Assembly: GCA_963969595.1 (NCBI GenBank)
Contig: OZ018415.1
Location: forward strand, 9,672,001-9,736,000
From: Neckera pumila
Taxonomy: Eukaryota; Streptophyta; Bryopsida; Hypnales; Neckeraceae
Length of the DNA stretch: 64,000 nt
Direction of reading: 5' to 3'
Below the pieces are notes generated by a model. It did not search any database and had not been told where the DNA came from. It was given only the letters and a program-made list of their open reading frames with translations. Of the stretch, positions 1-64,000 are shown piece by piece (within the stretch, counting starts at the first letter, position 1; each line of letters starts with the position of its first letter). The position numbers and the translations under genes were made by a program.

Positions 1-692
1 CAAATCATACCGAATCAGGCCAAATCAGGCCTTCGAAGTTCAAACTCCATCCCAATTCAATTTGTTTGATCTTCATCTGAAATTAATTTCGTTGCAGGGT
101 TCTTGATTATACCATCATGAAGGTTGACATCGAATACCAGTCCTGAGAAGTATCGTGAAGATGGCCCTGACTACGGTCTAGACGTGAAAGTGAACACCAT
201 GAAGACTTGATTACACCATGAAGGTTGAGATACAACAAATCAGGTTGAATCTCATTTGCCTAGCAACCAGGCATCCCGAGCACAACACAAAGAAGCAAAA
301 TTCAGAAGTCTTGACACGATTCCGAATGAGTACAAATCTCTGGGAACTACAGAAGACTTACCTGTCCGGTTGCAGGTTGAAGCTCGCTCCTTCGTAGCTG
401 CATCAGGGAGATAGGAACTTCCTTGAAAGGACTAGTAGCAAATCAGGACACGATCAAGTTTCCTCGAAAGGAATAGAAAGCACGTACACAAAGCAATTCG
501 CGGTGAGAAGCCGCAGAGTGACGCTGGCGACAAGTTGAAGGGTACATTTGGATGATAATGAAATGAATGAGAAATCGGAGCGGGCAGGATGGGAGAATGT
601 TGAAAACATTCCGAGCTTCAATCACCGCAGGTACCCCGGGCTTGAGGTGGCCCGCGCTTCTAGGCAAGTTACATTACATGGCTGTTTTGGTA

Positions 693-788
693 CTCCCTAA
701 GTGTACATTTGAACTTCACGATTGTCTATGGTTGAGACACTCCGTAAGTGTATATATTTGAACTTCACGATTGTCTATGGTTGAGACA
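693..788. repeat. two-copy tandem duplication, ~48-bp unit
   Basis: Two adjacent near-identical units (693-739 and 740-788) share the core TTGAACTTCACGATTGTC. The second carries a small TA expansion. No function is suggested. Confidence 0.8.
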
Positions 789-1473
789 GTGACGCTATGG
801 AAAACAATCTCTACAGTAGATCAAAAATTTTACTTTGTTGGTTCATGTGCCCTACGCACCAATAATCTGTAGTATGTAAAAATCCTTACTCATGTCCTAA
901 AAATCCTTACTCATGTCCTTTCACAACTTTCAGATACATATAGACAATGCAAGTAGGCTGGTATGGGTGGTGATCTCTTAGATTGATCAGCACATCTTTG
1001 TAAGCCAGGATGCCCACAAGACCTTTCAGATTATCGTCATCCTCCTGGCTATCAAGCGCAGCTCACAAGTAGTTATTTTTTGAAGGATTTAAACCGAATC
1101 CGTAGTTTAGCATTTTAACCTAATTCGTAGTTCAGCATGCCGCCTTTGGTTCGGTCACGAGGGTGTCAAATCAATGAGGGGAAATCTTTTTAGGAGGGGA
1201 GACATCAGATTATGGGTGGTGATATTTTAAAAATGGTCAGCATGGCTTGTGGGCCGATATGCCGAACGAGACCTTTCATCATATCGTCATCGTCCACGAT
1301 CTTACAATACGTACAGAAAACTGAAATTGATTTAGCTCGACAGAGGACATCAGACTTAAGATTCTCAGCAAATAGTACTCAGGCGAACGAGACCTTAATT
1401 AATGTCATCACCGTCCTCTCCACGAATAACCCCAGCAAGGAACATCAAAAACTCAAAAACAGCGATAAGGAGC

Positions 1474-1535
1474 AAAACCCTAAACCCTAAACTCAGACAA
1501 AACCCCCTAAACTCAGACAAAACCCCCTAAACCTT
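1474..1535 (+). repeat. short degenerate telomere-like tract
   Basis: CCCTAAACCCTAAACTC is followed by two repeats of a CAGACAAAACCCCCTAAA-like unit. This resembles plant telomeric CCCTAAA but is only a few units long and degenerate. It is more likely an interstitial telo-like tract or promoter telo-box cluster than a chromosome end. Confidence 0.5.
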
Positions 1536-2365
1536 AAAAAAGAAAGATGGCAAACCCAACGCTGGTAGCACTCTGACAATTTAGCCCTTCAAAGACCCCG
1601 TTCCACCAACACAGCAACAAACCTACCCCACAACCATCCAAAACAAACCCTAAAACGCCATGTTCCCCAAGACCCCTCTTCTCTCCCACACTGCACTGAT
1701 CAAAGAATGCAACTTAAAAACAACACAAGGATGCACAGCTTGAAACTCTGATAAGTGGGAGAACACTGCCTAAAGAATAGAGGAGGCTCTGCGGCCGGCC
1801 GCCATAGCCGGTTGTAGCAATGCAAAGAAATGCTTGGAGGAGACGAGCAGCACAGTTCATATTGGAGATTGAGAGAATATGAGCCGTCCGATGATGGATC
1901 CAATGGTTGGGATTCAAGGGGATTTAGGTCTGGGGATTTGTTCAACCTAACTAGTTTCCTGTCACCCTGGTGACGATGACCCTTGGATGATTTATTGGCT
2001 CTAATCCAGACCATTGGATTTTTAGGAGGCTTTCCATTACAGAAGGTAAATTTGAGTAACTATTTGGGGATACTAAAATAAAAGTGTCATTAGAATTTTA
2101 TATCTTGTTATATTCGAAGGTCTTGATATTCTCAAAAGTTTCATGTTATCATCTAATTTTTATTGTACTTTAGATTTTGTTTTGCTTTATAAATTCTTTT
2201 ATTTTTCTATTTGGGGGTCTAGGCTCAAGTATATAGCTAGAGGCGCTTTTATTTTCTTTCACATTTTGTATCAAAATTATTCAACTTCTTTCCTAGTTGT
2301 GATTTTGCATTTCTTCCACTTTTGCTCTTTTCTTTGATACATATAAATTTAATAGTTTTTGAGTG

Positions 2366-2890
2366 ATTGAATTTTTTTGATAAATGGCTCTTGAAGAAAG
2401 TGGTTGCCCCCAAAAGTTGCCCAAATTGTCCATAAAACGTGGTTTTGATACAATTGTACAAAGATTTGCGGTCTTGAATCAAAAATGATTTTGATGACCA
2501 ATATGCGGATTTTGTTGAACCATCAAAGGACTCCGAGGGCTTCAAAGAAGCTAAATCAAGTCAATCAAGTGAAGGCAAATTTGGATTCAATTGTTTGGCT
2601 TGCAAGGAAAATAAAGCATTAGTGAAGATATATGATTCTTATTAGCAATGAATAGCATTTTTGAATGTGAAGAATCTTTGCTTCAAGATCAATTTATTTT
2701 GATTGAGCTGTTGTCATTCAGTATTGTTGTTTGATCTACATGGAATAGACAAAAAAAAAAGAATTAATTACATTGAACTTTCATAGAATCACTTATAAAT
2801 TGGTTTATAGATGAAATTTTTTTACAAAAACCTAAAAGACAAAGAAAGTATGGTTATCAAATAATAAGTGAATTTTGTTTAGAAATACAA
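2366..2890 (+). repeat. dispersed repeat R1, outer copy spanning the arm boundary
   Basis: This block is diverged but clearly homologous to 23,228-23,770 inside the right arm (and its mirror in the left arm). Both copies contain an ATGGCTCTT-initiated, Cys-containing short frame and a common GGCTTGCAAGGAAAATAAAGC core. The frames are broken, so this is a transposon or gene relic. The palindrome boundary at 2,651 falls inside this repeat; here the repeat continues uninterrupted across it, while its mirror at 30,970 is cut off. Confidence 0.7.
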
Positions 2891-4153
2891 CTAGCAAAAA
2901 TGTATTTTCCTTTTGTGTGGTCCTTTTTCCTCTTAAGGATTACAATATCCTTTTGATAATATAATCAATTATTTTTCTATAGACAATTTGGTCCTTTCAT
3001 CATTGAAAAAATTTTAGGTTTAGTTTTTTGGAATAGACAATTGTATATGCATTGTAAGCGAGAATATTATATGTCCTTTAAGAGTTAATGAACCCAATTC
3101 ACATTCTTTTACTATTATAGAAAGCAAGTGACATTCACACATTATTTCCAATGAACCAAACTTTGATCTTTGTGACTAGATTTCAAATTTGAAACCCAAT
3201 AGAGAGAATATAACATAATATTACTCACTATTATGTAGGAGACTCCTTTTAGCTTCCCTAGAAATGTAGATGTTTGAAAAATGAACATGAAAAGGAGAGG
3301 GCCTTGTAGATAAATCATATTTGAAGGGAAGAAAAGAGACTCCTTTTGTCTTAGATATTGGGGGCAGGGGAAGAATAACATCTTATAAATATAGCCTAAA
3401 AAAAGATACATCCTTCTATCTAGCCTCCTTGACTAAATTGAAAAAGGACTGAACCCTCCTCCATGTTGTTGATCTAAATTAAAAAAAATCAACCCACCAA
3501 ACAATGCCGTTGATATGAATTTTTGAATTTTTGAATTTTGAAATAAAACCCTTGTCCTTGGTGAGTACCGAGCTTTTAGGGACGAGGTGAGAAAATTTGA
3601 TTGTTCATATTAGGATTTAGGGTACTTCATCTCTTTCTTCACATTCCCACATGCATCCATTATGTTTGCAACTCTTGGAGGAATCTCAAAGAATTTGACG
3701 CAATTCTCCTCACTCAAGTATACAATATATTTGTCAATTTTTGTCTCGACACAGCTTTCTTCACTTGCGTGTGCAAGTATGTTTGTGGATTTTGGTCCGT
3801 CTGTCGCAACAATTTAAGTTTGAAGGCCTGAGGTTTTGTAGATTTTAAGGTTTACTAGAAGAACCTCGTGTATTTTTTTTAACCCTTTTTTTGGACGTCC
3901 ACCTATTTTTTTTTATTAACAATGACATCAACTATAACGTCAAGACATTAGTTGTAACACCAAACGTTAACATAAAAACAAGTGGACATCACAAAAAAAT
4001 GTGCCAAAAAAAACATGGGGTTCTTATTATAAATTTTACAAATTATTTTATTGAGTGTAATTTGTGCAATTGGCACCATCACATATACTATATCAACTAA
4101 ATTTAGGGTTATGTTGTGCAAGAAGAAGAAAAAACACTGATCCACATTACTAC
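2891..4153. other. AT-rich, no gene recognised (left arm)
   Basis: This is low-complexity AT-rich sequence with scattered short open frames and no splice-consistent gene. It is mirrored at 29,468-30,730. Confidence 0.5.
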
Positions 4154-4155
4154 TA

Positions 4156-6675
4156 CACTAAAAATGATATTTAGTGTTGGCAACACTAATTACAAACCTT
4201 GACACTAAATATCATAAGTAAGTAACACTAAATCTAATTTCTAACACTAAATATGCTCTATGGTAAATCTGAAATCTGAAAAGGTTTACATTTAGTGTTA
4301 GAACACGTTAAAAAAATGAACTTGCAAAGGAAAAGATTGAAGACAAGTAAAATGATGGAAGGAGTAGAGAATGTGGAAAACATTTGTAATGAAGGAAGTC
4401 TTTGATCAAATAAGGAAAAACAACTTAATATTTAGATGTAATAAGAAAATACAAATTTCATACTTAGGCTGGAGTTTGTTGGCCCTGGAAGTATGGTTGA
4501 TGCTTGGCTATAATTTCCTGCAAATGTGGAAAGAGTTGATTGACACTACAAGTGCCATCAACACCCAAAGCCATACCTAATCTAATCATAGCTTTCCTAA
4601 CATATGACATATTATGACAACTACCTCTCTATTCACATCCTCAACGCTATCCGCAGCCAGTTGTAGGAAAAATCTTTTTCCCGGATTTGTGAGTTTTCCT
4701 GACCATTGCCCATCAGCTCGAGCAGTGTTTTGCCAAGCATTGGTTGCAATGAGCTCAACCTTCTTCGCTTCCCATCGCTTGGTCCAAGCGTCCTTGACTT
4801 TGGAGATGATGAATGTGTCTGTTGGTTGGCATAAGTGTGTAGAACACGGTGGTAAATACCTAAGACTGGCTTGTTTTGTTTCCAAAACAGCCGTTAACGT
4901 TGGGATGATGTTATGGGCAATACAATTGTCAACCCAAATGACTTTTGTCCGGCCATGAACATCGGGTTGGAAGGCTCGAAGTTCACCAGAGTATTCTGCA
5001 AAAAGGGCTTGATCCATCCAGCCCTTAGGCTTGGTCCTGTAGCATATCCCTGGAATATTGTCTTCCAAGCCTTGAATAGGATAATTGCTGCTAGAATTGG
5101 TAAAAATGAGCATGGGGGCTTCAATCATTGATCGACGGCCCCCGGAGATTCTAATGACCATGGTCATAGAGTCTCCACCGGAAACTACTTCGGCGTATTT
5201 AACACTCGTATCCCCTCTAAATCCCAACGTTCGACCATTGTCCAAGTTCACAACAAAATGTGTTTCGTCAACATTCTCCATTAGATTTTCATCTAAAATA
5301 ATTGTTTCAAATCCCCTATGCAGCACACCGAGATGGTAAGCTGTGGCCATTTTGATTTGTAGTTCCTTATCGGGACTACAAGTCAAACATCCTCGTTGTG
5401 ACAACAACACAATGTTGTGCACATGCATAAATTGTTGAACCCAACTTGGGATCAACTTTGATGTGAGTAGAACATTGTCCTTGGGATCACAAGACTGGGC
5501 TAGATATGGAGAGGTAGGATCTAGCAAGATAGTCAAGGCTAACTCAATGAGCAATTTGGATGAGAATTTCACTCCGGCTTTTCTAAATTGGTCAAAAGCA
5601 TTAAGGAGTTTAGGGTAGATCCAAAGTACCCATTCAGATCGCTTGGCATCACGACCTGGAGCTGCCTTTGTGTGGAGTTGTTTCAGCCCTCCCATCCGGC
5701 TCCTACTGCATGAAATTGGTGGAGATGGGATGTCAACCTCTCCTTCATTGCAAAATTGTTGACGTTGAGCCCACCAACGAGAAGCTCGGACAAGGTTGGC
5801 ACTCTTCTGCTCTCGAAAATGCTCCGGAAAGGTGTTGATTGTGCGGACGAAAAGCCCTTGGAGACCATAAGCGACTTCGTCCTGAACCATCCAGGTGATG
5901 ACACGCTTGTGGACAACAATTGTGGAAACTTGCTGCAAGCGACGAGGTGTAGAAGTTGCTGGCGGATTTAGGGCAGCCATGACAAATTTCTGAACATGGC
6001 AAAGGTAAATTCTCAATTTGCAAATCGAAGTGTCGGATTACCAAAGGGGTGGGAGTAAAAAAAAAAAAAAGGGTCGACAGACGTGAGTGGAGGCCAAATG
6101 ACTTAGTAGGATCAGTCGCAGTTGGTGGAGAATTTGAGCTAAGCTGACCTGAGTTGGTGGGAAAAGTGACGTGAGCAGGTGGCCTTCAGTCAAGTCAAAA
6201 GCTGGTCAGAAGCTTTCAGTTCAGTCAAAAGTTCCAATCAAGCGTCAGTGAGAAGCTCCAGTCCAGGTCAAGCAGGCGCAAGCGGGCTACAGCGTTGGAC
6301 TCAATTGGGCGCAGAAGCGGGAGTTTTGAAACTCGGAGTTCCCGCCTTGCGATAGAGTATAACCCACCCACCCCCCAAAAAAAAATCACGCCATTCGCAG
6401 ATTGTGGAGCAAAGACGCGGAGTGGAGAGGGCTCTCGGAAATCGGGGAAGAGAAGCGCAGAGCAGAGAGTGAATCCAGGGGTGGCCAGGGAAGGAGTCCT
6501 GGAACGCAAGGAAAGGTGACAATCTAGGGAAGGCCAGGGAAGGAGACGACAGGAGCGGAGGCGGCGCATTGAAGTCCAACACAACACTAAATCCGCTACA
6601 ATTCAGATTTAGTGTTGTGGCTGGTAGGGGAGTAAAACACTAAATGTCATACTACACTAAATATCATTTTTAGTG
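4156..6675 (-). mobile_element. pogo/Tc1-mariner-type DNA transposon, left-arm copy
   Basis: Terminal inverted repeats of at least 22 bp begin CACTAAAAATGATATTTAG, and the element is flanked by TA at 4,154-4,155 and 6,676-6,677, the Tc1/mariner/pogo target duplication. Both subterminal regions carry several ACACTAAAT/ATTTAGTGT motifs in both orientations, at about 4,156-4,305 and 6,585-6,660. These are probable transposase binding sites. The element is 2,520 bp and carries one minus-strand transposase gene. It matches the right-arm copy at 26,946-29,465 except for one base. Confidence 0.88.
4586..5980 (-). CDS. DDE-type (pogo/Tigger-like) transposase, C-terminally frameshifted, left copy
   Basis: This is the only long frame in the transposon: 464 residues from the ATG at 5,980 (context GTCATGGCT). 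An in-frame non-ATG extension upstream is not used. The catalytic domain shows VDETHF (Asp238), WVDNC (Asp351) and QPTD (Asp388, after LPPCSTHLCQ). This spacing and these motifs match the DDE_1 superfamily, with Asp as the third acid. The enzyme would cut and rejoin the TIR ends in the nucleus. The N-terminal region is Arg/Lys-rich, and no helix-turn-helix was assigned with confidence. The family's C-terminal tail continues in another frame from about 4,585 to 4,464, implying a one-base loss near codon 456. Activity is therefore doubtful. Confidence 0.82.
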   Translation of the reverse strand: MAALNPPATSTPRRLQQVSTIVVHKRVITWMVQDEVAYGLQGLFVRTINTFPEHFREQKSANLVRASRWWAQRQQFCNEGEVDIPSPPISCSRSRMGGLKQLHTKAAPGRDAKRSEWVLWIYPKLLNAFDQFRKAGVKFSSKLLIELALTILLDPTSPYLAQSCDPKDNVLLTSKLIPSWVQQFMHVHNIVLLSQRGCLTCSPDKELQIKMATAYHLGVLHRGFETIILDENLMENVDETHFVVNLDNGRTLGFRGDTSVKYAEVVSGGDSMTMVIRISGGRRSMIEAPMLIFTNSSSNYPIQGLEDNIPGICYRTKPKGWMDQALFAEYSGELRAFQPDVHGRTKVIWVDNCIAHNIIPTLTAVLETKQASLRYLPPCSTHLCQPTDTFIISKVKDAWTKRWEAKKVELIATNAWQNTARADGQWSGKLTNPGKRFFLQLAADSVEDVNREVVVIICHMLGKL

Positions 6676-6677
6676 TA

Positions 6678-8500
6678 GTTTATTTCCCATCTCTTGTCTA
6701 TCTAACCACATTCCTCCCGCTTGGCACCATCTTTTGATAAGGTTGCATGGTGTTTTTACTTGTTTGGTTGTGTGGAGTTTTTCAGCTTTGAAAGTTTTTT
6801 GTATTTGCATGAAGGTGTTTTTGTGTTTCTAGAGGGTATGGGGATCTAACAAGGTTGTTAGATGTTAAATGTCATGTACTTTGAAGGTATCACAAAAAAC
6901 TAGTTTGTTTTAAACATCAATTTTTTTCTATTTGGAGTAAAATGGTACATGGTGTATGTTATTTTCTAAAGGCCTTCAGTCATTGTGTTGAATTGTGGAT
7001 TTTATTTATATTCCCTAAATTCTTGATAAAACATTGATTATGAAATCAATTGCATTGCCAAAAAAAATCACTGTACACTGTGTATTGTAGTCGAAACACT
7101 TTGTTGCATTTCAAAGAAAGGTATGTATTGTATAGTAGATTGCTTATTGCTCTATGCAAATGCTCAACCACTATTCCTTCAATGAGGGTTTTTTATATTA
7201 GGTTTTGGTATTTGTAGTATTAAGGTTTCAATTGAGTTTTTCTTCAGCATTGAGGTTCTTGTTCATGTTGAATTAAGCATGGCATATTGATGCTTTTCTT
7301 GTTTTTTACAACTTTGTATCTTCATTATGATTTTTTGCATTTCTGTAGCAATAACAATTATTTCTTTGTTCTTGTTGTAGTAAGAATCATTTATATTGAA
7401 AGGCAATACTTACTATATTCCTTGTGGTTGGAAGGATTTGAGTACCTTAAAAATACAAAAATTCCATATCAGTATATCTTTTTTTAATTAAAATTTTTTA
7501 TAATAAAATTTTCATAATTATTTTACAATAGTGGTATTGAATAGGGCCCAAGAAATGGCATTGACTATGTCTCAAATAGTAAAAGCAGGAGCCTGCAATG
7601 GAAAAGAACTGAAGACAAAAAATGCAACAACCTTCAAAGGAAAAAAAAGGGATTCAAAATTTGCTAGCATTGCTATACAATTCTAATTTGATGAATCTAT
7701 TGCAAAGAAAATTATTGCTTCTAAAAATGTTGCAAGAAGGACTACCAAAAAAAGCAAAAATGCAATGAAAAAATTGCTTTGAAAAAATGACATTTCTATT
7801 AAAATTTTGAAACACCTTTGGCTTTTTTTGCACTTTGGTGTATTTGTTTCAATAAAAAGAATTTAGGATCTTTTGGAAGAAAAACAACAATGTATTTCTT
7901 TGGAAATTTGTTTTAAAGGTCTTATATTGAATGAAAGCACAATATGTGTGCTTATTTTTTTAACTGATTATGTTTTCTTGAGTTTTAGAGGTGTTCCTTT
8001 TGATAATAGAGGATTTTTAGTTTGTGGTATATACTGATACTATTATACTAGGGGATATTAAATTAGGTTGAATAGTATATTGTTTTAATCCATATATTTT
8101 ATAAAATTAATTTTTGAAATACACACACTTCTATAAAAAAAAATTGCTACTGAACATTTGAATATTAGAGATCTTGAACATTTAAGATTTGAAGACAATT
8201 GACAAAAGTTTAACCATACAACAATAGAATATGTCAATTTAATTAAATTTAAATATATCAATATGCATACTGTTAAATAATATTTATACCACAGTCATGA
8301 ATCTTCATAAAAATATTACAAAAGCATAAAAACACTTTATTGCATTTTATATTTCATCTTTATATTTTTTGAAATTTGGTCCATAAAGGCTTAATAACAG
8401 GGAATTTAAATACATATATTCAATTTGAAAATATACATTGGCATTGGCATCAATAACCAATTATAGTTTAGATTGTCTAGTAATACACTTTGAAACCTTT
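6678..8500. other. AT-rich, no gene recognised (left arm)
   Basis: The sequence is AT-rich and dominated by homopolymer runs. A Lys-rich degenerate stretch at about 7,550-7,800 has no sustained frame. It is mirrored at 25,121-26,943. Confidence 0.45.
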
Positions 8501-8502
8501 AA

Positions 8503-9435
8503 CTTCTAAAGCCCTAAACATGCTTTTTTGATAACATAGCATTTTTGGGCAGCTCACTACGAGCGGAGTTTCTAATTTTTTTCTTTGAAATTTTCACACA
8601 ACATTTTCCCGAGGAGTAGCTTTAAGGCCCAACAATTTTCATAACTTTTGACTACATGATTAAAAAGTTATTGCATGATATGTCATTTTCATTGCTTGGC
8701 GGGTAGCCCGGGCAGCAAAAAAAACTTCTTTAAAAATTGCTTTTTAAGAAAATAAAAACTTGAAATTGGTTCTTTAGATTTATATGTATGTAGGAAGCTT
8801 TGAATCATTCTAGTTGGATTAACGAGCCAAAAGTTATGAGGATTCTTAGTTTGAGGGTAGTTATGGAATCTCAACTCTAAAATAAACTTTGAAGTCCTTT
8901 ATTTAACTCAAATTCAAAATTATTGAAAAAAAATAAAAACATTGGGTGTAGATGGTTTATTACAACATTACAACCGTTGGGATTGGCATTTTTCAATTCC
9001 ATAAATAAATTCTTAACAATTTAGTGTTTTGAATCATTCTCTACCTCTTCTTACTTACTATTTTTTTCCTGTATATTGTACAATTCCAAATGATCCGAAA
9101 TTTTTCAAGCATGTAGTTAACTTGCCTTCAAGAATAAATTCAGAGAGTAACCACCATTTCAGACATTTTTTCATACAAATGTGACCTTGTGAAGGGCAGC
9201 TGCCCGTTTTTTTGCAGGGCCAAAAAAAGGATTTTTGTCATATTAAACGCTATTATCTTGCAATCCACATGGTGGAAAATTCTGAAATTTTTCCACATCT
9301 TCTTAAACAAGTTTACTACAAGAGCCTACAATTACATGTGTCCAAAAATGTTTTTTTTCTAAAATTTGGCACTAGTATTAGAAATGGCAGTTTTGGAGCG
9401 TTTTTGGTGAAAACATAGTCAAAAACCTTTAGGGG
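8503..9435. mobile_element. TTAA-flanked piggyBac-like MITE, left-arm copy (A)
   Basis: The element is bounded by TTAA at 8,499-8,502 and 9,436-9,439. The right terminus is CTTTAGGGG|TTAA and the left is a decayed TTAA|CTTCTAAAGCC. Internal sequence matches the copies at 41,561, 58,919 and 61,259, including a conserved CAAAGCTT block. There is no transposase frame, so it is non-autonomous. Assignment to piggyBac rests on the TTAA target and the CCCCTAAAG terminus. Confidence 0.7.
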
Positions 9436-9850
9436 TTAAATACAATATTTAGCCGAGGCAATTTCATCTAATTATTTTATCTAACATTCATGTAACAATT
9501 TCCTGATACTTGTAGATTATGGATTCCAAAACTCCTTGTTGCAAATCTTCTAATCATATTTAAAAAAAATGCAAGTGTTTCATTTCTAAAGGTAACCTTC
9601 TCATTTCAAAAATAACCATTCAAATATGACTTCAATAAAGATTTCAACCAAAGAATCTTAAAAAAAATCACTATTGTTAGAAGTTTAAACTATAAACTCA
9701 TTGAAAAAAGAATATTATGAAAATCACTTATATTCAAGTTGCAATTGATATTAGAAGGTATTTAAAATACACATAGATTCAATAAAGTTCTTATAAACAT
9801 GTTTGATTACATTTGATGGAGGCTTTTGGAATCATTTATGAGACAAAAGA

Positions 9851-10393
9851 CTTTTTACAAGTAAAATCTATAATCAATATTCACTTAATTCTATTTATCA
9901 TAGTTTTTTTGTTTTCTAAGTTTGTAAGATGCACAAAATAGTAATTTTGTCTATAAATCAACTCGTAAATAATACTTCAAAAGTTCAATGTAGTATTTTC
10001 ATTTTTATTTACTCAAATTGGATTAAACAAAAGTGCTAAATGGCAATGGCTCAATAAAAATAGATTGATCACAAAGCAAAGATTCTTCAAATACAAAAAT
10101 GCCATTCATTGCTAATAAAAATTCATACATCTTCACCAAAGCTTTATTTTCCTTGCAAGCCAAACAATCAAACCCAAATTTGCCTTCGATTAATAAACTT
10201 GATTTTGCTTGTTTGAAGCCCTTGGAGTCATTTGATGGTTCAACAAAATCCTGTGTTGCACATTGTTCATCAAAATCATTCTTGCTTTGAGACCACAAAT
10301 ATGATTGTGCCGAAATCATATTTATGCACAATTAGGGCAATTACCTCTGCAACCATTTTCTTGAAGAGCCATTTCATAAAAAATTCAACACTG
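9851..10393 (-). repeat. dispersed repeat R1, inner copy of the left arm
   Basis: This is the mirror of 23,228-23,770 and is homologous to 2,366-2,890. It contains a broken frame of about 100 codons on the minus strand. It is probably a relic of a transposon or gene, and no domain is recognised. Confidence 0.6.
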
Positions 10394-10655
10394 AAAAAAT
10401 TGTGAATCAATAAATTTAACACAATAGAATGTCAATTCCAATTGTGAAATTTAGTAGTAGTTTCCCACTTCACTTTTCCTTCAAAAATTCTCAATAAATT
10501 CAAGTTTTCACAAAAAAATCTAAATTTTTAACGAGTAAGAAAACATGTGATTTCATCTCTGAAAAATAAATATAAGAATCTTCATTCATAATTAGTCACA
10601 AAATGGGACCAAACAGAGTGAAGGATTTTGAAGTTCAATTACAATTTCATATGTA

Positions 10656-11177
10656 CTAGTGTGCCCTGTGTCGTTGCCACAACTAAAATAAAAGGAAAAG
10701 TAATTTTCTAACTCTCGATTCCACTCCTAGAAGCAAGAACGCCACCAAAATCAAAGCAAAAGTAATTTTCTAACTCCCGGTTCCACTCCCAGTTCCACTC
10801 CCAGAAGCAAGAACGCCACCAAAATCAAAGTAAAAGCAATTTTCTAACTCTCGGTTCCACTCCCAGTAGCAAGAACGCCACCAAAATCAAAGTAAAAGTA
10901 ATTTTCTAACTTTTTAATCAATAAATACTTTGAAATTCAATAACTTTTGCACCACCGCTCCAAACGCCACGAAACCAAGCCGGTGCACCCCTCCTTGGCG
11001 AGAGCTTTCCGACGGTACCAAGCACGCGGCCGGGGGACGCACGGTCAGGAAGTTGTCCACGCTACAAACAAAACAAAACAAAACAAAACAAAACAAAACA
11101 AAACAAAACAAACAAACAAACAAACAAACAAACAAACAAACAAACAAACAAACAAACAGCCTCATTTAAGGTATTGA
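10656..11177 (-). mobile_element. Helitron-like non-autonomous element, left-arm copy
   Basis: This is the mirror of 22,444-22,965; the structural evidence is given there. It contains (CAAAA)n followed by (CAAA)n microsatellites at about 11,065-11,158. Lys/Gln/Asn/Thr-rich frames over these are artefacts of the repeat. Confidence 0.5.
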
Positions 11178-11443
11178 TACAGTTGTCGTTAATATCTGCA
11201 TAATTAGGCTGGCCAATTCAGCACTATCAATTCTAAGACGACTTGCATTATAAAATCGTTTGGACATAAGGCTCTTTTGACTCAAATCACTGCACCTCGT
11301 GTCCAAATTTAAACGTAAAAGTGAATATAAAAAACCTTGCACGAATTCCTGGGGCATCACAATGTTCGCAACAAGCTGGTAGCAGTCTTGGGACCCCATC
11401 TGAACTAGAGTGGCTGCTGCCTTTCCAAGTCTAGCCATCAGCT

Positions 11444-14400
11444 CTACTTTTGGCGTTTGTAGATTTTGGCCAAAAATGACTTCAAGACCACCTGTGGCAA
11501 AGCATTTGTATCAACACGGGTGAATTCAAAGAGCACATTATTCTTAGAAAATACTTACAATTTGAAATAAATCTCCAGTAACTCCACCGAACAATAAACG
11601 CCTGGACATTCCAAATTGATAAACATTCAGAATGTAAAGCACAATATAAACATATTGAAAGATGAGACTGCGGGAAAACAATGGAGCTTACTTGCAGGAT
11701 TTGGTTGTTTTGACTCTCGATAGTAGAGATAAGACTTTGGTAGCTATCTTGCTCATAGTCCTCAAATGCTTTCTATGAATCGACATGCCTCAATTAGTTA
11801 CACGTACTTGACACGCCTGTAGCTGATAACTTAAATATGGATTAAGAAACTGTCGATGGAGAATTACTTGTAGGATATATTCCTGCAAGTAAGTGCTGAG
11901 ATTTGGAAAGGAAACGAGATGTTCTCTGGCTACAAATAACAACGGGAAGTCCTAAGCCGACCTGAAGTTCAAGTTCATTGTACACACGCTTCACCTCAGC
12001 AACACAAGATGGGTCTGCCTTCCCATAATTTTTCTGAAACAAAAAAACAAAAAACATAGATGCTCAGACATGATTGAGTGCCCAACAATAGCCCAGTTCG
12101 TAACATAGTACGCAGCGAATCTGCTTTATTCCGTCCAAACCAGAGAAATTTTCATCTTGCCTTCGGTTCTTTTCATTAAGAAAGATTGGATATATCTCTC
12201 CTGTACGATTTTCTGCTTCACAAGACAGAAAGTTACGCATTAAACATGAATGTGTAATTATCTGAGTAGAAGTGGGAATAAAATCGAGAAGGGCTCAGAA
12301 GTATCCATAATTCTTGAAATGGCTCATTGTAAATCCACTTGAAGAGCACACAAGTAATGAAAGCTCACTGAACTCATTCGAGGAACCACCACAGAATGCT
12401 CATTGAAAACCAACTGACCTTCAACATATGTTTCTGAGATTCATTGGCACGCTTCAGAGCTTGAACTATTAGCCAGGAGCACTTTGTGTCTTCAATGTCA
12501 GTTCCAATCTATAGGCATCCAGAATGTTCAAACTGAATTAGAAAGAGCATTTGTGAGGAAGACACTCTCAGTAATCATCAAAAGCGCACCTAGTTAAACT
12601 GCATTACCATTACTGAGGACCTTAGATTATCACAAAAATCGTTCATACATATTACCAATACAGCGAGGTCACTGGGGAATCTCATGAAGGGATCACGAAT
12701 CAGATGTCTTCAGAAACAATAGCCTCCTATTCCAATCATAAGCCAGGCTAGGATCTGAACCAATTGCATACCTTTCCAATCACTTCAGGGGCACCGTAGC
12801 AGTCCAGAAAATCATCCTGCAACACATAAATAAGACGCGGTTTCAGAGGCATTCCACAAATGCATATACAAAGTTGCAAGTGGAAGAAATCGAAATGTCA
12901 GCAGCAGGACGTACCTGAACTTGGAAGTACGTTCCCATCTGAACAAGGACTTCCTTAGCTGCCTCAAACTTAGGCACGCTCGTCTCCCCTGCCAAAAGCA
13001 AAGCGCATGCCACCTACGACACAATAAATGGGCAGCATATGGCAAATTCATCATCAGGATGACTGATTTCAGTTGGAAGTACCCGTAAACGTTAAACACC
13101 AAAACGGGTAGAGATCATTTTGAAAGGTGTGCAAGACAGTGAATCAACTATGGTTTCCGTAAAGGTGGTAATGTCTCTTCAGTATCTGCGACGTAGGATA
13201 ACTCGATCTCCAAGTAAGAATTCCGTAGAAAGCAAATACGAACATGTATAATCAAAGAATGCAAATTTAAAAAATAAAGAACAATGTTTCTTGCAGAGAA
13301 ATCTTATGGGAAGATAAAATGAATAGTAAGCAGTTTTGTATGTCACGATTCGCATATACCTGTTACCCACCAATACAAAGGTCTGGTCACTAAGGAAGTG
13401 CAATTTTTAACCAAGTCAATAACTAAGACAATCAGTGTGGAATAAACGGGCGGCACAACGTCCAGCAACTTATGTAGGCAGCACATATTTGGATAAATCC
13501 ACTTCTCTTGCTGCCGTGGTGATCAGGTCCAACATCTGCCCAGATGCTGTCTGATATTCAACCTGCAGTGTTTGATTCTTCTTCAGTACTCTGAAATTCA
13601 GAGATGATATCTCAGAGAGCCAGTTTGTAAAAGATGTCAAGAACTTAATTCGGAAATGGCTGAAGACAGAAAGAAGCAAAGCCTAAGCAGCAAGATAAAA
13701 GAAAAAAAAAGTCTGCGGAACTAACATCATTGAATAAGTCGACAAGTTCCACGTAGATAGGCGACTGTCGAAAATGTGTCTTCAGAATACGAGAAATGTG
13801 CGTTCTCAATATAATTCCATCATTAATCGCAATGTGACCAACCTGCAGACGAGCATGACCATTAGACAGCAAAGGTTCCAAATCGAAAATTGAATACACC
13901 CATGCGATTTCCCATTCAAGAAGATGCTCACAAGTTCACCTTTATGAAACGCTACCTGTTGAAGTTCTGTCTATTGTGCACCTAAAACTCTCGTGATTAT
14001 TTATCAACTTCCAAAGAGCTTACCTTTGGAACTCGGTACCAGTAGGGTTGTCCTCGACAAATGACTGAGCTGTCATGATATCATCCAGAACCAAAAAATA
14101 GCCTTGCAACTGTATCCAGAGAGATTATAATGAGAACGCACAATCCAGGGAATTGGTAATCACTAACAAAGTCGTCAAAATGATATTTGTTATTTTGAGG
14201 CAAATATAGACAAGAAGTAATGCGAAAAGGTGCCATTTCCTTTCTATGGGAGGTGATCATACCATTCGATGCACCATTCGAGGGCACATGCATTGAATAT
14301 ATCCGTCTCAGAAAGTGACTCCTTCAAAAGCTTCAAACTGTCGACCATTGACAAACCCCTGTTCAATTTGCCTGCACAACATCAATCCAAACGCACACGT

Positions 14401-15881
14401 TCACAAACTTGTCGACAACCTCCAGTACGTCAGATCTGATGCAATCAACCACCATCTGTGCAAAAGGCCTTAACTAGAATAATCCATGCTAAAACTAGAA
14501 GCCAAAAGAACAACAGAAACTCTCAATGCAAATTAACCGGGAATAGGAAGTCACACCTCTAGGAACCGTGTAGTCCAGCATCTACACAACATAACAATTA
14601 ACACATAAGCTATATCAGCAATTGATTAACAAAAATTATCAAGTATATCAACTATATCAGCTCTATCAGCAATTGATTAAATTTGTGAAACCGACCTAGA
14701 TATCATAGCAAATATTAAGTCACCGTTGAGGCTGCCATAGTTAATGTGGGCACACCAAACATCCAAGATTTTGTTTGCAAAGGGATGAACGTGATATGTG
14801 GCTACGGTAACAAGAATTCTCTCTCAAGAAAGCGGCACATCACTAGTGCAAAACATTGGTTTTAGTGACATTTTAAATGACATTTGGATGTCATTTAAGC
14901 CACCCGCAAAGGTGGTTGAAATGACATCCAAATGTCATTCAAAATGTCATTTTTTTGATGTCACTTCAATATACTTGTAGTGTACATTTTAGTTCTTCAA
15001 AATCTATCAAATAAGTAGATTTTACTTTTCAAAATATCCAGAAATGTAGATTTTACTTTCTACATTCTTCAAAAAATGTAGATTTCACTTTCCAAAATTT
15101 TAAAAAATGTAGATTTCAATTCTCAAAATCTTTAGAGGGGGAGATTTTACTTTTCAACATCTTCCAAATTTGTTGATTTTACTTTCCTAAATTTTGAAAA
15201 AATGTAGATTTTACTTTCTAAAATTCTATGCAACCTAAACACATGTACCTTTCTTCGCTCATATATTGGAAAAGAAATTTTTATGTCTTGGAATATCCTA
15301 CTAGTGTCATTTATTTCTATTACTTGTCTTCCCCATGACAATTGTTATGGGACAATGTTTTCTTTTAAAATCTACCAAATTTGTTGCACCAAATGACATT
15401 AATCTCATTTTTGATTGAAACAAACATTCTAGGATCAATAATTCTTCTAAAATCTACCAAATTTTCAATGACATGGTTGAAATGACATTTTTGAAAAAAA
15501 TGTCATTTCAGCATGTCATTAAAACCAGTGTTTTGCACTAGTGCATTGGTTGATGCAACGCGAAGATTCTTAAGAGAAGAAACCCATGCACCTAACAAAG
15601 ACAAACATGTGTAGCAACGTTCGAGCACACGATTTCTGCGAGTTAAAAAAAGCAGATTGTATCTCAAAGGAAATCCAAAATTACAGACATTGAAGTTCAA
15701 GCAGATCATCAACCTCCTCAACCCAAGCTTGGGATTCATCGGTGTACGTGATGAGCTCTGAATTGGACAGAAGCTCCTTCTTTAGCTACTGATAAACTTC
15801 CATAAACTTTTCCCTTTCGCCCACATTGCTGCTCTTCTTCTTCTCCACCTCTGGAGTAAGCATTGCGACCACAAACGCCAT
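11444..15881 (-). pseudogene. FPS: farnesyl diphosphate synthase, disrupted, left copy (retains promoter)
   Basis: FPS condenses isopentenyl diphosphate with dimethylallyl and then geranyl diphosphate to make farnesyl diphosphate for sterols and sesquiterpenes. Thirteen coding exons on the minus strand: 15,881-15,714, 14,581-14,557, 14,371-14,263, 14,109-14,024, 13,842-13,726, 13,562-13,473, 13,359-13,308, 13,013-12,915, 12,816-12,772, 12,508-12,419, 12,033-11,962, 11,772-11,692 and 11,491-11,444. Exons 5 and 8-13 are clean, with the second Asp-rich motif (DDFLD, exon 9) and the usual KIYKRQK C-terminus. Lesions: TAG at codon 32; one base missing at the exon-3 donor; one base missing after DDIM in exon 4, which removes the last Asp of the first DDxxD motif and shifts the following RGQP region; the exon-6 donor lost (TAAGT for GTAAGT); and the exon-7 donor AT instead of GT. 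The leader exon lies upstream in the spacer. Intron 1 holds a CACTA element. Confidence 0.88.
14841..15543. mobile_element. non-autonomous CACTA element in FPS intron 1, left copy
   Basis: This is the mirror of 18,078-18,780. Termini are CACTAGTGCAAAACA, the element is 703 bp, and the 3-bp target duplication is ATG (CAT on the plus strand). Confidence 0.85.
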
Positions 15882-16032
15882 AAACACTCCTCACCTACAA
15901 AATTTTTTTACCAAAAACAAATTAGCGCTCCGAATCACCACGATCGAACTCAATGCAAAATAGAATCCAAAAGAGAATTCGAAGTAAAGGAAATCCTAAT
16001 AAAAAGAGTCGCAAAATGAGGTTCCGCAGGTC

Positions 16033-16094
16033 TTTTTCTCTATTGGAATCGCTTTAGGAAGGCGTCATTCTGAAGCGATTTCAATAGAGAAAAA
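16033..16094. other. imperfect 22-bp-stem hairpin in FPS leader intron, left copy
   Basis: This is the mirror of 17,527-17,588. It lies in the intron between the FPS leader exon and coding exon 1. Confidence 0.6.
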
Positions 16095-16118
16095 AAACTT
16101 GGCAACGTAAGATTTTCT

Positions 16119-16567
16119 TTTCTTGAGGAAGGCTTGAGGAAAGAGGAATTAAACTCACTGTTTCGGAGAAGACACCGATGGATCTGCGGAGCAAAACGAA
16201 AGCGAAGGTGATTGGAGAACAGCAGAGAAGAGCTCCAGCATCTGAATCTGCAGGCATTTCCAAAGGGTCAGGTGGATGGATGAACATCATCCAATCTTAA
16301 CATCCATCGACTGAAAATTTAGTCGTCACTTTATTAACATGCCGTTGGCCTAGTTTTGGTGGTTTTGTCATGCTTTTGTCATCAGGGGTCCAACTTTGGC
16401 TACCATGACTACATTTGCCAACTCTGATTGGGGTCCCTCCTGGGAAGCTAAGAAGGTCCTTGTAAAGCAGAAGCTGGCCAACTCCCAAACACGCTCTCTA
16501 GTAACCTTAGTGTTGTGGCACATCAAACAAACATTGAAGTTCCTTCAGACAGGCTATACCTCAAAAA
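16119..16567 (-). promoter_or_regulatory. FPS promoter and 5' leader exon (left copy only)
   Basis: On the minus strand this reads as a leader exon ending at 16,159 with donor GTGAGT. A leader intron follows and runs to 15,895, where TTTTGTAG precedes a 13-nt untranslated piece and the FPS ATG at 15,881. A diverged copy lies at 38,183-38,663 in the plus orientation. The exon and promoter call is inferred from the splice signals and position; no TATA box was assigned. The right FPS copy has no such sequence upstream. Confidence 0.6.
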
Positions 16568-16699
16568 CATTGATGTTACATTGGACATTTTTGTTGACAA
16601 AAAATATGGTTTTGTTCCATTAGTTATCCACTAAAATCCGTCAAGAAAAATTAGGGCTCATCACCTCAAATGCGGGTTTCTTATAGTGAATATTGTGAC

Positions 16700-16905
16700 G
16701 CATAGTTGTCATAATAGAAGGACCATTTGTCTAAACTATTCAATATGTCCACCTGTTTGGGACGTCCGATGACCCTCATTTGCCCAATGTAACTACTTTA
16801 AGGTAGTTACATTGTTTGTTTGGTCCGTCCAAACTGGTTAATATGTCCGCCCATCTGGGACATCTAGTGTTCCTAAATCGCCTAATGTAACAATAACATT
16901 GTGGC
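16700..16905 (+). repeat. GGACGGACC dispersed repeat, spacer copy (block 16,568-16,972)
   Basis: The ~205-bp core begins GCATAGTTGTCA and ends CAATAACATTGTGGC. It is a dimer of a ~100-bp unit (GTCCAAACT...AATATGTCCGCC...GGGAC) flanking a near-palindrome at GTAACTACTTTAAGGTAGTT. Other copies are at 33,531-33,740, 35,349-35,529 and 36,152-36,358. The whole surrounding block 16,568-16,972 is collinear, in inverse orientation, with 36,087-36,489. Confidence 0.75.
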
Positions 16906-17000
16906 AACTTTAGGATATTAATACTATAACCATTTTAAGTGAGTAAGATGATTATTATGGATGTACTTCTTGATGGATATATAATAATCATCCATAATAA

Positions 17001-17448
17001 TCATCTTCTAATAATAATATTATAATAATCATCTTCTAATAATAATATTATAATAATCATCTTCTAATAATAATATTATAATAATCATCTTCTAATAATA
17101 ATATTATAATAATCATCTTCTAATAATAATATTATAATAATCATCTTATAATAATAATATTATACTAATCATCTTATAATAATAATATTATAATAATCAT
17201 CTTATAATAATAATATTATACTAATCATCTTATAATAATAATATTATAATAATCATCTTATAATAATAATATTATAATAATCATCTTCTAATAATAATAT
17301 TATAATAATCATCTTATAATAATAATATTATAATAATCATCTTATAATAATAATATTATAATAATCATCTTCTAATAATAATATTATAATAATCATCTTA
17401 TAATAATAATATTATAATAATCATCTTATAATAATAATATTATAATAA
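17001..17448 (+). repeat. 28-bp AT-rich tandem array, 16 units
   Basis: TCATCTTCTAATAATAATAT-type units recur exactly every 28 bp from 17,001 to 17,448, with ragged edges from about 16,976 to 17,502. Units differ at CTTCTA versus CTTATA and at ATAATAATC versus ATACTAATC. Each unit contains the palindrome ATAATATTAT. The array abuts the first base of the right palindrome arm. Confidence 0.9.
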
Positions 17449-17526
17449 TCTTATATAATCTTATAATAATCATCCATATTAATCATCCATAATAATCATC
17501 GTAGAAAATCTTACGTTGCCAAGTTT

Positions 17527-17588
17527 TTTTTCTCTATTGAAATCGCTTCAGAATGACGCCTTCCTAAAGCGATTCCAATAGAGAAAAA
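17527..17588 (+). other. imperfect 22-bp-stem hairpin in FPS leader intron, right copy
   Basis: TTTTTCTCTATTGAAATCGC pairs with the reverse complement at 17,567-17,588, with one mismatch and a loop of about 18 nt. It could be a MITE scar or a structured intronic RNA element. Nothing further is visible. Confidence 0.6.
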
Positions 17589-17739
17589 GACCTGCGGAAC
17601 CTCATTTTGCGACTCTTTTTATTAGGATTTCCTTTACTTCGAATTCTCTTTTGGATTCTATTTTGCATTGAGTTCGATCGTGGTGATTCGGAGCGCTAAT
17701 TTGTTTTTGGTAAAAAAATTTTGTAGGTGAGGAGTGTTT

Positions 17740-20700
17740 ATGGCGTTTGTGGTCGCAATGCTTACTCCAGAGGTGGAGAAGAAGAAGAGCAGCAATGTGG
17801 GCGAAAGGGAAAAGTTTATGGAAGTTTATCAGTAGCTAAAGAAGGAGCTTCTGTCCAATTCAGAGCTCATCACGTACACCGATGAATCCCAAGCTTGGGT
17901 TGAGGAGGTTGATGATCTGCTTGAACTTCAATGTCTGTAATTTTGGATTTCCTTTGAGATACAATCTGCTTTTTTTAACTCGCAGAAATCGTGTGCTCGA
18001 ACGTTGCTACACATGTTTGTCTTTGTTAGGTGCATGGGTTTCTTCTCTTAAGAATCTTCGCGTTGCATCAACCAATGCACTAGTGCAAAACACTGGTTTT
18101 AATGACATGCTAAAATGACATTTTTTTCAAAAATGTCATTTCAACCATGTCATTGAAAATTTGGTAGATTTTAGAAGAATTATTGATCCTAGAATGTTTG
18201 TTTCAATCAAAAATGAGATTAATGTCATTTGGTGCAACAAATTTGGTAGATTTTAAAAGAAAACATTGTCCCATAACAATTGTCATGGGGAAGACAAGTA
18301 ATAGAAATAAATGACACTAGTAGGATATTCCAAGACATAAAAATTTCTTTTCCAATATATGAGCGAAGAAAGGTACATGTGTTTAGGTTGCATAGAATTT
18401 TAGAAAGTAAAATCTACATTTTTTCAAAATTTAGGAAAGTAAAATCAACAAATTTGGAAGATGTTGAAAAGTAAAATCTCCCCCTCTAAAGATTTTGAGA
18501 ATTGAAATCTACATTTTTTAAAATTTTGGAAAGTGAAATCTACATTTTTTGAAGAATGTAGAAAGTAAAATCTACATTTCTGGATATTTTGAAAAGTAAA
18601 ATCTACTTATTTGATAGATTTTGAAGAACTAAAATGTACACTACAAGTATATTGAAGTGACATCAAAAAAATGACATTTTGAATGACATTTGGATGTCAT
18701 TTCAACCACCTTTGCGGGTGGCTTAAATGACATCCAAATGTCATTTAAAATGTCACTAAAACCAATGTTTTGCACTAGTGATGTGCCGCTTTCTTGAGAG
18801 AGAATTCTTGTTACCGTAGCCACATATCACGTTCATCCCTTTGCAAACAAAATCTTGGATGTTTGGTGTGCCCACATTAACTATGGCAGCCTCAACGGTG
18901 ACTTAATATTTGCTATGATATCTAGGTCGGTTTCACAAATTTAATCAATTGCTGATAGAGCTGATATAGTTGATATACTTGATAATTTTTGTTAATCAAT
19001 TGCTGATATAGCTTATGTGTTAATTGTTATGTTGTGTAGATGCTGGACTACACGGTTCCTAGAGGTGTGACTTCCTATTCCCGGTTAATTTGCATTGAGA
19101 GTTTCTGTTGTTCTTTTGGCTTCTAGTTTTAGCATGGATTATTCTAGTTAAGGCCTTTTGCACAGATGGTGGTTGATTGCATCAGATCTGACGTACTGGA
19201 GGTTGTCGACAAGTTTGTGAACGTGTGCGTTTGGATTGATGTTGTGCAGGCAAATTGAACAGGGGTTTGTCAATGGTCGACAGTTTGAAGCTTTTGAAGG
19301 AGTCACTTTCTGAGACGGATATATTCAATGCATGTGCCCTCGAATGGTGCATCGAATGGTATGATCACCTCCCATAGAAAGGAAATGGCACCTTTTCGCA
19401 TTACTTCTTGTCTATATTTGCCTCAAAATAACAAATATCATTTTGACGACTTTGTTAGTGATTACCAATTCCCTGGATTGTGCGTTCTCATTATAATCTC
19501 TCTGGATACAGTTGCAAGGCTATTTTTTGGTTCTGGATGATATCATGACAGCTCAGTCATTTGTCGAGGACAACCCTACTGGTACCGAGTTCCAAAGGTA
19601 AGCTCTTTGGAAGTTGATAAATAATCACGAGAGTTTTAGGTGCACAATAGACAGAACTTCAACAGGTAGCGTTTCATAAAGGTGAACTTGTGAGCATCTT
19701 CTTGAATGGGAAATCGCATGGGTGTATTCAATTTTCGATTTGGAACCTTTGCTGTCTAATGGTCATGCTCGTCTGCAGGTTGGTCACATTGCGATTAATG
19801 ATGGAATTATATTGAGAACGCACATTTCTCGTATTCTGAAGACACATTTTCGACAGTCGCCTATCTACGTGGAACTTGTCGACTTATTCAATGATGTTAG
19901 TTCCGCAGACTTTTTTTTTCTTTTATCTTGCTGCTTAGGCTTTGCTTCTTTCTGTCTTCAGCCATTTCCGAATTAAGTTCTTGACATCTTTTACAAACTG
20001 GCTCTCTGAGATATCATCTCTGAATTTCAGAGTACTGAAGAAGAATCAAACACTGCAGGTTGAATATCAGACAGCATCTGGGCAGATGTTGGACCTGATC
20101 ACCACGGCAGCAAGAGAAGTGGATTTATCCAAATATGTGCTGCCTACATAAGTTGCTGGACGTTGTGCCGCCCGTTTATTCCACACTGATTGTCTTAGTT
20201 ATTGACTTGGTTAAAAATTGCACTTCCTTAGTGACCAGACCTTTGTATTGGTGGGTAACAGGTATATGCGAATCGTGACATACAAAACTGCTTACTATTC
20301 ATTTTATCTTCCCATAAGATTTCTCTGCAAGAAACATTGTTCTTTATTTTTTAAATTTGCATTCTTTGATTATACATGTTCGTATTTGCTTTCTACGGAA
20401 TTCTTACTTGGAGATCGAGTTATCCTACGTCGCAGATACTGAAGAGACATTACCACCTTTACGGAAACCATAGTTGATTCACTGTCTTGCACACCTTTCA
20501 AAATGATCTCTACCCGTTTTGGTGTTTAACGTTTACGGGTACTTCCAACTGAAATCAGTCATCCTGATGATGAATTTGCCATATGCTGCCCATTTATTGT
20601 GTCGTAGGTGGCATGCGCTTTGCTTTTGGCAGGGGAGACGAGCGTGCCTAAGTTTGAGGCAGCTAAGGAAGTCCTTGTTCAGATGGGAACGTACTTCCAA

Positions 20701-22177
20701 GTTCAGGTACGTCCTGCTGCTGACATTTCGATTTCTTCCACTTGCAACTTTGTATATGCATTTGTGGAATGCCTCTGAAACCGCGTCTTATTTATGTGTT
20801 GCAGGATGATTTTCTGGACTGCTACGGTGCCCCTGAAGTGATTGGAAAGGTATGCAATTGGTTCAGATCCTAGCCTGGCTTATGATTGGAATAGGAGGCT
20901 ATTGTTTCTGAAGACATCTGATTCGTGATCCCTTCATGAGATTCCCCAGTGACCTCGCTGTATTGGTAATATGTATGAACGATTTTTGTGATAATCTAAG
21001 GTCCTCAGTAATGGTAATGCAGTTTAACTAGGTGCGCTTTTGATGATTACTGAGAGTGTCTTCCTCACAAATGCTCTTTCTAATTCAGTTTGAACATTCT
21101 GGATGCCTATAGATTGGAACTGACATTGAAGACACAAAGTGCTCCTGGCTAATAGTTCAAGCTCTGAAGCGTGCCAATGAATCTCAGAAACATATGTTGA
21201 AGGTCAGTTGGTTTTCAATGAGCATTCTGTGGTGGTTCCTCGAATGAGTTCAGTGAGCTTTCATTACTTGTGTGCTCTTCAAGTGGATTTACAATGAGCC
21301 ATTTCAAGAATTATGGATACTTCTGAGCCCTTCTCGATTTTATTCCCACTTCTACTCAGATAATTACACATTCATGTTTAATGCGTAACTTTCTGTCTTG
21401 TGAAGCAGAAAATCGTACAGGAGAGATATATCCAATCTTTCTTAATGAAAAGAACCGAAGGCAAGATGAAAATTTCTCTGGTTTGGACGGAATAAAGCAG
21501 ATTCGCTGCGTACTATGTTACGAACTGGGCTATTGTTGGGCACTCAATCATGTCTGAGCATCTATGTTTTTTGTTTTTTTGTTTCAGAAAAATTATGGGA
21601 AGGCAGACCCATCTTGTGTTGCTGAGGTGAAGCGTGTGTACAATGAACTTGAACTTCAGGTCGGCTTAGGACTTCCCGTTGTTATTTGTAGCCAGAGAAC
21701 ATCTCGTTTCCTTTCCAAATCTCAGCACTTACTTGCAGGAATATATCCTACAAGTAATTCTCCATCGACAGTTTCTTAATCCATATTTAAGTTATCAGCT
21801 ACAGGCGTGTCAAGTACGTGTAACTAATTGAGGCATGTCGATTCATAGAAAGCATTTGAGGACTATGAGCAAGATAGCTACCAAAGTCTTATCTCTACTA
21901 TCGAGAGTCAAAACAACCAAATCCTGCAAGTAAGCTCCATTGTTTTCCCGCAGTCTCATCTTTCAATATGTTTATATTGTGCTTTACATTCTGAATGTTT
22001 ATCAATTTGGAATGTCCAGGCGTTTATTGTTCGGTGGAGTTACTGGAGATTTATTTCAAATTGTAAGTATTTTCTAAGAATAATGTGCTCTTTGAATTCA
22101 CCCGTGTTGATACAAATGCTTTGCCACAGGTGGTCTTGAAGTCATTTTTGGCCAAAATCTACAAACGCCAAAAGTAG
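17740..22177 (+). pseudogene. FPS: farnesyl diphosphate synthase, disrupted, right copy (promoterless)
   Basis: Exons: 17,740-17,907, 19,040-19,064, 19,250-19,358, 19,512-19,597, 19,779-19,895, 20,059-20,148, 20,262-20,313, 20,608-20,706, 20,805-20,849, 21,113-21,202, 21,588-21,659, 21,849-21,929 and 22,130-22,177. Family landmarks include MLDYTVP (exon 2), [12 protein letters not shown] (exons 2-3), LVLDDIM (exon 4), IAINDGIILR (exon 5), YKTAYYSFYLP (exon 7), GTYFQVQ (exon 8), DDFLDCYG (exon 9) and KIYKRQK (exon 13). Lesions are identical to the left copy: TAG at 17,833-17,835, a missing base at 19,358/19,359, a missing base after 19,547, donor loss at 20,148/20,149, and donor GT to AT at 20,314. 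The combined exons would encode about 360 residues, a normal FPS length. The leader exon and promoter are replaced by the 28-bp array. Three lesions are single missing bases, so sequencing error should be excluded before calling both copies dead. Confidence 0.88.
18078..18780. mobile_element. non-autonomous CACTA element in FPS intron 1, right copy
   Basis: It begins CACTAGTGCAAAACACTGG and ends with the inverse CCAATGTTTTGCACTAGTG. The 3-bp target duplication is ATG (18,075-18,077 and 18,781-18,783). The subterminal parts repeat short TGACATTT/AAATGTCA motifs in both orientations, and the interior has runs of GTAAAATCTACATTT. It has no transposase frame. A 3-bp duplication with CACTA termini identifies the CACTA/EnSpm superfamily. 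Confidence 0.88.
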
Positions 22178-22443
22178 AGCTGATGGCTAGACTTGGAAAG
22201 GCAGCAGCCACTCTAGTTCAGATGGGGTCCCAAGACTGCTACCAGCTTGTTGCGAACATTGTGATGCCCCAGGAATTCGTGCAAGGTTTTTTATATTCAC
22301 TTTTACGTTTAAATTTGGACACGAGGTGCAGTGATTTGAGTCAAAAGAGCCTTATGTCCAAACGATTTTATAATGCAAGTCGTCTTAGAATTGATAGTGC
22401 TGAATTGGCCAGCCTAATTATGCAGATATTAACGACAACTGTA
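22178..22443 (+). other. probable FPS 3' UTR/downstream, right copy
   Basis: The sequence from the FPS stop to the Helitron-like element contains a short frame but no recognisable domain. The mirror is 11,178-11,443. Confidence 0.4.
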
Positions 22444-22965
22444 TCAATACCTTAAATGAGGCTGTTTGTTTGTTTGTTTGTTTGTTTGTTTGTTTGTTTG
22501 TTTGTTTGTTTGTTTTGTTTTGTTTTGTTTTGTTTTGTTTTGTTTTGTTTTGTTTGTAGCGTGGACAACTTCCTGACCGTGCGTCCCCCGGCCGCGTGCT
22601 TGGTACCGTCGGAAAGCTCTCGCCAAGGAGGGGTGCACCGGCTTGGTTTCGTGGCGTTTGGAGCGGTGGTGCAAAAGTTATTGAATTTCAAAGTATTTAT
22701 TGATTAAAAAGTTAGAAAATTACTTTTACTTTGATTTTGGTGGCGTTCTTGCTACTGGGAGTGGAACCGAGAGTTAGAAAATTGCTTTTACTTTGATTTT
22801 GGTGGCGTTCTTGCTTCTGGGAGTGGAACTGGGAGTGGAACCGGGAGTTAGAAAATTACTTTTGCTTTGATTTTGGTGGCGTTCTTGCTTCTAGGAGTGG
22901 AATCGAGAGTTAGAAAATTACTTTTCCTTTTATTTTAGTTGTGGCAACGACACAGGGCACACTAG
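22444..22965 (+). mobile_element. Helitron-like non-autonomous element, right-arm copy
   Basis: The element starts TCAATACCTTAAATGAGGC after an A and ends CACACTAG before a T, with no target duplication. Just upstream of the end is a small stem (GTTG-TGG-CAAC). TC...CTAG termini, a 3' hairpin and A|T insertion are Helitron hallmarks. Inside are (GTTT)n then (GTTTT)n tracts (22,464-22,555) and three tandem ~60-75-bp units containing TTTGATTTTGGTGGCGTTC and GGGAGTGGAACC. The copy at 40,962-41,352 shares both ends. The stem is short, so the assignment is tentative. Confidence 0.55.
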
Positions 22966-23227
22966 TACATATGAAATTGTAATTGAACTTCAAAATCCTT
23001 CACTCTGTTTGGTCCCATTTTGTGACTAATTATGAATGAAGATTCTTATATTTATTTTTCAGAGATGAAATCACATGTTTTCTTACTCGTTAAAAATTTA
23101 GATTTTTTTGTGAAAACTTGAATTTATTGAGAATTTTTGAAGGAAAAGTGAAGTGGGAAACTACTACTAAATTTCACAATTGGAATTGACATTCTATTGT
23201 GTTAAATTTATTGATTCACAATTTTTT

Positions 23228-23770
23228 CAGTGTTGAATTTTTTATGAAATGGCTCTTCAAGAAAATGGTTGCAGAGGTAATTGCCCTAATTGTGCATAAA
23301 TATGATTTCGGCACAATCATATTTGTGGTCTCAAAGCAAGAATGATTTTGATGAACAATGTGCAACACAGGATTTTGTTGAACCATCAAATGACTCCAAG
23401 GGCTTCAAACAAGCAAAATCAAGTTTATTAATCGAAGGCAAATTTGGGTTTGATTGTTTGGCTTGCAAGGAAAATAAAGCTTTGGTGAAGATGTATGAAT
23501 TTTTATTAGCAATGAATGGCATTTTTGTATTTGAAGAATCTTTGCTTTGTGATCAATCTATTTTTATTGAGCCATTGCCATTTAGCACTTTTGTTTAATC
23601 CAATTTGAGTAAATAAAAATGAAAATACTACATTGAACTTTTGAAGTATTATTTACGAGTTGATTTATAGACAAAATTACTATTTTGTGCATCTTACAAA
23701 CTTAGAAAACAAAAAAACTATGATAAATAGAATTAAGTGAATATTGATTATAGATTTTACTTGTAAAAAG
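23228..23770 (+). repeat. dispersed repeat R1, inner copy of the right arm
   Basis: Homologous to 2,366-2,890. It contains an ATGGCTCTTCAAG-initiated short Cys-rich frame that stops early, then a frame of about 100 codons. It is probably a relic, and no family is recognised. Confidence 0.6.
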
Positions 23771-24185
23771 TCTTTTGTCTCATAAATGATTCCAAAAGCC
23801 TCCATCAAATGTAATCAAACATGTTTATAAGAACTTTATTGAATCTATGTGTATTTTAAATACCTTCTAATATCAATTGCAACTTGAATATAAGTGATTT
23901 TCATAATATTCTTTTTTCAATGAGTTTATAGTTTAAACTTCTAACAATAGTGATTTTTTTTAAGATTCTTTGGTTGAAATCTTTATTGAAGTCATATTTG
24001 AATGGTTATTTTTGAAATGAGAAGGTTACCTTTAGAAATGAAACACTTGCATTTTTTTTAAATATGATTAGAAGATTTGCAACAAGGAGTTTTGGAATCC
24101 ATAATCTACAAGTATCAGGAAATTGTTACATGAATGTTAGATAAAATAATTAGATGAAATTGCCTCGGCTAAATATTGTATTTAA

Positions 24186-25118
24186 CCCCTAAAGGTTTTT
24201 GACTATGTTTTCACCAAAAACGCTCCAAAACTGCCATTTCTAATACTAGTGCCAAATTTTAGAAAAAAAACATTTTTGGACACATGTAATTGTAGGCTCT
24301 TGTAGTAAACTTGTTTAAGAAGATGTGGAAAAATTTCAGAATTTTCCACCATGTGGATTGCAAGATAATAGCGTTTAATATGACAAAAATCCTTTTTTTG
24401 GCCCTGCAAAAAAACGGGCAGCTGCCCTTCACAAGGTCACATTTGTATGAAAAAATGTCTGAAATGGTGGTTACTCTCTGAATTTATTCTTGAAGGCAAG
24501 TTAACTACATGCTTGAAAAATTTCGGATCATTTGGAATTGTACAATATACAGGAAAAAAATAGTAAGTAAGAAGAGGTAGAGAATGATTCAAAACACTAA
24601 ATTGTTAAGAATTTATTTATGGAATTGAAAAATGCCAATCCCAACGGTTGTAATGTTGTAATAAACCATCTACACCCAATGTTTTTATTTTTTTTCAATA
24701 ATTTTGAATTTGAGTTAAATAAAGGACTTCAAAGTTTATTTTAGAGTTGAGATTCCATAACTACCCTCAAACTAAGAATCCTCATAACTTTTGGCTCGTT
24801 AATCCAACTAGAATGATTCAAAGCTTCCTACATACATATAAATCTAAAGAACCAATTTCAAGTTTTTATTTTCTTAAAAAGCAATTTTTAAAGAAGTTTT
24901 TTTTGCTGCCCGGGCTACCCGCCAAGCAATGAAAATGACATATCATGCAATAACTTTTTAATCATGTAGTCAAAAGTTATGAAAATTGTTGGGCCTTAAA
25001 GCTACTCCTCGGGAAAATGTTGTGTGAAAATTTCAAAGAAAAAAATTAGAAACTCCGCTCGTAGTGAGCTGCCCAAAAATGCTATGTTATCAAAAAAGCA
25101 TGTTTAGGGCTTTAGAAG
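24186..25118. mobile_element. TTAA-flanked piggyBac-like MITE, right-arm copy (A')
   Basis: Mirror of 8,503-9,435, with TTAA at both ends and a CCCCTAAAGG terminus. Non-autonomous. Confidence 0.7.
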
Positions 25119-25120
25119 TT

Positions 25121-26943
25121 AAAGGTTTCAAAGTGTATTACTAGACAATCTAAACTATAATTGGTTATTGATGCCAATGCCAATGTATATTTTCAAATTG
25201 AATATATGTATTTAAATTCCCTGTTATTAAGCCTTTATGGACCAAATTTCAAAAAATATAAAGATGAAATATAAAATGCAATAAAGTGTTTTTATGCTTT
25301 TGTAATATTTTTATGAAGATTCATGACTGTGGTATAAATATTATTTAACAGTATGCATATTGATATATTTAAATTTAATTAAATTGACATATTCTATTGT
25401 TGTATGGTTAAACTTTTGTCAATTGTCTTCAAATCTTAAATGTTCAAGATCTCTAATATTCAAATGTTCAGTAGCAATTTTTTTTTATAGAAGTGTGTGT
25501 ATTTCAAAAATTAATTTTATAAAATATATGGATTAAAACAATATACTATTCAACCTAATTTAATATCCCCTAGTATAATAGTATCAGTATATACCACAAA
25601 CTAAAAATCCTCTATTATCAAAAGGAACACCTCTAAAACTCAAGAAAACATAATCAGTTAAAAAAATAAGCACACATATTGTGCTTTCATTCAATATAAG
25701 ACCTTTAAAACAAATTTCCAAAGAAATACATTGTTGTTTTTCTTCCAAAAGATCCTAAATTCTTTTTATTGAAACAAATACACCAAAGTGCAAAAAAAGC
25801 CAAAGGTGTTTCAAAATTTTAATAGAAATGTCATTTTTTCAAAGCAATTTTTTCATTGCATTTTTGCTTTTTTTGGTAGTCCTTCTTGCAACATTTTTAG
25901 AAGCAATAATTTTCTTTGCAATAGATTCATCAAATTAGAATTGTATAGCAATGCTAGCAAATTTTGAATCCCTTTTTTTTCCTTTGAAGGTTGTTGCATT
26001 TTTTGTCTTCAGTTCTTTTCCATTGCAGGCTCCTGCTTTTACTATTTGAGACATAGTCAATGCCATTTCTTGGGCCCTATTCAATACCACTATTGTAAAA
26101 TAATTATGAAAATTTTATTATAAAAAATTTTAATTAAAAAAAGATATACTGATATGGAATTTTTGTATTTTTAAGGTACTCAAATCCTTCCAACCACAAG
26201 GAATATAGTAAGTATTGCCTTTCAATATAAATGATTCTTACTACAACAAGAACAAAGAAATAATTGTTATTGCTACAGAAATGCAAAAAATCATAATGAA
26301 GATACAAAGTTGTAAAAAACAAGAAAAGCATCAATATGCCATGCTTAATTCAACATGAACAAGAACCTCAATGCTGAAGAAAAACTCAATTGAAACCTTA
26401 ATACTACAAATACCAAAACCTAATATAAAAAACCCTCATTGAAGGAATAGTGGTTGAGCATTTGCATAGAGCAATAAGCAATCTACTATACAATACATAC
26501 CTTTCTTTGAAATGCAACAAAGTGTTTCGACTACAATACACAGTGTACAGTGATTTTTTTTGGCAATGCAATTGATTTCATAATCAATGTTTTATCAAGA
26601 ATTTAGGGAATATAAATAAAATCCACAATTCAACACAATGACTGAAGGCCTTTAGAAAATAACATACACCATGTACCATTTTACTCCAAATAGAAAAAAA
26701 TTGATGTTTAAAACAAACTAGTTTTTTGTGATACCTTCAAAGTACATGACATTTAACATCTAACAACCTTGTTAGATCCCCATACCCTCTAGAAACACAA
26801 AAACACCTTCATGCAAATACAAAAAACTTTCAAAGCTGAAAAACTCCACACAACCAAACAAGTAAAAACACCATGCAACCTTATCAAAAGATGGTGCCAA
26901 GCGGGAGGAATGTGGTTAGATAGACAAGAGATGGGAAATAAAC
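25121..26943. other. AT-rich, no gene recognised (right arm)
   Basis: Mirror of 6,678-8,500; no sustained frame or splice-consistent gene. Confidence 0.45.
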
Positions 26944-26945
26944 TA

Positions 26946-29465
26946 CACTAAAAATGATATTTAGTGTAGTATGACATTTAGTGTTTTACTCCCCTACCAG
27001 CCACAACACTAAATCTGAATTGTAGCGGATTTAGTGTTGTGTTGGACTTCAATGCGCCGCCTCCGCTCCTGTCGTCTCCTTCCCTGGCCTTCCCTAGATT
27101 GTCACCTTTCCTTGCGTTCCAGGACTCCTTCCCTGGCCACCCCTGGATTCACTCTCTGCTCTGCGCTTCTCTTCCCCGATTTCCGAGAGCCCTCTCCACT
27201 CCGCGTCTTTGCTCCACAATCTGCGAATGGCGTGATTTTTTTTTGGGGGGTGGGTGGGTTATACTCTATCGCAAGGCGGGAACTCCGAGTTTCAAAACTC
27301 CCGCTTCTGCGCCCAATTGAGTCCAACGCTGTAGCCCGCTTGCGCCTGCTTGACCTGGACTGGAGCTTCTCACTGACGCTTGATTGGAACTTTTGACTGA
27401 ACTGAAAGCTTCTGACCAGCTTTTGACTTGACTGAAGGCCACCTGCTCACGTCACTTTTCCCACCAACTCAGGTCAGCTTAGCTCAAATTCTCCACCAAC
27501 TGCGACTGATCCTACTAAGTCATTTGGCCTCCACTCACGTCTGTCGACCCTTTTTTTTTTTTTTACTCCCACCCCTTTGGTAATCCGACACTTCGATTTG
27601 CAAATTGAGAATTTACCTTTGCCATGTTCAGAAATTTGTCATGGCTGCCCTAAATCCGCCAGCAACTTCTACACCTCGTCGCTTGCAGCAAGTTTCCACA
27701 ATTGTTGTCCACAAGCGTGTCATCACCTGGATGGTTCAGGACGAAGTCGCTTATGGTCTCCAAGGGCTTTTCGTCCGCACAATCAACACCTTTCCGGAGC
27801 ATTTTCGAGAGCAGAAGAGTGCCAACCTTGTCCGAGCTTCTCGTTGGTGGGCTCAACGTCAACAATTTTGCAATGAAGGAGAGGTTGACATCCCATCTCC
27901 ACCAATTTCATGCAGTAGGAGCCGGATGGGAGGGCTGAAACAACTCCACACAAAGGCAGCTCCAGGTCGTGATGCCAAGCGATCTGAATGGGTACTTTGG
28001 ATCTACCCTAAACTCCTTAATGCTTTTGACCAATTTAGAAAAGCCGGAGTGAAATTCTCATCCAAATTGCTCATTGAGTTAGCCTTGACTATCTTGCTAG
28101 ATCCTACCTCTCCATATCTAGCCCAGTCTTGTGATCCCAAGGACAATGTTCTACTCACATCAAAGTTGATCCCAAGTTGGGTTCAACAATTTATGCATGT
28201 GCACAACATTGTGTTGTTGTCACAACGAGGATGTTTGACTTGTAGTCCCGATAAGGAACTACAAATCAAAATGGCCACAGCTTACCATCTCGGTGTGCTG
28301 CATAGGGGATTTGAAACAATTATTTTAGATGAAAATCTAATGGAGAATGTTGACGAAACACATTTTGTTGTGAACTTGGACAATGGTCGAACGTTGGGAT
28401 TTAGAGGGGATACGAGTGTTAAATACGCCGAAGTAGTTTCCGGTGGAGACTCTATGACCATGGTCATTAGAATCTCCGGGGGCCGTCGATCAATGATTGA
28501 AGCCCCCATGCTCATTTTTACCAATTCTAGCAGCAATTATCCTATTCAAGGCTTGGAAGACAATATTCCAGGGATATGCTACAGGACCAAGCCTAAGGGC
28601 TGGATGGATCAAGCCCTTTTTGCAGAATACTCTGGTGAACTTCGAGCCTTCCAACCCGATGTTCATGGCCGGACAAAAGTCATTTGGGTTGACAATTGTA
28701 TTGCCCATAACATCATCCCAACGTTAACGGCTGTTTTGGAAACAAAACAAGCCAGTCTTAGGTATTTACCACCGTGTTCTACACACTTATGCCAACCAAC
28801 AGACACATTCATCATCTCCAAAGTCAAGGACGCTTGGACCAAGCGATGGGAAGCGAAGAAGGTTGAGCTCATTGCAACCAATGCTTGGCAAAACACTGCT
28901 CGAGCTGATGGGCAATGGTCAGGAAAACTCACAAATCCGGGAAAAAGATTTTTCCTACAACTGGCTGCGGATAGCGTTGAGGATGTGAATAGAGAGGTAG
29001 TTGTCATAATATGTCATATGTTAGGAAAGCTATGATTAGATTAGGTATGGCTTTGGGTGTTGATGGCACTTGTAGTGTCAATCAACTCTTTCCACATTTG
29101 CAGGAAATTATAGCCAAGCATCAACCATACTTCCAGGGCCAACAAATTCCAGCCTAAGTATGAAATTTGTATTTTCTTATTACATCTAAATATTAAGTTG
29201 TTTTTCCTTATTTGATCAAAGACTTCCTTCATTACAAATGTTTTCCACATTCTCTACTCCTTCCATCATTTTACTTGTCTTCAATCTTTTCCTTTGCAAG
29301 TTCATTTTTTTAACGTGTTCTAACACTAAATGTAAACCTTTTCAGATTTCAGATTTACCATAGAGCATATTTAGTGTTAGAAATTAGATTTAGTGTTACT
29401 TACTTATGATATTTAGTGTCAAGGTTTGTAATTAGTGTTGCCAACACTAAATATCATTTTTAGTG
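26946..29465 (+). mobile_element. pogo/Tc1-mariner-type DNA transposon, right-arm copy
   Basis: TA-flanked (26,944-26,945 and 29,466-29,467) with the same TIRs and subterminal ATTTAGTGT clusters as the left copy. The single arm difference (29,147) lies in this element. Confidence 0.88.
27641..29035 (+). CDS. DDE-type (pogo/Tigger-like) transposase, C-terminally frameshifted, right copy
   Basis: The frame has 464 codons from the ATG at 27,641 (GTCATGGCT). Catalytic acids are Asp238 (VDETHF), Asp351 (WVDNC) and Asp388 (QPTD). Reading ends at TGA 29,033-29,035. Another frame continues smoothly from about 29,012 to the stop at 29,155-29,157, with YVRKAMIR and QLFPHLQEII. This looks like the missing C-terminal ~45 residues of the same protein. 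A one-base loss near 29,010 explains it. The only arm-specific base (29,147) falls in this out-of-frame tail (Ile versus Thr codon). The transposase would act on the flanking TIRs if functional. Confidence 0.82.
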   Translation: MAALNPPATSTPRRLQQVSTIVVHKRVITWMVQDEVAYGLQGLFVRTINTFPEHFREQKSANLVRASRWWAQRQQFCNEGEVDIPSPPISCSRSRMGGLKQLHTKAAPGRDAKRSEWVLWIYPKLLNAFDQFRKAGVKFSSKLLIELALTILLDPTSPYLAQSCDPKDNVLLTSKLIPSWVQQFMHVHNIVLLSQRGCLTCSPDKELQIKMATAYHLGVLHRGFETIILDENLMENVDETHFVVNLDNGRTLGFRGDTSVKYAEVVSGGDSMTMVIRISGGRRSMIEAPMLIFTNSSSNYPIQGLEDNIPGICYRTKPKGWMDQALFAEYSGELRAFQPDVHGRTKVIWVDNCIAHNIIPTLTAVLETKQASLRYLPPCSTHLCQPTDTFIISKVKDAWTKRWEAKKVELIATNAWQNTARADGQWSGKLTNPGKRFFLQLAADSVEDVNREVVVIICHMLGKL

Positions 29466-29467
29466 TA

Positions 29468-30730
29468 GTAGTAATGTGGATCAGTGTTTTTTCTTCTTCT
29501 TGCACAACATAACCCTAAATTTAGTTGATATAGTATATGTGATGGTGCCAATTGCACAAATTACACTCAATAAAATAATTTGTAAAATTTATAATAAGAA
29601 CCCCATGTTTTTTTTGGCACATTTTTTTGTGATGTCCACTTGTTTTTATGTTAACGTTTGGTGTTACAACTAATGTCTTGACGTTATAGTTGATGTCATT
29701 GTTAATAAAAAAAAATAGGTGGACGTCCAAAAAAAGGGTTAAAAAAAATACACGAGGTTCTTCTAGTAAACCTTAAAATCTACAAAACCTCAGGCCTTCA
29801 AACTTAAATTGTTGCGACAGACGGACCAAAATCCACAAACATACTTGCACACGCAAGTGAAGAAAGCTGTGTCGAGACAAAAATTGACAAATATATTGTA
29901 TACTTGAGTGAGGAGAATTGCGTCAAATTCTTTGAGATTCCTCCAAGAGTTGCAAACATAATGGATGCATGTGGGAATGTGAAGAAAGAGATGAAGTACC
30001 CTAAATCCTAATATGAACAATCAAATTTTCTCACCTCGTCCCTAAAAGCTCGGTACTCACCAAGGACAAGGGTTTTATTTCAAAATTCAAAAATTCAAAA
30101 ATTCATATCAACGGCATTGTTTGGTGGGTTGATTTTTTTTAATTTAGATCAACAACATGGAGGAGGGTTCAGTCCTTTTTCAATTTAGTCAAGGAGGCTA
30201 GATAGAAGGATGTATCTTTTTTTAGGCTATATTTATAAGATGTTATTCTTCCCCTGCCCCCAATATCTAAGACAAAAGGAGTCTCTTTTCTTCCCTTCAA
30301 ATATGATTTATCTACAAGGCCCTCTCCTTTTCATGTTCATTTTTCAAACATCTACATTTCTAGGGAAGCTAAAAGGAGTCTCCTACATAATAGTGAGTAA
30401 TATTATGTTATATTCTCTCTATTGGGTTTCAAATTTGAAATCTAGTCACAAAGATCAAAGTTTGGTTCATTGGAAATAATGTGTGAATGTCACTTGCTTT
30501 CTATAATAGTAAAAGAATGTGAATTGGGTTCATTAACTCTTAAAGGACATATAATATTCTCGCTTACAATGCATATACAATTGTCTATTCCAAAAAACTA
30601 AACCTAAAATTTTTTCAATGATGAAAGGACCAAATTGTCTATAGAAAAATAATTGATTATATTATCAAAAGGATATTGTAATCCTTAAGAGGAAAAAGGA
30701 CCACACAAAAGGAAAATACATTTTTGCTAG
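29468..30730. other. AT-rich, no gene recognised (right arm)
   Basis: Mirror of 2,891-4,153. Short open frames only. Confidence 0.45.
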
Positions 30731-30970
30731 TTGTATTTCTAAACAAAATTCACTTATTATTTGATAACCATACTTTCTTTGTCTTTTAGGTTTTTGTAAA
30801 AAAATTTCATCTATAAACCAATTTATAAGTGATTCTATGAAAGTTCAATGTAATTAATTCTTTTTTTTTTGTCTATTCCATGTAGATCAAACAACAATAC
30901 TGAATGACAACAGCTCAATCAAAATAAATTGATCTTGAAGCAAAGATTCTTCACATTCAAAAATGCTATT
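30731..30970 (-). repeat. dispersed repeat R1, truncated at the palindrome edge
   Basis: Mirror of 2,651-2,890. Homology to the other R1 copies stops at 30,970, so the rearrangement junction cuts this repeat. Confidence 0.65.
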
Positions 30971-33530
30971 TGTTGGTTAAGTATGGATTTATTTTGAATT
31001 ACAAGTGCCTTTAAAATACATTATCTCTAGACATACACATACCAAACCTAGGTAGTAGCTTCAACATTTATATACCAGTTTTTTGGTTTTTTTTCGAAAA
31101 AACAGGTTGACAAATGATAGAAATATTCTACAATTTATTTCCCTACTCAAGTTTCTTTGTTAAGTTTTGGCATTATGTGTATTTTGTGCATTTTAGTTAT
31201 ATTTTGGAGCAAATTTTCAAACATTGCACTTTCCCAAACCTTTGTAAAACTATTAGTAGTCAAGTGTAAATAAATATCATTCACAATCAGAACCTTTAAA
31301 TTACTTAAGAACAAGGCTTTTCCATGAACATTTTTCAATTGTGGTAACTTATCCATTTGTGCCATTGCCAATGTTTGTTATGAAGAATGCTTTATGGCCA
31401 CCACCTTTTAGATTCCAAAGGAGTCTTCCAATTCAATCAAGTACAAAATCTAAAATATGTATTTTCAAATGAGACAATTCAATTTTGGTATAGTATAAAG
31501 ACGCAAAATCACCAGTACCTTACCTTGTAAAGACTTGAGCAATGTCTATGTTGAAAATTGCACGAAGGATGAATTGTTTCAAGAAATTGCTAAATTTTAT
31601 CAATTAAAAAACCAGGCAAATAAACACAATGCGCACAGAGATCGCCATAGATATAATTCAGAATTCTCAATGACAAAAGAGTTGTTACTATAGGTCCTAA
31701 AAGTTGGCCATGATTGCCAGTAGCAAGAATGATGATTGCCTTTCATGGCTTTCACAGCAAGAACGATTAATGAAGCATGACAAATTTTACAATTTTATAT
31801 TCCAAAATCCAGGGCACAAGAGTTAGTTGTCAAACAAACCCGCTTAAATGGCCCAAAGTGGACATTTTCCTATGGATTGGCGCAACTAAGCTTCTACAAA
31901 GAGAATAAAATAACCAATAGAAAGATAAAATCATACCCTACATATTTGAATGGTAGATAACGGTTTGGAAGCTACAAGCTACAATCATCGATTAGCTTCC
32001 AAAGCTTGTCCGCTTTCAAGCACTCAAGACAGCAAAGAAAAGACAAAAATTCAGCAGGAGAGATATGTTTTTGGGTGGGATAAGACCGAGGAAGGAATGA
32101 CAGCCCTAAAATTGGGTCCTTCTCAAAACAAGAGCCCATGCTTTGAGGTATGGTTAGAGGGGGGGGCAATGGGGCATGGCTTCCGGCGATACATCAAGAG
32201 TCGGTGTGTGTGATCTGAACACTCTTTCCGGTCTTGATTTTGTCCTTGAACACAACTATAATTGCTCCCATTCTTGCCACCTGTTCAGTTGTTCAGTTGA
32301 AACATCTCACCACTCACTACGTTTTGATAGACTCATCGCTAGAAATTTTATCAAAATTTTCTACAACAATTTCCACAGCAACTTCCACTTCCACGCAGCA
32401 CTTCTCTGCTTGAAAACATGCATGGCCACAAGACATATCATATAGCTGTCACATGACTTCCATGAGCTTCATGCCAAGCTAAACAAGGAAAGGTTCTACA
32501 ATCTTGTACTAAAGACAGCTTCAAAGCCAGAAGCCAAAACCTTTTTCAGATTCCTTGGAGAATTTATCTTTTGCTTATCCATAAAAGCCTCAAGTGTATA
32601 CCTAGAATACATGCAAAGCATACTCAATAACCTACGTAATGGTGGCCCATCCTAATTACCACATATCTACCTATACCAAAGATTCTAGAGTATTTTGTGG
32701 GGCGACCTATATAGCATTCTTTAGCAGTCGTGAATAATCATGCACCCTTTATTAAAGATGGCAACTCAAAGAAAGTCTTACTACATTCACTGCAGAGAGC
32801 GTGCATGACAAATCGTAAGTGACCAGCTCTTGTAGCTTTTGGTACCTCTCACCTATCATGAGCTCAAGATTGTACACACCAAAGGATCTGAATATCTTTT
32901 CTCGAGGGTGTTGAGGCAACAATTCAAGAACGATGTGTATTGGCAGTTATCAGTGCAGTTTTAAAAAATCAACCAAAACATAGAATCGTAACTGGAAATG
33001 CGTGATGCTACCTGAACCACCTACAACTGCAAAACCATTTCTGCAAGTTTAGATACTCCCAAACTCTCACTTTATGGATAGAATAGCAGAAGAAGATTTG
33101 CCTTCAGGAGGCGCTTGTCCTCTGATTCGAGACAACTTGTCCGCAGGTCATTCGTATCGCAAGTTCCAAGATGCTTTTGAATTATTCAAGAGTTTGATTC
33201 AGGTCCGTCATACATTACGTCACCCCTAATATTATACTTTGTACAGTCTAAAAAGTTTGTTTATGTCTATTATGTTAACATCAACCAGGATTGGACAAGG
33301 CTGACTTGACACTCTATCCAGAAGGCGTTAAGTGATACAAAACAAGCTTCCAGATCATGTAATAAACACAAATCTATAAATGTAACAAACTAAAGTAATA
33401 TTTGGATTAACATACGTACCAATGATATTATTGGAAGATGCCGTGTTGTCGCCAATAACTAGGCCTGAAGTTGACCCTTCCGCCATAAATCAACTTAGAT
33501 TGGACATAATTCCAAGAAAGAGAGCGCTGG
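30971..33530. other. right flank of palindrome, no gene recognised
   Basis: Open frames are short. One plus-strand stretch at 33,073-33,207 begins with ATG, keeps a frame of about 45 codons (including PLIRDNLSAGHSYRKFQDAF) and ends CAG|GTCCGT, as an exon would. I do not recognise it and found no partner exon. Confidence 0.35.
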
Positions 33531-33740
33531 GCATAGTTGTCACATTAGAGGGACCGCCCGTCCAAAACTTGTCTAATATGTCCGCCTGTTTGGAACATCC
33601 GATGAACCTAACCCGCCCTTTGTGACTACTTTAAGGTAGTTACATTGTCTGTCTGGTTTGTCCAAACTATCCGATATGTCTGCTCAATATCCAAGACATC
33701 CAGTATTCCTAAATCATTTGATGTGACAACAATGGCGTTG
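33531..33740 (+). repeat. GGACGGACC dispersed repeat, copy 2
   Basis: Starts GCATAGTTGTCACATTAGA and keeps the dimeric ATATGTCCGCC units and the GTGACTACTTTAAGGTAGTT centre. It is diverged from the spacer copy but has the same orientation. Confidence 0.7.
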
Positions 33741-33749
33741 GGTTGCCAA

Positions 33750-33834
33750 AATAAGAGGATCAACCCTTCTGGCCTTTCATATCAACCCTTTTGGCCTTCC
33801 ATATTATTTTGCTAGAAGGGTTGATCCTCTTATT
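33750..33834. other. hairpin with a perfect 21-bp stem
   Basis: AATAAGAGGATCAACCCTTC(T) at 33,750-33,770 is perfectly complementary to 33,814-33,834, with a 43-nt loop. It resembles a small-RNA precursor or a MITE remnant. No expression evidence is visible. Confidence 0.6.
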
Positions 33835-34583
33835 GCAAGCTGGCAAAATATGGGCAGTTGAGTGCACCTTGCTAAGCACACTAACGACAATGTTGTAGAA
33901 TAATCCTTAGTTTCTTGAAGATTCCCTTTTATGCCAATCATGTTGAAAGAGCTACACAACATGTGCTTTGCACATGCTGTGTTCAACATTGTTCTCAGGT
34001 AGTAGGCTGTATTCTAGATGCCATTTGCCTTCACTAAACATGTCAAGAATCCACAACTCCAATCAAAATAACTCTAAAACAAAGCCTTCATATCGTCCTC
34101 CAATTATTGGGTATACTATAACCCGAGTAAAGGTATCCCAGCAGAAGTCCCATCTCGTTCGAGACCAATTACCCGACTAGAAAAATAGGTTTATCTTAAC
34201 CTCTAGGATCCATCAGCATTATATTCTAGCACAACCTCTTGGCAAAGTAAGGAGACATGATTTGAAACCAGATTCATCAAAGACACTATACGATGTCCAT
34301 GCAATTTACATGAAACAACAAATTCATAATGCCAGAAGCTGAGGAATAATAAAGTGAATGCCTATGCATGAGGTAAAGAGCTGACCTATTCTAGAGTAGC
34401 AACGATATGGTAAACATAATCCTCCTCCATTGCAATAAGCTTTGTTACATCATAATGAAATTAGACACAACATACCACCTCAATTTCTCACATCGCGATA
34501 TTATGCCTAGACAAAATCTTGAACTTGGAGAGCTGAATCTACAAATAGCGTCCTTTGACAAGAGGGTGAAACACTGAGCGAAC
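33835..34583. other. no gene recognised; downstream of KRR1 exon 1
   Basis: On the minus strand this follows the KRR1 exon-1 donor. I looked for the KRR1 continuation (KYLQEAWP, VEGSMTVST, KERFVKRRQRL-type motifs) here and back to 31,000 and found none that was convincing. Confidence 0.4.
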
Positions 34584-34797
34584 CTTTGTACGCTGGAAAC
34601 AAGGTGGCAAATGAGCTCTCTTCCAGCATGCCACCCGCATTGAAGGAAGGATCAAACTTCTCCAGCTTCCAATGTTGGATGGCATTTGTATCCCAGGGCT
34701 TGGGTTTGTCGTGCTTCCCTTTATGCTTTGGCTTCTTCTCGGTCATCTCAGTATCCAACTCCAAAGCCAAGTCCATCACGTGTTCAGCGTCATCCAT
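34584..34797 (-). pseudogene. KRR1: KRR1 (small-subunit processome factor) first exon, orphan fragment
   Basis: KRR1 is a KH-domain nucleolar protein needed for 18S rRNA maturation. The minus-strand frame from the ATG at 34,797 contains KHKGKHDKPKPWD, KLEKFDPSFNAGGMLE and SSFATLFPAYK, the strongly conserved KRR1 N-terminus. It ends at a plausible donor (TACAAAG|GTTCGC). The KH region and Lys-rich tail expected downstream were not found within about 3.5 kb, so this is either a truncated duplicate or a gene with a long first intron. The start is supported by the telo-box promoter immediately upstream. No lesion is seen within the exon itself. Confidence 0.75.
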
Positions 34798-34820
34798 CTC
34801 GCAAAGTCAATACCGCAGCC

Positions 34821-34846
34821 TTAAACCCTTAAACCCTAAACCTTAG
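34821..34846 (-). promoter_or_regulatory. telo-box cluster upstream of KRR1
   Basis: AAACCCTTAAACCCTAAACC lies just upstream of the KRR1 ATG on the opposite-strand reading. Telo-boxes (AAACCCTAA) are typical of plant ribosome-biogenesis promoters, which fits the gene. Confidence 0.6.
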
Positions 34847-34895
34847 AGAGGGGCCAATGTTTTTCTTTCTTTCTCTCTTGACACTATTCTACAGC

Positions 34896-35076
34896 AAACA
34901 GAGATAGAATGCGCCGTGAGCTTAACTTAAGTGGAGTAATCAAAAACAATACACGAGAAAAAACAAGAACAATCTGCATTGCGAAGAGTTTCAGAGCTTG
35001 ATGCCATTTAGGGTTGCACGAGGATGAGACAAAGAGTATGAATGAACTTCGGTAGATGAACTCTGTCGACTGAGAA
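34896..35076 (-). repeat. KRR1 upstream region, copy 1 of a direct repeat
   Basis: Shares GCTTAACTTAAGTGGAGTAA, GAGTTTCAGAGCTTGATGCC and a TTTAGGGTTG telo-box with 37,338-37,537. It is part of the KRR1 leader/promoter and was duplicated 2.4 kb away. Confidence 0.8.
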
Positions 35077-35160
35077 TGACAGATCCACCCATCCTCCCTT
35101 GCTGTCCAATTTTTAAAATCAAATGCCGTTGGATCTTTGGATCATTGCGGCCGTCCATTC

Positions 35161-35245
35161 TAAGATTTGGTTTTCATATGAGGGTTTTCAGGCGAGGTTT
35201 CCATACGAGGGTTTTCAGGCAAGGTTTTCATACGAGGTTTTCAAT
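35161..35245 (+). repeat. short tandem repeat, GGTTTTCATACGAGG type
   Basis: Three imperfect units of about 27 bp alternate GGTTTTCATATGAGG and GTTTTCAGGCGAGG motifs. Confidence 0.7.
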
Positions 35246-35348
35246 TTGGCTACTCTCTTCACACAGGTATCTCTCGGTTTCTTTCGGTATCTTCATGTTT
35301 GAAGGTTTGATGATTTGGATGTTTGAGGTTGTTGTATGGGGTGTTTAG

Positions 35349-35529
35349 GCCACAATATTATTGTCACATTAGGCGATTTAGAAACACTAGACACCCCGGA
35401 CGGGTGGACATACGGGACAGTTTGGACGGACCAGACAAACAATGTAACTACCTTAAAGTAGTCACATTGGGCAAATGAGGGCCATTGGACGTCCCGGACA
35501 GTCCGTCCGTCTAATTTAACAACTATGCA
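35349..35529 (-). repeat. GGACGGACC dispersed repeat, copy 3
   Basis: Reverse orientation; starts GCCACAATATTATTGTCACA and ends TAACAACTATGC. The central GTAACTACCTTAAAGTAGTC is retained. Confidence 0.7.
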
Positions 35530-36086
35530 TTAGTGTAGCTAGCTATTGACCTCATCACCTTCTATTGAAGCTTTGGTCATCACTAGAGCATGAGGATGGA
35601 TTAGTAGGTCCAAACAACGATTAATCTCCAAGCTAGAATTCCTCTACTCTAACTGCAAAATGTGCAATATTGCCCAAGTTTCAACTTCCATCATCTGCAA
35701 ATCCGCTATTCTCTTTCTCTTCTCGCTACTCTTGCTCTCTAGTAAGACCACGGATTGGACAGTGAGCCGCTCTATCACAACAAGGACAATGATGGTACAC
35801 TCCATCTAGAGATTTGCGTTTGTGCACCTCTTACAAGAAGGTGCACAACCAGTCTATTGTCAAAGATATAATCATTGTTGCAACAAGAGCCAAAATGATG
35901 TTCAAACCCCAATGGTAATTTGCAGTTGGTATCTAATATCTTAATTGTTGGGACTATTGGCACCATGCAAAACTAGAAAATCCCCAGAGGTGCGCTAGCT
36001 ACGATTGTACAATACTAATTGAAAATTATCAATTTGAAGTGAGCAACCCTTAGAGCCCATAAATGTCATTGGGTCACTCCAAAGCA

Positions 36087-36489
36087 TCAAGTACATCCAT
36101 AATAATCATCTTACTCACTTAAAATGGTTATAGTATGAATATCCTAAAATGGCCACAATATTATTGTCACATTAGGCGATTTAGGAACACTAGATGTCCC
36201 GGACGGGCGAACATACTAAATAGTTTGGACGGACCAAACAAACAATGTAACTACCTTAAAGTAGTCACATTGGACAAATGAGGGTCATCAAACGTCCCAA
36301 ACAGGTGGACATATTGAATAGTTTAGACAAACGGTCCTTCTATTATGACAACTATGCGTCACAATATTCACTATAAGAAACCCGCATTTGAGGTGATGAC
36401 CCCTAATTTTTCTTGACAGATTTTAGTGGATGACTAATGGAACAAAACCATATTTTTTGTCAACAAAAATGTCCAATGTAACATCAATG
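36087..36489 (-). repeat. inverted, diverged copy of spacer block 16,568-16,972 (includes GGACGGACC copy 4, 36,152-36,358)
   Basis: Collinear with the palindrome spacer in reverse orientation; ends match at AACATCAATG. In the spacer this block is directly continuous with the FPS promoter. Here the two parts are separated by about 1.7 kb (36,490-38,182). Confidence 0.8.
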
Positions 36490-36879
36490 TTGACATAAAA
36501 TCATAGGTTTGTTGTGTAGGCACTTTATTACCCACCCTTGGTAGTAACGCGGACACCGTCCTGGTTCTAGCCTTTTATCCACTATGTTAAGATATACGGG
36601 TGTTACGGTCCACTGTGCCTTCCAAGCAATGGAGCTTTGCTAAGTTTCCTAGTTTTGTGGATGGCAATAGTTGTAGCTATGATCAGCGTGCAAGGATCTA
36701 CTAACTAGTTGCTAATCCAAGAGGTTAGCCTAGGTAATAAAGGGAAAGAACATCCTACCCGGACACTTCATCTATCCTATGTCCCTTCCATGGTGTTTTT
36801 TCCAGTTATTTCTCACTTGTTGGCTTTCTTGGTTGATTTGTGAGTTTTAACCTTCTACATGAACTCCTATATTTCAACC

Positions 36880-37336
36880 TTTGTCCTATTCAAGTATTCT
36901 ACCTTGACTCTAGGTTTTTTACTTCTACTTTAATTTTCCTTCTAGCTTTTGATTTTTAACTTTAATCTTTATCCTTCTACTTTAATCCTAAGCTTTGAAT
37001 TTCCCTTCCAAATTTTACTTCTAAATTTTTACTCTAATTTTCTAACTTCGAAATATTACTCTAAATTTCCTACCATCTAAATTTTAATCCAAATTTCTAA
37101 CTTCTTAATTAACTCTAAGTTTTTACTTCTAAATTACTCCTAACTTTTAACCCTTTAGTTTTACTCTAAGTTTTAACTTTTAAATATTAACTTCTAATTT
37201 CTATCTCCTAAATATTACTCTAATCTTTTAACTTCTAAATTTACTCTAAAGTTTTAACCTCTAAACTATCTCTAAGTTTTTACTTCTAAATCAATAATTA
37301 CTTCTAAGTTTAATTTTTAATCCTAATTTCTAGAAA
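36880..37336 (+). repeat. pyrimidine-rich degenerate minisatellite
   Basis: About 450 bp of loosely repeated TTTTTACTTCTAAATTTACT/CTCTAAGTT motifs, with very little G on the plus strand. The strand asymmetry is striking. It ends just before the second KRR1-upstream copy. Confidence 0.75.
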
Positions 37337-37337
37337 C

Positions 37338-37537
37338 AAACAGAGACAGTATGCACCGTGATGCTTAACTTAAGTGGAGTAATCAAAAACAATACACTAG
37401 AATAAACAAGAACAATGTGCACTACGAAGAGTTTCAGAGCTTGATGCCATTTAGGGTTGCGCAAAGATGAGACGAAGAGTCTGAATGAACTTCGGTAGAT
37501 AGATGAATTCCGGTGATAGAACTCTGTCAACTGAGAA
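37338..37537 (+). repeat. KRR1 upstream region, copy 2 of the direct repeat
   Basis: Matches 34,896-35,076 in the same orientation, with an extra ~17 bp near its end and scattered substitutions. Confidence 0.8.
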
Positions 37538-37831
37538 GTTTGTTTCTCGAGCTGCCCTCCTGCCCAAAGTTTTCCCTTGCTGCTCCCTCGGACGCCGTGG
37601 ATTGGGGTTGGGCGATTTAAATTGTGGGCCTTCCAAATGTTTCGATCTTAGTCGTCGAATTAGAGCTAGGGTTTGGCGCTCCAGCACCAACGATTTGCTA
37701 TTGTCTTCCGCGTCGAAGCTCCCAATTTCGTCGCTGCTCCCGAGCTTGCAGACGTACAGAGCTCGGAGGCTTTGGAGGCTCCAGAGGCGTCGGCGGCGTG
37801 CTGACCTCGGGGGTTTGCGGGACGTTTCCAG
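37538..37831 (+). other. GC-richer exon-like block with 3' donor
   Basis: This block is much richer in G and C than its surroundings. It contains GAGCTAGGGTTTGG-like sequence and ends TTTCCAG|GTATGTTT, a good donor. Long frames cross it in several phases with biased composition (Arg/Leu/Ser), so I favour a 5' UTR exon of a transcript driven rightward from the duplicated KRR1-side promoter. No downstream coding exon was found. Confidence 0.4.
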
Positions 37832-38182
37832 GTATGTTTGCTTGTACTTACATGCATTGTGCTTGCTTGTCTTTGCTGTGTCTATACTCATGTTCGTTGC
37901 CCGCTCCACTCAAATGCATAGGATTAAGCGCTCATGTGCTTAGGATGACGGCTTATTTTTAAGGAAATTCTAACGAGGAGTTGGAGTTGCTGCTGAAATT
38001 AGGGTTCGACGAGTCAAGTAAGGGTGCACTTCTTCAGATTCAGTGGTTATTGCTCTTACATTGTGCTCTTTTGCAAAATTAATTGTCTGATATATTCTGT
38101 CTCAACTCGAATAATTTGGTAGTTTGCTGTCACGTTTTAGGGTTTGTGCTGCACGCTTTGTCTGCATCATCAAGGAAAGATT

Positions 38183-38663
38183 TGGGGCTGTTTTTGAGGT
38201 ATAGCCTGTCTGTAGGTACTTTCATGTTTGTTTGATGTGCCACAACACTAAGGTTACTAGAGAGCGTGTTTGGGAGTTGGCCAACTTCTACTTTTCAAGG
38301 ACCTTCTTAGCTTCCCAGAAGGGACCCCAATCAGAGTTGGCAAATGTAGTCATGGTAGCCAAAGTTGGACCCCTGATGACAAAAGCATGACAAAACCACC
38401 AAAACTAGGCCAACGGCATGTTAATAAAGTAACGACTGAATTTTCAGTCGATGGATGTTAAGATTGGATGATGTTCATCCATCCACCCGACCCTCTGGAC
38501 ATGCCTGCAGATTCAGATGCTGGAGCTCCTCTCTGCCGTTCTCCGATCACCTTCGCTTTCGTTTTGCTCCGCAGATCCATCGGTGTCTTCTCCGAAACAG
38601 TGAGTTTAATTCCTCTTTCCTCAAGCTTTCCTCAAGAAAAGAAAATCTTACGTTGCCAAGTTT
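38183..38663 (+). repeat. diverged copy of FPS promoter and leader exon
   Basis: Collinear with 16,095-16,575 in reverse (paired coordinates sum to 54,758), with about 5% differences in the stretch I compared. It contains the leader exon ending at 38,599 with donor GTGAGT. Homology stops at CGTTGCCAAGTTT (38,663). The adjoining sequence is not FPS. Confidence 0.85.
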
Positions 38664-38895
38664 CTGACCTTCACGTAGGGTATTCCGTCCACGATCCCAC
38701 CAACAACGAGGAGGACCTACAGTATTGGCCATTGCAGACGAAGGCCTCCGCATGCTCTTTGTACGCGGGTCCTAATTCCTAAACAAACGGACTACAAGTT
38801 GTCGAATACGTGCTGATGCATTCATCGCATCCAAAAAATCCATTCCTAGACCCTCACTTGTCCTCAGACGCGGTGATATTTCCTTACCAAATCCC
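38664..38895 (-). other. 3' flank of the leucine-rich gene
   Basis: GC-richer sequence starting abruptly where FPS homology ends, probably the 3' end of the minus-strand gene. No frame assigned. Confidence 0.4.
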
Positions 38896-40416
38896 TTAAT
38901 GTATGTACCCCACAACCTCCTGTACGAACTTGGAAACATCCTCTCCGGGATAATCATCCTTCCACTCTCCCACTTCAATACTGACTTCTCCTTCCATCGG
39001 CCTCAAAGTTAGAGGTAAGAACCTAGGATAACATCCCTGACGATCAAAGCTATCCACCCTCGTGAATTGCAGTTCCAGCACTTCAAAATCCTGCCCCAAT
39101 TCGTTCTTCTCCCTCTCCAGTCTCAAAAGACTGTACAGATTCCTCGCAGCCTCGCGCACGGCATCTTCCTTGAGTGGCGTCTTGTACCCATCCGCGCCAG
39201 CAAGGGGGTTCCAAAATTTCTGCTGAAACACGCTCTCTTCGAGCGGAACTTCGATCCACAGTCTCAGCGTCTTCAAGGACTTGAACCGCCCAAGCGCGGC
39301 GATATCCCCCCTCGGAGCTGTGAATGGCATCTCCAACAACTCCTTCCCCTTCTTCGTCCAGTCCTCGTTATTGTCGGAGACAATGAAGGGGAAGTCCAGC
39401 TCCAGCTCCTCCAGCCGCAGAAGTTTCTCAGCCATCGCCTCGATCTGCTCAGGAGTCAACCAGCTCGGTCTCACGAAGCCGGCGGGGATGGTATGCATCT
39501 TCAACACGCGCAGCGTCTCCGCTTGCGTCACGATCGCAGGGAGGAGGAGGGATATTTCGCCCTGGTGATCCGACACTTCGATGCTCTCCAGCTGCGGGAG
39601 GGACTTAATCGTGTCAATCGCGACTTCCGACTTGCGCGACATCCACAAGGGCTTCGTGATTTCGCGGGCCGGATAGTACGGCACCAGAAGATGCAGCTTC
39701 AACGACCTGGCAGGGTGCGTCCACCACAGGAACACGCCAAAGTCGTTCCTATGGATCTGCACCTGCGGGTTTGCAACGGCGGTCCAGAACGGAATGTCTA
39801 GATTCGGGACGTCGACGGCATCGGTTGTCATCTGGCGCTTGAGGATGCGCAGCGTCACGTTGGGGAACTCGGCCTGCAGCTTCACGAGTACAGCAGTCGG
39901 GATCGGTTTGTTCAGACACCACGTAAACGTCTTCAGCTTCCCATGCCCACCGACACGTCCCAAAATCGCCTCCAGCGTCGTCCCGTCCAGCACGCCTGGC
40001 ACCAAGCCCAAGCCGCGTTGGTCATCCGCGCCCAACGCCCCAACATAACCTCTGAACCTGATGCTCGATATAACAATCTCCTCGACCTTCTTCGCCCAGT
40101 CGTCATTCCTGTCTAGACATTTCCGGATAATATTCTGGCGACGAGATTTGAAGTCGGCTGTTTCGTTGGGTTCGAGTTCTTGCTTGATGATCGCGGAGAC
40201 TTCTTGGCGGGGGAGGCGAAGGACAGAGCCGTCTGTGATTGCTGACACGGGGAGAAAGTCCGAGGGGAAGTCCATTTCGGGACTGGGGGCAAGGCTGTGG
40301 CTGTAGACAGAGTCGGGTGGAATGGACAAATTCGAGCAACCACACCGTGACACAAAATAACTTATGAGGAGGACAGAACAGACTTGGCTAAGCAGGGAGT
40401 ACACCATTTCCCACAT
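38896..40416 (-). CDS. intronless leucine-rich (F-box/LRR-like) protein, possible fungal origin
   Basis: An uninterrupted 506-codon frame in GC-richer DNA than its neighbours. The ATG at 40,416 gives a 47-residue hydrophobic lead (VYSLLSQVCSVLLISYFVS). An in-frame ATG at 40,275 (MDFPSDFLPV) may be the original start, giving 459 residues. The body has irregular leucine-rich segments: LKTFTWCLN, PNVTLRIL, SLKLHLLVPYY, LPQLESIEVSD, AETLRVLKMHT, LRLEELELDF and FKSLKTLRLWIEV. These are reminiscent of the C-terminal repeats of fungal F-box proteins, but no F-box is identified. The C-terminus is charged (EVGEWKDDYPGED). No introns, a different base composition and no plant family I recognise together suggest transfer or contamination. 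The function is unknown. Confidence 0.65.
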   Translation of the reverse strand: MWEMVYSLLSQVCSVLLISYFVSRCGCSNLSIPPDSVYSHSLAPSPEMDFPSDFLPVSAITDGSVLRLPRQEVSAIIKQELEPNETADFKSRRQNIIRKCLDRNDDWAKKVEEIVISSIRFRGYVGALGADDQRGLGLVPGVLDGTTLEAILGRVGGHGKLKTFTWCLNKPIPTAVLVKLQAEFPNVTLRILKRQMTTDAVDVPNLDIPFWTAVANPQVQIHRNDFGVFLWWTHPARSLKLHLLVPYYPAREITKPLWMSRKSEVAIDTIKSLPQLESIEVSDHQGEISLLLPAIVTQAETLRVLKMHTIPAGFVRPSWLTPEQIEAMAEKLLRLEELELDFPFIVSDNNEDWTKKGKELLEMPFTAPRGDIAALGRFKSLKTLRLWIEVPLEESVFQQKFWNPLAGADGYKTPLKEDAVREAARNLYSLLRLEREKNELGQDFEVLELQFTRVDSFDRQGCYPRFLPLTLRPMEGEVSIEVGEWKDDYPGEDVSKFVQEVVGYIH

Positions 40417-40835
40417 GAGTACATGACGCTAGCCGGCCCCCACCGTGACTTGAAAACCTTGCTCACAATTTTCATTCTGACTCGAGTGCAGTTCACTTGG
40501 TTAGGCCTGGTCGGGAAATAACTTACTCGGTGTTGTGTGGTAGAGTATCATTAATTAATTGCTCCCGAAAGTCGGAACCGACAATGGGAAGTTCCACGAA
40601 GTCGTTTCTGAGATCTGGATCGTCGATGTCGATGTTGTCTATTTTGCCAAATACTGTACCTCGACGAAATGAAGTCTAGCAGCCTAATTAAACCGGTTAA
40701 GCTTGCTTGTCTGATCGAGGATATGATCGCTCATGGTTATCGTGTCGAGCCGCGTCTCCCGTTCATATAACGAAGTCGACCTGGTCTTGTAGATTCTCCT
40801 CAATCTTGTATAGTTACCTTCCCTTAGGTTGTTTA
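40417..40835. other. 5' flank of the leucine-rich gene
   Basis: GC content falls gradually and no gene is recognised. Sequence character suggests that it belongs with the foreign-looking block up to about 40,800. Confidence 0.35.
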
Positions 40836-40960
40836 TTTTGTTTTGTTTGATACGGTGAGATCTTAGGAACTGTATGTCCCCTGGTAACTAGTGTTCTTGG
40901 TATTGTTGGAAAGCTCTTTGCGAGTAGGGGTGTAGGGACTTTGATTTGTGGTATTTGGAC
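40836..40960 (+). repeat. diverged internal piece of the Helitron-like repeat
   Basis: TTTTGTTTTGTTTGATACGG through GGTATTTGGAC resembles the interior of 22,520-22,670 (TTGGTACCGTCGGAAAGCTC region). Both ends are missing. It lies head-to-tail with the next copy. Confidence 0.55.
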
Positions 40961-40961
40961 A

Positions 40962-41352
40962 TCAATACCTTAAATGAGGCTGTTTGTTTGTTTGTTTTGT
41001 TTTGTTTTGTTTGTAGCGTGGACAACTTCCTGACCGTGCGTCCCTCAGCCGCTTGCTTGGTACCGTCGGAAAGCTCTCGCCGAGGAGGGGTGCACCGGCT
41101 TGGTTTCGTGGCGTTTGGAGCGGTGGTGCAAAAGTTATTGAATTTCAAAGTATTTATTGATTAAAAAATTAGAAAATTACTTTTACTTTGATTTTGGTGG
41201 CGTTCTTGTTACTGGGAGTGGAACCGGGAGTAGAACTGGGAGTAGAATCGGAAGTAGAACCAGGAGTGGAACCGGGAGTAGAATCAGAAGTAGAACCAGG
41301 AGTGGAACCGGGAGTAGATGAAAATTGGGCCAACGGTACAGGGTCACACTAG
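40962..41352 (+). mobile_element. Helitron-like non-autonomous element, copy 2
   Basis: Begins TCAATACCTTAAATGAGGC after A and ends TCACACTAG before T. A TTGG-G-CCAA stem sits just upstream of the end. It lacks two of the three internal units seen at 22,444. Instead it has an expanded 12-bp array of GGGAGTGGAACC/AGTAGAATCGGA type at about 41,212-41,318. Confidence 0.55.
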
Positions 41353-41560
41353 TATAGTGTGAAGGTTATTGAATTTCAAAAAAAAATTATGAATAAGAAA
41401 ATTGCATTAAATTATTTTTTGATTTTTAAAAAAACATAAGTTTCACATCACATGTCCAAATGCCACAAAACAAAGCCCTTGCACTCCTTAGTGCATTAAG
41501 CTTTCTATTTGTATCAAAAAGGCAACCTCTCACACCGCAACAAAGCCCTTGCACTCTTAA

Positions 41561-42495
41561 CCCCTAAAGTCCTAGGCCCTTTTTCTGTCAAAAACGACTT
41601 AAAATTGTCAGTTTTGTTGCGTTTGTCTAAGAAAAGAGAATTTTTTTTTTCTTTTTTAGAATCTAACCATAGGATCTTGTACTTAAATTATCTAAGATCT
41701 TGTGGTAAAAATTTCATAAAGTTTGACCATACAAATTAGAAGATATTAGCATTCAAAGTTGGAAAATTTTGATTTTTTGAACACTGACTTGCAATTTCAG
41801 ATGACTTTGACGGTTTGACCTTCATTTGTAAAAAAAATTTGCACTATAGACTTTGAATTTAATTTTTTTGGTGCTGAATAATTGAGTTGAGAATTTAGCG
41901 AAAAAAATTCCAAAAAAAACACACTTGATTTTCAGTCATTAAAAAACTATTAAGCAGAAATAGGTCCAAGATTGAACAAAATACTAAAGCGACAATAGCT
42001 CTAAGATGGGATTAAAACACTATAATTTCAATGGTGAGATTGTTTTAGCAAGCAAACTTAACCTTGCCAAACAATTTTTTGAAAAATTGTGAAAATTACA
42101 TTCAGAAATGAGTCCTATAAGTTATTTTTTCAAAAAGATGCTCTAAGTGCCCGAAAAATAAGATTGTCCATAGCTTTCACAGGGCAAATCCAAATGGCAT
42201 GAATCAAAGCTTCCCATGTAGATAAAAATACAATCTATGAGAAAATAATTTTAAAATCTTTTTAAAAAAAAATTTTGTGTGAGAAGATTTCTGCCCGCCG
42301 CATCAAAAAAAAGGATGTTTTGTGCCATAACTTTTGCTCCCAAGCACCAATTGAAATAAAAATTATATTCCCATAAAGCTAATGTATTTTTGTATCTTCA
42401 CAAAAAGTTTCTAAAAATAATGATGAATATTGAAGCCGTAGTAGCATGCCCGAAATCCATTTTGTCCCCCGAGAGGACAATGGGCACTTTAGGGG
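41561..42495 (+). mobile_element. TTAA-flanked piggyBac-like MITE (B)
   Basis: TTAA at 41,557-41,560 and 42,496-42,499; termini CCCCTAAAGTCC and ACTTTAGGGG. 935 bp with no transposase frame. Internal CAAAGCTTCCC and CATAACTTTTG blocks are shared with the other copies. Confidence 0.78.
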
Positions 42496-42499
42496 TTAA

Positions 42500-42570
42500 C
42501 CCCTAAAGGATCGGGGTTGCAAAAACTAGTGTTGTAGAAGCCATCTGGTGGCCTTACGGTCCTTTAGGGG
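42500..42570 (+). mobile_element. 71-bp TTAA-flanked mini-element (C)
   Basis: CCCCTAAAGGATC ... GGTCCTTTAGGGG between TTAA at 42,496-42,499 (shared with element B) and 42,571-42,574. It is a minimal derivative with almost nothing but ends. Confidence 0.7.
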
Positions 42571-42774
42571 TTAAGTGTATAAAAGATATTGAATTTTGAA
42601 GTATTTACTTACAAGTTAATGTCTAAACTTAAGGACCAAATGACCATTGAATGTACATAGGTGATCTCAGGTAGGTGGGTATGAAGTCATTTTTCTAATG
42701 AATGTTCTTAAATTTTTGGTGTAAGGTATGAGTATGTATTCCTTTAGTGGGAATATAATATTTTTTTCCGATCA

Positions 42775-43180
42775 GGTGCACAAATCAAAACTTATGCAGC
42801 CTAGGTAACTTCAGGCAGCACGTGCAAAATTCCTCTAATAATTTTGAATTTTGGCAAGTATGTAATTTACATGATACAAGATGCAAATGTGAAAAAAAAA
42901 CAATGTATGGTGTAAAAATCTCACTTTAGGAAGAATTAATTTAGTCTACTGGTCATGTCCGGCAAGGTTAAAAAAAATTTAATTCTCTTAATTTCAAACG
43001 TTGTAGTCTTTCAATTTATGCGGTCAAAGTTTCTTGAAATTTTTTCCATACATTCCCATACTAGTACAATTCAAAATTTATACAATTGAATTTTTCATTT
43101 TTTTTTCATTTTTCTGTCACTGCCCTTAAAAGTGATAGTTTCTACAATTTCTGTCCGAATGTGTTTTGGTTCTTTAGGGG
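42775..43180 (-). mobile_element. partial TTAA-type element (G), one end only
   Basis: Ends TCTTTAGGGG|TTAA at 43,171-43,184. The interior resembles the first few hundred bases of the family, and the other end could not be located. Confidence 0.4.
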
Positions 43181-43184
43181 TTAA

Positions 43185-43475
43185 AAAATTAGAAAATTAC
43201 TTTTACATTTATTTTGATTGTGACAATGGCTCAAGGTACACTAGTCCATACCTTAAATTAAGCTATTTGTTTGTTTTGTTCAGTATTATGTTGAACTGTC
43301 TTAGACTGTATGTCTCTTGTGTTCATAGTACTATCAAAAAGCCCTCAGCAAAGAAGAGTGCACAGACTTTGTTTTGCAGTGTTGAGACTTCTAGTAAGAA
43401 AGTTATAGATTTTTTCGTTATTTTTAAATCGAAAAAGTAGAAAATTATTTTCACTTTTATTTTGCTTGTGGCAAC
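43185..43475 (+). repeat. two decayed Helitron-like copies, head to tail
   Basis: A tail piece (AGAAAATTACTTTTAC ... GGTACACTAG) ends at 43,244 with an ATTG-TGA-CAAT stem. It is followed at once by TCCATACCTTAAATTAAGC, the start of a second copy that decays by about 43,475 after GCTTGTGGCAACGGC. Confidence 0.5.
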
Positions 43476-45164
43476 GGCCTAAAAGTCACATTCCCTATAC
43501 AAAACAGTGCAATTTCTCGACAGTCCACACTATATGCATATTCACTGCTACTTTATAATGATGCATTCAATCCAAAGCCATGTGTACGGCATAGATTATT
43601 GCAACAATTTAAAGTTTGGTTTAGAGAGTTGCATGCGCCTCCATTAGAAAAAATTGGGGGCCTCTAGAGGGTCGCTCCACAGCCCTCCAAGGACCCAGTA
43701 AACAGTGTTTTTTTGGGCTTAACTAATTTTTTTTCCGCTATTCCCATTCACCTTCAATCCCAATGTCGGGTGCTTATCAGTGGCTGAAAATCAAAATCAA
43801 AAGTGTTTAATAATCAGGATTACGATGAATTAAAGCACCATAACCTTGACTATTAAACACTTTCTACTTAATGCATCTTTCTCTCAATCCAGATTGTAGA
43901 AAAAAATGCAAACGTCCAAAAATTATTGAATGGCTTACCATCAAGAATTTTTTTTATGCCAATGTGAAAGACTTATTTTGTGGACAATTGAAGTGTTTGA
44001 AGATGAGAGGAGAAGATCTTTATAGAAGTGGGGTAGTGATAGATAGAACAATGCATATGGGATATGTAAATTAAATTGACTAGGAGCTCCACCTCTCAAA
44101 GTTAAGTGAAAAAAAGAAATTGTATTACACTAGTAGAAAATTGTGTCCAGAACAATAGAAAATCAATGGATTTCTGTTGTTTTGTACACTGGAATGTCCA
44201 TTTTAACTAATTTTTGAATTTTTTGTTAATGCAAACAAAACAACTTCCAATTTTCTATTGATTTGAATAGTGCAATGACCAAATCAACAACTTTTTGTCG
44301 AATTTGAATCTTTTTGGAATCCTTTTGGAATCTTTTAGAATCTTTCTGGAATCTCCTAGAATCTTTGAAAATCTTTAGATTCAATTGAGTATAGAATACA
44401 TTTTATAAGATTTTGAAAAATTGTGGATTGTTCTTATACCTTTAGCATTATATAGGACAAGCTCCGCACATTGATGTCAAATAATTAATTAATCTATAAG
44501 GCCTTAAGGCATTAATTCATTCTATTTTCTACTTTAGGATGAATCTTTTACAATGCAATATATATTGAATATGATTCTTGTAAAATATTTACTAAAGGTG
44601 TATTTTATTGCTAGCTCAATGCCTATAAAATCTTAGACCAATCCAAGTGGCAACTAAAAGTTATATATGAAAAGGTCTTTTCTTTTTAAATGGGTGGTTT
44701 TGGGCAACCATGACAAATAACTACAATTGGTTTGAAATTCTTTTTACATACTTTCGACAAGATTGTTAATAAAATCTTTAAAGTTGGAAGACATTCAATC
44801 ACACAGTTTTTTCCAAGTTTCGATGTATTTGACACTCATTGCCAAGAGTGCTCAACATTAGAAAATGAAGATAAGCAATACACACCCTAGCACAAAACTA
44901 GAAAAATCATAACCATTCATTTTCAAAGTTGAATTTGTGATGCTAAAACAAGATTTCAAAACAAACTTTAAAAAAATATGAACTATGTAAAATAGTAACT
45001 TGATAACTTTTAATTTATTATCAAAATGTTTTTGACCCCAAAATTTTGTGCCTTAGGCAATTCAAATTTCAACACCAAAATTAGATTTTTAAGTATAATG
45101 AATTTTATTTTTCTGACTTAATCATTCAAAAATTCAATGTTTTTTCAATTCAGTAGACTTTGGC

Positions 45165-45484
45165 GGCCATTTTGGCATAGCAAAACAACTTTTTCAAAAA
45201 ACCTTTCAACTAAGAAAAGTTGCAAAATCAAACTAAATTTCACCTCCAAAAATCCGTTTGCAATTTGAAGTCTCTAATCAAAAGTTGTGGACAAAAATCA
45301 GAGAGGATGTTCGAAAATATCCAAATTAATGTTTCTTGCTACCCCTCTCTAATTTTTGTCCATAACTTTTGGTTGGAGACTTCAAATTGCAAACGGATTT
45401 TTGGAGGTGAAAGTTAGTTTTATTTCCCAAATTTTCTTAGTTGAAAGTTTTTTGTAAAAAGTTGTTTTACTATGTCCAAATGGC
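45165..45484. repeat. long hairpin FB1
   Basis: GGCCATTTTGGCATAG ... CTATGTCCAAATGGCC arms of about 135 bp, with few mismatches. The innermost segment repeats TTTTTGTCCATAACTTTTGG in both orientations. Related to FB2 and FB3. Confidence 0.75.
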
Positions 45485-45571
45485 CTCCCAAGTCTGCTGA
45501 TTTTACAAAGAAAATAAAAACTAATGCAAAAACTCTATATATAAATTTCTACTCATATATTATACACTTGG

Positions 45572-45766
45572 TAATGGCCATGGTTCAATGGCTAAGAACC
45601 TTGGACCTCAACCACGAGGTCCAAGGTACGAAGGCCCATGGCTTCACCCGCTTACGTGGCGGGTTGCCTAGGTGGCTGCCACGTGGCGGGCTGCCCAAAA
45701 AATCCGGGCAGCCCAAAAAAATTAATTTTTTAATTTTAAAAAATAAAAAAAAATAAAAAATAAAAA
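45572..45766 (+). mobile_element. tRNA-derived SINE
   Basis: The head has an A-box-like GGTTCAATGGC, an anticodon-arm-like CCTTGGACCTCAACCACGAGG and a B-box-like GGTACGAAGGC. The body has GGCAGCC-type hairpin sequence and the tail is A-rich. A probable target duplication ACACTT(T)GG is seen at 45,564-45,571 and 45,767-45,775. Boxes are too altered for a functional tRNA. Confidence 0.6.
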
Positions 45767-45911
45767 ACACTTTGGAAAATGTCCGAAACAACAGAATTTG
45801 GACAACAAATTTCAGTGGAATTTTGTCCAATACAACGCGTCCAAATCAACTGAATGGACAACACTTTTCGGTTGAAGATCTGTTGTTTTGGACATAGTTT
45901 TTCTACTAGTG

Positions 45912-46280
45912 TTAAAAGCAGAATTTTGGGCCTCATTTAGGCATAGTAAAACAACTCTTTTGAAAAATGTTGGACTAATAAAAGCTGGATAAACAAGCGA
46001 AGTTCCATAAACAAAAATTCTTTTGTGAATTCAAGTCTCCAATCAAAAGTTATGGAAAAAATTTAGACCGGATGTTTGAAAATGTCAAAGAAAATGTCCA
46101 AAAAATGTTTCATCAAACATCCGGTCTAAATTTTGTCCATAACTTTTGATTGGAGACTTGAATTCACAAAAGGATTTTTGTTTATGAAACTTAGCTTGTT
46201 TATCTAGCTTTTTTTAGTCCAAATTTTTTCAAAAAAGTTATTTTACTATGCCTAAATGAGGCCCAAAATTTTGCTTTTAA
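45912..46280. repeat. long hairpin FB2
   Basis: TTAAAAGCAGAATTTTGGGC ... inverse arms of about 165 bp, nearly perfect around the CATCCGGTCTAAATTT stem. It forms the centre of element X. Confidence 0.8.
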
Positions 46281-47120
46281 TACAATATTTTTTTTTCTCA
46301 CATAACTATGAGCGGTGGAAGACCTATTCATCCTAATTTATATATCCCACATGCATTGCTTGCCCTACTTCAACCTCACTTGTATAAAGAGGTTTCTATT
46401 TTCATCTCTAAACACACAAATTCAAAAGCCACTTAAATTGAGTCAAGTGGATTGGACTGGATAATTGGCTTGATTGGATAATTTAATTTTTAATTTTTAA
46501 TTCAAAACCTTGTTTAATATTGGCCTTTTTATTTTTTGAAATCTAGAATTTATTCCAATAGTGAACCAGGAACAATTGATGGTCAGCTTGTATTGGCTTT
46601 TTTATTGTAGAAGTTGGCGACACGCCTGCTATTACTTACTAGTTTTGCGAAATTCACATCTTCTAATTATGTACTTTTGACAATTTTCAAAGGAGACCTA
46701 CCTGCGTTTTAATAGATTGGATGGTCACTCTAGAGCAGCCCTTCAGAGGCCCCAAAAATCTTCTAATGCATGTGAACAAGCATTGATCCATGAGGTAATT
46801 TATCTAATGTAAGGCAACCTAATTGCACCATTTTGTGTAGCAAGACACCATTACAAAAAATTGCAGGCCACAAGTGGGTCGCTTTAGAGCAGCTGAAAGG
46901 ACCCCACAATAACATTTAAATTGGATAAAGGATTGCTTTTTCCCCTATAGTCGTTCACCTTGCACCGTGAAGTCGTTTGTGTCAGTGGTTCAATATCCAA
47001 GTACAAGACATTAAATAATCAAGGTTCAGGTATTATAATGCACCTTAACCCTGATTATTGTACACCTTTTACTTTAACCAAGTTTTGGAAAAAAAATCAA
47101 ATGTCGAAATTAGTCCAATA

Positions 47121-47450
47121 GGGGTAGTCACACCTTCTCGCTTCCATAAAGGTTGAGAAGATGTGGAGAGGAAAGTGGAGCCAATGAAAGCTCATTCTCC
47201 ATGAAGAAGGTGTGACACCCCTTTTTGCTTCCTATGGAGAAAGAGACTAGAGAACTTACTTGTGTCACTTTTCACTAAAAAAACATCGCTTAAACTTCTT
47301 CACAACTGTTCTTGTCCTACGGAGGAAGGGAACAACCCTTCTCAACCTTCACTGAAAGGAGCCGGCACAAGTCGTGGCAAGTCAACTACGCCACGCCACG
47401 CTGCTCATCTCAACCTTCACGGAAGGGATTGAAGGAGCCATGACTACCCC
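47121..47450. mobile_element. TA-flanked MITE with GGGGTAGTCA ends
   Basis: GGGGTAGTCACACC ... TGACTACCCC with TA at 47,119-47,120 and 47,451-47,452. Internal short repeats of CTTC(A/T)CGGAAGG/GGTTGAGA type. No coding capacity. Confidence 0.7.
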
Positions 47451-47634
47451 TAATGACATCTACAATCAAGATCTTTTTTAATGGCAATATGATAATCATA
47501 ATTCATTGACAATTGGTGAAAATGAAGGGTGAAGAGGCTGTTTATATAGAAAGAAAAACTGTCCATGGTGAAATCTCAAAGAATATGGAATATTTTGAAG
47601 AGAGATCGCTCACTGTTCAAATTCAAGAGTTGTA

Positions 47635-47991
47635 TTAAAAGTCAAATTTTAGACCTCATTTAGGCATAGTAGATTAATTCTTTTCAAAAATCTTTGAACT
47701 ATAAAAATGTGAAGAATCAATGTAGTTTTCATCTCCAAAAACCCGTTTGAGGTTTAGAGATTCCAAAAAAAAGTTATGGACAAAATTCTAAAAGGGTATT
47801 TAAATGTCAAAGAAAATTTTGATTCCAACCCCTTTTAGAATTTTGTCCATAACTTTTTTTTGGAATCTCTAAACCTCAAACGGGTTTTTGGAGATGAAAA
47901 CTACATCTATTCTATACATTTTTATAGTTCAAAGATTTTTGAAAAAAATAATTCTACTATGCCTAAATGAGGTCTAAAATTCGACTTCTAA
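47635..47991. repeat. long hairpin FB3
   Basis: Arms of about 170 bp with the same outer CCTCATTTAGGCATAGTA sequence as FB2. The inner stem differs (CCCCTTTTAGAATTTTGTCC) and is nonetheless matched on both arms. Confidence 0.8.
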
Positions 47992-48411
47992 CACAATTTC
48001 TGCTTTTTACTTAACTATGAGTGGTTGTGCTCTTATTAGTTCTAATTTACATATCCCACATGGATTGTTGTACCTACTACTATCCCACTTATAATTAAAT
48101 AAATGTCTTACATTCTCAACTTCAAACTCACTAAACTATTTGGCTTACAAAGCAGTTCGAAACCACTAGTATTTTTAAAAAAATTGACAGTTTGCATCAA
48201 AATTCACTTCATTTTGGTTCATTTTATTGAATTTGATTAATTATCCAGCTAATCAAACCTGTACTATAGTCACATTAGTGAGTCTTGAAATCCTTCCCAA
48301 AATTCATACACTCTGACTACTCACTGTGGCTACATGTCTACTTTCAAGTAATAGATTGGTTGGGTCACTCTGGAATAGCCCTCTAGAGGCCTCCAATTTT
48401 CTCTAATGTAA

Positions 48412-49990
48412 GGTGTATTACAATATGCACCTAACTTTTGCACTAAGGTAGGCGAACTCATTATTTTGCGAGCGGTTCCTAATATCGCACCCTTTTAAAT
48501 CGCGACCTTAATGCCACAGATGATGTAGACTCCTAGATTTGTGGCAAGCTGTGGCAAGTGCTGCAAGTATCTCCCATGCTTTGCAGTGGACGGAATACAA
48601 TTCTTATTCAAAAAAATTTGTGTTTGCAGTAGTCATTTAAGAGTCAATAAAGGCTCTATCATTAATACTGATCTGCAACTGGTTTTTGGAATCTATAAAT
48701 CCTCACTTTGCACTTGAATACAAAGTTTGTCATTTTACTATTTTTCAATTTTTTGTTGTTTTTTGAACTAAGTGCAAAAAGGCTAATCTAGTGAATAGTT
48801 CCTCCAATTCTCTTGAGTCTTTGATATACCCTATCCTCTTAAATAGACAGGTATGGATTTGCTTACCTTTTAGTATCTAGCCAATCCCTAAATTAAAATA
48901 TAAAACTTAAATCATTATTGTTTGTTGATTTGAGGTTGCATTTGAATTCCATTTGCAAGGATCAAATTGCTATATCACGTCTTTGGAATTTGAAATCTAT
49001 AGATTCTTTTGCTTGAGAGTGTTTGAACTAGCTTTAGTTGTTGTCTATCAAGTTGTAGAGAGCCAGTTTTGAATTTAATTTGAGACAAGTATATTTGGAA
49101 ACCTTGGATTTATTTCAAGACAAAGGGAGTAGGTTTTCTTGCCAGGCTTTTTCCTAATGTTTTCAAATTGCAATCAGGTTTTTTTTCCAAAAATTTCAGG
49201 CCTCCGGAAGTCTTCGAGTTTTGCCCCCCTCCCCCCCCCCCGATGCAATTAAAGAGGAAATAAAATTATTTTTTTATTTTTTTATTTTTTTATTTAGCAT
49301 CTGATGTGGCACTACTAGTTAGCGCCACATTAGGTTTAACTATTTTTTTAACTTATTTTTTTGTCAAAAATTTTTATTTTTATTTTTTTGTACTTGCACC
49401 ACATGGGGCCAAAAAATGAAAGCTTAACAGCACTCCCAGGGTTTGAATTTATCCTAATGGACTTTCTTCTTTGGATGCATTTAGGTGTAGTTACCTTTTC
49501 ATACAGGACATCATATTCATCCCACTATAGGGTGAAGATGTAGTTCTCTAAGGTAAAAGTAAGAAAAATAAAATATTTTGAGCCATTTCTAGAGTATGTT
49601 CTTGACCTCTTCTACAATAGCTAATTTTGGGGTGTCTGAGTGCAAATATGAATTTAGAATTTGCAAATTTTATCATTTGCAAATAAGAAAATCCTGTGTT
49701 TTTCCCCGGGATAAAATTCTTGCGTTTTCACCCAGCTGGTCCCACTTTGTGAGATGGATTTAACATCCTGCCCTTTTCATCCATGTCCTCTTTCATTCAT
49801 GTCCTAAAAAAATTTAAAATTTAAAAACAACAAGGGTAACATGCCAACATCTTGGTGCTGTCAAGAACCTAACAATGAGTGCTAAATAAGATGCCCCGGT
49901 CCCACTCCTCTGCAGACACCCCCAAGTCTGCAGACAACTCACTGACAACCCCATCGAAATTATAACCGTAGATTTACCCTCCAGATTTCG
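48412..49990. other. no gene recognised; upstream of the RIN13-like gene
   Basis: AT-rich with a C-homopolymer tract at about 49,228-49,242 and a TATTTTTTTA run at about 49,268-49,298. The last few hundred bases probably include the promoter of the next gene, but no TATA box was assigned with confidence. Confidence 0.4.
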
Positions 49991-50261
49991 TAGACCCTCT
50001 AACATCTACATATTCGCCACTGGAGCTTCTCTTCTCTTCTCTGCTCTCCTCTCCTCGCCTCTTTGGCTGGGAGAAGGCCGTCCGCCATAGCCAGCACCGA
50101 GAGGACGAAGCAGCAGCAGCTTGCACTGACACCGAACTTTCCTTATTATTCCTAAGCCACCGTCATCTCCATCTGCCGCTTCTCCTGTTCACTCCTCTTT
50201 CCACGATCTCTCCAAACTCACAATTGACGAAACCCGCACCGCATCGTTTCTCACAGTCAGA

Positions 50262-51788
50262 ATGACTCATCTGCACCATTGCTCTCGTCTTGGTAAGTGT
50301 CTCGGTGTTGGCTGCTTGGCTTCTTGGTCGGGAGGTTGCTGCGACGATGGACGCTTGGTTAACTTAGTCTCTCACTTCGGTTTTTTGTTTTTTGGGGAGG
50401 AAATGCGGTTTTCGTTTGGTTTCAATTTTGAATTGTTCAATTGGAGCGACGTGGTGAATTTGAATGAAGCGGTCCTGGAAAGTGTGTGTGTGTGTGTGTG
50501 TCGAGGATTTTCGAATTTGCCTTGGGTTGGTGTGAGCCGACCGACCTGTCGGGGTAATTTGTTGGAAAATTCGTCTGGTATCGTCTTGGAAAGGGGGGTC
50601 GTGATCATCTGGTATAGATGCGTATAGAGATCGGAGGTGAGGTTTGAATTTGGGTGGGAGGGTGGAGGGTATTGGTAGAAGCGCTGTTTGGGTCAATTAT
50701 GTGATTGTGGTTGGGTAGCCTTGTGTTCTGCCAAATTTAGGTCAAGTTCCGAGGAGAGCCGGCTTAAGCCCTAAAAGATTAGGAGATTGAAATTGTATTC
50801 GTGTTTAGGGTCTTAGTTTTGAGGGACATTCTTTTTCTGATTTTAATTATTTGCTGACCTGCGCATGGAATATTCTTCACTGATTCTGATGATATGGAAT
50901 TCGGTCCGGCCTGAATTGTATTTTTCATAGTGTGATCAATCGAATTGGTCACTTTGAACCGTGGTCATGTAGGGGTTAATCACTCAATGATCTCATGATT
51001 AGTCCTTCTCTTGGATCTGTGATTCCATGAAGCTATTTCTTTATGCATGTTATGATATGGAACTTGTATAGATAAGCGTGCGTGTTTCCCGTCTTCTTAT
51101 AGTTAGTGAATCAGTCAGTATTTCGTGCAGTTATTGTTGTGGTCAGTGACTTCTATGAAGAGCACATTTTTCGTCTATTAAGAGTTGCTGCTAATGCGAA
51201 AGCGGGTTTTGTAGGTTTTAAGTTAGACGATACTATTTGTGTCGCTTCAAGCATTTTGACATATGTAGGAGTGTAATTTTGGTAGATCACTGCAGAGCTG
51301 TGAAGGGACCACTTTGGGTACAAGAGCCAAACCTGTACAGAGCATTTTTTTATCACTATGTTGGATTTCTTATGCAATTTCAAGGTGGGAGGTTGTAGAC
51401 CGCTGCAAGTTAGAGCAGACAACCCTATTTCCAAGCAGAGATCTTTGGCCATAGACATTTAGCCAAGTCATGCTAACACCACTTGCTAATGACTCCAACC
51501 AAGTGTATGGATAGATGAGTTGCTGTTGGTTACAGCGATCTGTTTGGGGCATGGGATTAGTTCCTTAATTGTTTTAGTATTCTCTACCTTTTTTAAAATT
51601 ACAATATGGAATGTCCGAAGAAGGGTGGTCTTTTATAAGAAGCTTTGAAGTGACTTTAGCGAAGTAAATTACTTGAACTCATGGCCTGATGGTCCTAAGC
51701 AGTTGTGCGTCGTGAGTGCTTGCGACTTGTATTGACGATCTCATATGTGATTGCAGGTTGTGCTGGAGATTATTTACCGTTGAGATAG
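50262..51788 (+). CDS. spliced upstream ORF, 20 residues
   Basis: ATG at 50,262 runs through the leader-exon donor (50,292) and continues at 51,757 to TAG 51,786-51,788. It exists only in the spliced mRNA and begins MTHLHHCSRLG. Several further short ATG frames lie at 51,840-51,975. Such leaders usually lower translation of the main frame. Whether this peptide matters is unknown. Confidence 0.4.
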
Positions 51789-52018
51789 TAGTTGAAATTG
51801 CTACCAGATATTGCATCTCACGAGGTTCATCAGGTTTCTGATGCTGAACGTGAGCCTAGTTTATGGGCAGCTGGATCGACGAAAGACTAACGCACTTGGT
51901 TACTCGTTATATTTGGAGGAAGCTGCATATGTCTCATAGATTATCCATGAGTTGGAATGAAGGAAGTCTAGGTGATGTAGGACGTTCTAGTTGATTACCT
52001 GATTACGGCTTTATAATC

Positions 52019-54852
52019 ATGGTCGCGGAGGCGGTTTACCTCGATCTTAGCAGCTCAGATGAAGATGAAGAAGACCACAATCAGAACGCAAACGGTTGGG
52101 CAGACTCAACTGGGGTCTCGTATTTGTCAAAGGTAAGATAGTAGATTGGTTGCTCGCATGACATGCTAGGGATCATGGTGTTTCATTCCCAGGACACTTT
52201 CTTAGCTGTCTGGAAGTATATGAGAGATCATTTGTTTGTTTTTGCGAAACGTGCACTTGGCTTGCCGTGTACGTCTGTGATTTACTTGTATGAATAAGCC
52301 CCAAGTTTCCTATGTCTTCAATCTAGTTTGATCCATTTCAATGTTACTGGGACTCGCATTTTCCATACCAGAGTAATTAGTGTTCTCTTGTCCTTACGTG
52401 AATTAGCTTATTGATCATGTCTTTTCTACATTGCCTGGGTTACTCTGCAAACTTGCCCTAACAGTTACTTTTTCGTATAGGTCTGCATCCTTCATGTGGA
52501 GGAGGAGGATGTGGTGATTATCGACAAACCCTCGAGTAATGACAAACTGAAAAGGGACAAGCCAAGGGTAATTAGAACTGTGATGGATGACGATGAGTGT
52601 TGTATGTTGGATACGGACCCGTCTGCTACTGAGACCACGGATTGTACTCCTCCTCTCGACTCAGACGAATTGGTCATGACTGGAGAAAAAGGGCCTGTAA
52701 GTTGAGAATGTTGTCTTCCCTTTTTATTTTAGAACAATTGGAAATTGGAAATCTGTTTGACCACTTAGTTGTGCTTCTGGCCTGAAACTTTCTATTTGCT
52801 GTGCAGGTGGCATGCAGAGATTTTCCACATGCTAGGTATTCATGTGTCCATTTTCCGTTCAAGACTACTCTTCATGCCAATTTCTGTACGCAGGTGAGTT
52901 CTCATATCTATTAGTCTCTTGTTGATTGAGCCACATCCTTCAATGCTTTATTATGAAACTTTAATTGTTGAATAGTGCTACATTTTAATGATGACAATTC
53001 TGTCAATGGGTGACAATTGTATCGTTTGGACTTCTGTTTTCTCACATCTTGACTTAGAGATTGTATTCTTTACCAGATTTGAGATTTAGTGAAAAGTTAC
53101 CGCCTCGGTGCTATGCATGATAGTGCTCGAACTTGAGCTGGTATTGTTTCTTCTCAAGGTTGCGAGAATGTACTACATGTTCTCTCCATATTATGCGAGT
53201 GCATGCATCATTTATAATATGAAAGGCATGCGATTCTGATTGATGGGCTTTCGTGCAGTGTCATTGTTATGTGTGCGATTCATTAGCTCCATGTCCTCTG
53301 TGGGGCGATGGAAATAGTGCCGGCGATCACTGTCACGCATCAGAGGAGTCTCCTTGGAAAGCACTCCGGAAGCTTGCAAAATGCGGTCCCGTTTCTTCTT
53401 CACGTGCGACCCCAATACCAGCAGCAACAGTAGCAACTCAATCGGGAATCACTGTATCAAGTGAGACATGCTATATCTTGCTCTCTTTTTTGCTTATGGG
53501 GTCATCTTGGTGATCATGCCTTTCTGAGTGAGCTATCTGTCCACATTTTTCTAGGCCTATGAGTACAGCGATCTGATTTTTCTGGTCAAAGAGAAAGTAT
53601 CCTTTGATTTGATGAGCTATCTTGATATTGTAGTTGCATTTTCTCACCTTTTGGCTTCCTTGGGTAGAGGATTGCATCTGGTTAAGTGATGTGTTACAAT
53701 CTTATCCTAAGTTACTGAATATGACCTTTACCTGCAGACGTTAACGGGATTACGACTCCAATGGGAGGAAGCATTTTTGTCCCACCAAGCATATTACAAG
53801 GACATGCCACAAGCCTATCACCAGTTGGTGAATCTCCAGTAGTTAATCCAAGCCCTGTTGGTTTAGGAACCTCCCTCCCGGTGCGAGGCAACACGACTGC
53901 AACAACTGGTCCTTTAGTTATCAGGTTGAGTGCGAAAGGTCGAGGAAAACCTTTCCAACGTCCATACCTGGGAGTGCGTTCACCCAAGCCACCCCATCGA
54001 TCCTCGCCAGTATCTGTTTTCTCAAGAAATAATAGATCTCTGCCTTTACCAAGATCTCGATCGCTTCCTTCTGAAAGAATACCAGATCCAGTTCTGCCAA
54101 TACCTGCACAGATTCCACAACCTCTACAACAATCCCAGTTCTACCTTAGTCCAGGAGCAGAAAGGACAGGAAGTGGTACCGCCCCGTTTCCTTCCCAACA
54201 ATTGCCCGCTTTTAGTACGGTTCCTGGTACAGCAGGAGGCGCACCAGTCATGACACCACCTGTAAATTTCCCTCATACATTGGGCAGCTCTAATGTAGCT
54301 CCTTATTACCCTTTCCAAGCTCCACCTTTACCCAACAGTCCGCCACCTTACATTCCTCCCCCACCCCCTCCTGCATTCACTTCTGGAGCATATAACAACC
54401 CATCCCCTGCTGCCGTGTATGATCAGTTTCCCATGCAGCAGCTTCCCGCTGCAGATGCAAGCGTTGCAGGATTCATTTCTCATATTCCTGAGAGTACTTA
54501 CGTTTCTCCCAGTGACCAGCAAGTTCATATGGCTCCACGTTATGAGGACTATGCCTTTGCTTTACCGAGGTCAAATTACAGTACTGATTACGCAGCAGCG
54601 CAGGATTATAAGAGTCCAGTAGTAGAGACGGCTTGTTATGCTACTCCTAGTTATGATTCTTCCCATGGAGGTAATGTTGATATTCTGGAGGGTTCAACCG
54701 AAGGATGGGCAGCGGAAGCAGCCTCACTTTTCGACTCGTTCACGCCTGGGGGCAACCCTGACCCCAATCAGCAGTCGGCCACGTCCTTGGAGAAGGTGTT
54801 GGAGCAAATGGCTGGGGATGATTTTCTATGGGAGCAATATTCTTCGTGGTAG
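52019..54852 (+). CDS. RPM1-interacting protein 13 (RIN13)-like protein
   Basis: Joined exons 52,019-52,132, 52,481-52,696, 52,807-52,893, 53,259-53,460 and 53,738-54,852 give 577 residues with all junctions GT..AG and in frame. An acidic N-terminus (YLDLSSSDEDEED) and MDDDECCMLDTDP (about 77-89) precede the conserved core GPVACRDFPHARYSC...FPFKTTLH (about 109-133). A Cys/His cluster follows: Cys137, 140, 142, 145, 151, 164 with His163/165 in CHCYVCDSLAPCPLW and DHCHA, then Trp173, probably zinc-binding. This arrangement is typical of the plant RIN13 family. In Arabidopsis RIN13 binds the resistance protein RPM1 and promotes its signalling. Residues 215-577 are Pro/Ser/Tyr-rich and look disordered. 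The start follows a uORF-rich leader and lies in exon 2. The role in this organism is inferred from the core only. Confidence 0.78.
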
Positions 54853-55800
54853 TGGAAATCAACAAGGCGCCACTAAGAGCATCATGACGCAACTTTTTTG
54901 CAGCAGGGTGATGAGCTTGGTCTGAGAGCTCTGAAGAAGGCTCCATGCTGCACTGTCAGATCTCTCTGGATCAAAATGGCGCATATCATCTCCAGGTTTG
55001 TTAGCTACTAGTTGCCCAAGCTTATAATAGACGTCCACTTCGGAAGCTAATTTTTGGTTTTATTATCTTTCAAAAAATTGGTTGTTCTTTGCCCGAAATT
55101 GTAGGTGTGATTACTTCATTCTGTTGGTAGTTTTCTTGCCTCAACTGATGATTTTTTCAATTCCTAGAGATACGGAAGTGTCCACTCTTGGGCCATTTGA
55201 GCACTCAAGGGTTAAAAAGCTGATCTGAGCTCAATTTCCTGCCTTGATGAACTACTAGCGCCTCGCCTGGGATTTTTCTGCAGGTCTAGTGGGATGTGTT
55301 GAATGCTCGTGAGAAGCAATTGTTTAAAGCCAGCTTTGTGGTCATTTAGCATGTTTCTCTGATGATTTTTGATTGTTCTAAGAACCTGTTCTTCCTGATG
55401 TTTGCAGGTATAGAGAAATACGGTCCAGATGTATTCATAGTTGATTCTCTTGGCTATTTCTGTGAAGGATATCCGGTTCTTCCAGTATTGCAAGTGACAT
55501 ATTAGTTTTGACAAAAAGTTGAGACTGCTTTATACGTAATCTTGGTATCCTCCTCATCGAGGTGCCAAGTTTGTGCTGGGAACTGAAGCTCCCGGAAAGA
55601 TCAAATGTACAGTACAGAAATTTCCCCGTAAGTGGGAGCTGCTGCTTGTTTGGCAGTGGATTCGATACCAAGTCCCCAGAATTTTTATATTACATGAGGG
55701 ACCAGAGAATGGCGAATTCAGTTGCTTTCTTGCTATTTGGCACTAAGTTAGTTACAGCAACTGCAAGCTTGTAATAGTAGAAGAAAAGTACAGTTGTTAG
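54853..55800 (+). other. 3' UTR and downstream of the RIN13-like gene
   Basis: Moderate-GC sequence grading into AT-rich DNA. Several AG|G and GT sites could allow UTR splicing. No other gene recognised. Confidence 0.4.
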
Positions 55801-56290
55801 AAATATAGAGGGAACAGTGTTCAGAAATTCTTGTTTTCTTGAATTGAATTTTCACAAGAATTTTTTTGCTACTAAATTGAAATGAAAATATGTAACTATC
55901 AGTGATGATTTTCGAAACTTTTTACTTTACTCATATGATAATTAATTTTGAAGGACCTTTGGAAAGGTCATGTTTTGAATTGGGAAAGTTTGTGTTTGAA
56001 ATGAAACATATATTAAGCACCTATTGAATTAGCGAGTATTTGTATATAAAAGTAACAGGAATCTACACCATATGAGTGAATCGATTAACACAAGAATGGC
56101 TTTGAAAACAGGTACAAATGATAAGTTTCAGTACTCACAAGTTTGAATTCATCAAAAAAAATATTTTGTGACAAATATGAGGTGAATTGCTATCCCTTTT
56201 ATCCATCCCGTGAAGAATTTAGAAGAGTTGAGCTTTTATTTGAGCTAGTTAAAATGCTTATGTACCATGACTTACATTTTAATTAGGTTT
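55801..56290. other. AT-rich, no gene recognised
   Basis: Short open frames on both strands, with no domain and no splice-consistent gene. Confidence 0.4.
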
Positions 56291-56770
56291 TTTAGAATTA
56301 CCGAGGCCAGAGAACCACTCATGGAGCGAATCTATTACAAAAAAATTTGAAGACTTTCAATGCTTACTAAACATGAGGTAGAGCCACCCATTCCCGACCA
56401 GTGCATGCCCGACATATAGGTGCACATATTTTTTACCAAGCTTAGAATGTTTTTTTTTTCCCTTTTCAAGGTTGGAACTAATAAATACATGACACATGTC
56501 TCAAGTTGTGAGAAAGAAAGTAGGAGATAATGATTAGGAAAAAAGTTCTTGAATGATCGGAATTGGAAGAGTCTGAGGAGACATTGGCCATGGATTTGGA
56601 GCACTTTTTGCCTCCCAAAATTCATAGTAATTTCAATTCAAACGGTAAAATTACCTAATTTCTGGCAATCCTTGTCATTTCTATTGATGTACCTCTGAAA
56701 AATATTTATCTTGCCTTCACTACTCCAGATCATATTGGAATTCCTTATTCGGTCAGTTATATGTGGTTCT
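56291..56770 (+). repeat. dispersed repeat R2, uninterrupted copy
   Basis: Shares GAACCACTCAT, ATGATCGGAATTGGAAGA, TGCCTCCCAAAATTCATA and CTACTCCAG segments, in the same order, with 61,010-62,345. It lacks the TTAA element that splits that copy and so acts as a natural empty site. Confidence 0.65.
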
Positions 56771-58914
56771 ACGTTATTGAAGAATCTAAATGCTTGGGGT
56801 TGGCCTAGCTTCATGTGCGTTTGATCTTTTTATTTTTCATATAGCTATCCTTAATGGCTCTTCATCACAATTATAGGTATTATTGAATGGGTTGTCTTCT
56901 TTCTAGTTCAAGATCTATTTAAAATAATAGTTATTTTATGATTCTCTAAAATCTGAGAGCTTTCTCTAAAAGAGGCTAAAATGAGGCAATCTCAAATTTA
57001 AAAAAACTGAATAGACATATGTCAATTAGTAACAAGCAAATTAGCCCTACAGAGATAAAACACCAAAAAAAAGATAATAATAAGTAATTGCCACAAGCTT
57101 CACTACACTTCTGAAAAGTCTTGAAGATGATAAGGTAACTACACCTCATTGCAACTGCTACATATTCTTGCCTAAAATATATATAGCCTCTATTCAAGAA
57201 CGTCTAAGGTCTATTATAAGTACATGTATTTACAACATGTTGAAAATTCATAGTTTAACCATATAACACTACTCCAGACACTAAGTGTCTATTTGGATGA
57301 CTTTATGTGAGACCATAGGATGGAAAATTTAATTTTTTCATTTAATTTTTTTTGAAGTGCTTGGTTACATTTTCAATGAATACTATTGCAAATTCCCCAT
57401 TATATTATTCACTTTTCTAAAGAAGAAGATGCTTGATTTTTTAGTATACTTGGTATTTGATATGGATTTTCTACATTTTTTTCTTAAAAAATTCACAATA
57501 ATTTCAAACTCTACCAAAAAGTTTGAAAATTTTATGACTTGTAGTAGATATATTATTTCATCTTTGAAAAATAAAACAAATTTTTTCATTCATATGTAGT
57601 TTCAAAATTGTAGAAAATAGAGTAATGGACAGTGAGGCTTGAAATCAATAGTTATAGGCGGCAAGATGTTATTTAATGTGGTCATATGAAGTGAATCCTG
57701 TAGGGTGAATTTTGTATTTAGTAGGGTAATTGTACATAACAAGCCCCTTATTTTCAGCTGTGTTAATTCTATGTTCTTTACCTCTCTTAGCTAATTTGGG
57801 ACCTCAAATTGCAAATACAAATTCACAATTTTTGAATTTTATCATGTGTGGCAAATAAATATAATATTTTTTTGCTAGGATTAATTCACCTTGCAGAACC
57901 CACACTGTATGACCATTTTAACACCTTGCAAATAGGCCCATTATTGCAAGATTAATCATAAGATGTCCAAAAAATGCATTCTAAAAGAATCTAAACCCTC
58001 TTTGACTAACAACAAAAACCAAGCAACCTTTTTTTTTTTTTACACAATTGAAGGTTTACCTTTATTACGTAAGAGCAAAATAAAGGCCCACCCTGAAGCC
58101 CTCAAGAGTACAAAGTACAAAGGGCACCACTGTGATGCACCTTACGCTGTACCAGGCTAGAAAACAAAGCCAGCTCGATGGCCTAGTAAGGCCTCTCATC
58201 ACTGCTAAGAGATCGTTCCAACACCATTTCTCTTGAATTGCCCCTTGGCCTCCATCCAACAGTGGCAGGGTGTTTCTTCAACTAAGGTAGACAAGGCTAT
58301 TACCACCCTGATTTGCAATCTGAATATATTGGGGCCAATTCCAAGGAGGGCATGTATTTTTCAGAGGTGTGCGCTTGTTTTGCAAATCAAACCCAAGTGG
58401 AATTATAATTTTTTGATCAAAATTGTAATTTTTGTGAATTTTTGAAGTGTCAACCCTGAAATTACAAAACCGCTTGTAGACTGGAGTCATAAACATCATA
58501 CTAACAATCCACAACCACCCTTCCATGTATCTACTAGCACATAAGTATGGACCAATGAAAAATTGGCACATTAGTCTTTGTGATATCAATGCTCTGATTT
58601 TGTCAGGAAAGTGAGTGGAGTTGGATGAGTGTAGTGGTGGAAATGGGGCCAAAAATAGGATGGTAGAAATAGGAAGCTAGCGGCTTTAGGTTGGTTTACC
58701 TTAAACCTTCTTTTAAAGTTTAAGGTAGAACTGCCCATTACCATATTGATTTGCGATCCAAGTATTGTAGAGAAGTTATTTGTCAGCTCCCACAGTTTTC
58801 AGAGATTGAAAAGTTTGAGAGAAGTTATTTGCAAAAAGAATGAAGCCATTCTAACAAGAAGTGAATTTTCTATGATTTTTCAAAGCTAAAATGTTAAAGC
58901 ATGAATAGACCTTA
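56771..58914. other. AT-rich, no gene recognised
   Basis: Only short frames. A more GC-rich island around 58,080-58,280 has no tRNA or coding signature that I could confirm. Confidence 0.4.
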
Positions 58915-58918
58915 TTAA

Positions 58919-59821
58919 CCCCTAAAGGCCCAAGGCCTTTGTTCTGCAAAAAAATACTCAAAACTGCCATTTCTATAGCAAAGAGTAAAAAATTTGAAAA
59001 TCGTTTTTTTGGCACATCTAATTGTAAGATATTACCCCTAACTAGTATGAGAATGTGTGGAAAATATTTCAGAATTTTGACCACACAGATTGCACGATAT
59101 CTGCGTTTAAAGTGAAAAAAATAAGTTTTTCAGCACATTGTGGGACTAGATTTTATGACTTTGAACATTTTTTACTTAAATGTTTTGCACTACAGAGTTT
59201 TAAGATTTAAATCTTTATAATGGAGAATTGAGTTGAGACTCTAGGAAAAAAAATAAAATCCAAAAACATTTAATTTTCATTATTAAAAAAATTGTTAAAC
59301 AGAAGTAGGTGTGAGATAGAAGGAAAATCTAAAATATTAATATTTTTTATATGGAATTAAAATGCACTAGATTCCAATGGTGAGATTGTTCTAGCAAAAA
59401 ACTAAACCATCTAGAATTTTTTTTTGAAAAATTAAAAAAATTGCATTAAAAAATGAATCCTACAAGTTAGTTTTTTCAGGAAGATGCTCTAAGTGCCCAA
59501 AAAACAAGCTTGTCCATAATTGTCTCATAAAAAATCCAAATGAAATAAATCAAAGCTTTCCAAATAGAAAAAATTATAATCTATGAGTAAAAAAATTGGA
59601 AAAAAAAAAAAAAAAAATGGAAATCTTTTTTTGCTATCCCCTGAACGTTTTTTTGAGCTTATTTGGACATAACTTTTTTTCCCAAGCACCAATCATAATT
59701 TGAAGCTTAACATTTTTTCTATCTTCAAAAAAAGTTTTGAAAAATCACAACAAAAATTCAGCCCGTAGGTACCTGCCCAAAATCCCATTTGTCCTTGGAA
59801 GGGACAATGGGCTTTTAGGGA
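58919..59821 (+). mobile_element. TTAA-flanked piggyBac-like MITE (D)
   Basis: TTAA at 58,915-58,918 and 59,822-59,825; starts CCCCTAAAGGCCCAAGGCC and ends GGGCTTTTAGGGA. 903 bp, non-autonomous, aligns with B along its length. Confidence 0.75.
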
Positions 59822-59961
59822 TTAAAGCTTGGGCTGACATGTTCGCTCTCCTAGTGCATTGCCATCATGATAACAGGATGCTAAGTTTGTGGTAATGGAT
59901 GGGCCATTGATGCAAATGGAAGGATGTTATAGGTGGTAGAATTGGGTGGATGGTGGTGATG

Positions 59962-60107
59962 GGCAGTTCTACCTATATTGGGAACTATATCCAAACCCTT
60001 ATGGTATGTCCACACTTAGAGTTTGATAACTTTAGGCAGTTCTACCCATATTGGGAATTGTGCCCAAATCCTTATGGTATGTATACATCTAGAGTTTGGT
60101 AACTTTG
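59962..60107. repeat. tandem duplication, 73-bp unit x2
   Basis: GGCAGTTCTACCTATATTGG starts at 59,962 and again (one base different) at 60,035. The two units are diverged at several positions. Confidence 0.75.
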
Positions 60108-60124
60108 GTTATTAAAAGATAATA

Positions 60125-60689
60125 CTCTTTCTGTTCCAAAATGATCTTCTTAATGGATTTAAATTTTTTGTCCCAAAATTATCTTCTTCTTGCACTTTGT
60201 GAGATTGTAAATTGGTCAGATTTGGTTTTCGATTGCTATTTGGGACCAACAAAACAACTCCAAATAGTAGTCCTCCCTCCCTTCATGCAATCATCAATCA
60301 AAAGACAAATGACTTGACTAAAGGGATCAATCAACATTGTTCATTTTTATTTTTTGAATATCTTTGAATATAACCAAATTGACAATAATGAAGCTTTGAG
60401 AGGCGTAACAAAGGGTCACACATGGTCTTGAGCATATATTAAATGCCTACAAAATGACAACCTCACACTCAACCATTATTTGACCAATGGTGCTCTTTGA
60501 AAATGCCCAGAAAATTCTACTTTTCAATATTCCAAAACTACACTTTGAAAAGACCCCAAAATTCAAAGTTTCTAGAATGCTAAGAGTGCACCAAACGCTA
60601 CTTATAGCACAAAATTGGTTTTTAAAATGTTATTTGTAGCCTTAATCCAAAACATTTTGTCCAATAGGAAGATCATTTTGGGACAAAGG
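60125..60689. mobile_element. Stowaway-like (mariner) MITE
   Basis: CTCTTTCTGTTCCAAAATGA at the left and the inverse of CCTTTGTCCCAAAATGATC at the right, flanked by TA at 60,123-60,124 and 60,690-60,691. The ends resemble the Stowaway CTCCCTCCGTCCCAAAAT consensus. 565 bp, no coding frame. Confidence 0.65.
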
Positions 60690-61009
60690 TACTACCTGTG
60701 AACAAGACAAGGACAATTTTTTATGGAAACACGTTTATTGCGTTGGTTCGGTAAAAAATGAGTTATCACAAGTAATCCAACGTTTATATTTGTAATTTGC
60801 GAAGCAATTCCTTGTGTGAATATTCCAGATTTGGGAGTAGTGTGACTTGAGTAGTGTGCTATGACTCAAATTAAAAAAATGAATACAATGCATTTCTCAC
60901 CTATGTGCATTGTGGGAGTAAATGCAAGTTCATGAATGTTGTAGGTTGTCAAGCAAGCAACAGAGTTGCTTCTCAACAAAGACTATTACACACTCTTAGT
61001 TGTGGTAGA

Positions 61010-62345
61010 ACCACTCATTTTCAACTACGCGTCAATACCCAACCTATAGGGTGTATCTGTTTCCAACCAAGGCTAGAATAGGTTTTCAACCAAGGTTGGG
61101 ACTATAAGTCATGACATATGTCTTGATGTAGTGAGCAAAAAAGTAGGAAGTAGTGAACAAAAAAGTAGTTATGGAATGATTGGAATTGGAAGACTATATA
61201 TTGGGTATGGGTTGAGGCCAACTTTTGGCTTCCAAAATTCACACTAATTTGAATTTAACTCCTAAAGGTCCAAAGTCCCAAAGTCCCAAAGTCCCCTTGG
61301 GGGACACTTGGGATTTTTTGGACAGGCTCGTGTGACCTGAAATTTTGGCCTGATTTTTTGAAATATTTTAAGAAGATAGAAAATCACATTAGCTTTCTAA
61401 AAAGATAATTTTTTTTTCATTTGATGCCCGGGAGCAAAAGTTATGCCACCCGAAGTCAAAAAAGCAACTCGCTGGGCCCAAAAAAAATTTGTAAAAATTT
61501 GTATTTTTAGAAAAAAAAATTGTATTCTTTTCAAAGATCATGTTTTTTTCTACATTTGAAGCTTTGATTCATTCTATTTGGACTCAGAATGAGAAAGTTA
61601 TAGACAATCTTGTTTTGGGGGCAATCTAGCATCTTCTTCAGAAAACAATTTATAGAATTCATTTTTGAATGCAATTTTCAATTTTTTTCAATTTAAAAAA
61701 ACATATATAGGTTAAATTTGTTTTCAAGAACAATCCCACTGTTGGGATTATAGTTTTTTAATTCCACCTAAGAGCTGTTAACGATTTAGTATTTCATTCA
61801 GTTTTGGACCTATTTCTACTTAACAATTTTTTTATATGTGAAATTCAAGTTTAGACATTTTGAAAAAAAATTCTTTGACTCTCAATTCAAATTCTAAACA
61901 TAAAAAATTTAACCCAATGGTGTGTAGTGCAAATAGAATCTACAAATGGCCGTCAAAGTCATCTGAAATTGCAGGCCATAGTTCAAAAAAACTTCTTTTT
62001 CCAACTTTGAATGCTTATATCTTCCAATCCATACAATCAAACTTCACGAAATTTTTACCACATAATCCAAGACAAGTGAAGTACAAGACCCTATGGTTAG
62101 ATTCTAAAAATAAATAAAAAATTGGTTCCTTGAGTGATTGTAGCAGAAATGGTAGTTTTCAGTGGTTTTGGAGCCAGAAAATGCCTTGGACCTTCAGGGG
62201 TTAAGGAAAAAAATCACAAAATTTGGCAATGTCTGTCATTTCTATCTTTCTACAAGGCAATAAATTTACATTGCCTTCTACTGCTCCAGGAAAATGCACG
62301 GAATTGCTTCAATGGTCGACTATGGGTGGTTCTATCATAATGGCA
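61010..62345 (+). repeat. dispersed repeat R2, copy split by TTAA element E
   Basis: Left part 61,010-61,254 and right part 62,205-62,345 match 56,291-56,770 in order. Element E sits between them. Confidence 0.65.
61259..62200 (-). mobile_element. TTAA-flanked piggyBac-like MITE (E)
   Basis: TTAA at 61,255-61,258 and 62,201-62,204; ends CTCCTAAAGGTCC and GGACCTTCAGGGG. 942 bp, orientation opposite to D. The left end has a tandem CCAAAGTC expansion. Confidence 0.78.
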
Positions 62346-63650
62346 CATTCAAATATCACATACATAAAATTGTTGTTACATAACCATAATGGTGGCTTTT
62401 ACTTTTCAATATTCTTGCAAGATCTCTTCAAAAAGACGCATTCTTATATCTGTGCCATTGCTCTTATGAGCCTGCCATGACTAGGCTTAGCAGTTACAAA
62501 AGAAACACAAGTGTGCATGGTTGAATTTTTATGTAATTATAAATAATTCAAAGATCACAAAATGAAAGCCAAGTGTGGACATACCTTTTAATTATTCAAA
62601 CAATTATAAGTGCGGTCATTATAATTCCCACATAAATTGTGTGTCACACCGTCCTGCTGCTAACTAAATTTCAAAATAATTGGTTGTCAAAAACGAGAGT
62701 AACTGCAAGCACAAGTTCAGAGTTCAAGCTGACATGACAATGACAGGGACACTAGACAAGCATCATGTGGTCAAGCTTGTAAGCTTAATGGATTGCTTGA
62801 ATGCTTAACCCCTAAAAGTCCAAGGGGTTTGGACAAAATACAAATGTGTTATAAAATATAAGTTCTAAAACTTTTTTGAAGTTTGCATCGAAGAAGAAGC
62901 ACAAAAAGTAGAAAGCATCCATAAGGTCAAAATTATAAAATAATTTTTAGATTTTTTTAAATGAATTTTGAAGATATAACTTCAAAAATTCTTCAAAAAT
63001 ACAATTTTTATTTTTAGCATCCGAATTTTTTTTGGATTGGTCAAAATTGTGGTTTCTATTGATTTGTGAAAAAATGCATGAGATCTAGTAATGAGAACAC
63101 CAATACTTTCCCCATATAGTAAATTTTTCAACACTAGGCAAATCTAGACACTTTGTGCTATTTCTCTAATAGATTTTGTTTGACTGTAGCAATCTAAGTT
63201 TTGAATATAAATATTGGTAGACAACCCAATCTTTTGCAGTCTTCATTATTTCTATTCCTTGGCTAGAGAAAATTATCCCCCACCCATCGCTCAATTGGAC
63301 AAAACTAAAACACTTAATATTGCCAAAAATAGGTGATATGCCTAAGTGGAATGCTTGAAGAACCTTAATGCTCATTGTAAGCGATACTACTTAAGTTGTT
63401 ATGCTCAATAGGATGCTCATAGTGAGTGCTAGATTAATGCCGCATATAATGACGTGGCAGCCTAAAAATGTCTAATGAATGATAAAAAATCCTTCTATAT
63501 GAGATAGAAGTGCAAATGTTCATCCTTGGAATTTTATATGAAAAGAAGAGGTCTTCCACAATAGTTTGACCTCCAATTAGTACCGTATTTTAGTTTTGCA
63601 ATTGAATTTAGACTTGAATTGTCAACAATTAGAGGAAATTTAACATATTT
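62346..63650. other. AT-rich, with one TTAA-element end at 62,805
   Basis: TTAACCCCTAAAAGTCCAAG at 62,805 is a clear left end of the TTAA family (F), but I could not find its partner. The rest shows no gene. Confidence 0.4.
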
Positions 63651-63785
63651 TGTTTTGTTCTCTAGTGCAAAGGCTTTGTTTTTTGGTGTTTGGACCTACA
63701 ACGTGAAAGTTGTAGAATTTCAAAGTTTTTATGAATAAAAAAGTTAGAAAATTACTTTTACTTTTATTTTGGTATAAGTATAATT
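63651..63785 (+). repeat. partial Helitron-like repeat
   Basis: TTTGTTTTGTTCTCTAGTGC through GTTAGAAAATTACTTTTAC matches the middle and unit region of the 22,444 element. The ends are missing. Confidence 0.5.
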
Positions 63786-64000
63786 TTGGTATAATGGCAT
63801 AGGTTTGCAAATAGTTCTTTAGAATAGAAGGCTAAAATTACAAATACAATTATAAATAGAAATAAAAATATAAAACAATAGAAAATAAATAAAAAATGCG
63901 AAAATAAACTTAGGCTATAAATAAGAGACTAAAATTAAAGGGGAATGCTGTCATGTGAGCGTGGAGCGGCGAGCAACGAGCAGGGAGCGGGGAATGGTGA

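Follow-up and report, generated by a model that had tools for sequence, protein, structure and literature searches.

A probable young 13.5-kb inverted duplication, possibly primed at the inverted ends of a repeat element, in DNA of likely land-plant origin

Results

The window, that is, the whole stretch of DNA analysed (64 kb), contains a palindrome with two arms of 13.5 kb on either side of a non-mirrored centre. The explanation that we prefer, and to which we would give about an even chance judging by its sequence, is a young interstitial inverted duplication in the nuclear genome of a land plant, probably primed at the inverted ends of a repeat element, either through fold-back or by a switch of template. 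A land plant is the likely source of the DNA. The palindrome most probably goes back to a recent accident of copying and not to a new type of genetic system; inverted duplications of this sort are already known, and the present locus is a further example.

Geometry of the palindrome

The arms were delimited by a base-by-base mirror test (coordinate sum 33621) and by BLAST self-alignment, resulting in the following features:

2651..16118, + strand: left arm, mirror of 17503-30970; an older repeat runs unbroken over 2650/2651; probably the original
16119..17502, + strand: non-mirrored spacer of 1,384 bp
17503..30970, - strand: right arm; its outer end interrupts a repeat left intact at the left border; probably the inverted copy

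Each arm is 13,468 bp in size and the two are 99.985% identical, with no indel between them; the symmetry stops abruptly at the inner and the outer borders. The original prediction had described 13,468-bp arms in exact mirror relation with a coordinate sum of 33,621, a non-palindromic spacer of 1,384 bp and non-mirrored outer flanks, and the mirror test and BLAST reproduced the arm ends and length as well as the spacer and the flanks. It had also named 4,474/29,147 as the sole mismatch, which was an undercount, as the full self-alignment added a further one at 15509/18112. The two differences, given in left-arm sense, are thus G vs A (4474/29147) and C vs T (15509/18112). Between them lies the longest exact mirrored run (4475-15508; 11,034 bp), compared with an estimate of about 16 bp for the longest exact inverted match expected by chance in 64 kb. 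Near-identical inverted arms, as expected of an inverted duplication primed at short inverted repeats, are present at this locus.

Contents of the arms

Two larger features were identified in each arm:

4152..6679, - strand (mirror 26942-29469): DDE_1 transposon with perfect 26-bp inverted ends
11447..15881, - strand (mirror 17740-22174, + strand): broken farnesyl diphosphate synthase (FPPS) gene, identified by comparison with solved FPPS structures

Of the 164 stop-to-stop frames with a length of 70 aa or more, 35 distinct open frames were searched against Pfam, and among these 35 only DDE_1 passed the curated cut-off (43.3 bits vs a cut-off of 22). The DDE_1 frame at 4586-6037 (- strand) is uninterrupted over 483 codons, the first Met being codon 20, and as judged by sequence the transposon at 4152-6679 is complete-looking. 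A search of viral_contigs with the DDE_1 protein gave seven pattern matches, none of which was confirmed as a relative.

Two Pfam matches to polyprenyl_synt (16.5 and 13.5 bits) were under the cut-off of 27, and solved structures were used as follow-up. Four exon frames matched solved FPPS structures, with best E-values of 4.6e-13, 1.4e-3, 1.9e-4 and 1.8e-8; the best-matching structures were named FPS2, FPS3 and FDS-5 chimera, proteins which we take to be of plant origin. Fourteen pieces of the gene, chosen by eye, follow each other in gene order from 15881 to 11447 on the minus strand; most of them are presumed to be FPPS. GT stands directly after 8 of the 14 pieces and AG directly before 7, indicating that many splice sites are still present. 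An in-frame stop (15786-15788) interrupts the gene, and its frame is broken near 14074; both lesions are presumably disabling. This damage is found in both arms and is therefore older than the duplication. In both arms the FPPS copy is oriented outwards from the palindrome's centre.

No obvious function for the palindrome was found in these contents. By analogy, it might be read as a young RNA-silencing locus in which read-through transcription would let the two arms pair as double-stranded RNA, with siRNAs from the broken FPPS copies damping the working FPPS gene, much as chalcone synthase is damped by the soybean I locus; we consider this highly improbable, because both FPPS copies point outwards. 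An organellar inverted repeat was set aside, given that the broken FPPS gene in the arms contains introns and is accompanied by a DNA transposon.

The central repeat element

The centre of the palindrome is occupied by repeat DNA with the following parts:

16033..16094, + strand (mirror 17527-17588): 62-bp self-complementary hairpin, directly outside the left inverted end
16095..17526, + strand: central repeat element of 1.43 kb including 24-bp inverted ends, with matches to a copy at 36.1-38.7 kb
16095..16118, + strand: left 24-bp inverted end, with a 22-base core that occurs three times in the window
16981..17450, + strand: AT-rich array, 16.7 copies of a 28-bp unit, partly self-complementary
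17503..17526, - strand: right 24-bp inverted end, with the same 22-base core

Positions 16095-16569 match 38663-38189 (minus strand, 96.4% identity) and positions 16566-16968 match 36491-36089 (minus strand, 95.3% identity), and repeat DNA that occurs a second time in the window accounts for 874 bp of the spacer. The match begins exactly at 16095, which is 24 bp inside the inner border of the left arm, and the mirroring of the arms puts the same 24 bp, inverted, at 17503-17526. The 22-base core, present three times in the window, was absent from 100 shuffles; the third occurrence forms the end of the 38-kb element copy. A search of viral_contigs with this 22-base element end revealed no relative. 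The stretch 16095-17526 can thus be seen as an element bounded by inverted ends of 24 bp, at which the palindrome would start.

The right end was, we infer, part of the element before the duplication. The left end is common to the 38-kb copy and the right end is without an independent copy in the window; a pre-existing right inverted end is putative, because the copy at 36.1-38.7 kb is incomplete, having neither the array nor the right end. This copy contains an extra stretch of 1,697 bp (36492-38188) with AACA at both sides, which looks like an insertion into it. An interpretation of the central element as a spliced copy was dropped, based on these flanking AACA motifs and on the 1,697-bp stretch being without GT...AG ends.

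The array makes up one third of the spacer. Two pieces of it, folded as single-stranded DNA, gained only a little over shuffled sequence: at a z of -1.45, 19 of 200 shuffles folded as well, and at a z of -2.51, one of 200 did. For the hairpin region (16021-16106) the predicted folding had a z of -6.18, with none of 200 shuffles as good; an Rfam match of Drosophila rox1 on the 62-bp hairpin was below the gathering score. The orientation of the spacer may be wrong in the assembly, as it cannot be established from reads that do not span a whole arm.

Outer borders of the arms

The left outer border lies within an older repeat:

2326..2900, + strand: older repeat over the left outer border, with a paralogue near 9943-10398 (592 columns, 75% identity); the end at 2900 is a lower bound, as the query stopped there

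BLAST self-alignment also showed this repeat (2356-2818, 78%). Aligned alone against the paralogue, the left flank scored 173.5 and the right flank 14.0, the maximum in 200 shuffles being 23.0 in each case. The pair of scores (173.5 vs 14.0) shows the asymmetry expected of an original and a derived arm with the new junction at the outer end of the copy. When the right arm and right flank were aligned jointly, the alignment overran the right border by about 25 bp for 4 extra points, which was taken as noise or micro-homology. Because the older repeat is continuous at the left border but cut at the right, the left border is old and the right border new, and the left arm is probably the original and the right arm the copy.

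A target-site duplication was sought at the outer borders, and only 2 bp (TG) were common to them; there is therefore no sign of transposition. At 15509/18112 the left base retains one more pair in a local hairpin, suggesting that this change arose in the right arm. Polarising 15509 by the repeat at 14841-14885 gave no polarity, the placement of a gap being all that differed.

Other features of the window

Rfam searches gave 21 matches at E up to 0.5, of which the sole one at its gathering score was snoZ43 at 1200-1295. Two features of this kind lie outside the palindrome:

953-1045, - strand: second snoZ43-like C/D snoRNA, below the gathering score
1200-1295, - strand: snoZ43-like C/D snoRNA, score 57 vs a gathering score of 43

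The pair is perhaps a snoRNA cluster. Matches to plant MIR families and to non-plant families were all below gathering scores; we assume snoZ43 and the MIR families to be plant families. An intronless frame of 510 codons at 38896-40428 (- strand) has 55% G+C in a window of 37% G+C; Pfam gave nothing for it at E up to 1, solved structures yielded no convincing relative (best E 0.69), and by eye we take it to be fungal-looking and LRR-like. Three self-complementary stretches of about 360-370 bp (45150-45509, 45912-46283 and 47630-47996), each 85-90% identical to its own reverse complement, look like related MITE hairpins, and two of the three have weak matches to MIR families. A proline-rich open frame of 375 codons at 53725-54849 (+ strand) had no Pfam match and is possibly a gene exon.

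Discussion

Alternative explanations

The original prediction had left three options for the palindrome, namely a very recent inverted duplication, ongoing gene conversion or a fold-back assembly artefact. This was the right set, and the evidence now favours the first. An artefact of assembly or library preparation, in which a single 13.5-kb segment would have been written out a second time in reverse, owing to fold-back molecules or a graph error, is unlikely, although just two differences across 13,468 bp are what it would leave. Fold-back reads make up about 0.55-0.6% of nanopore genomic libraries and 10-20% of nanopore direct-cDNA reads, with more than 11 unmapped bases between the halves in typically less than half of them (PMC12870357); palindromic reads also arise from whole-genome amplification (PMC13265396). 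The unmapped middles of fold-back reads are rich in simple repeats (PMC12870357), as is the spacer here, one third of which is AT-rich array, a reason for caution. The spacer had been put forward as an argument against an artefact; it is real, but weaker evidence than claimed and not decisive, because in one published fold-back read the halves are about 2 kb apart (PMC12870357). What speaks against an artefact is that 874 bp of the spacer belongs to repeat DNA found a second time in the window, and that the right outer border meets unrelated sequence, so that a second, separate false join would be required. In addition, the study classed as fold-backs those mapping within 200 bp, whereas the arms here are 1,384 bp apart, and it reports virtually no fold-backs in the PacBio HiFi data examined (PMC12870357).

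The arms and borders would be explained equally well by a recent inverted duplication with an inner border unrelated to the element's inverted ends, for instance through sister-chromatid fusion, or through a template switch at micro-homology that happened to fall 24 bp into the element, and the sole other copy of the element in the window is without the right end. The inner border would then lie 24 bp inside the element edge by coincidence, and we regard such an origin as distinctly unlikely. An older palindrome with arms kept alike by gene conversion, the process that keeps large mammalian sex-chromosome palindromes (PMC6790999), fits the two differences equally well if conversion is frequent; there is however no positive sign of conversion, and neither the clean asymmetry of the outer borders nor the absence of tract boundaries requires it, making this very unlikely. 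It is barely credible that transposition produced the palindrome, be it as a giant element whose inverted ends measure 13.5 kb or, through alternative transposition, as a composite insertion. An element with inverted ends does sit at the centre, and alternative transposition in maize makes segmental duplications with transposon termini (PMC4270019), but the outer borders share TG only and the left border is inside a continuous older repeat. Both the giant-transposon and the composite-insertion readings are disfavoured by the lack of a target-site duplication.

Comparison with known systems

Inverted duplications in yeast can result from fold-back priming at inverted repeats. Such events involve 11-bp imperfect repeats with 6 bp between them, are commonest without Mre11 or Sae2 function, and are often dicentric with secondary rearrangement (PMC10622511); in ODIRA, repeats of about 5 nt are 40-80 nt apart (PMC10766186). 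The palindrome shares with both the near-identical inverted arms and a non-mirrored middle bounded by short inverted repeats. It differs from them in that its repeats are 24 bp long and 1,384 bp apart, and in being interstitial. Inverted 320-bp Alu repeats can interact over distances of up to 30 kb, and in wild-type yeast a spacer of 1.5 kb drops the Alu rate 31-fold vs one of 12 bp (PMC10164571).

Among the cited papers the nearest plant case is the soybean I locus (CHS1-3-4 / CHS4-3-1), an inverted duplication of similar size with identical 10.91-kb arms around 5.71 kb that carries duplicated biosynthetic genes; its arms hold CHS gene clusters and the locus produces siRNAs (PMC6710647), whereas the arms described here hold one broken FPPS gene and a transposon. 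As in the composite insertions of maize, a segmental duplication is associated with DNA-transposon ends, but the maize allele pair has 8-bp target-site duplications at its breakpoints and the palindrome has none; the word 'inverted' is absent from the main text of the maize paper (PMC4270019). With sex-chromosome palindromes (PMC6790999) the locus shares the long near-identical inverted arms. A literature search on plant palindromes gave three papers, with no such case in their titles or the beginnings of their abstracts.

Proposed origin and age

The preferred reading is a fold-back duplication with priming at the inverted ends of the element. Just beyond the element, a break or the stalling of a fork would have allowed one 24-bp end to anneal back on the other, and synthesis would then have run outwards along the left arm, copying 13.5 kb of it. 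Since the yeast events usually end dicentric or terminal, an interstitial product calls for a second join; this join, at 30970/30971, may have been a non-homologous switch or end-joining back to other sequence. The locus would have been passive since, its broken FPPS gene and its DDE_1 transposon each being present twice. Consistent with fold-back are the gap-free, near-identical arms and the element edge 24 bp inside the arm border, inverted on both sides. Against it, 24-bp repeats 1.4 kb apart lie outside the geometries of the cited models and are spaced more widely than in the short-repeat ones.

If there was no gene conversion, two differences correspond to about 5,000, 10,600 and 37,000 generations at assumed per-site mutation rates of 1.5e-8, 7e-9 and 2e-9, respectively, and the joint 95% intervals extend from 600 to 134,000 generations under the same condition.

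Implications

Should the palindrome be an artefact, it would indicate that an assembled palindrome cannot be trusted simply for having a spacer and flanks without mirror symmetry. If it is real, a large palindrome has been captured at a young stage, with the original arm, the copy and the centre all legible, from which the steps of a plant inverted duplication can be inferred by sequence. It would tie the 24-bp ends of an ordinary repeat element, 1.4 kb apart and thus at a wider spacing than in the cited short-repeat models, to the formation of a 13.5-kb palindrome.
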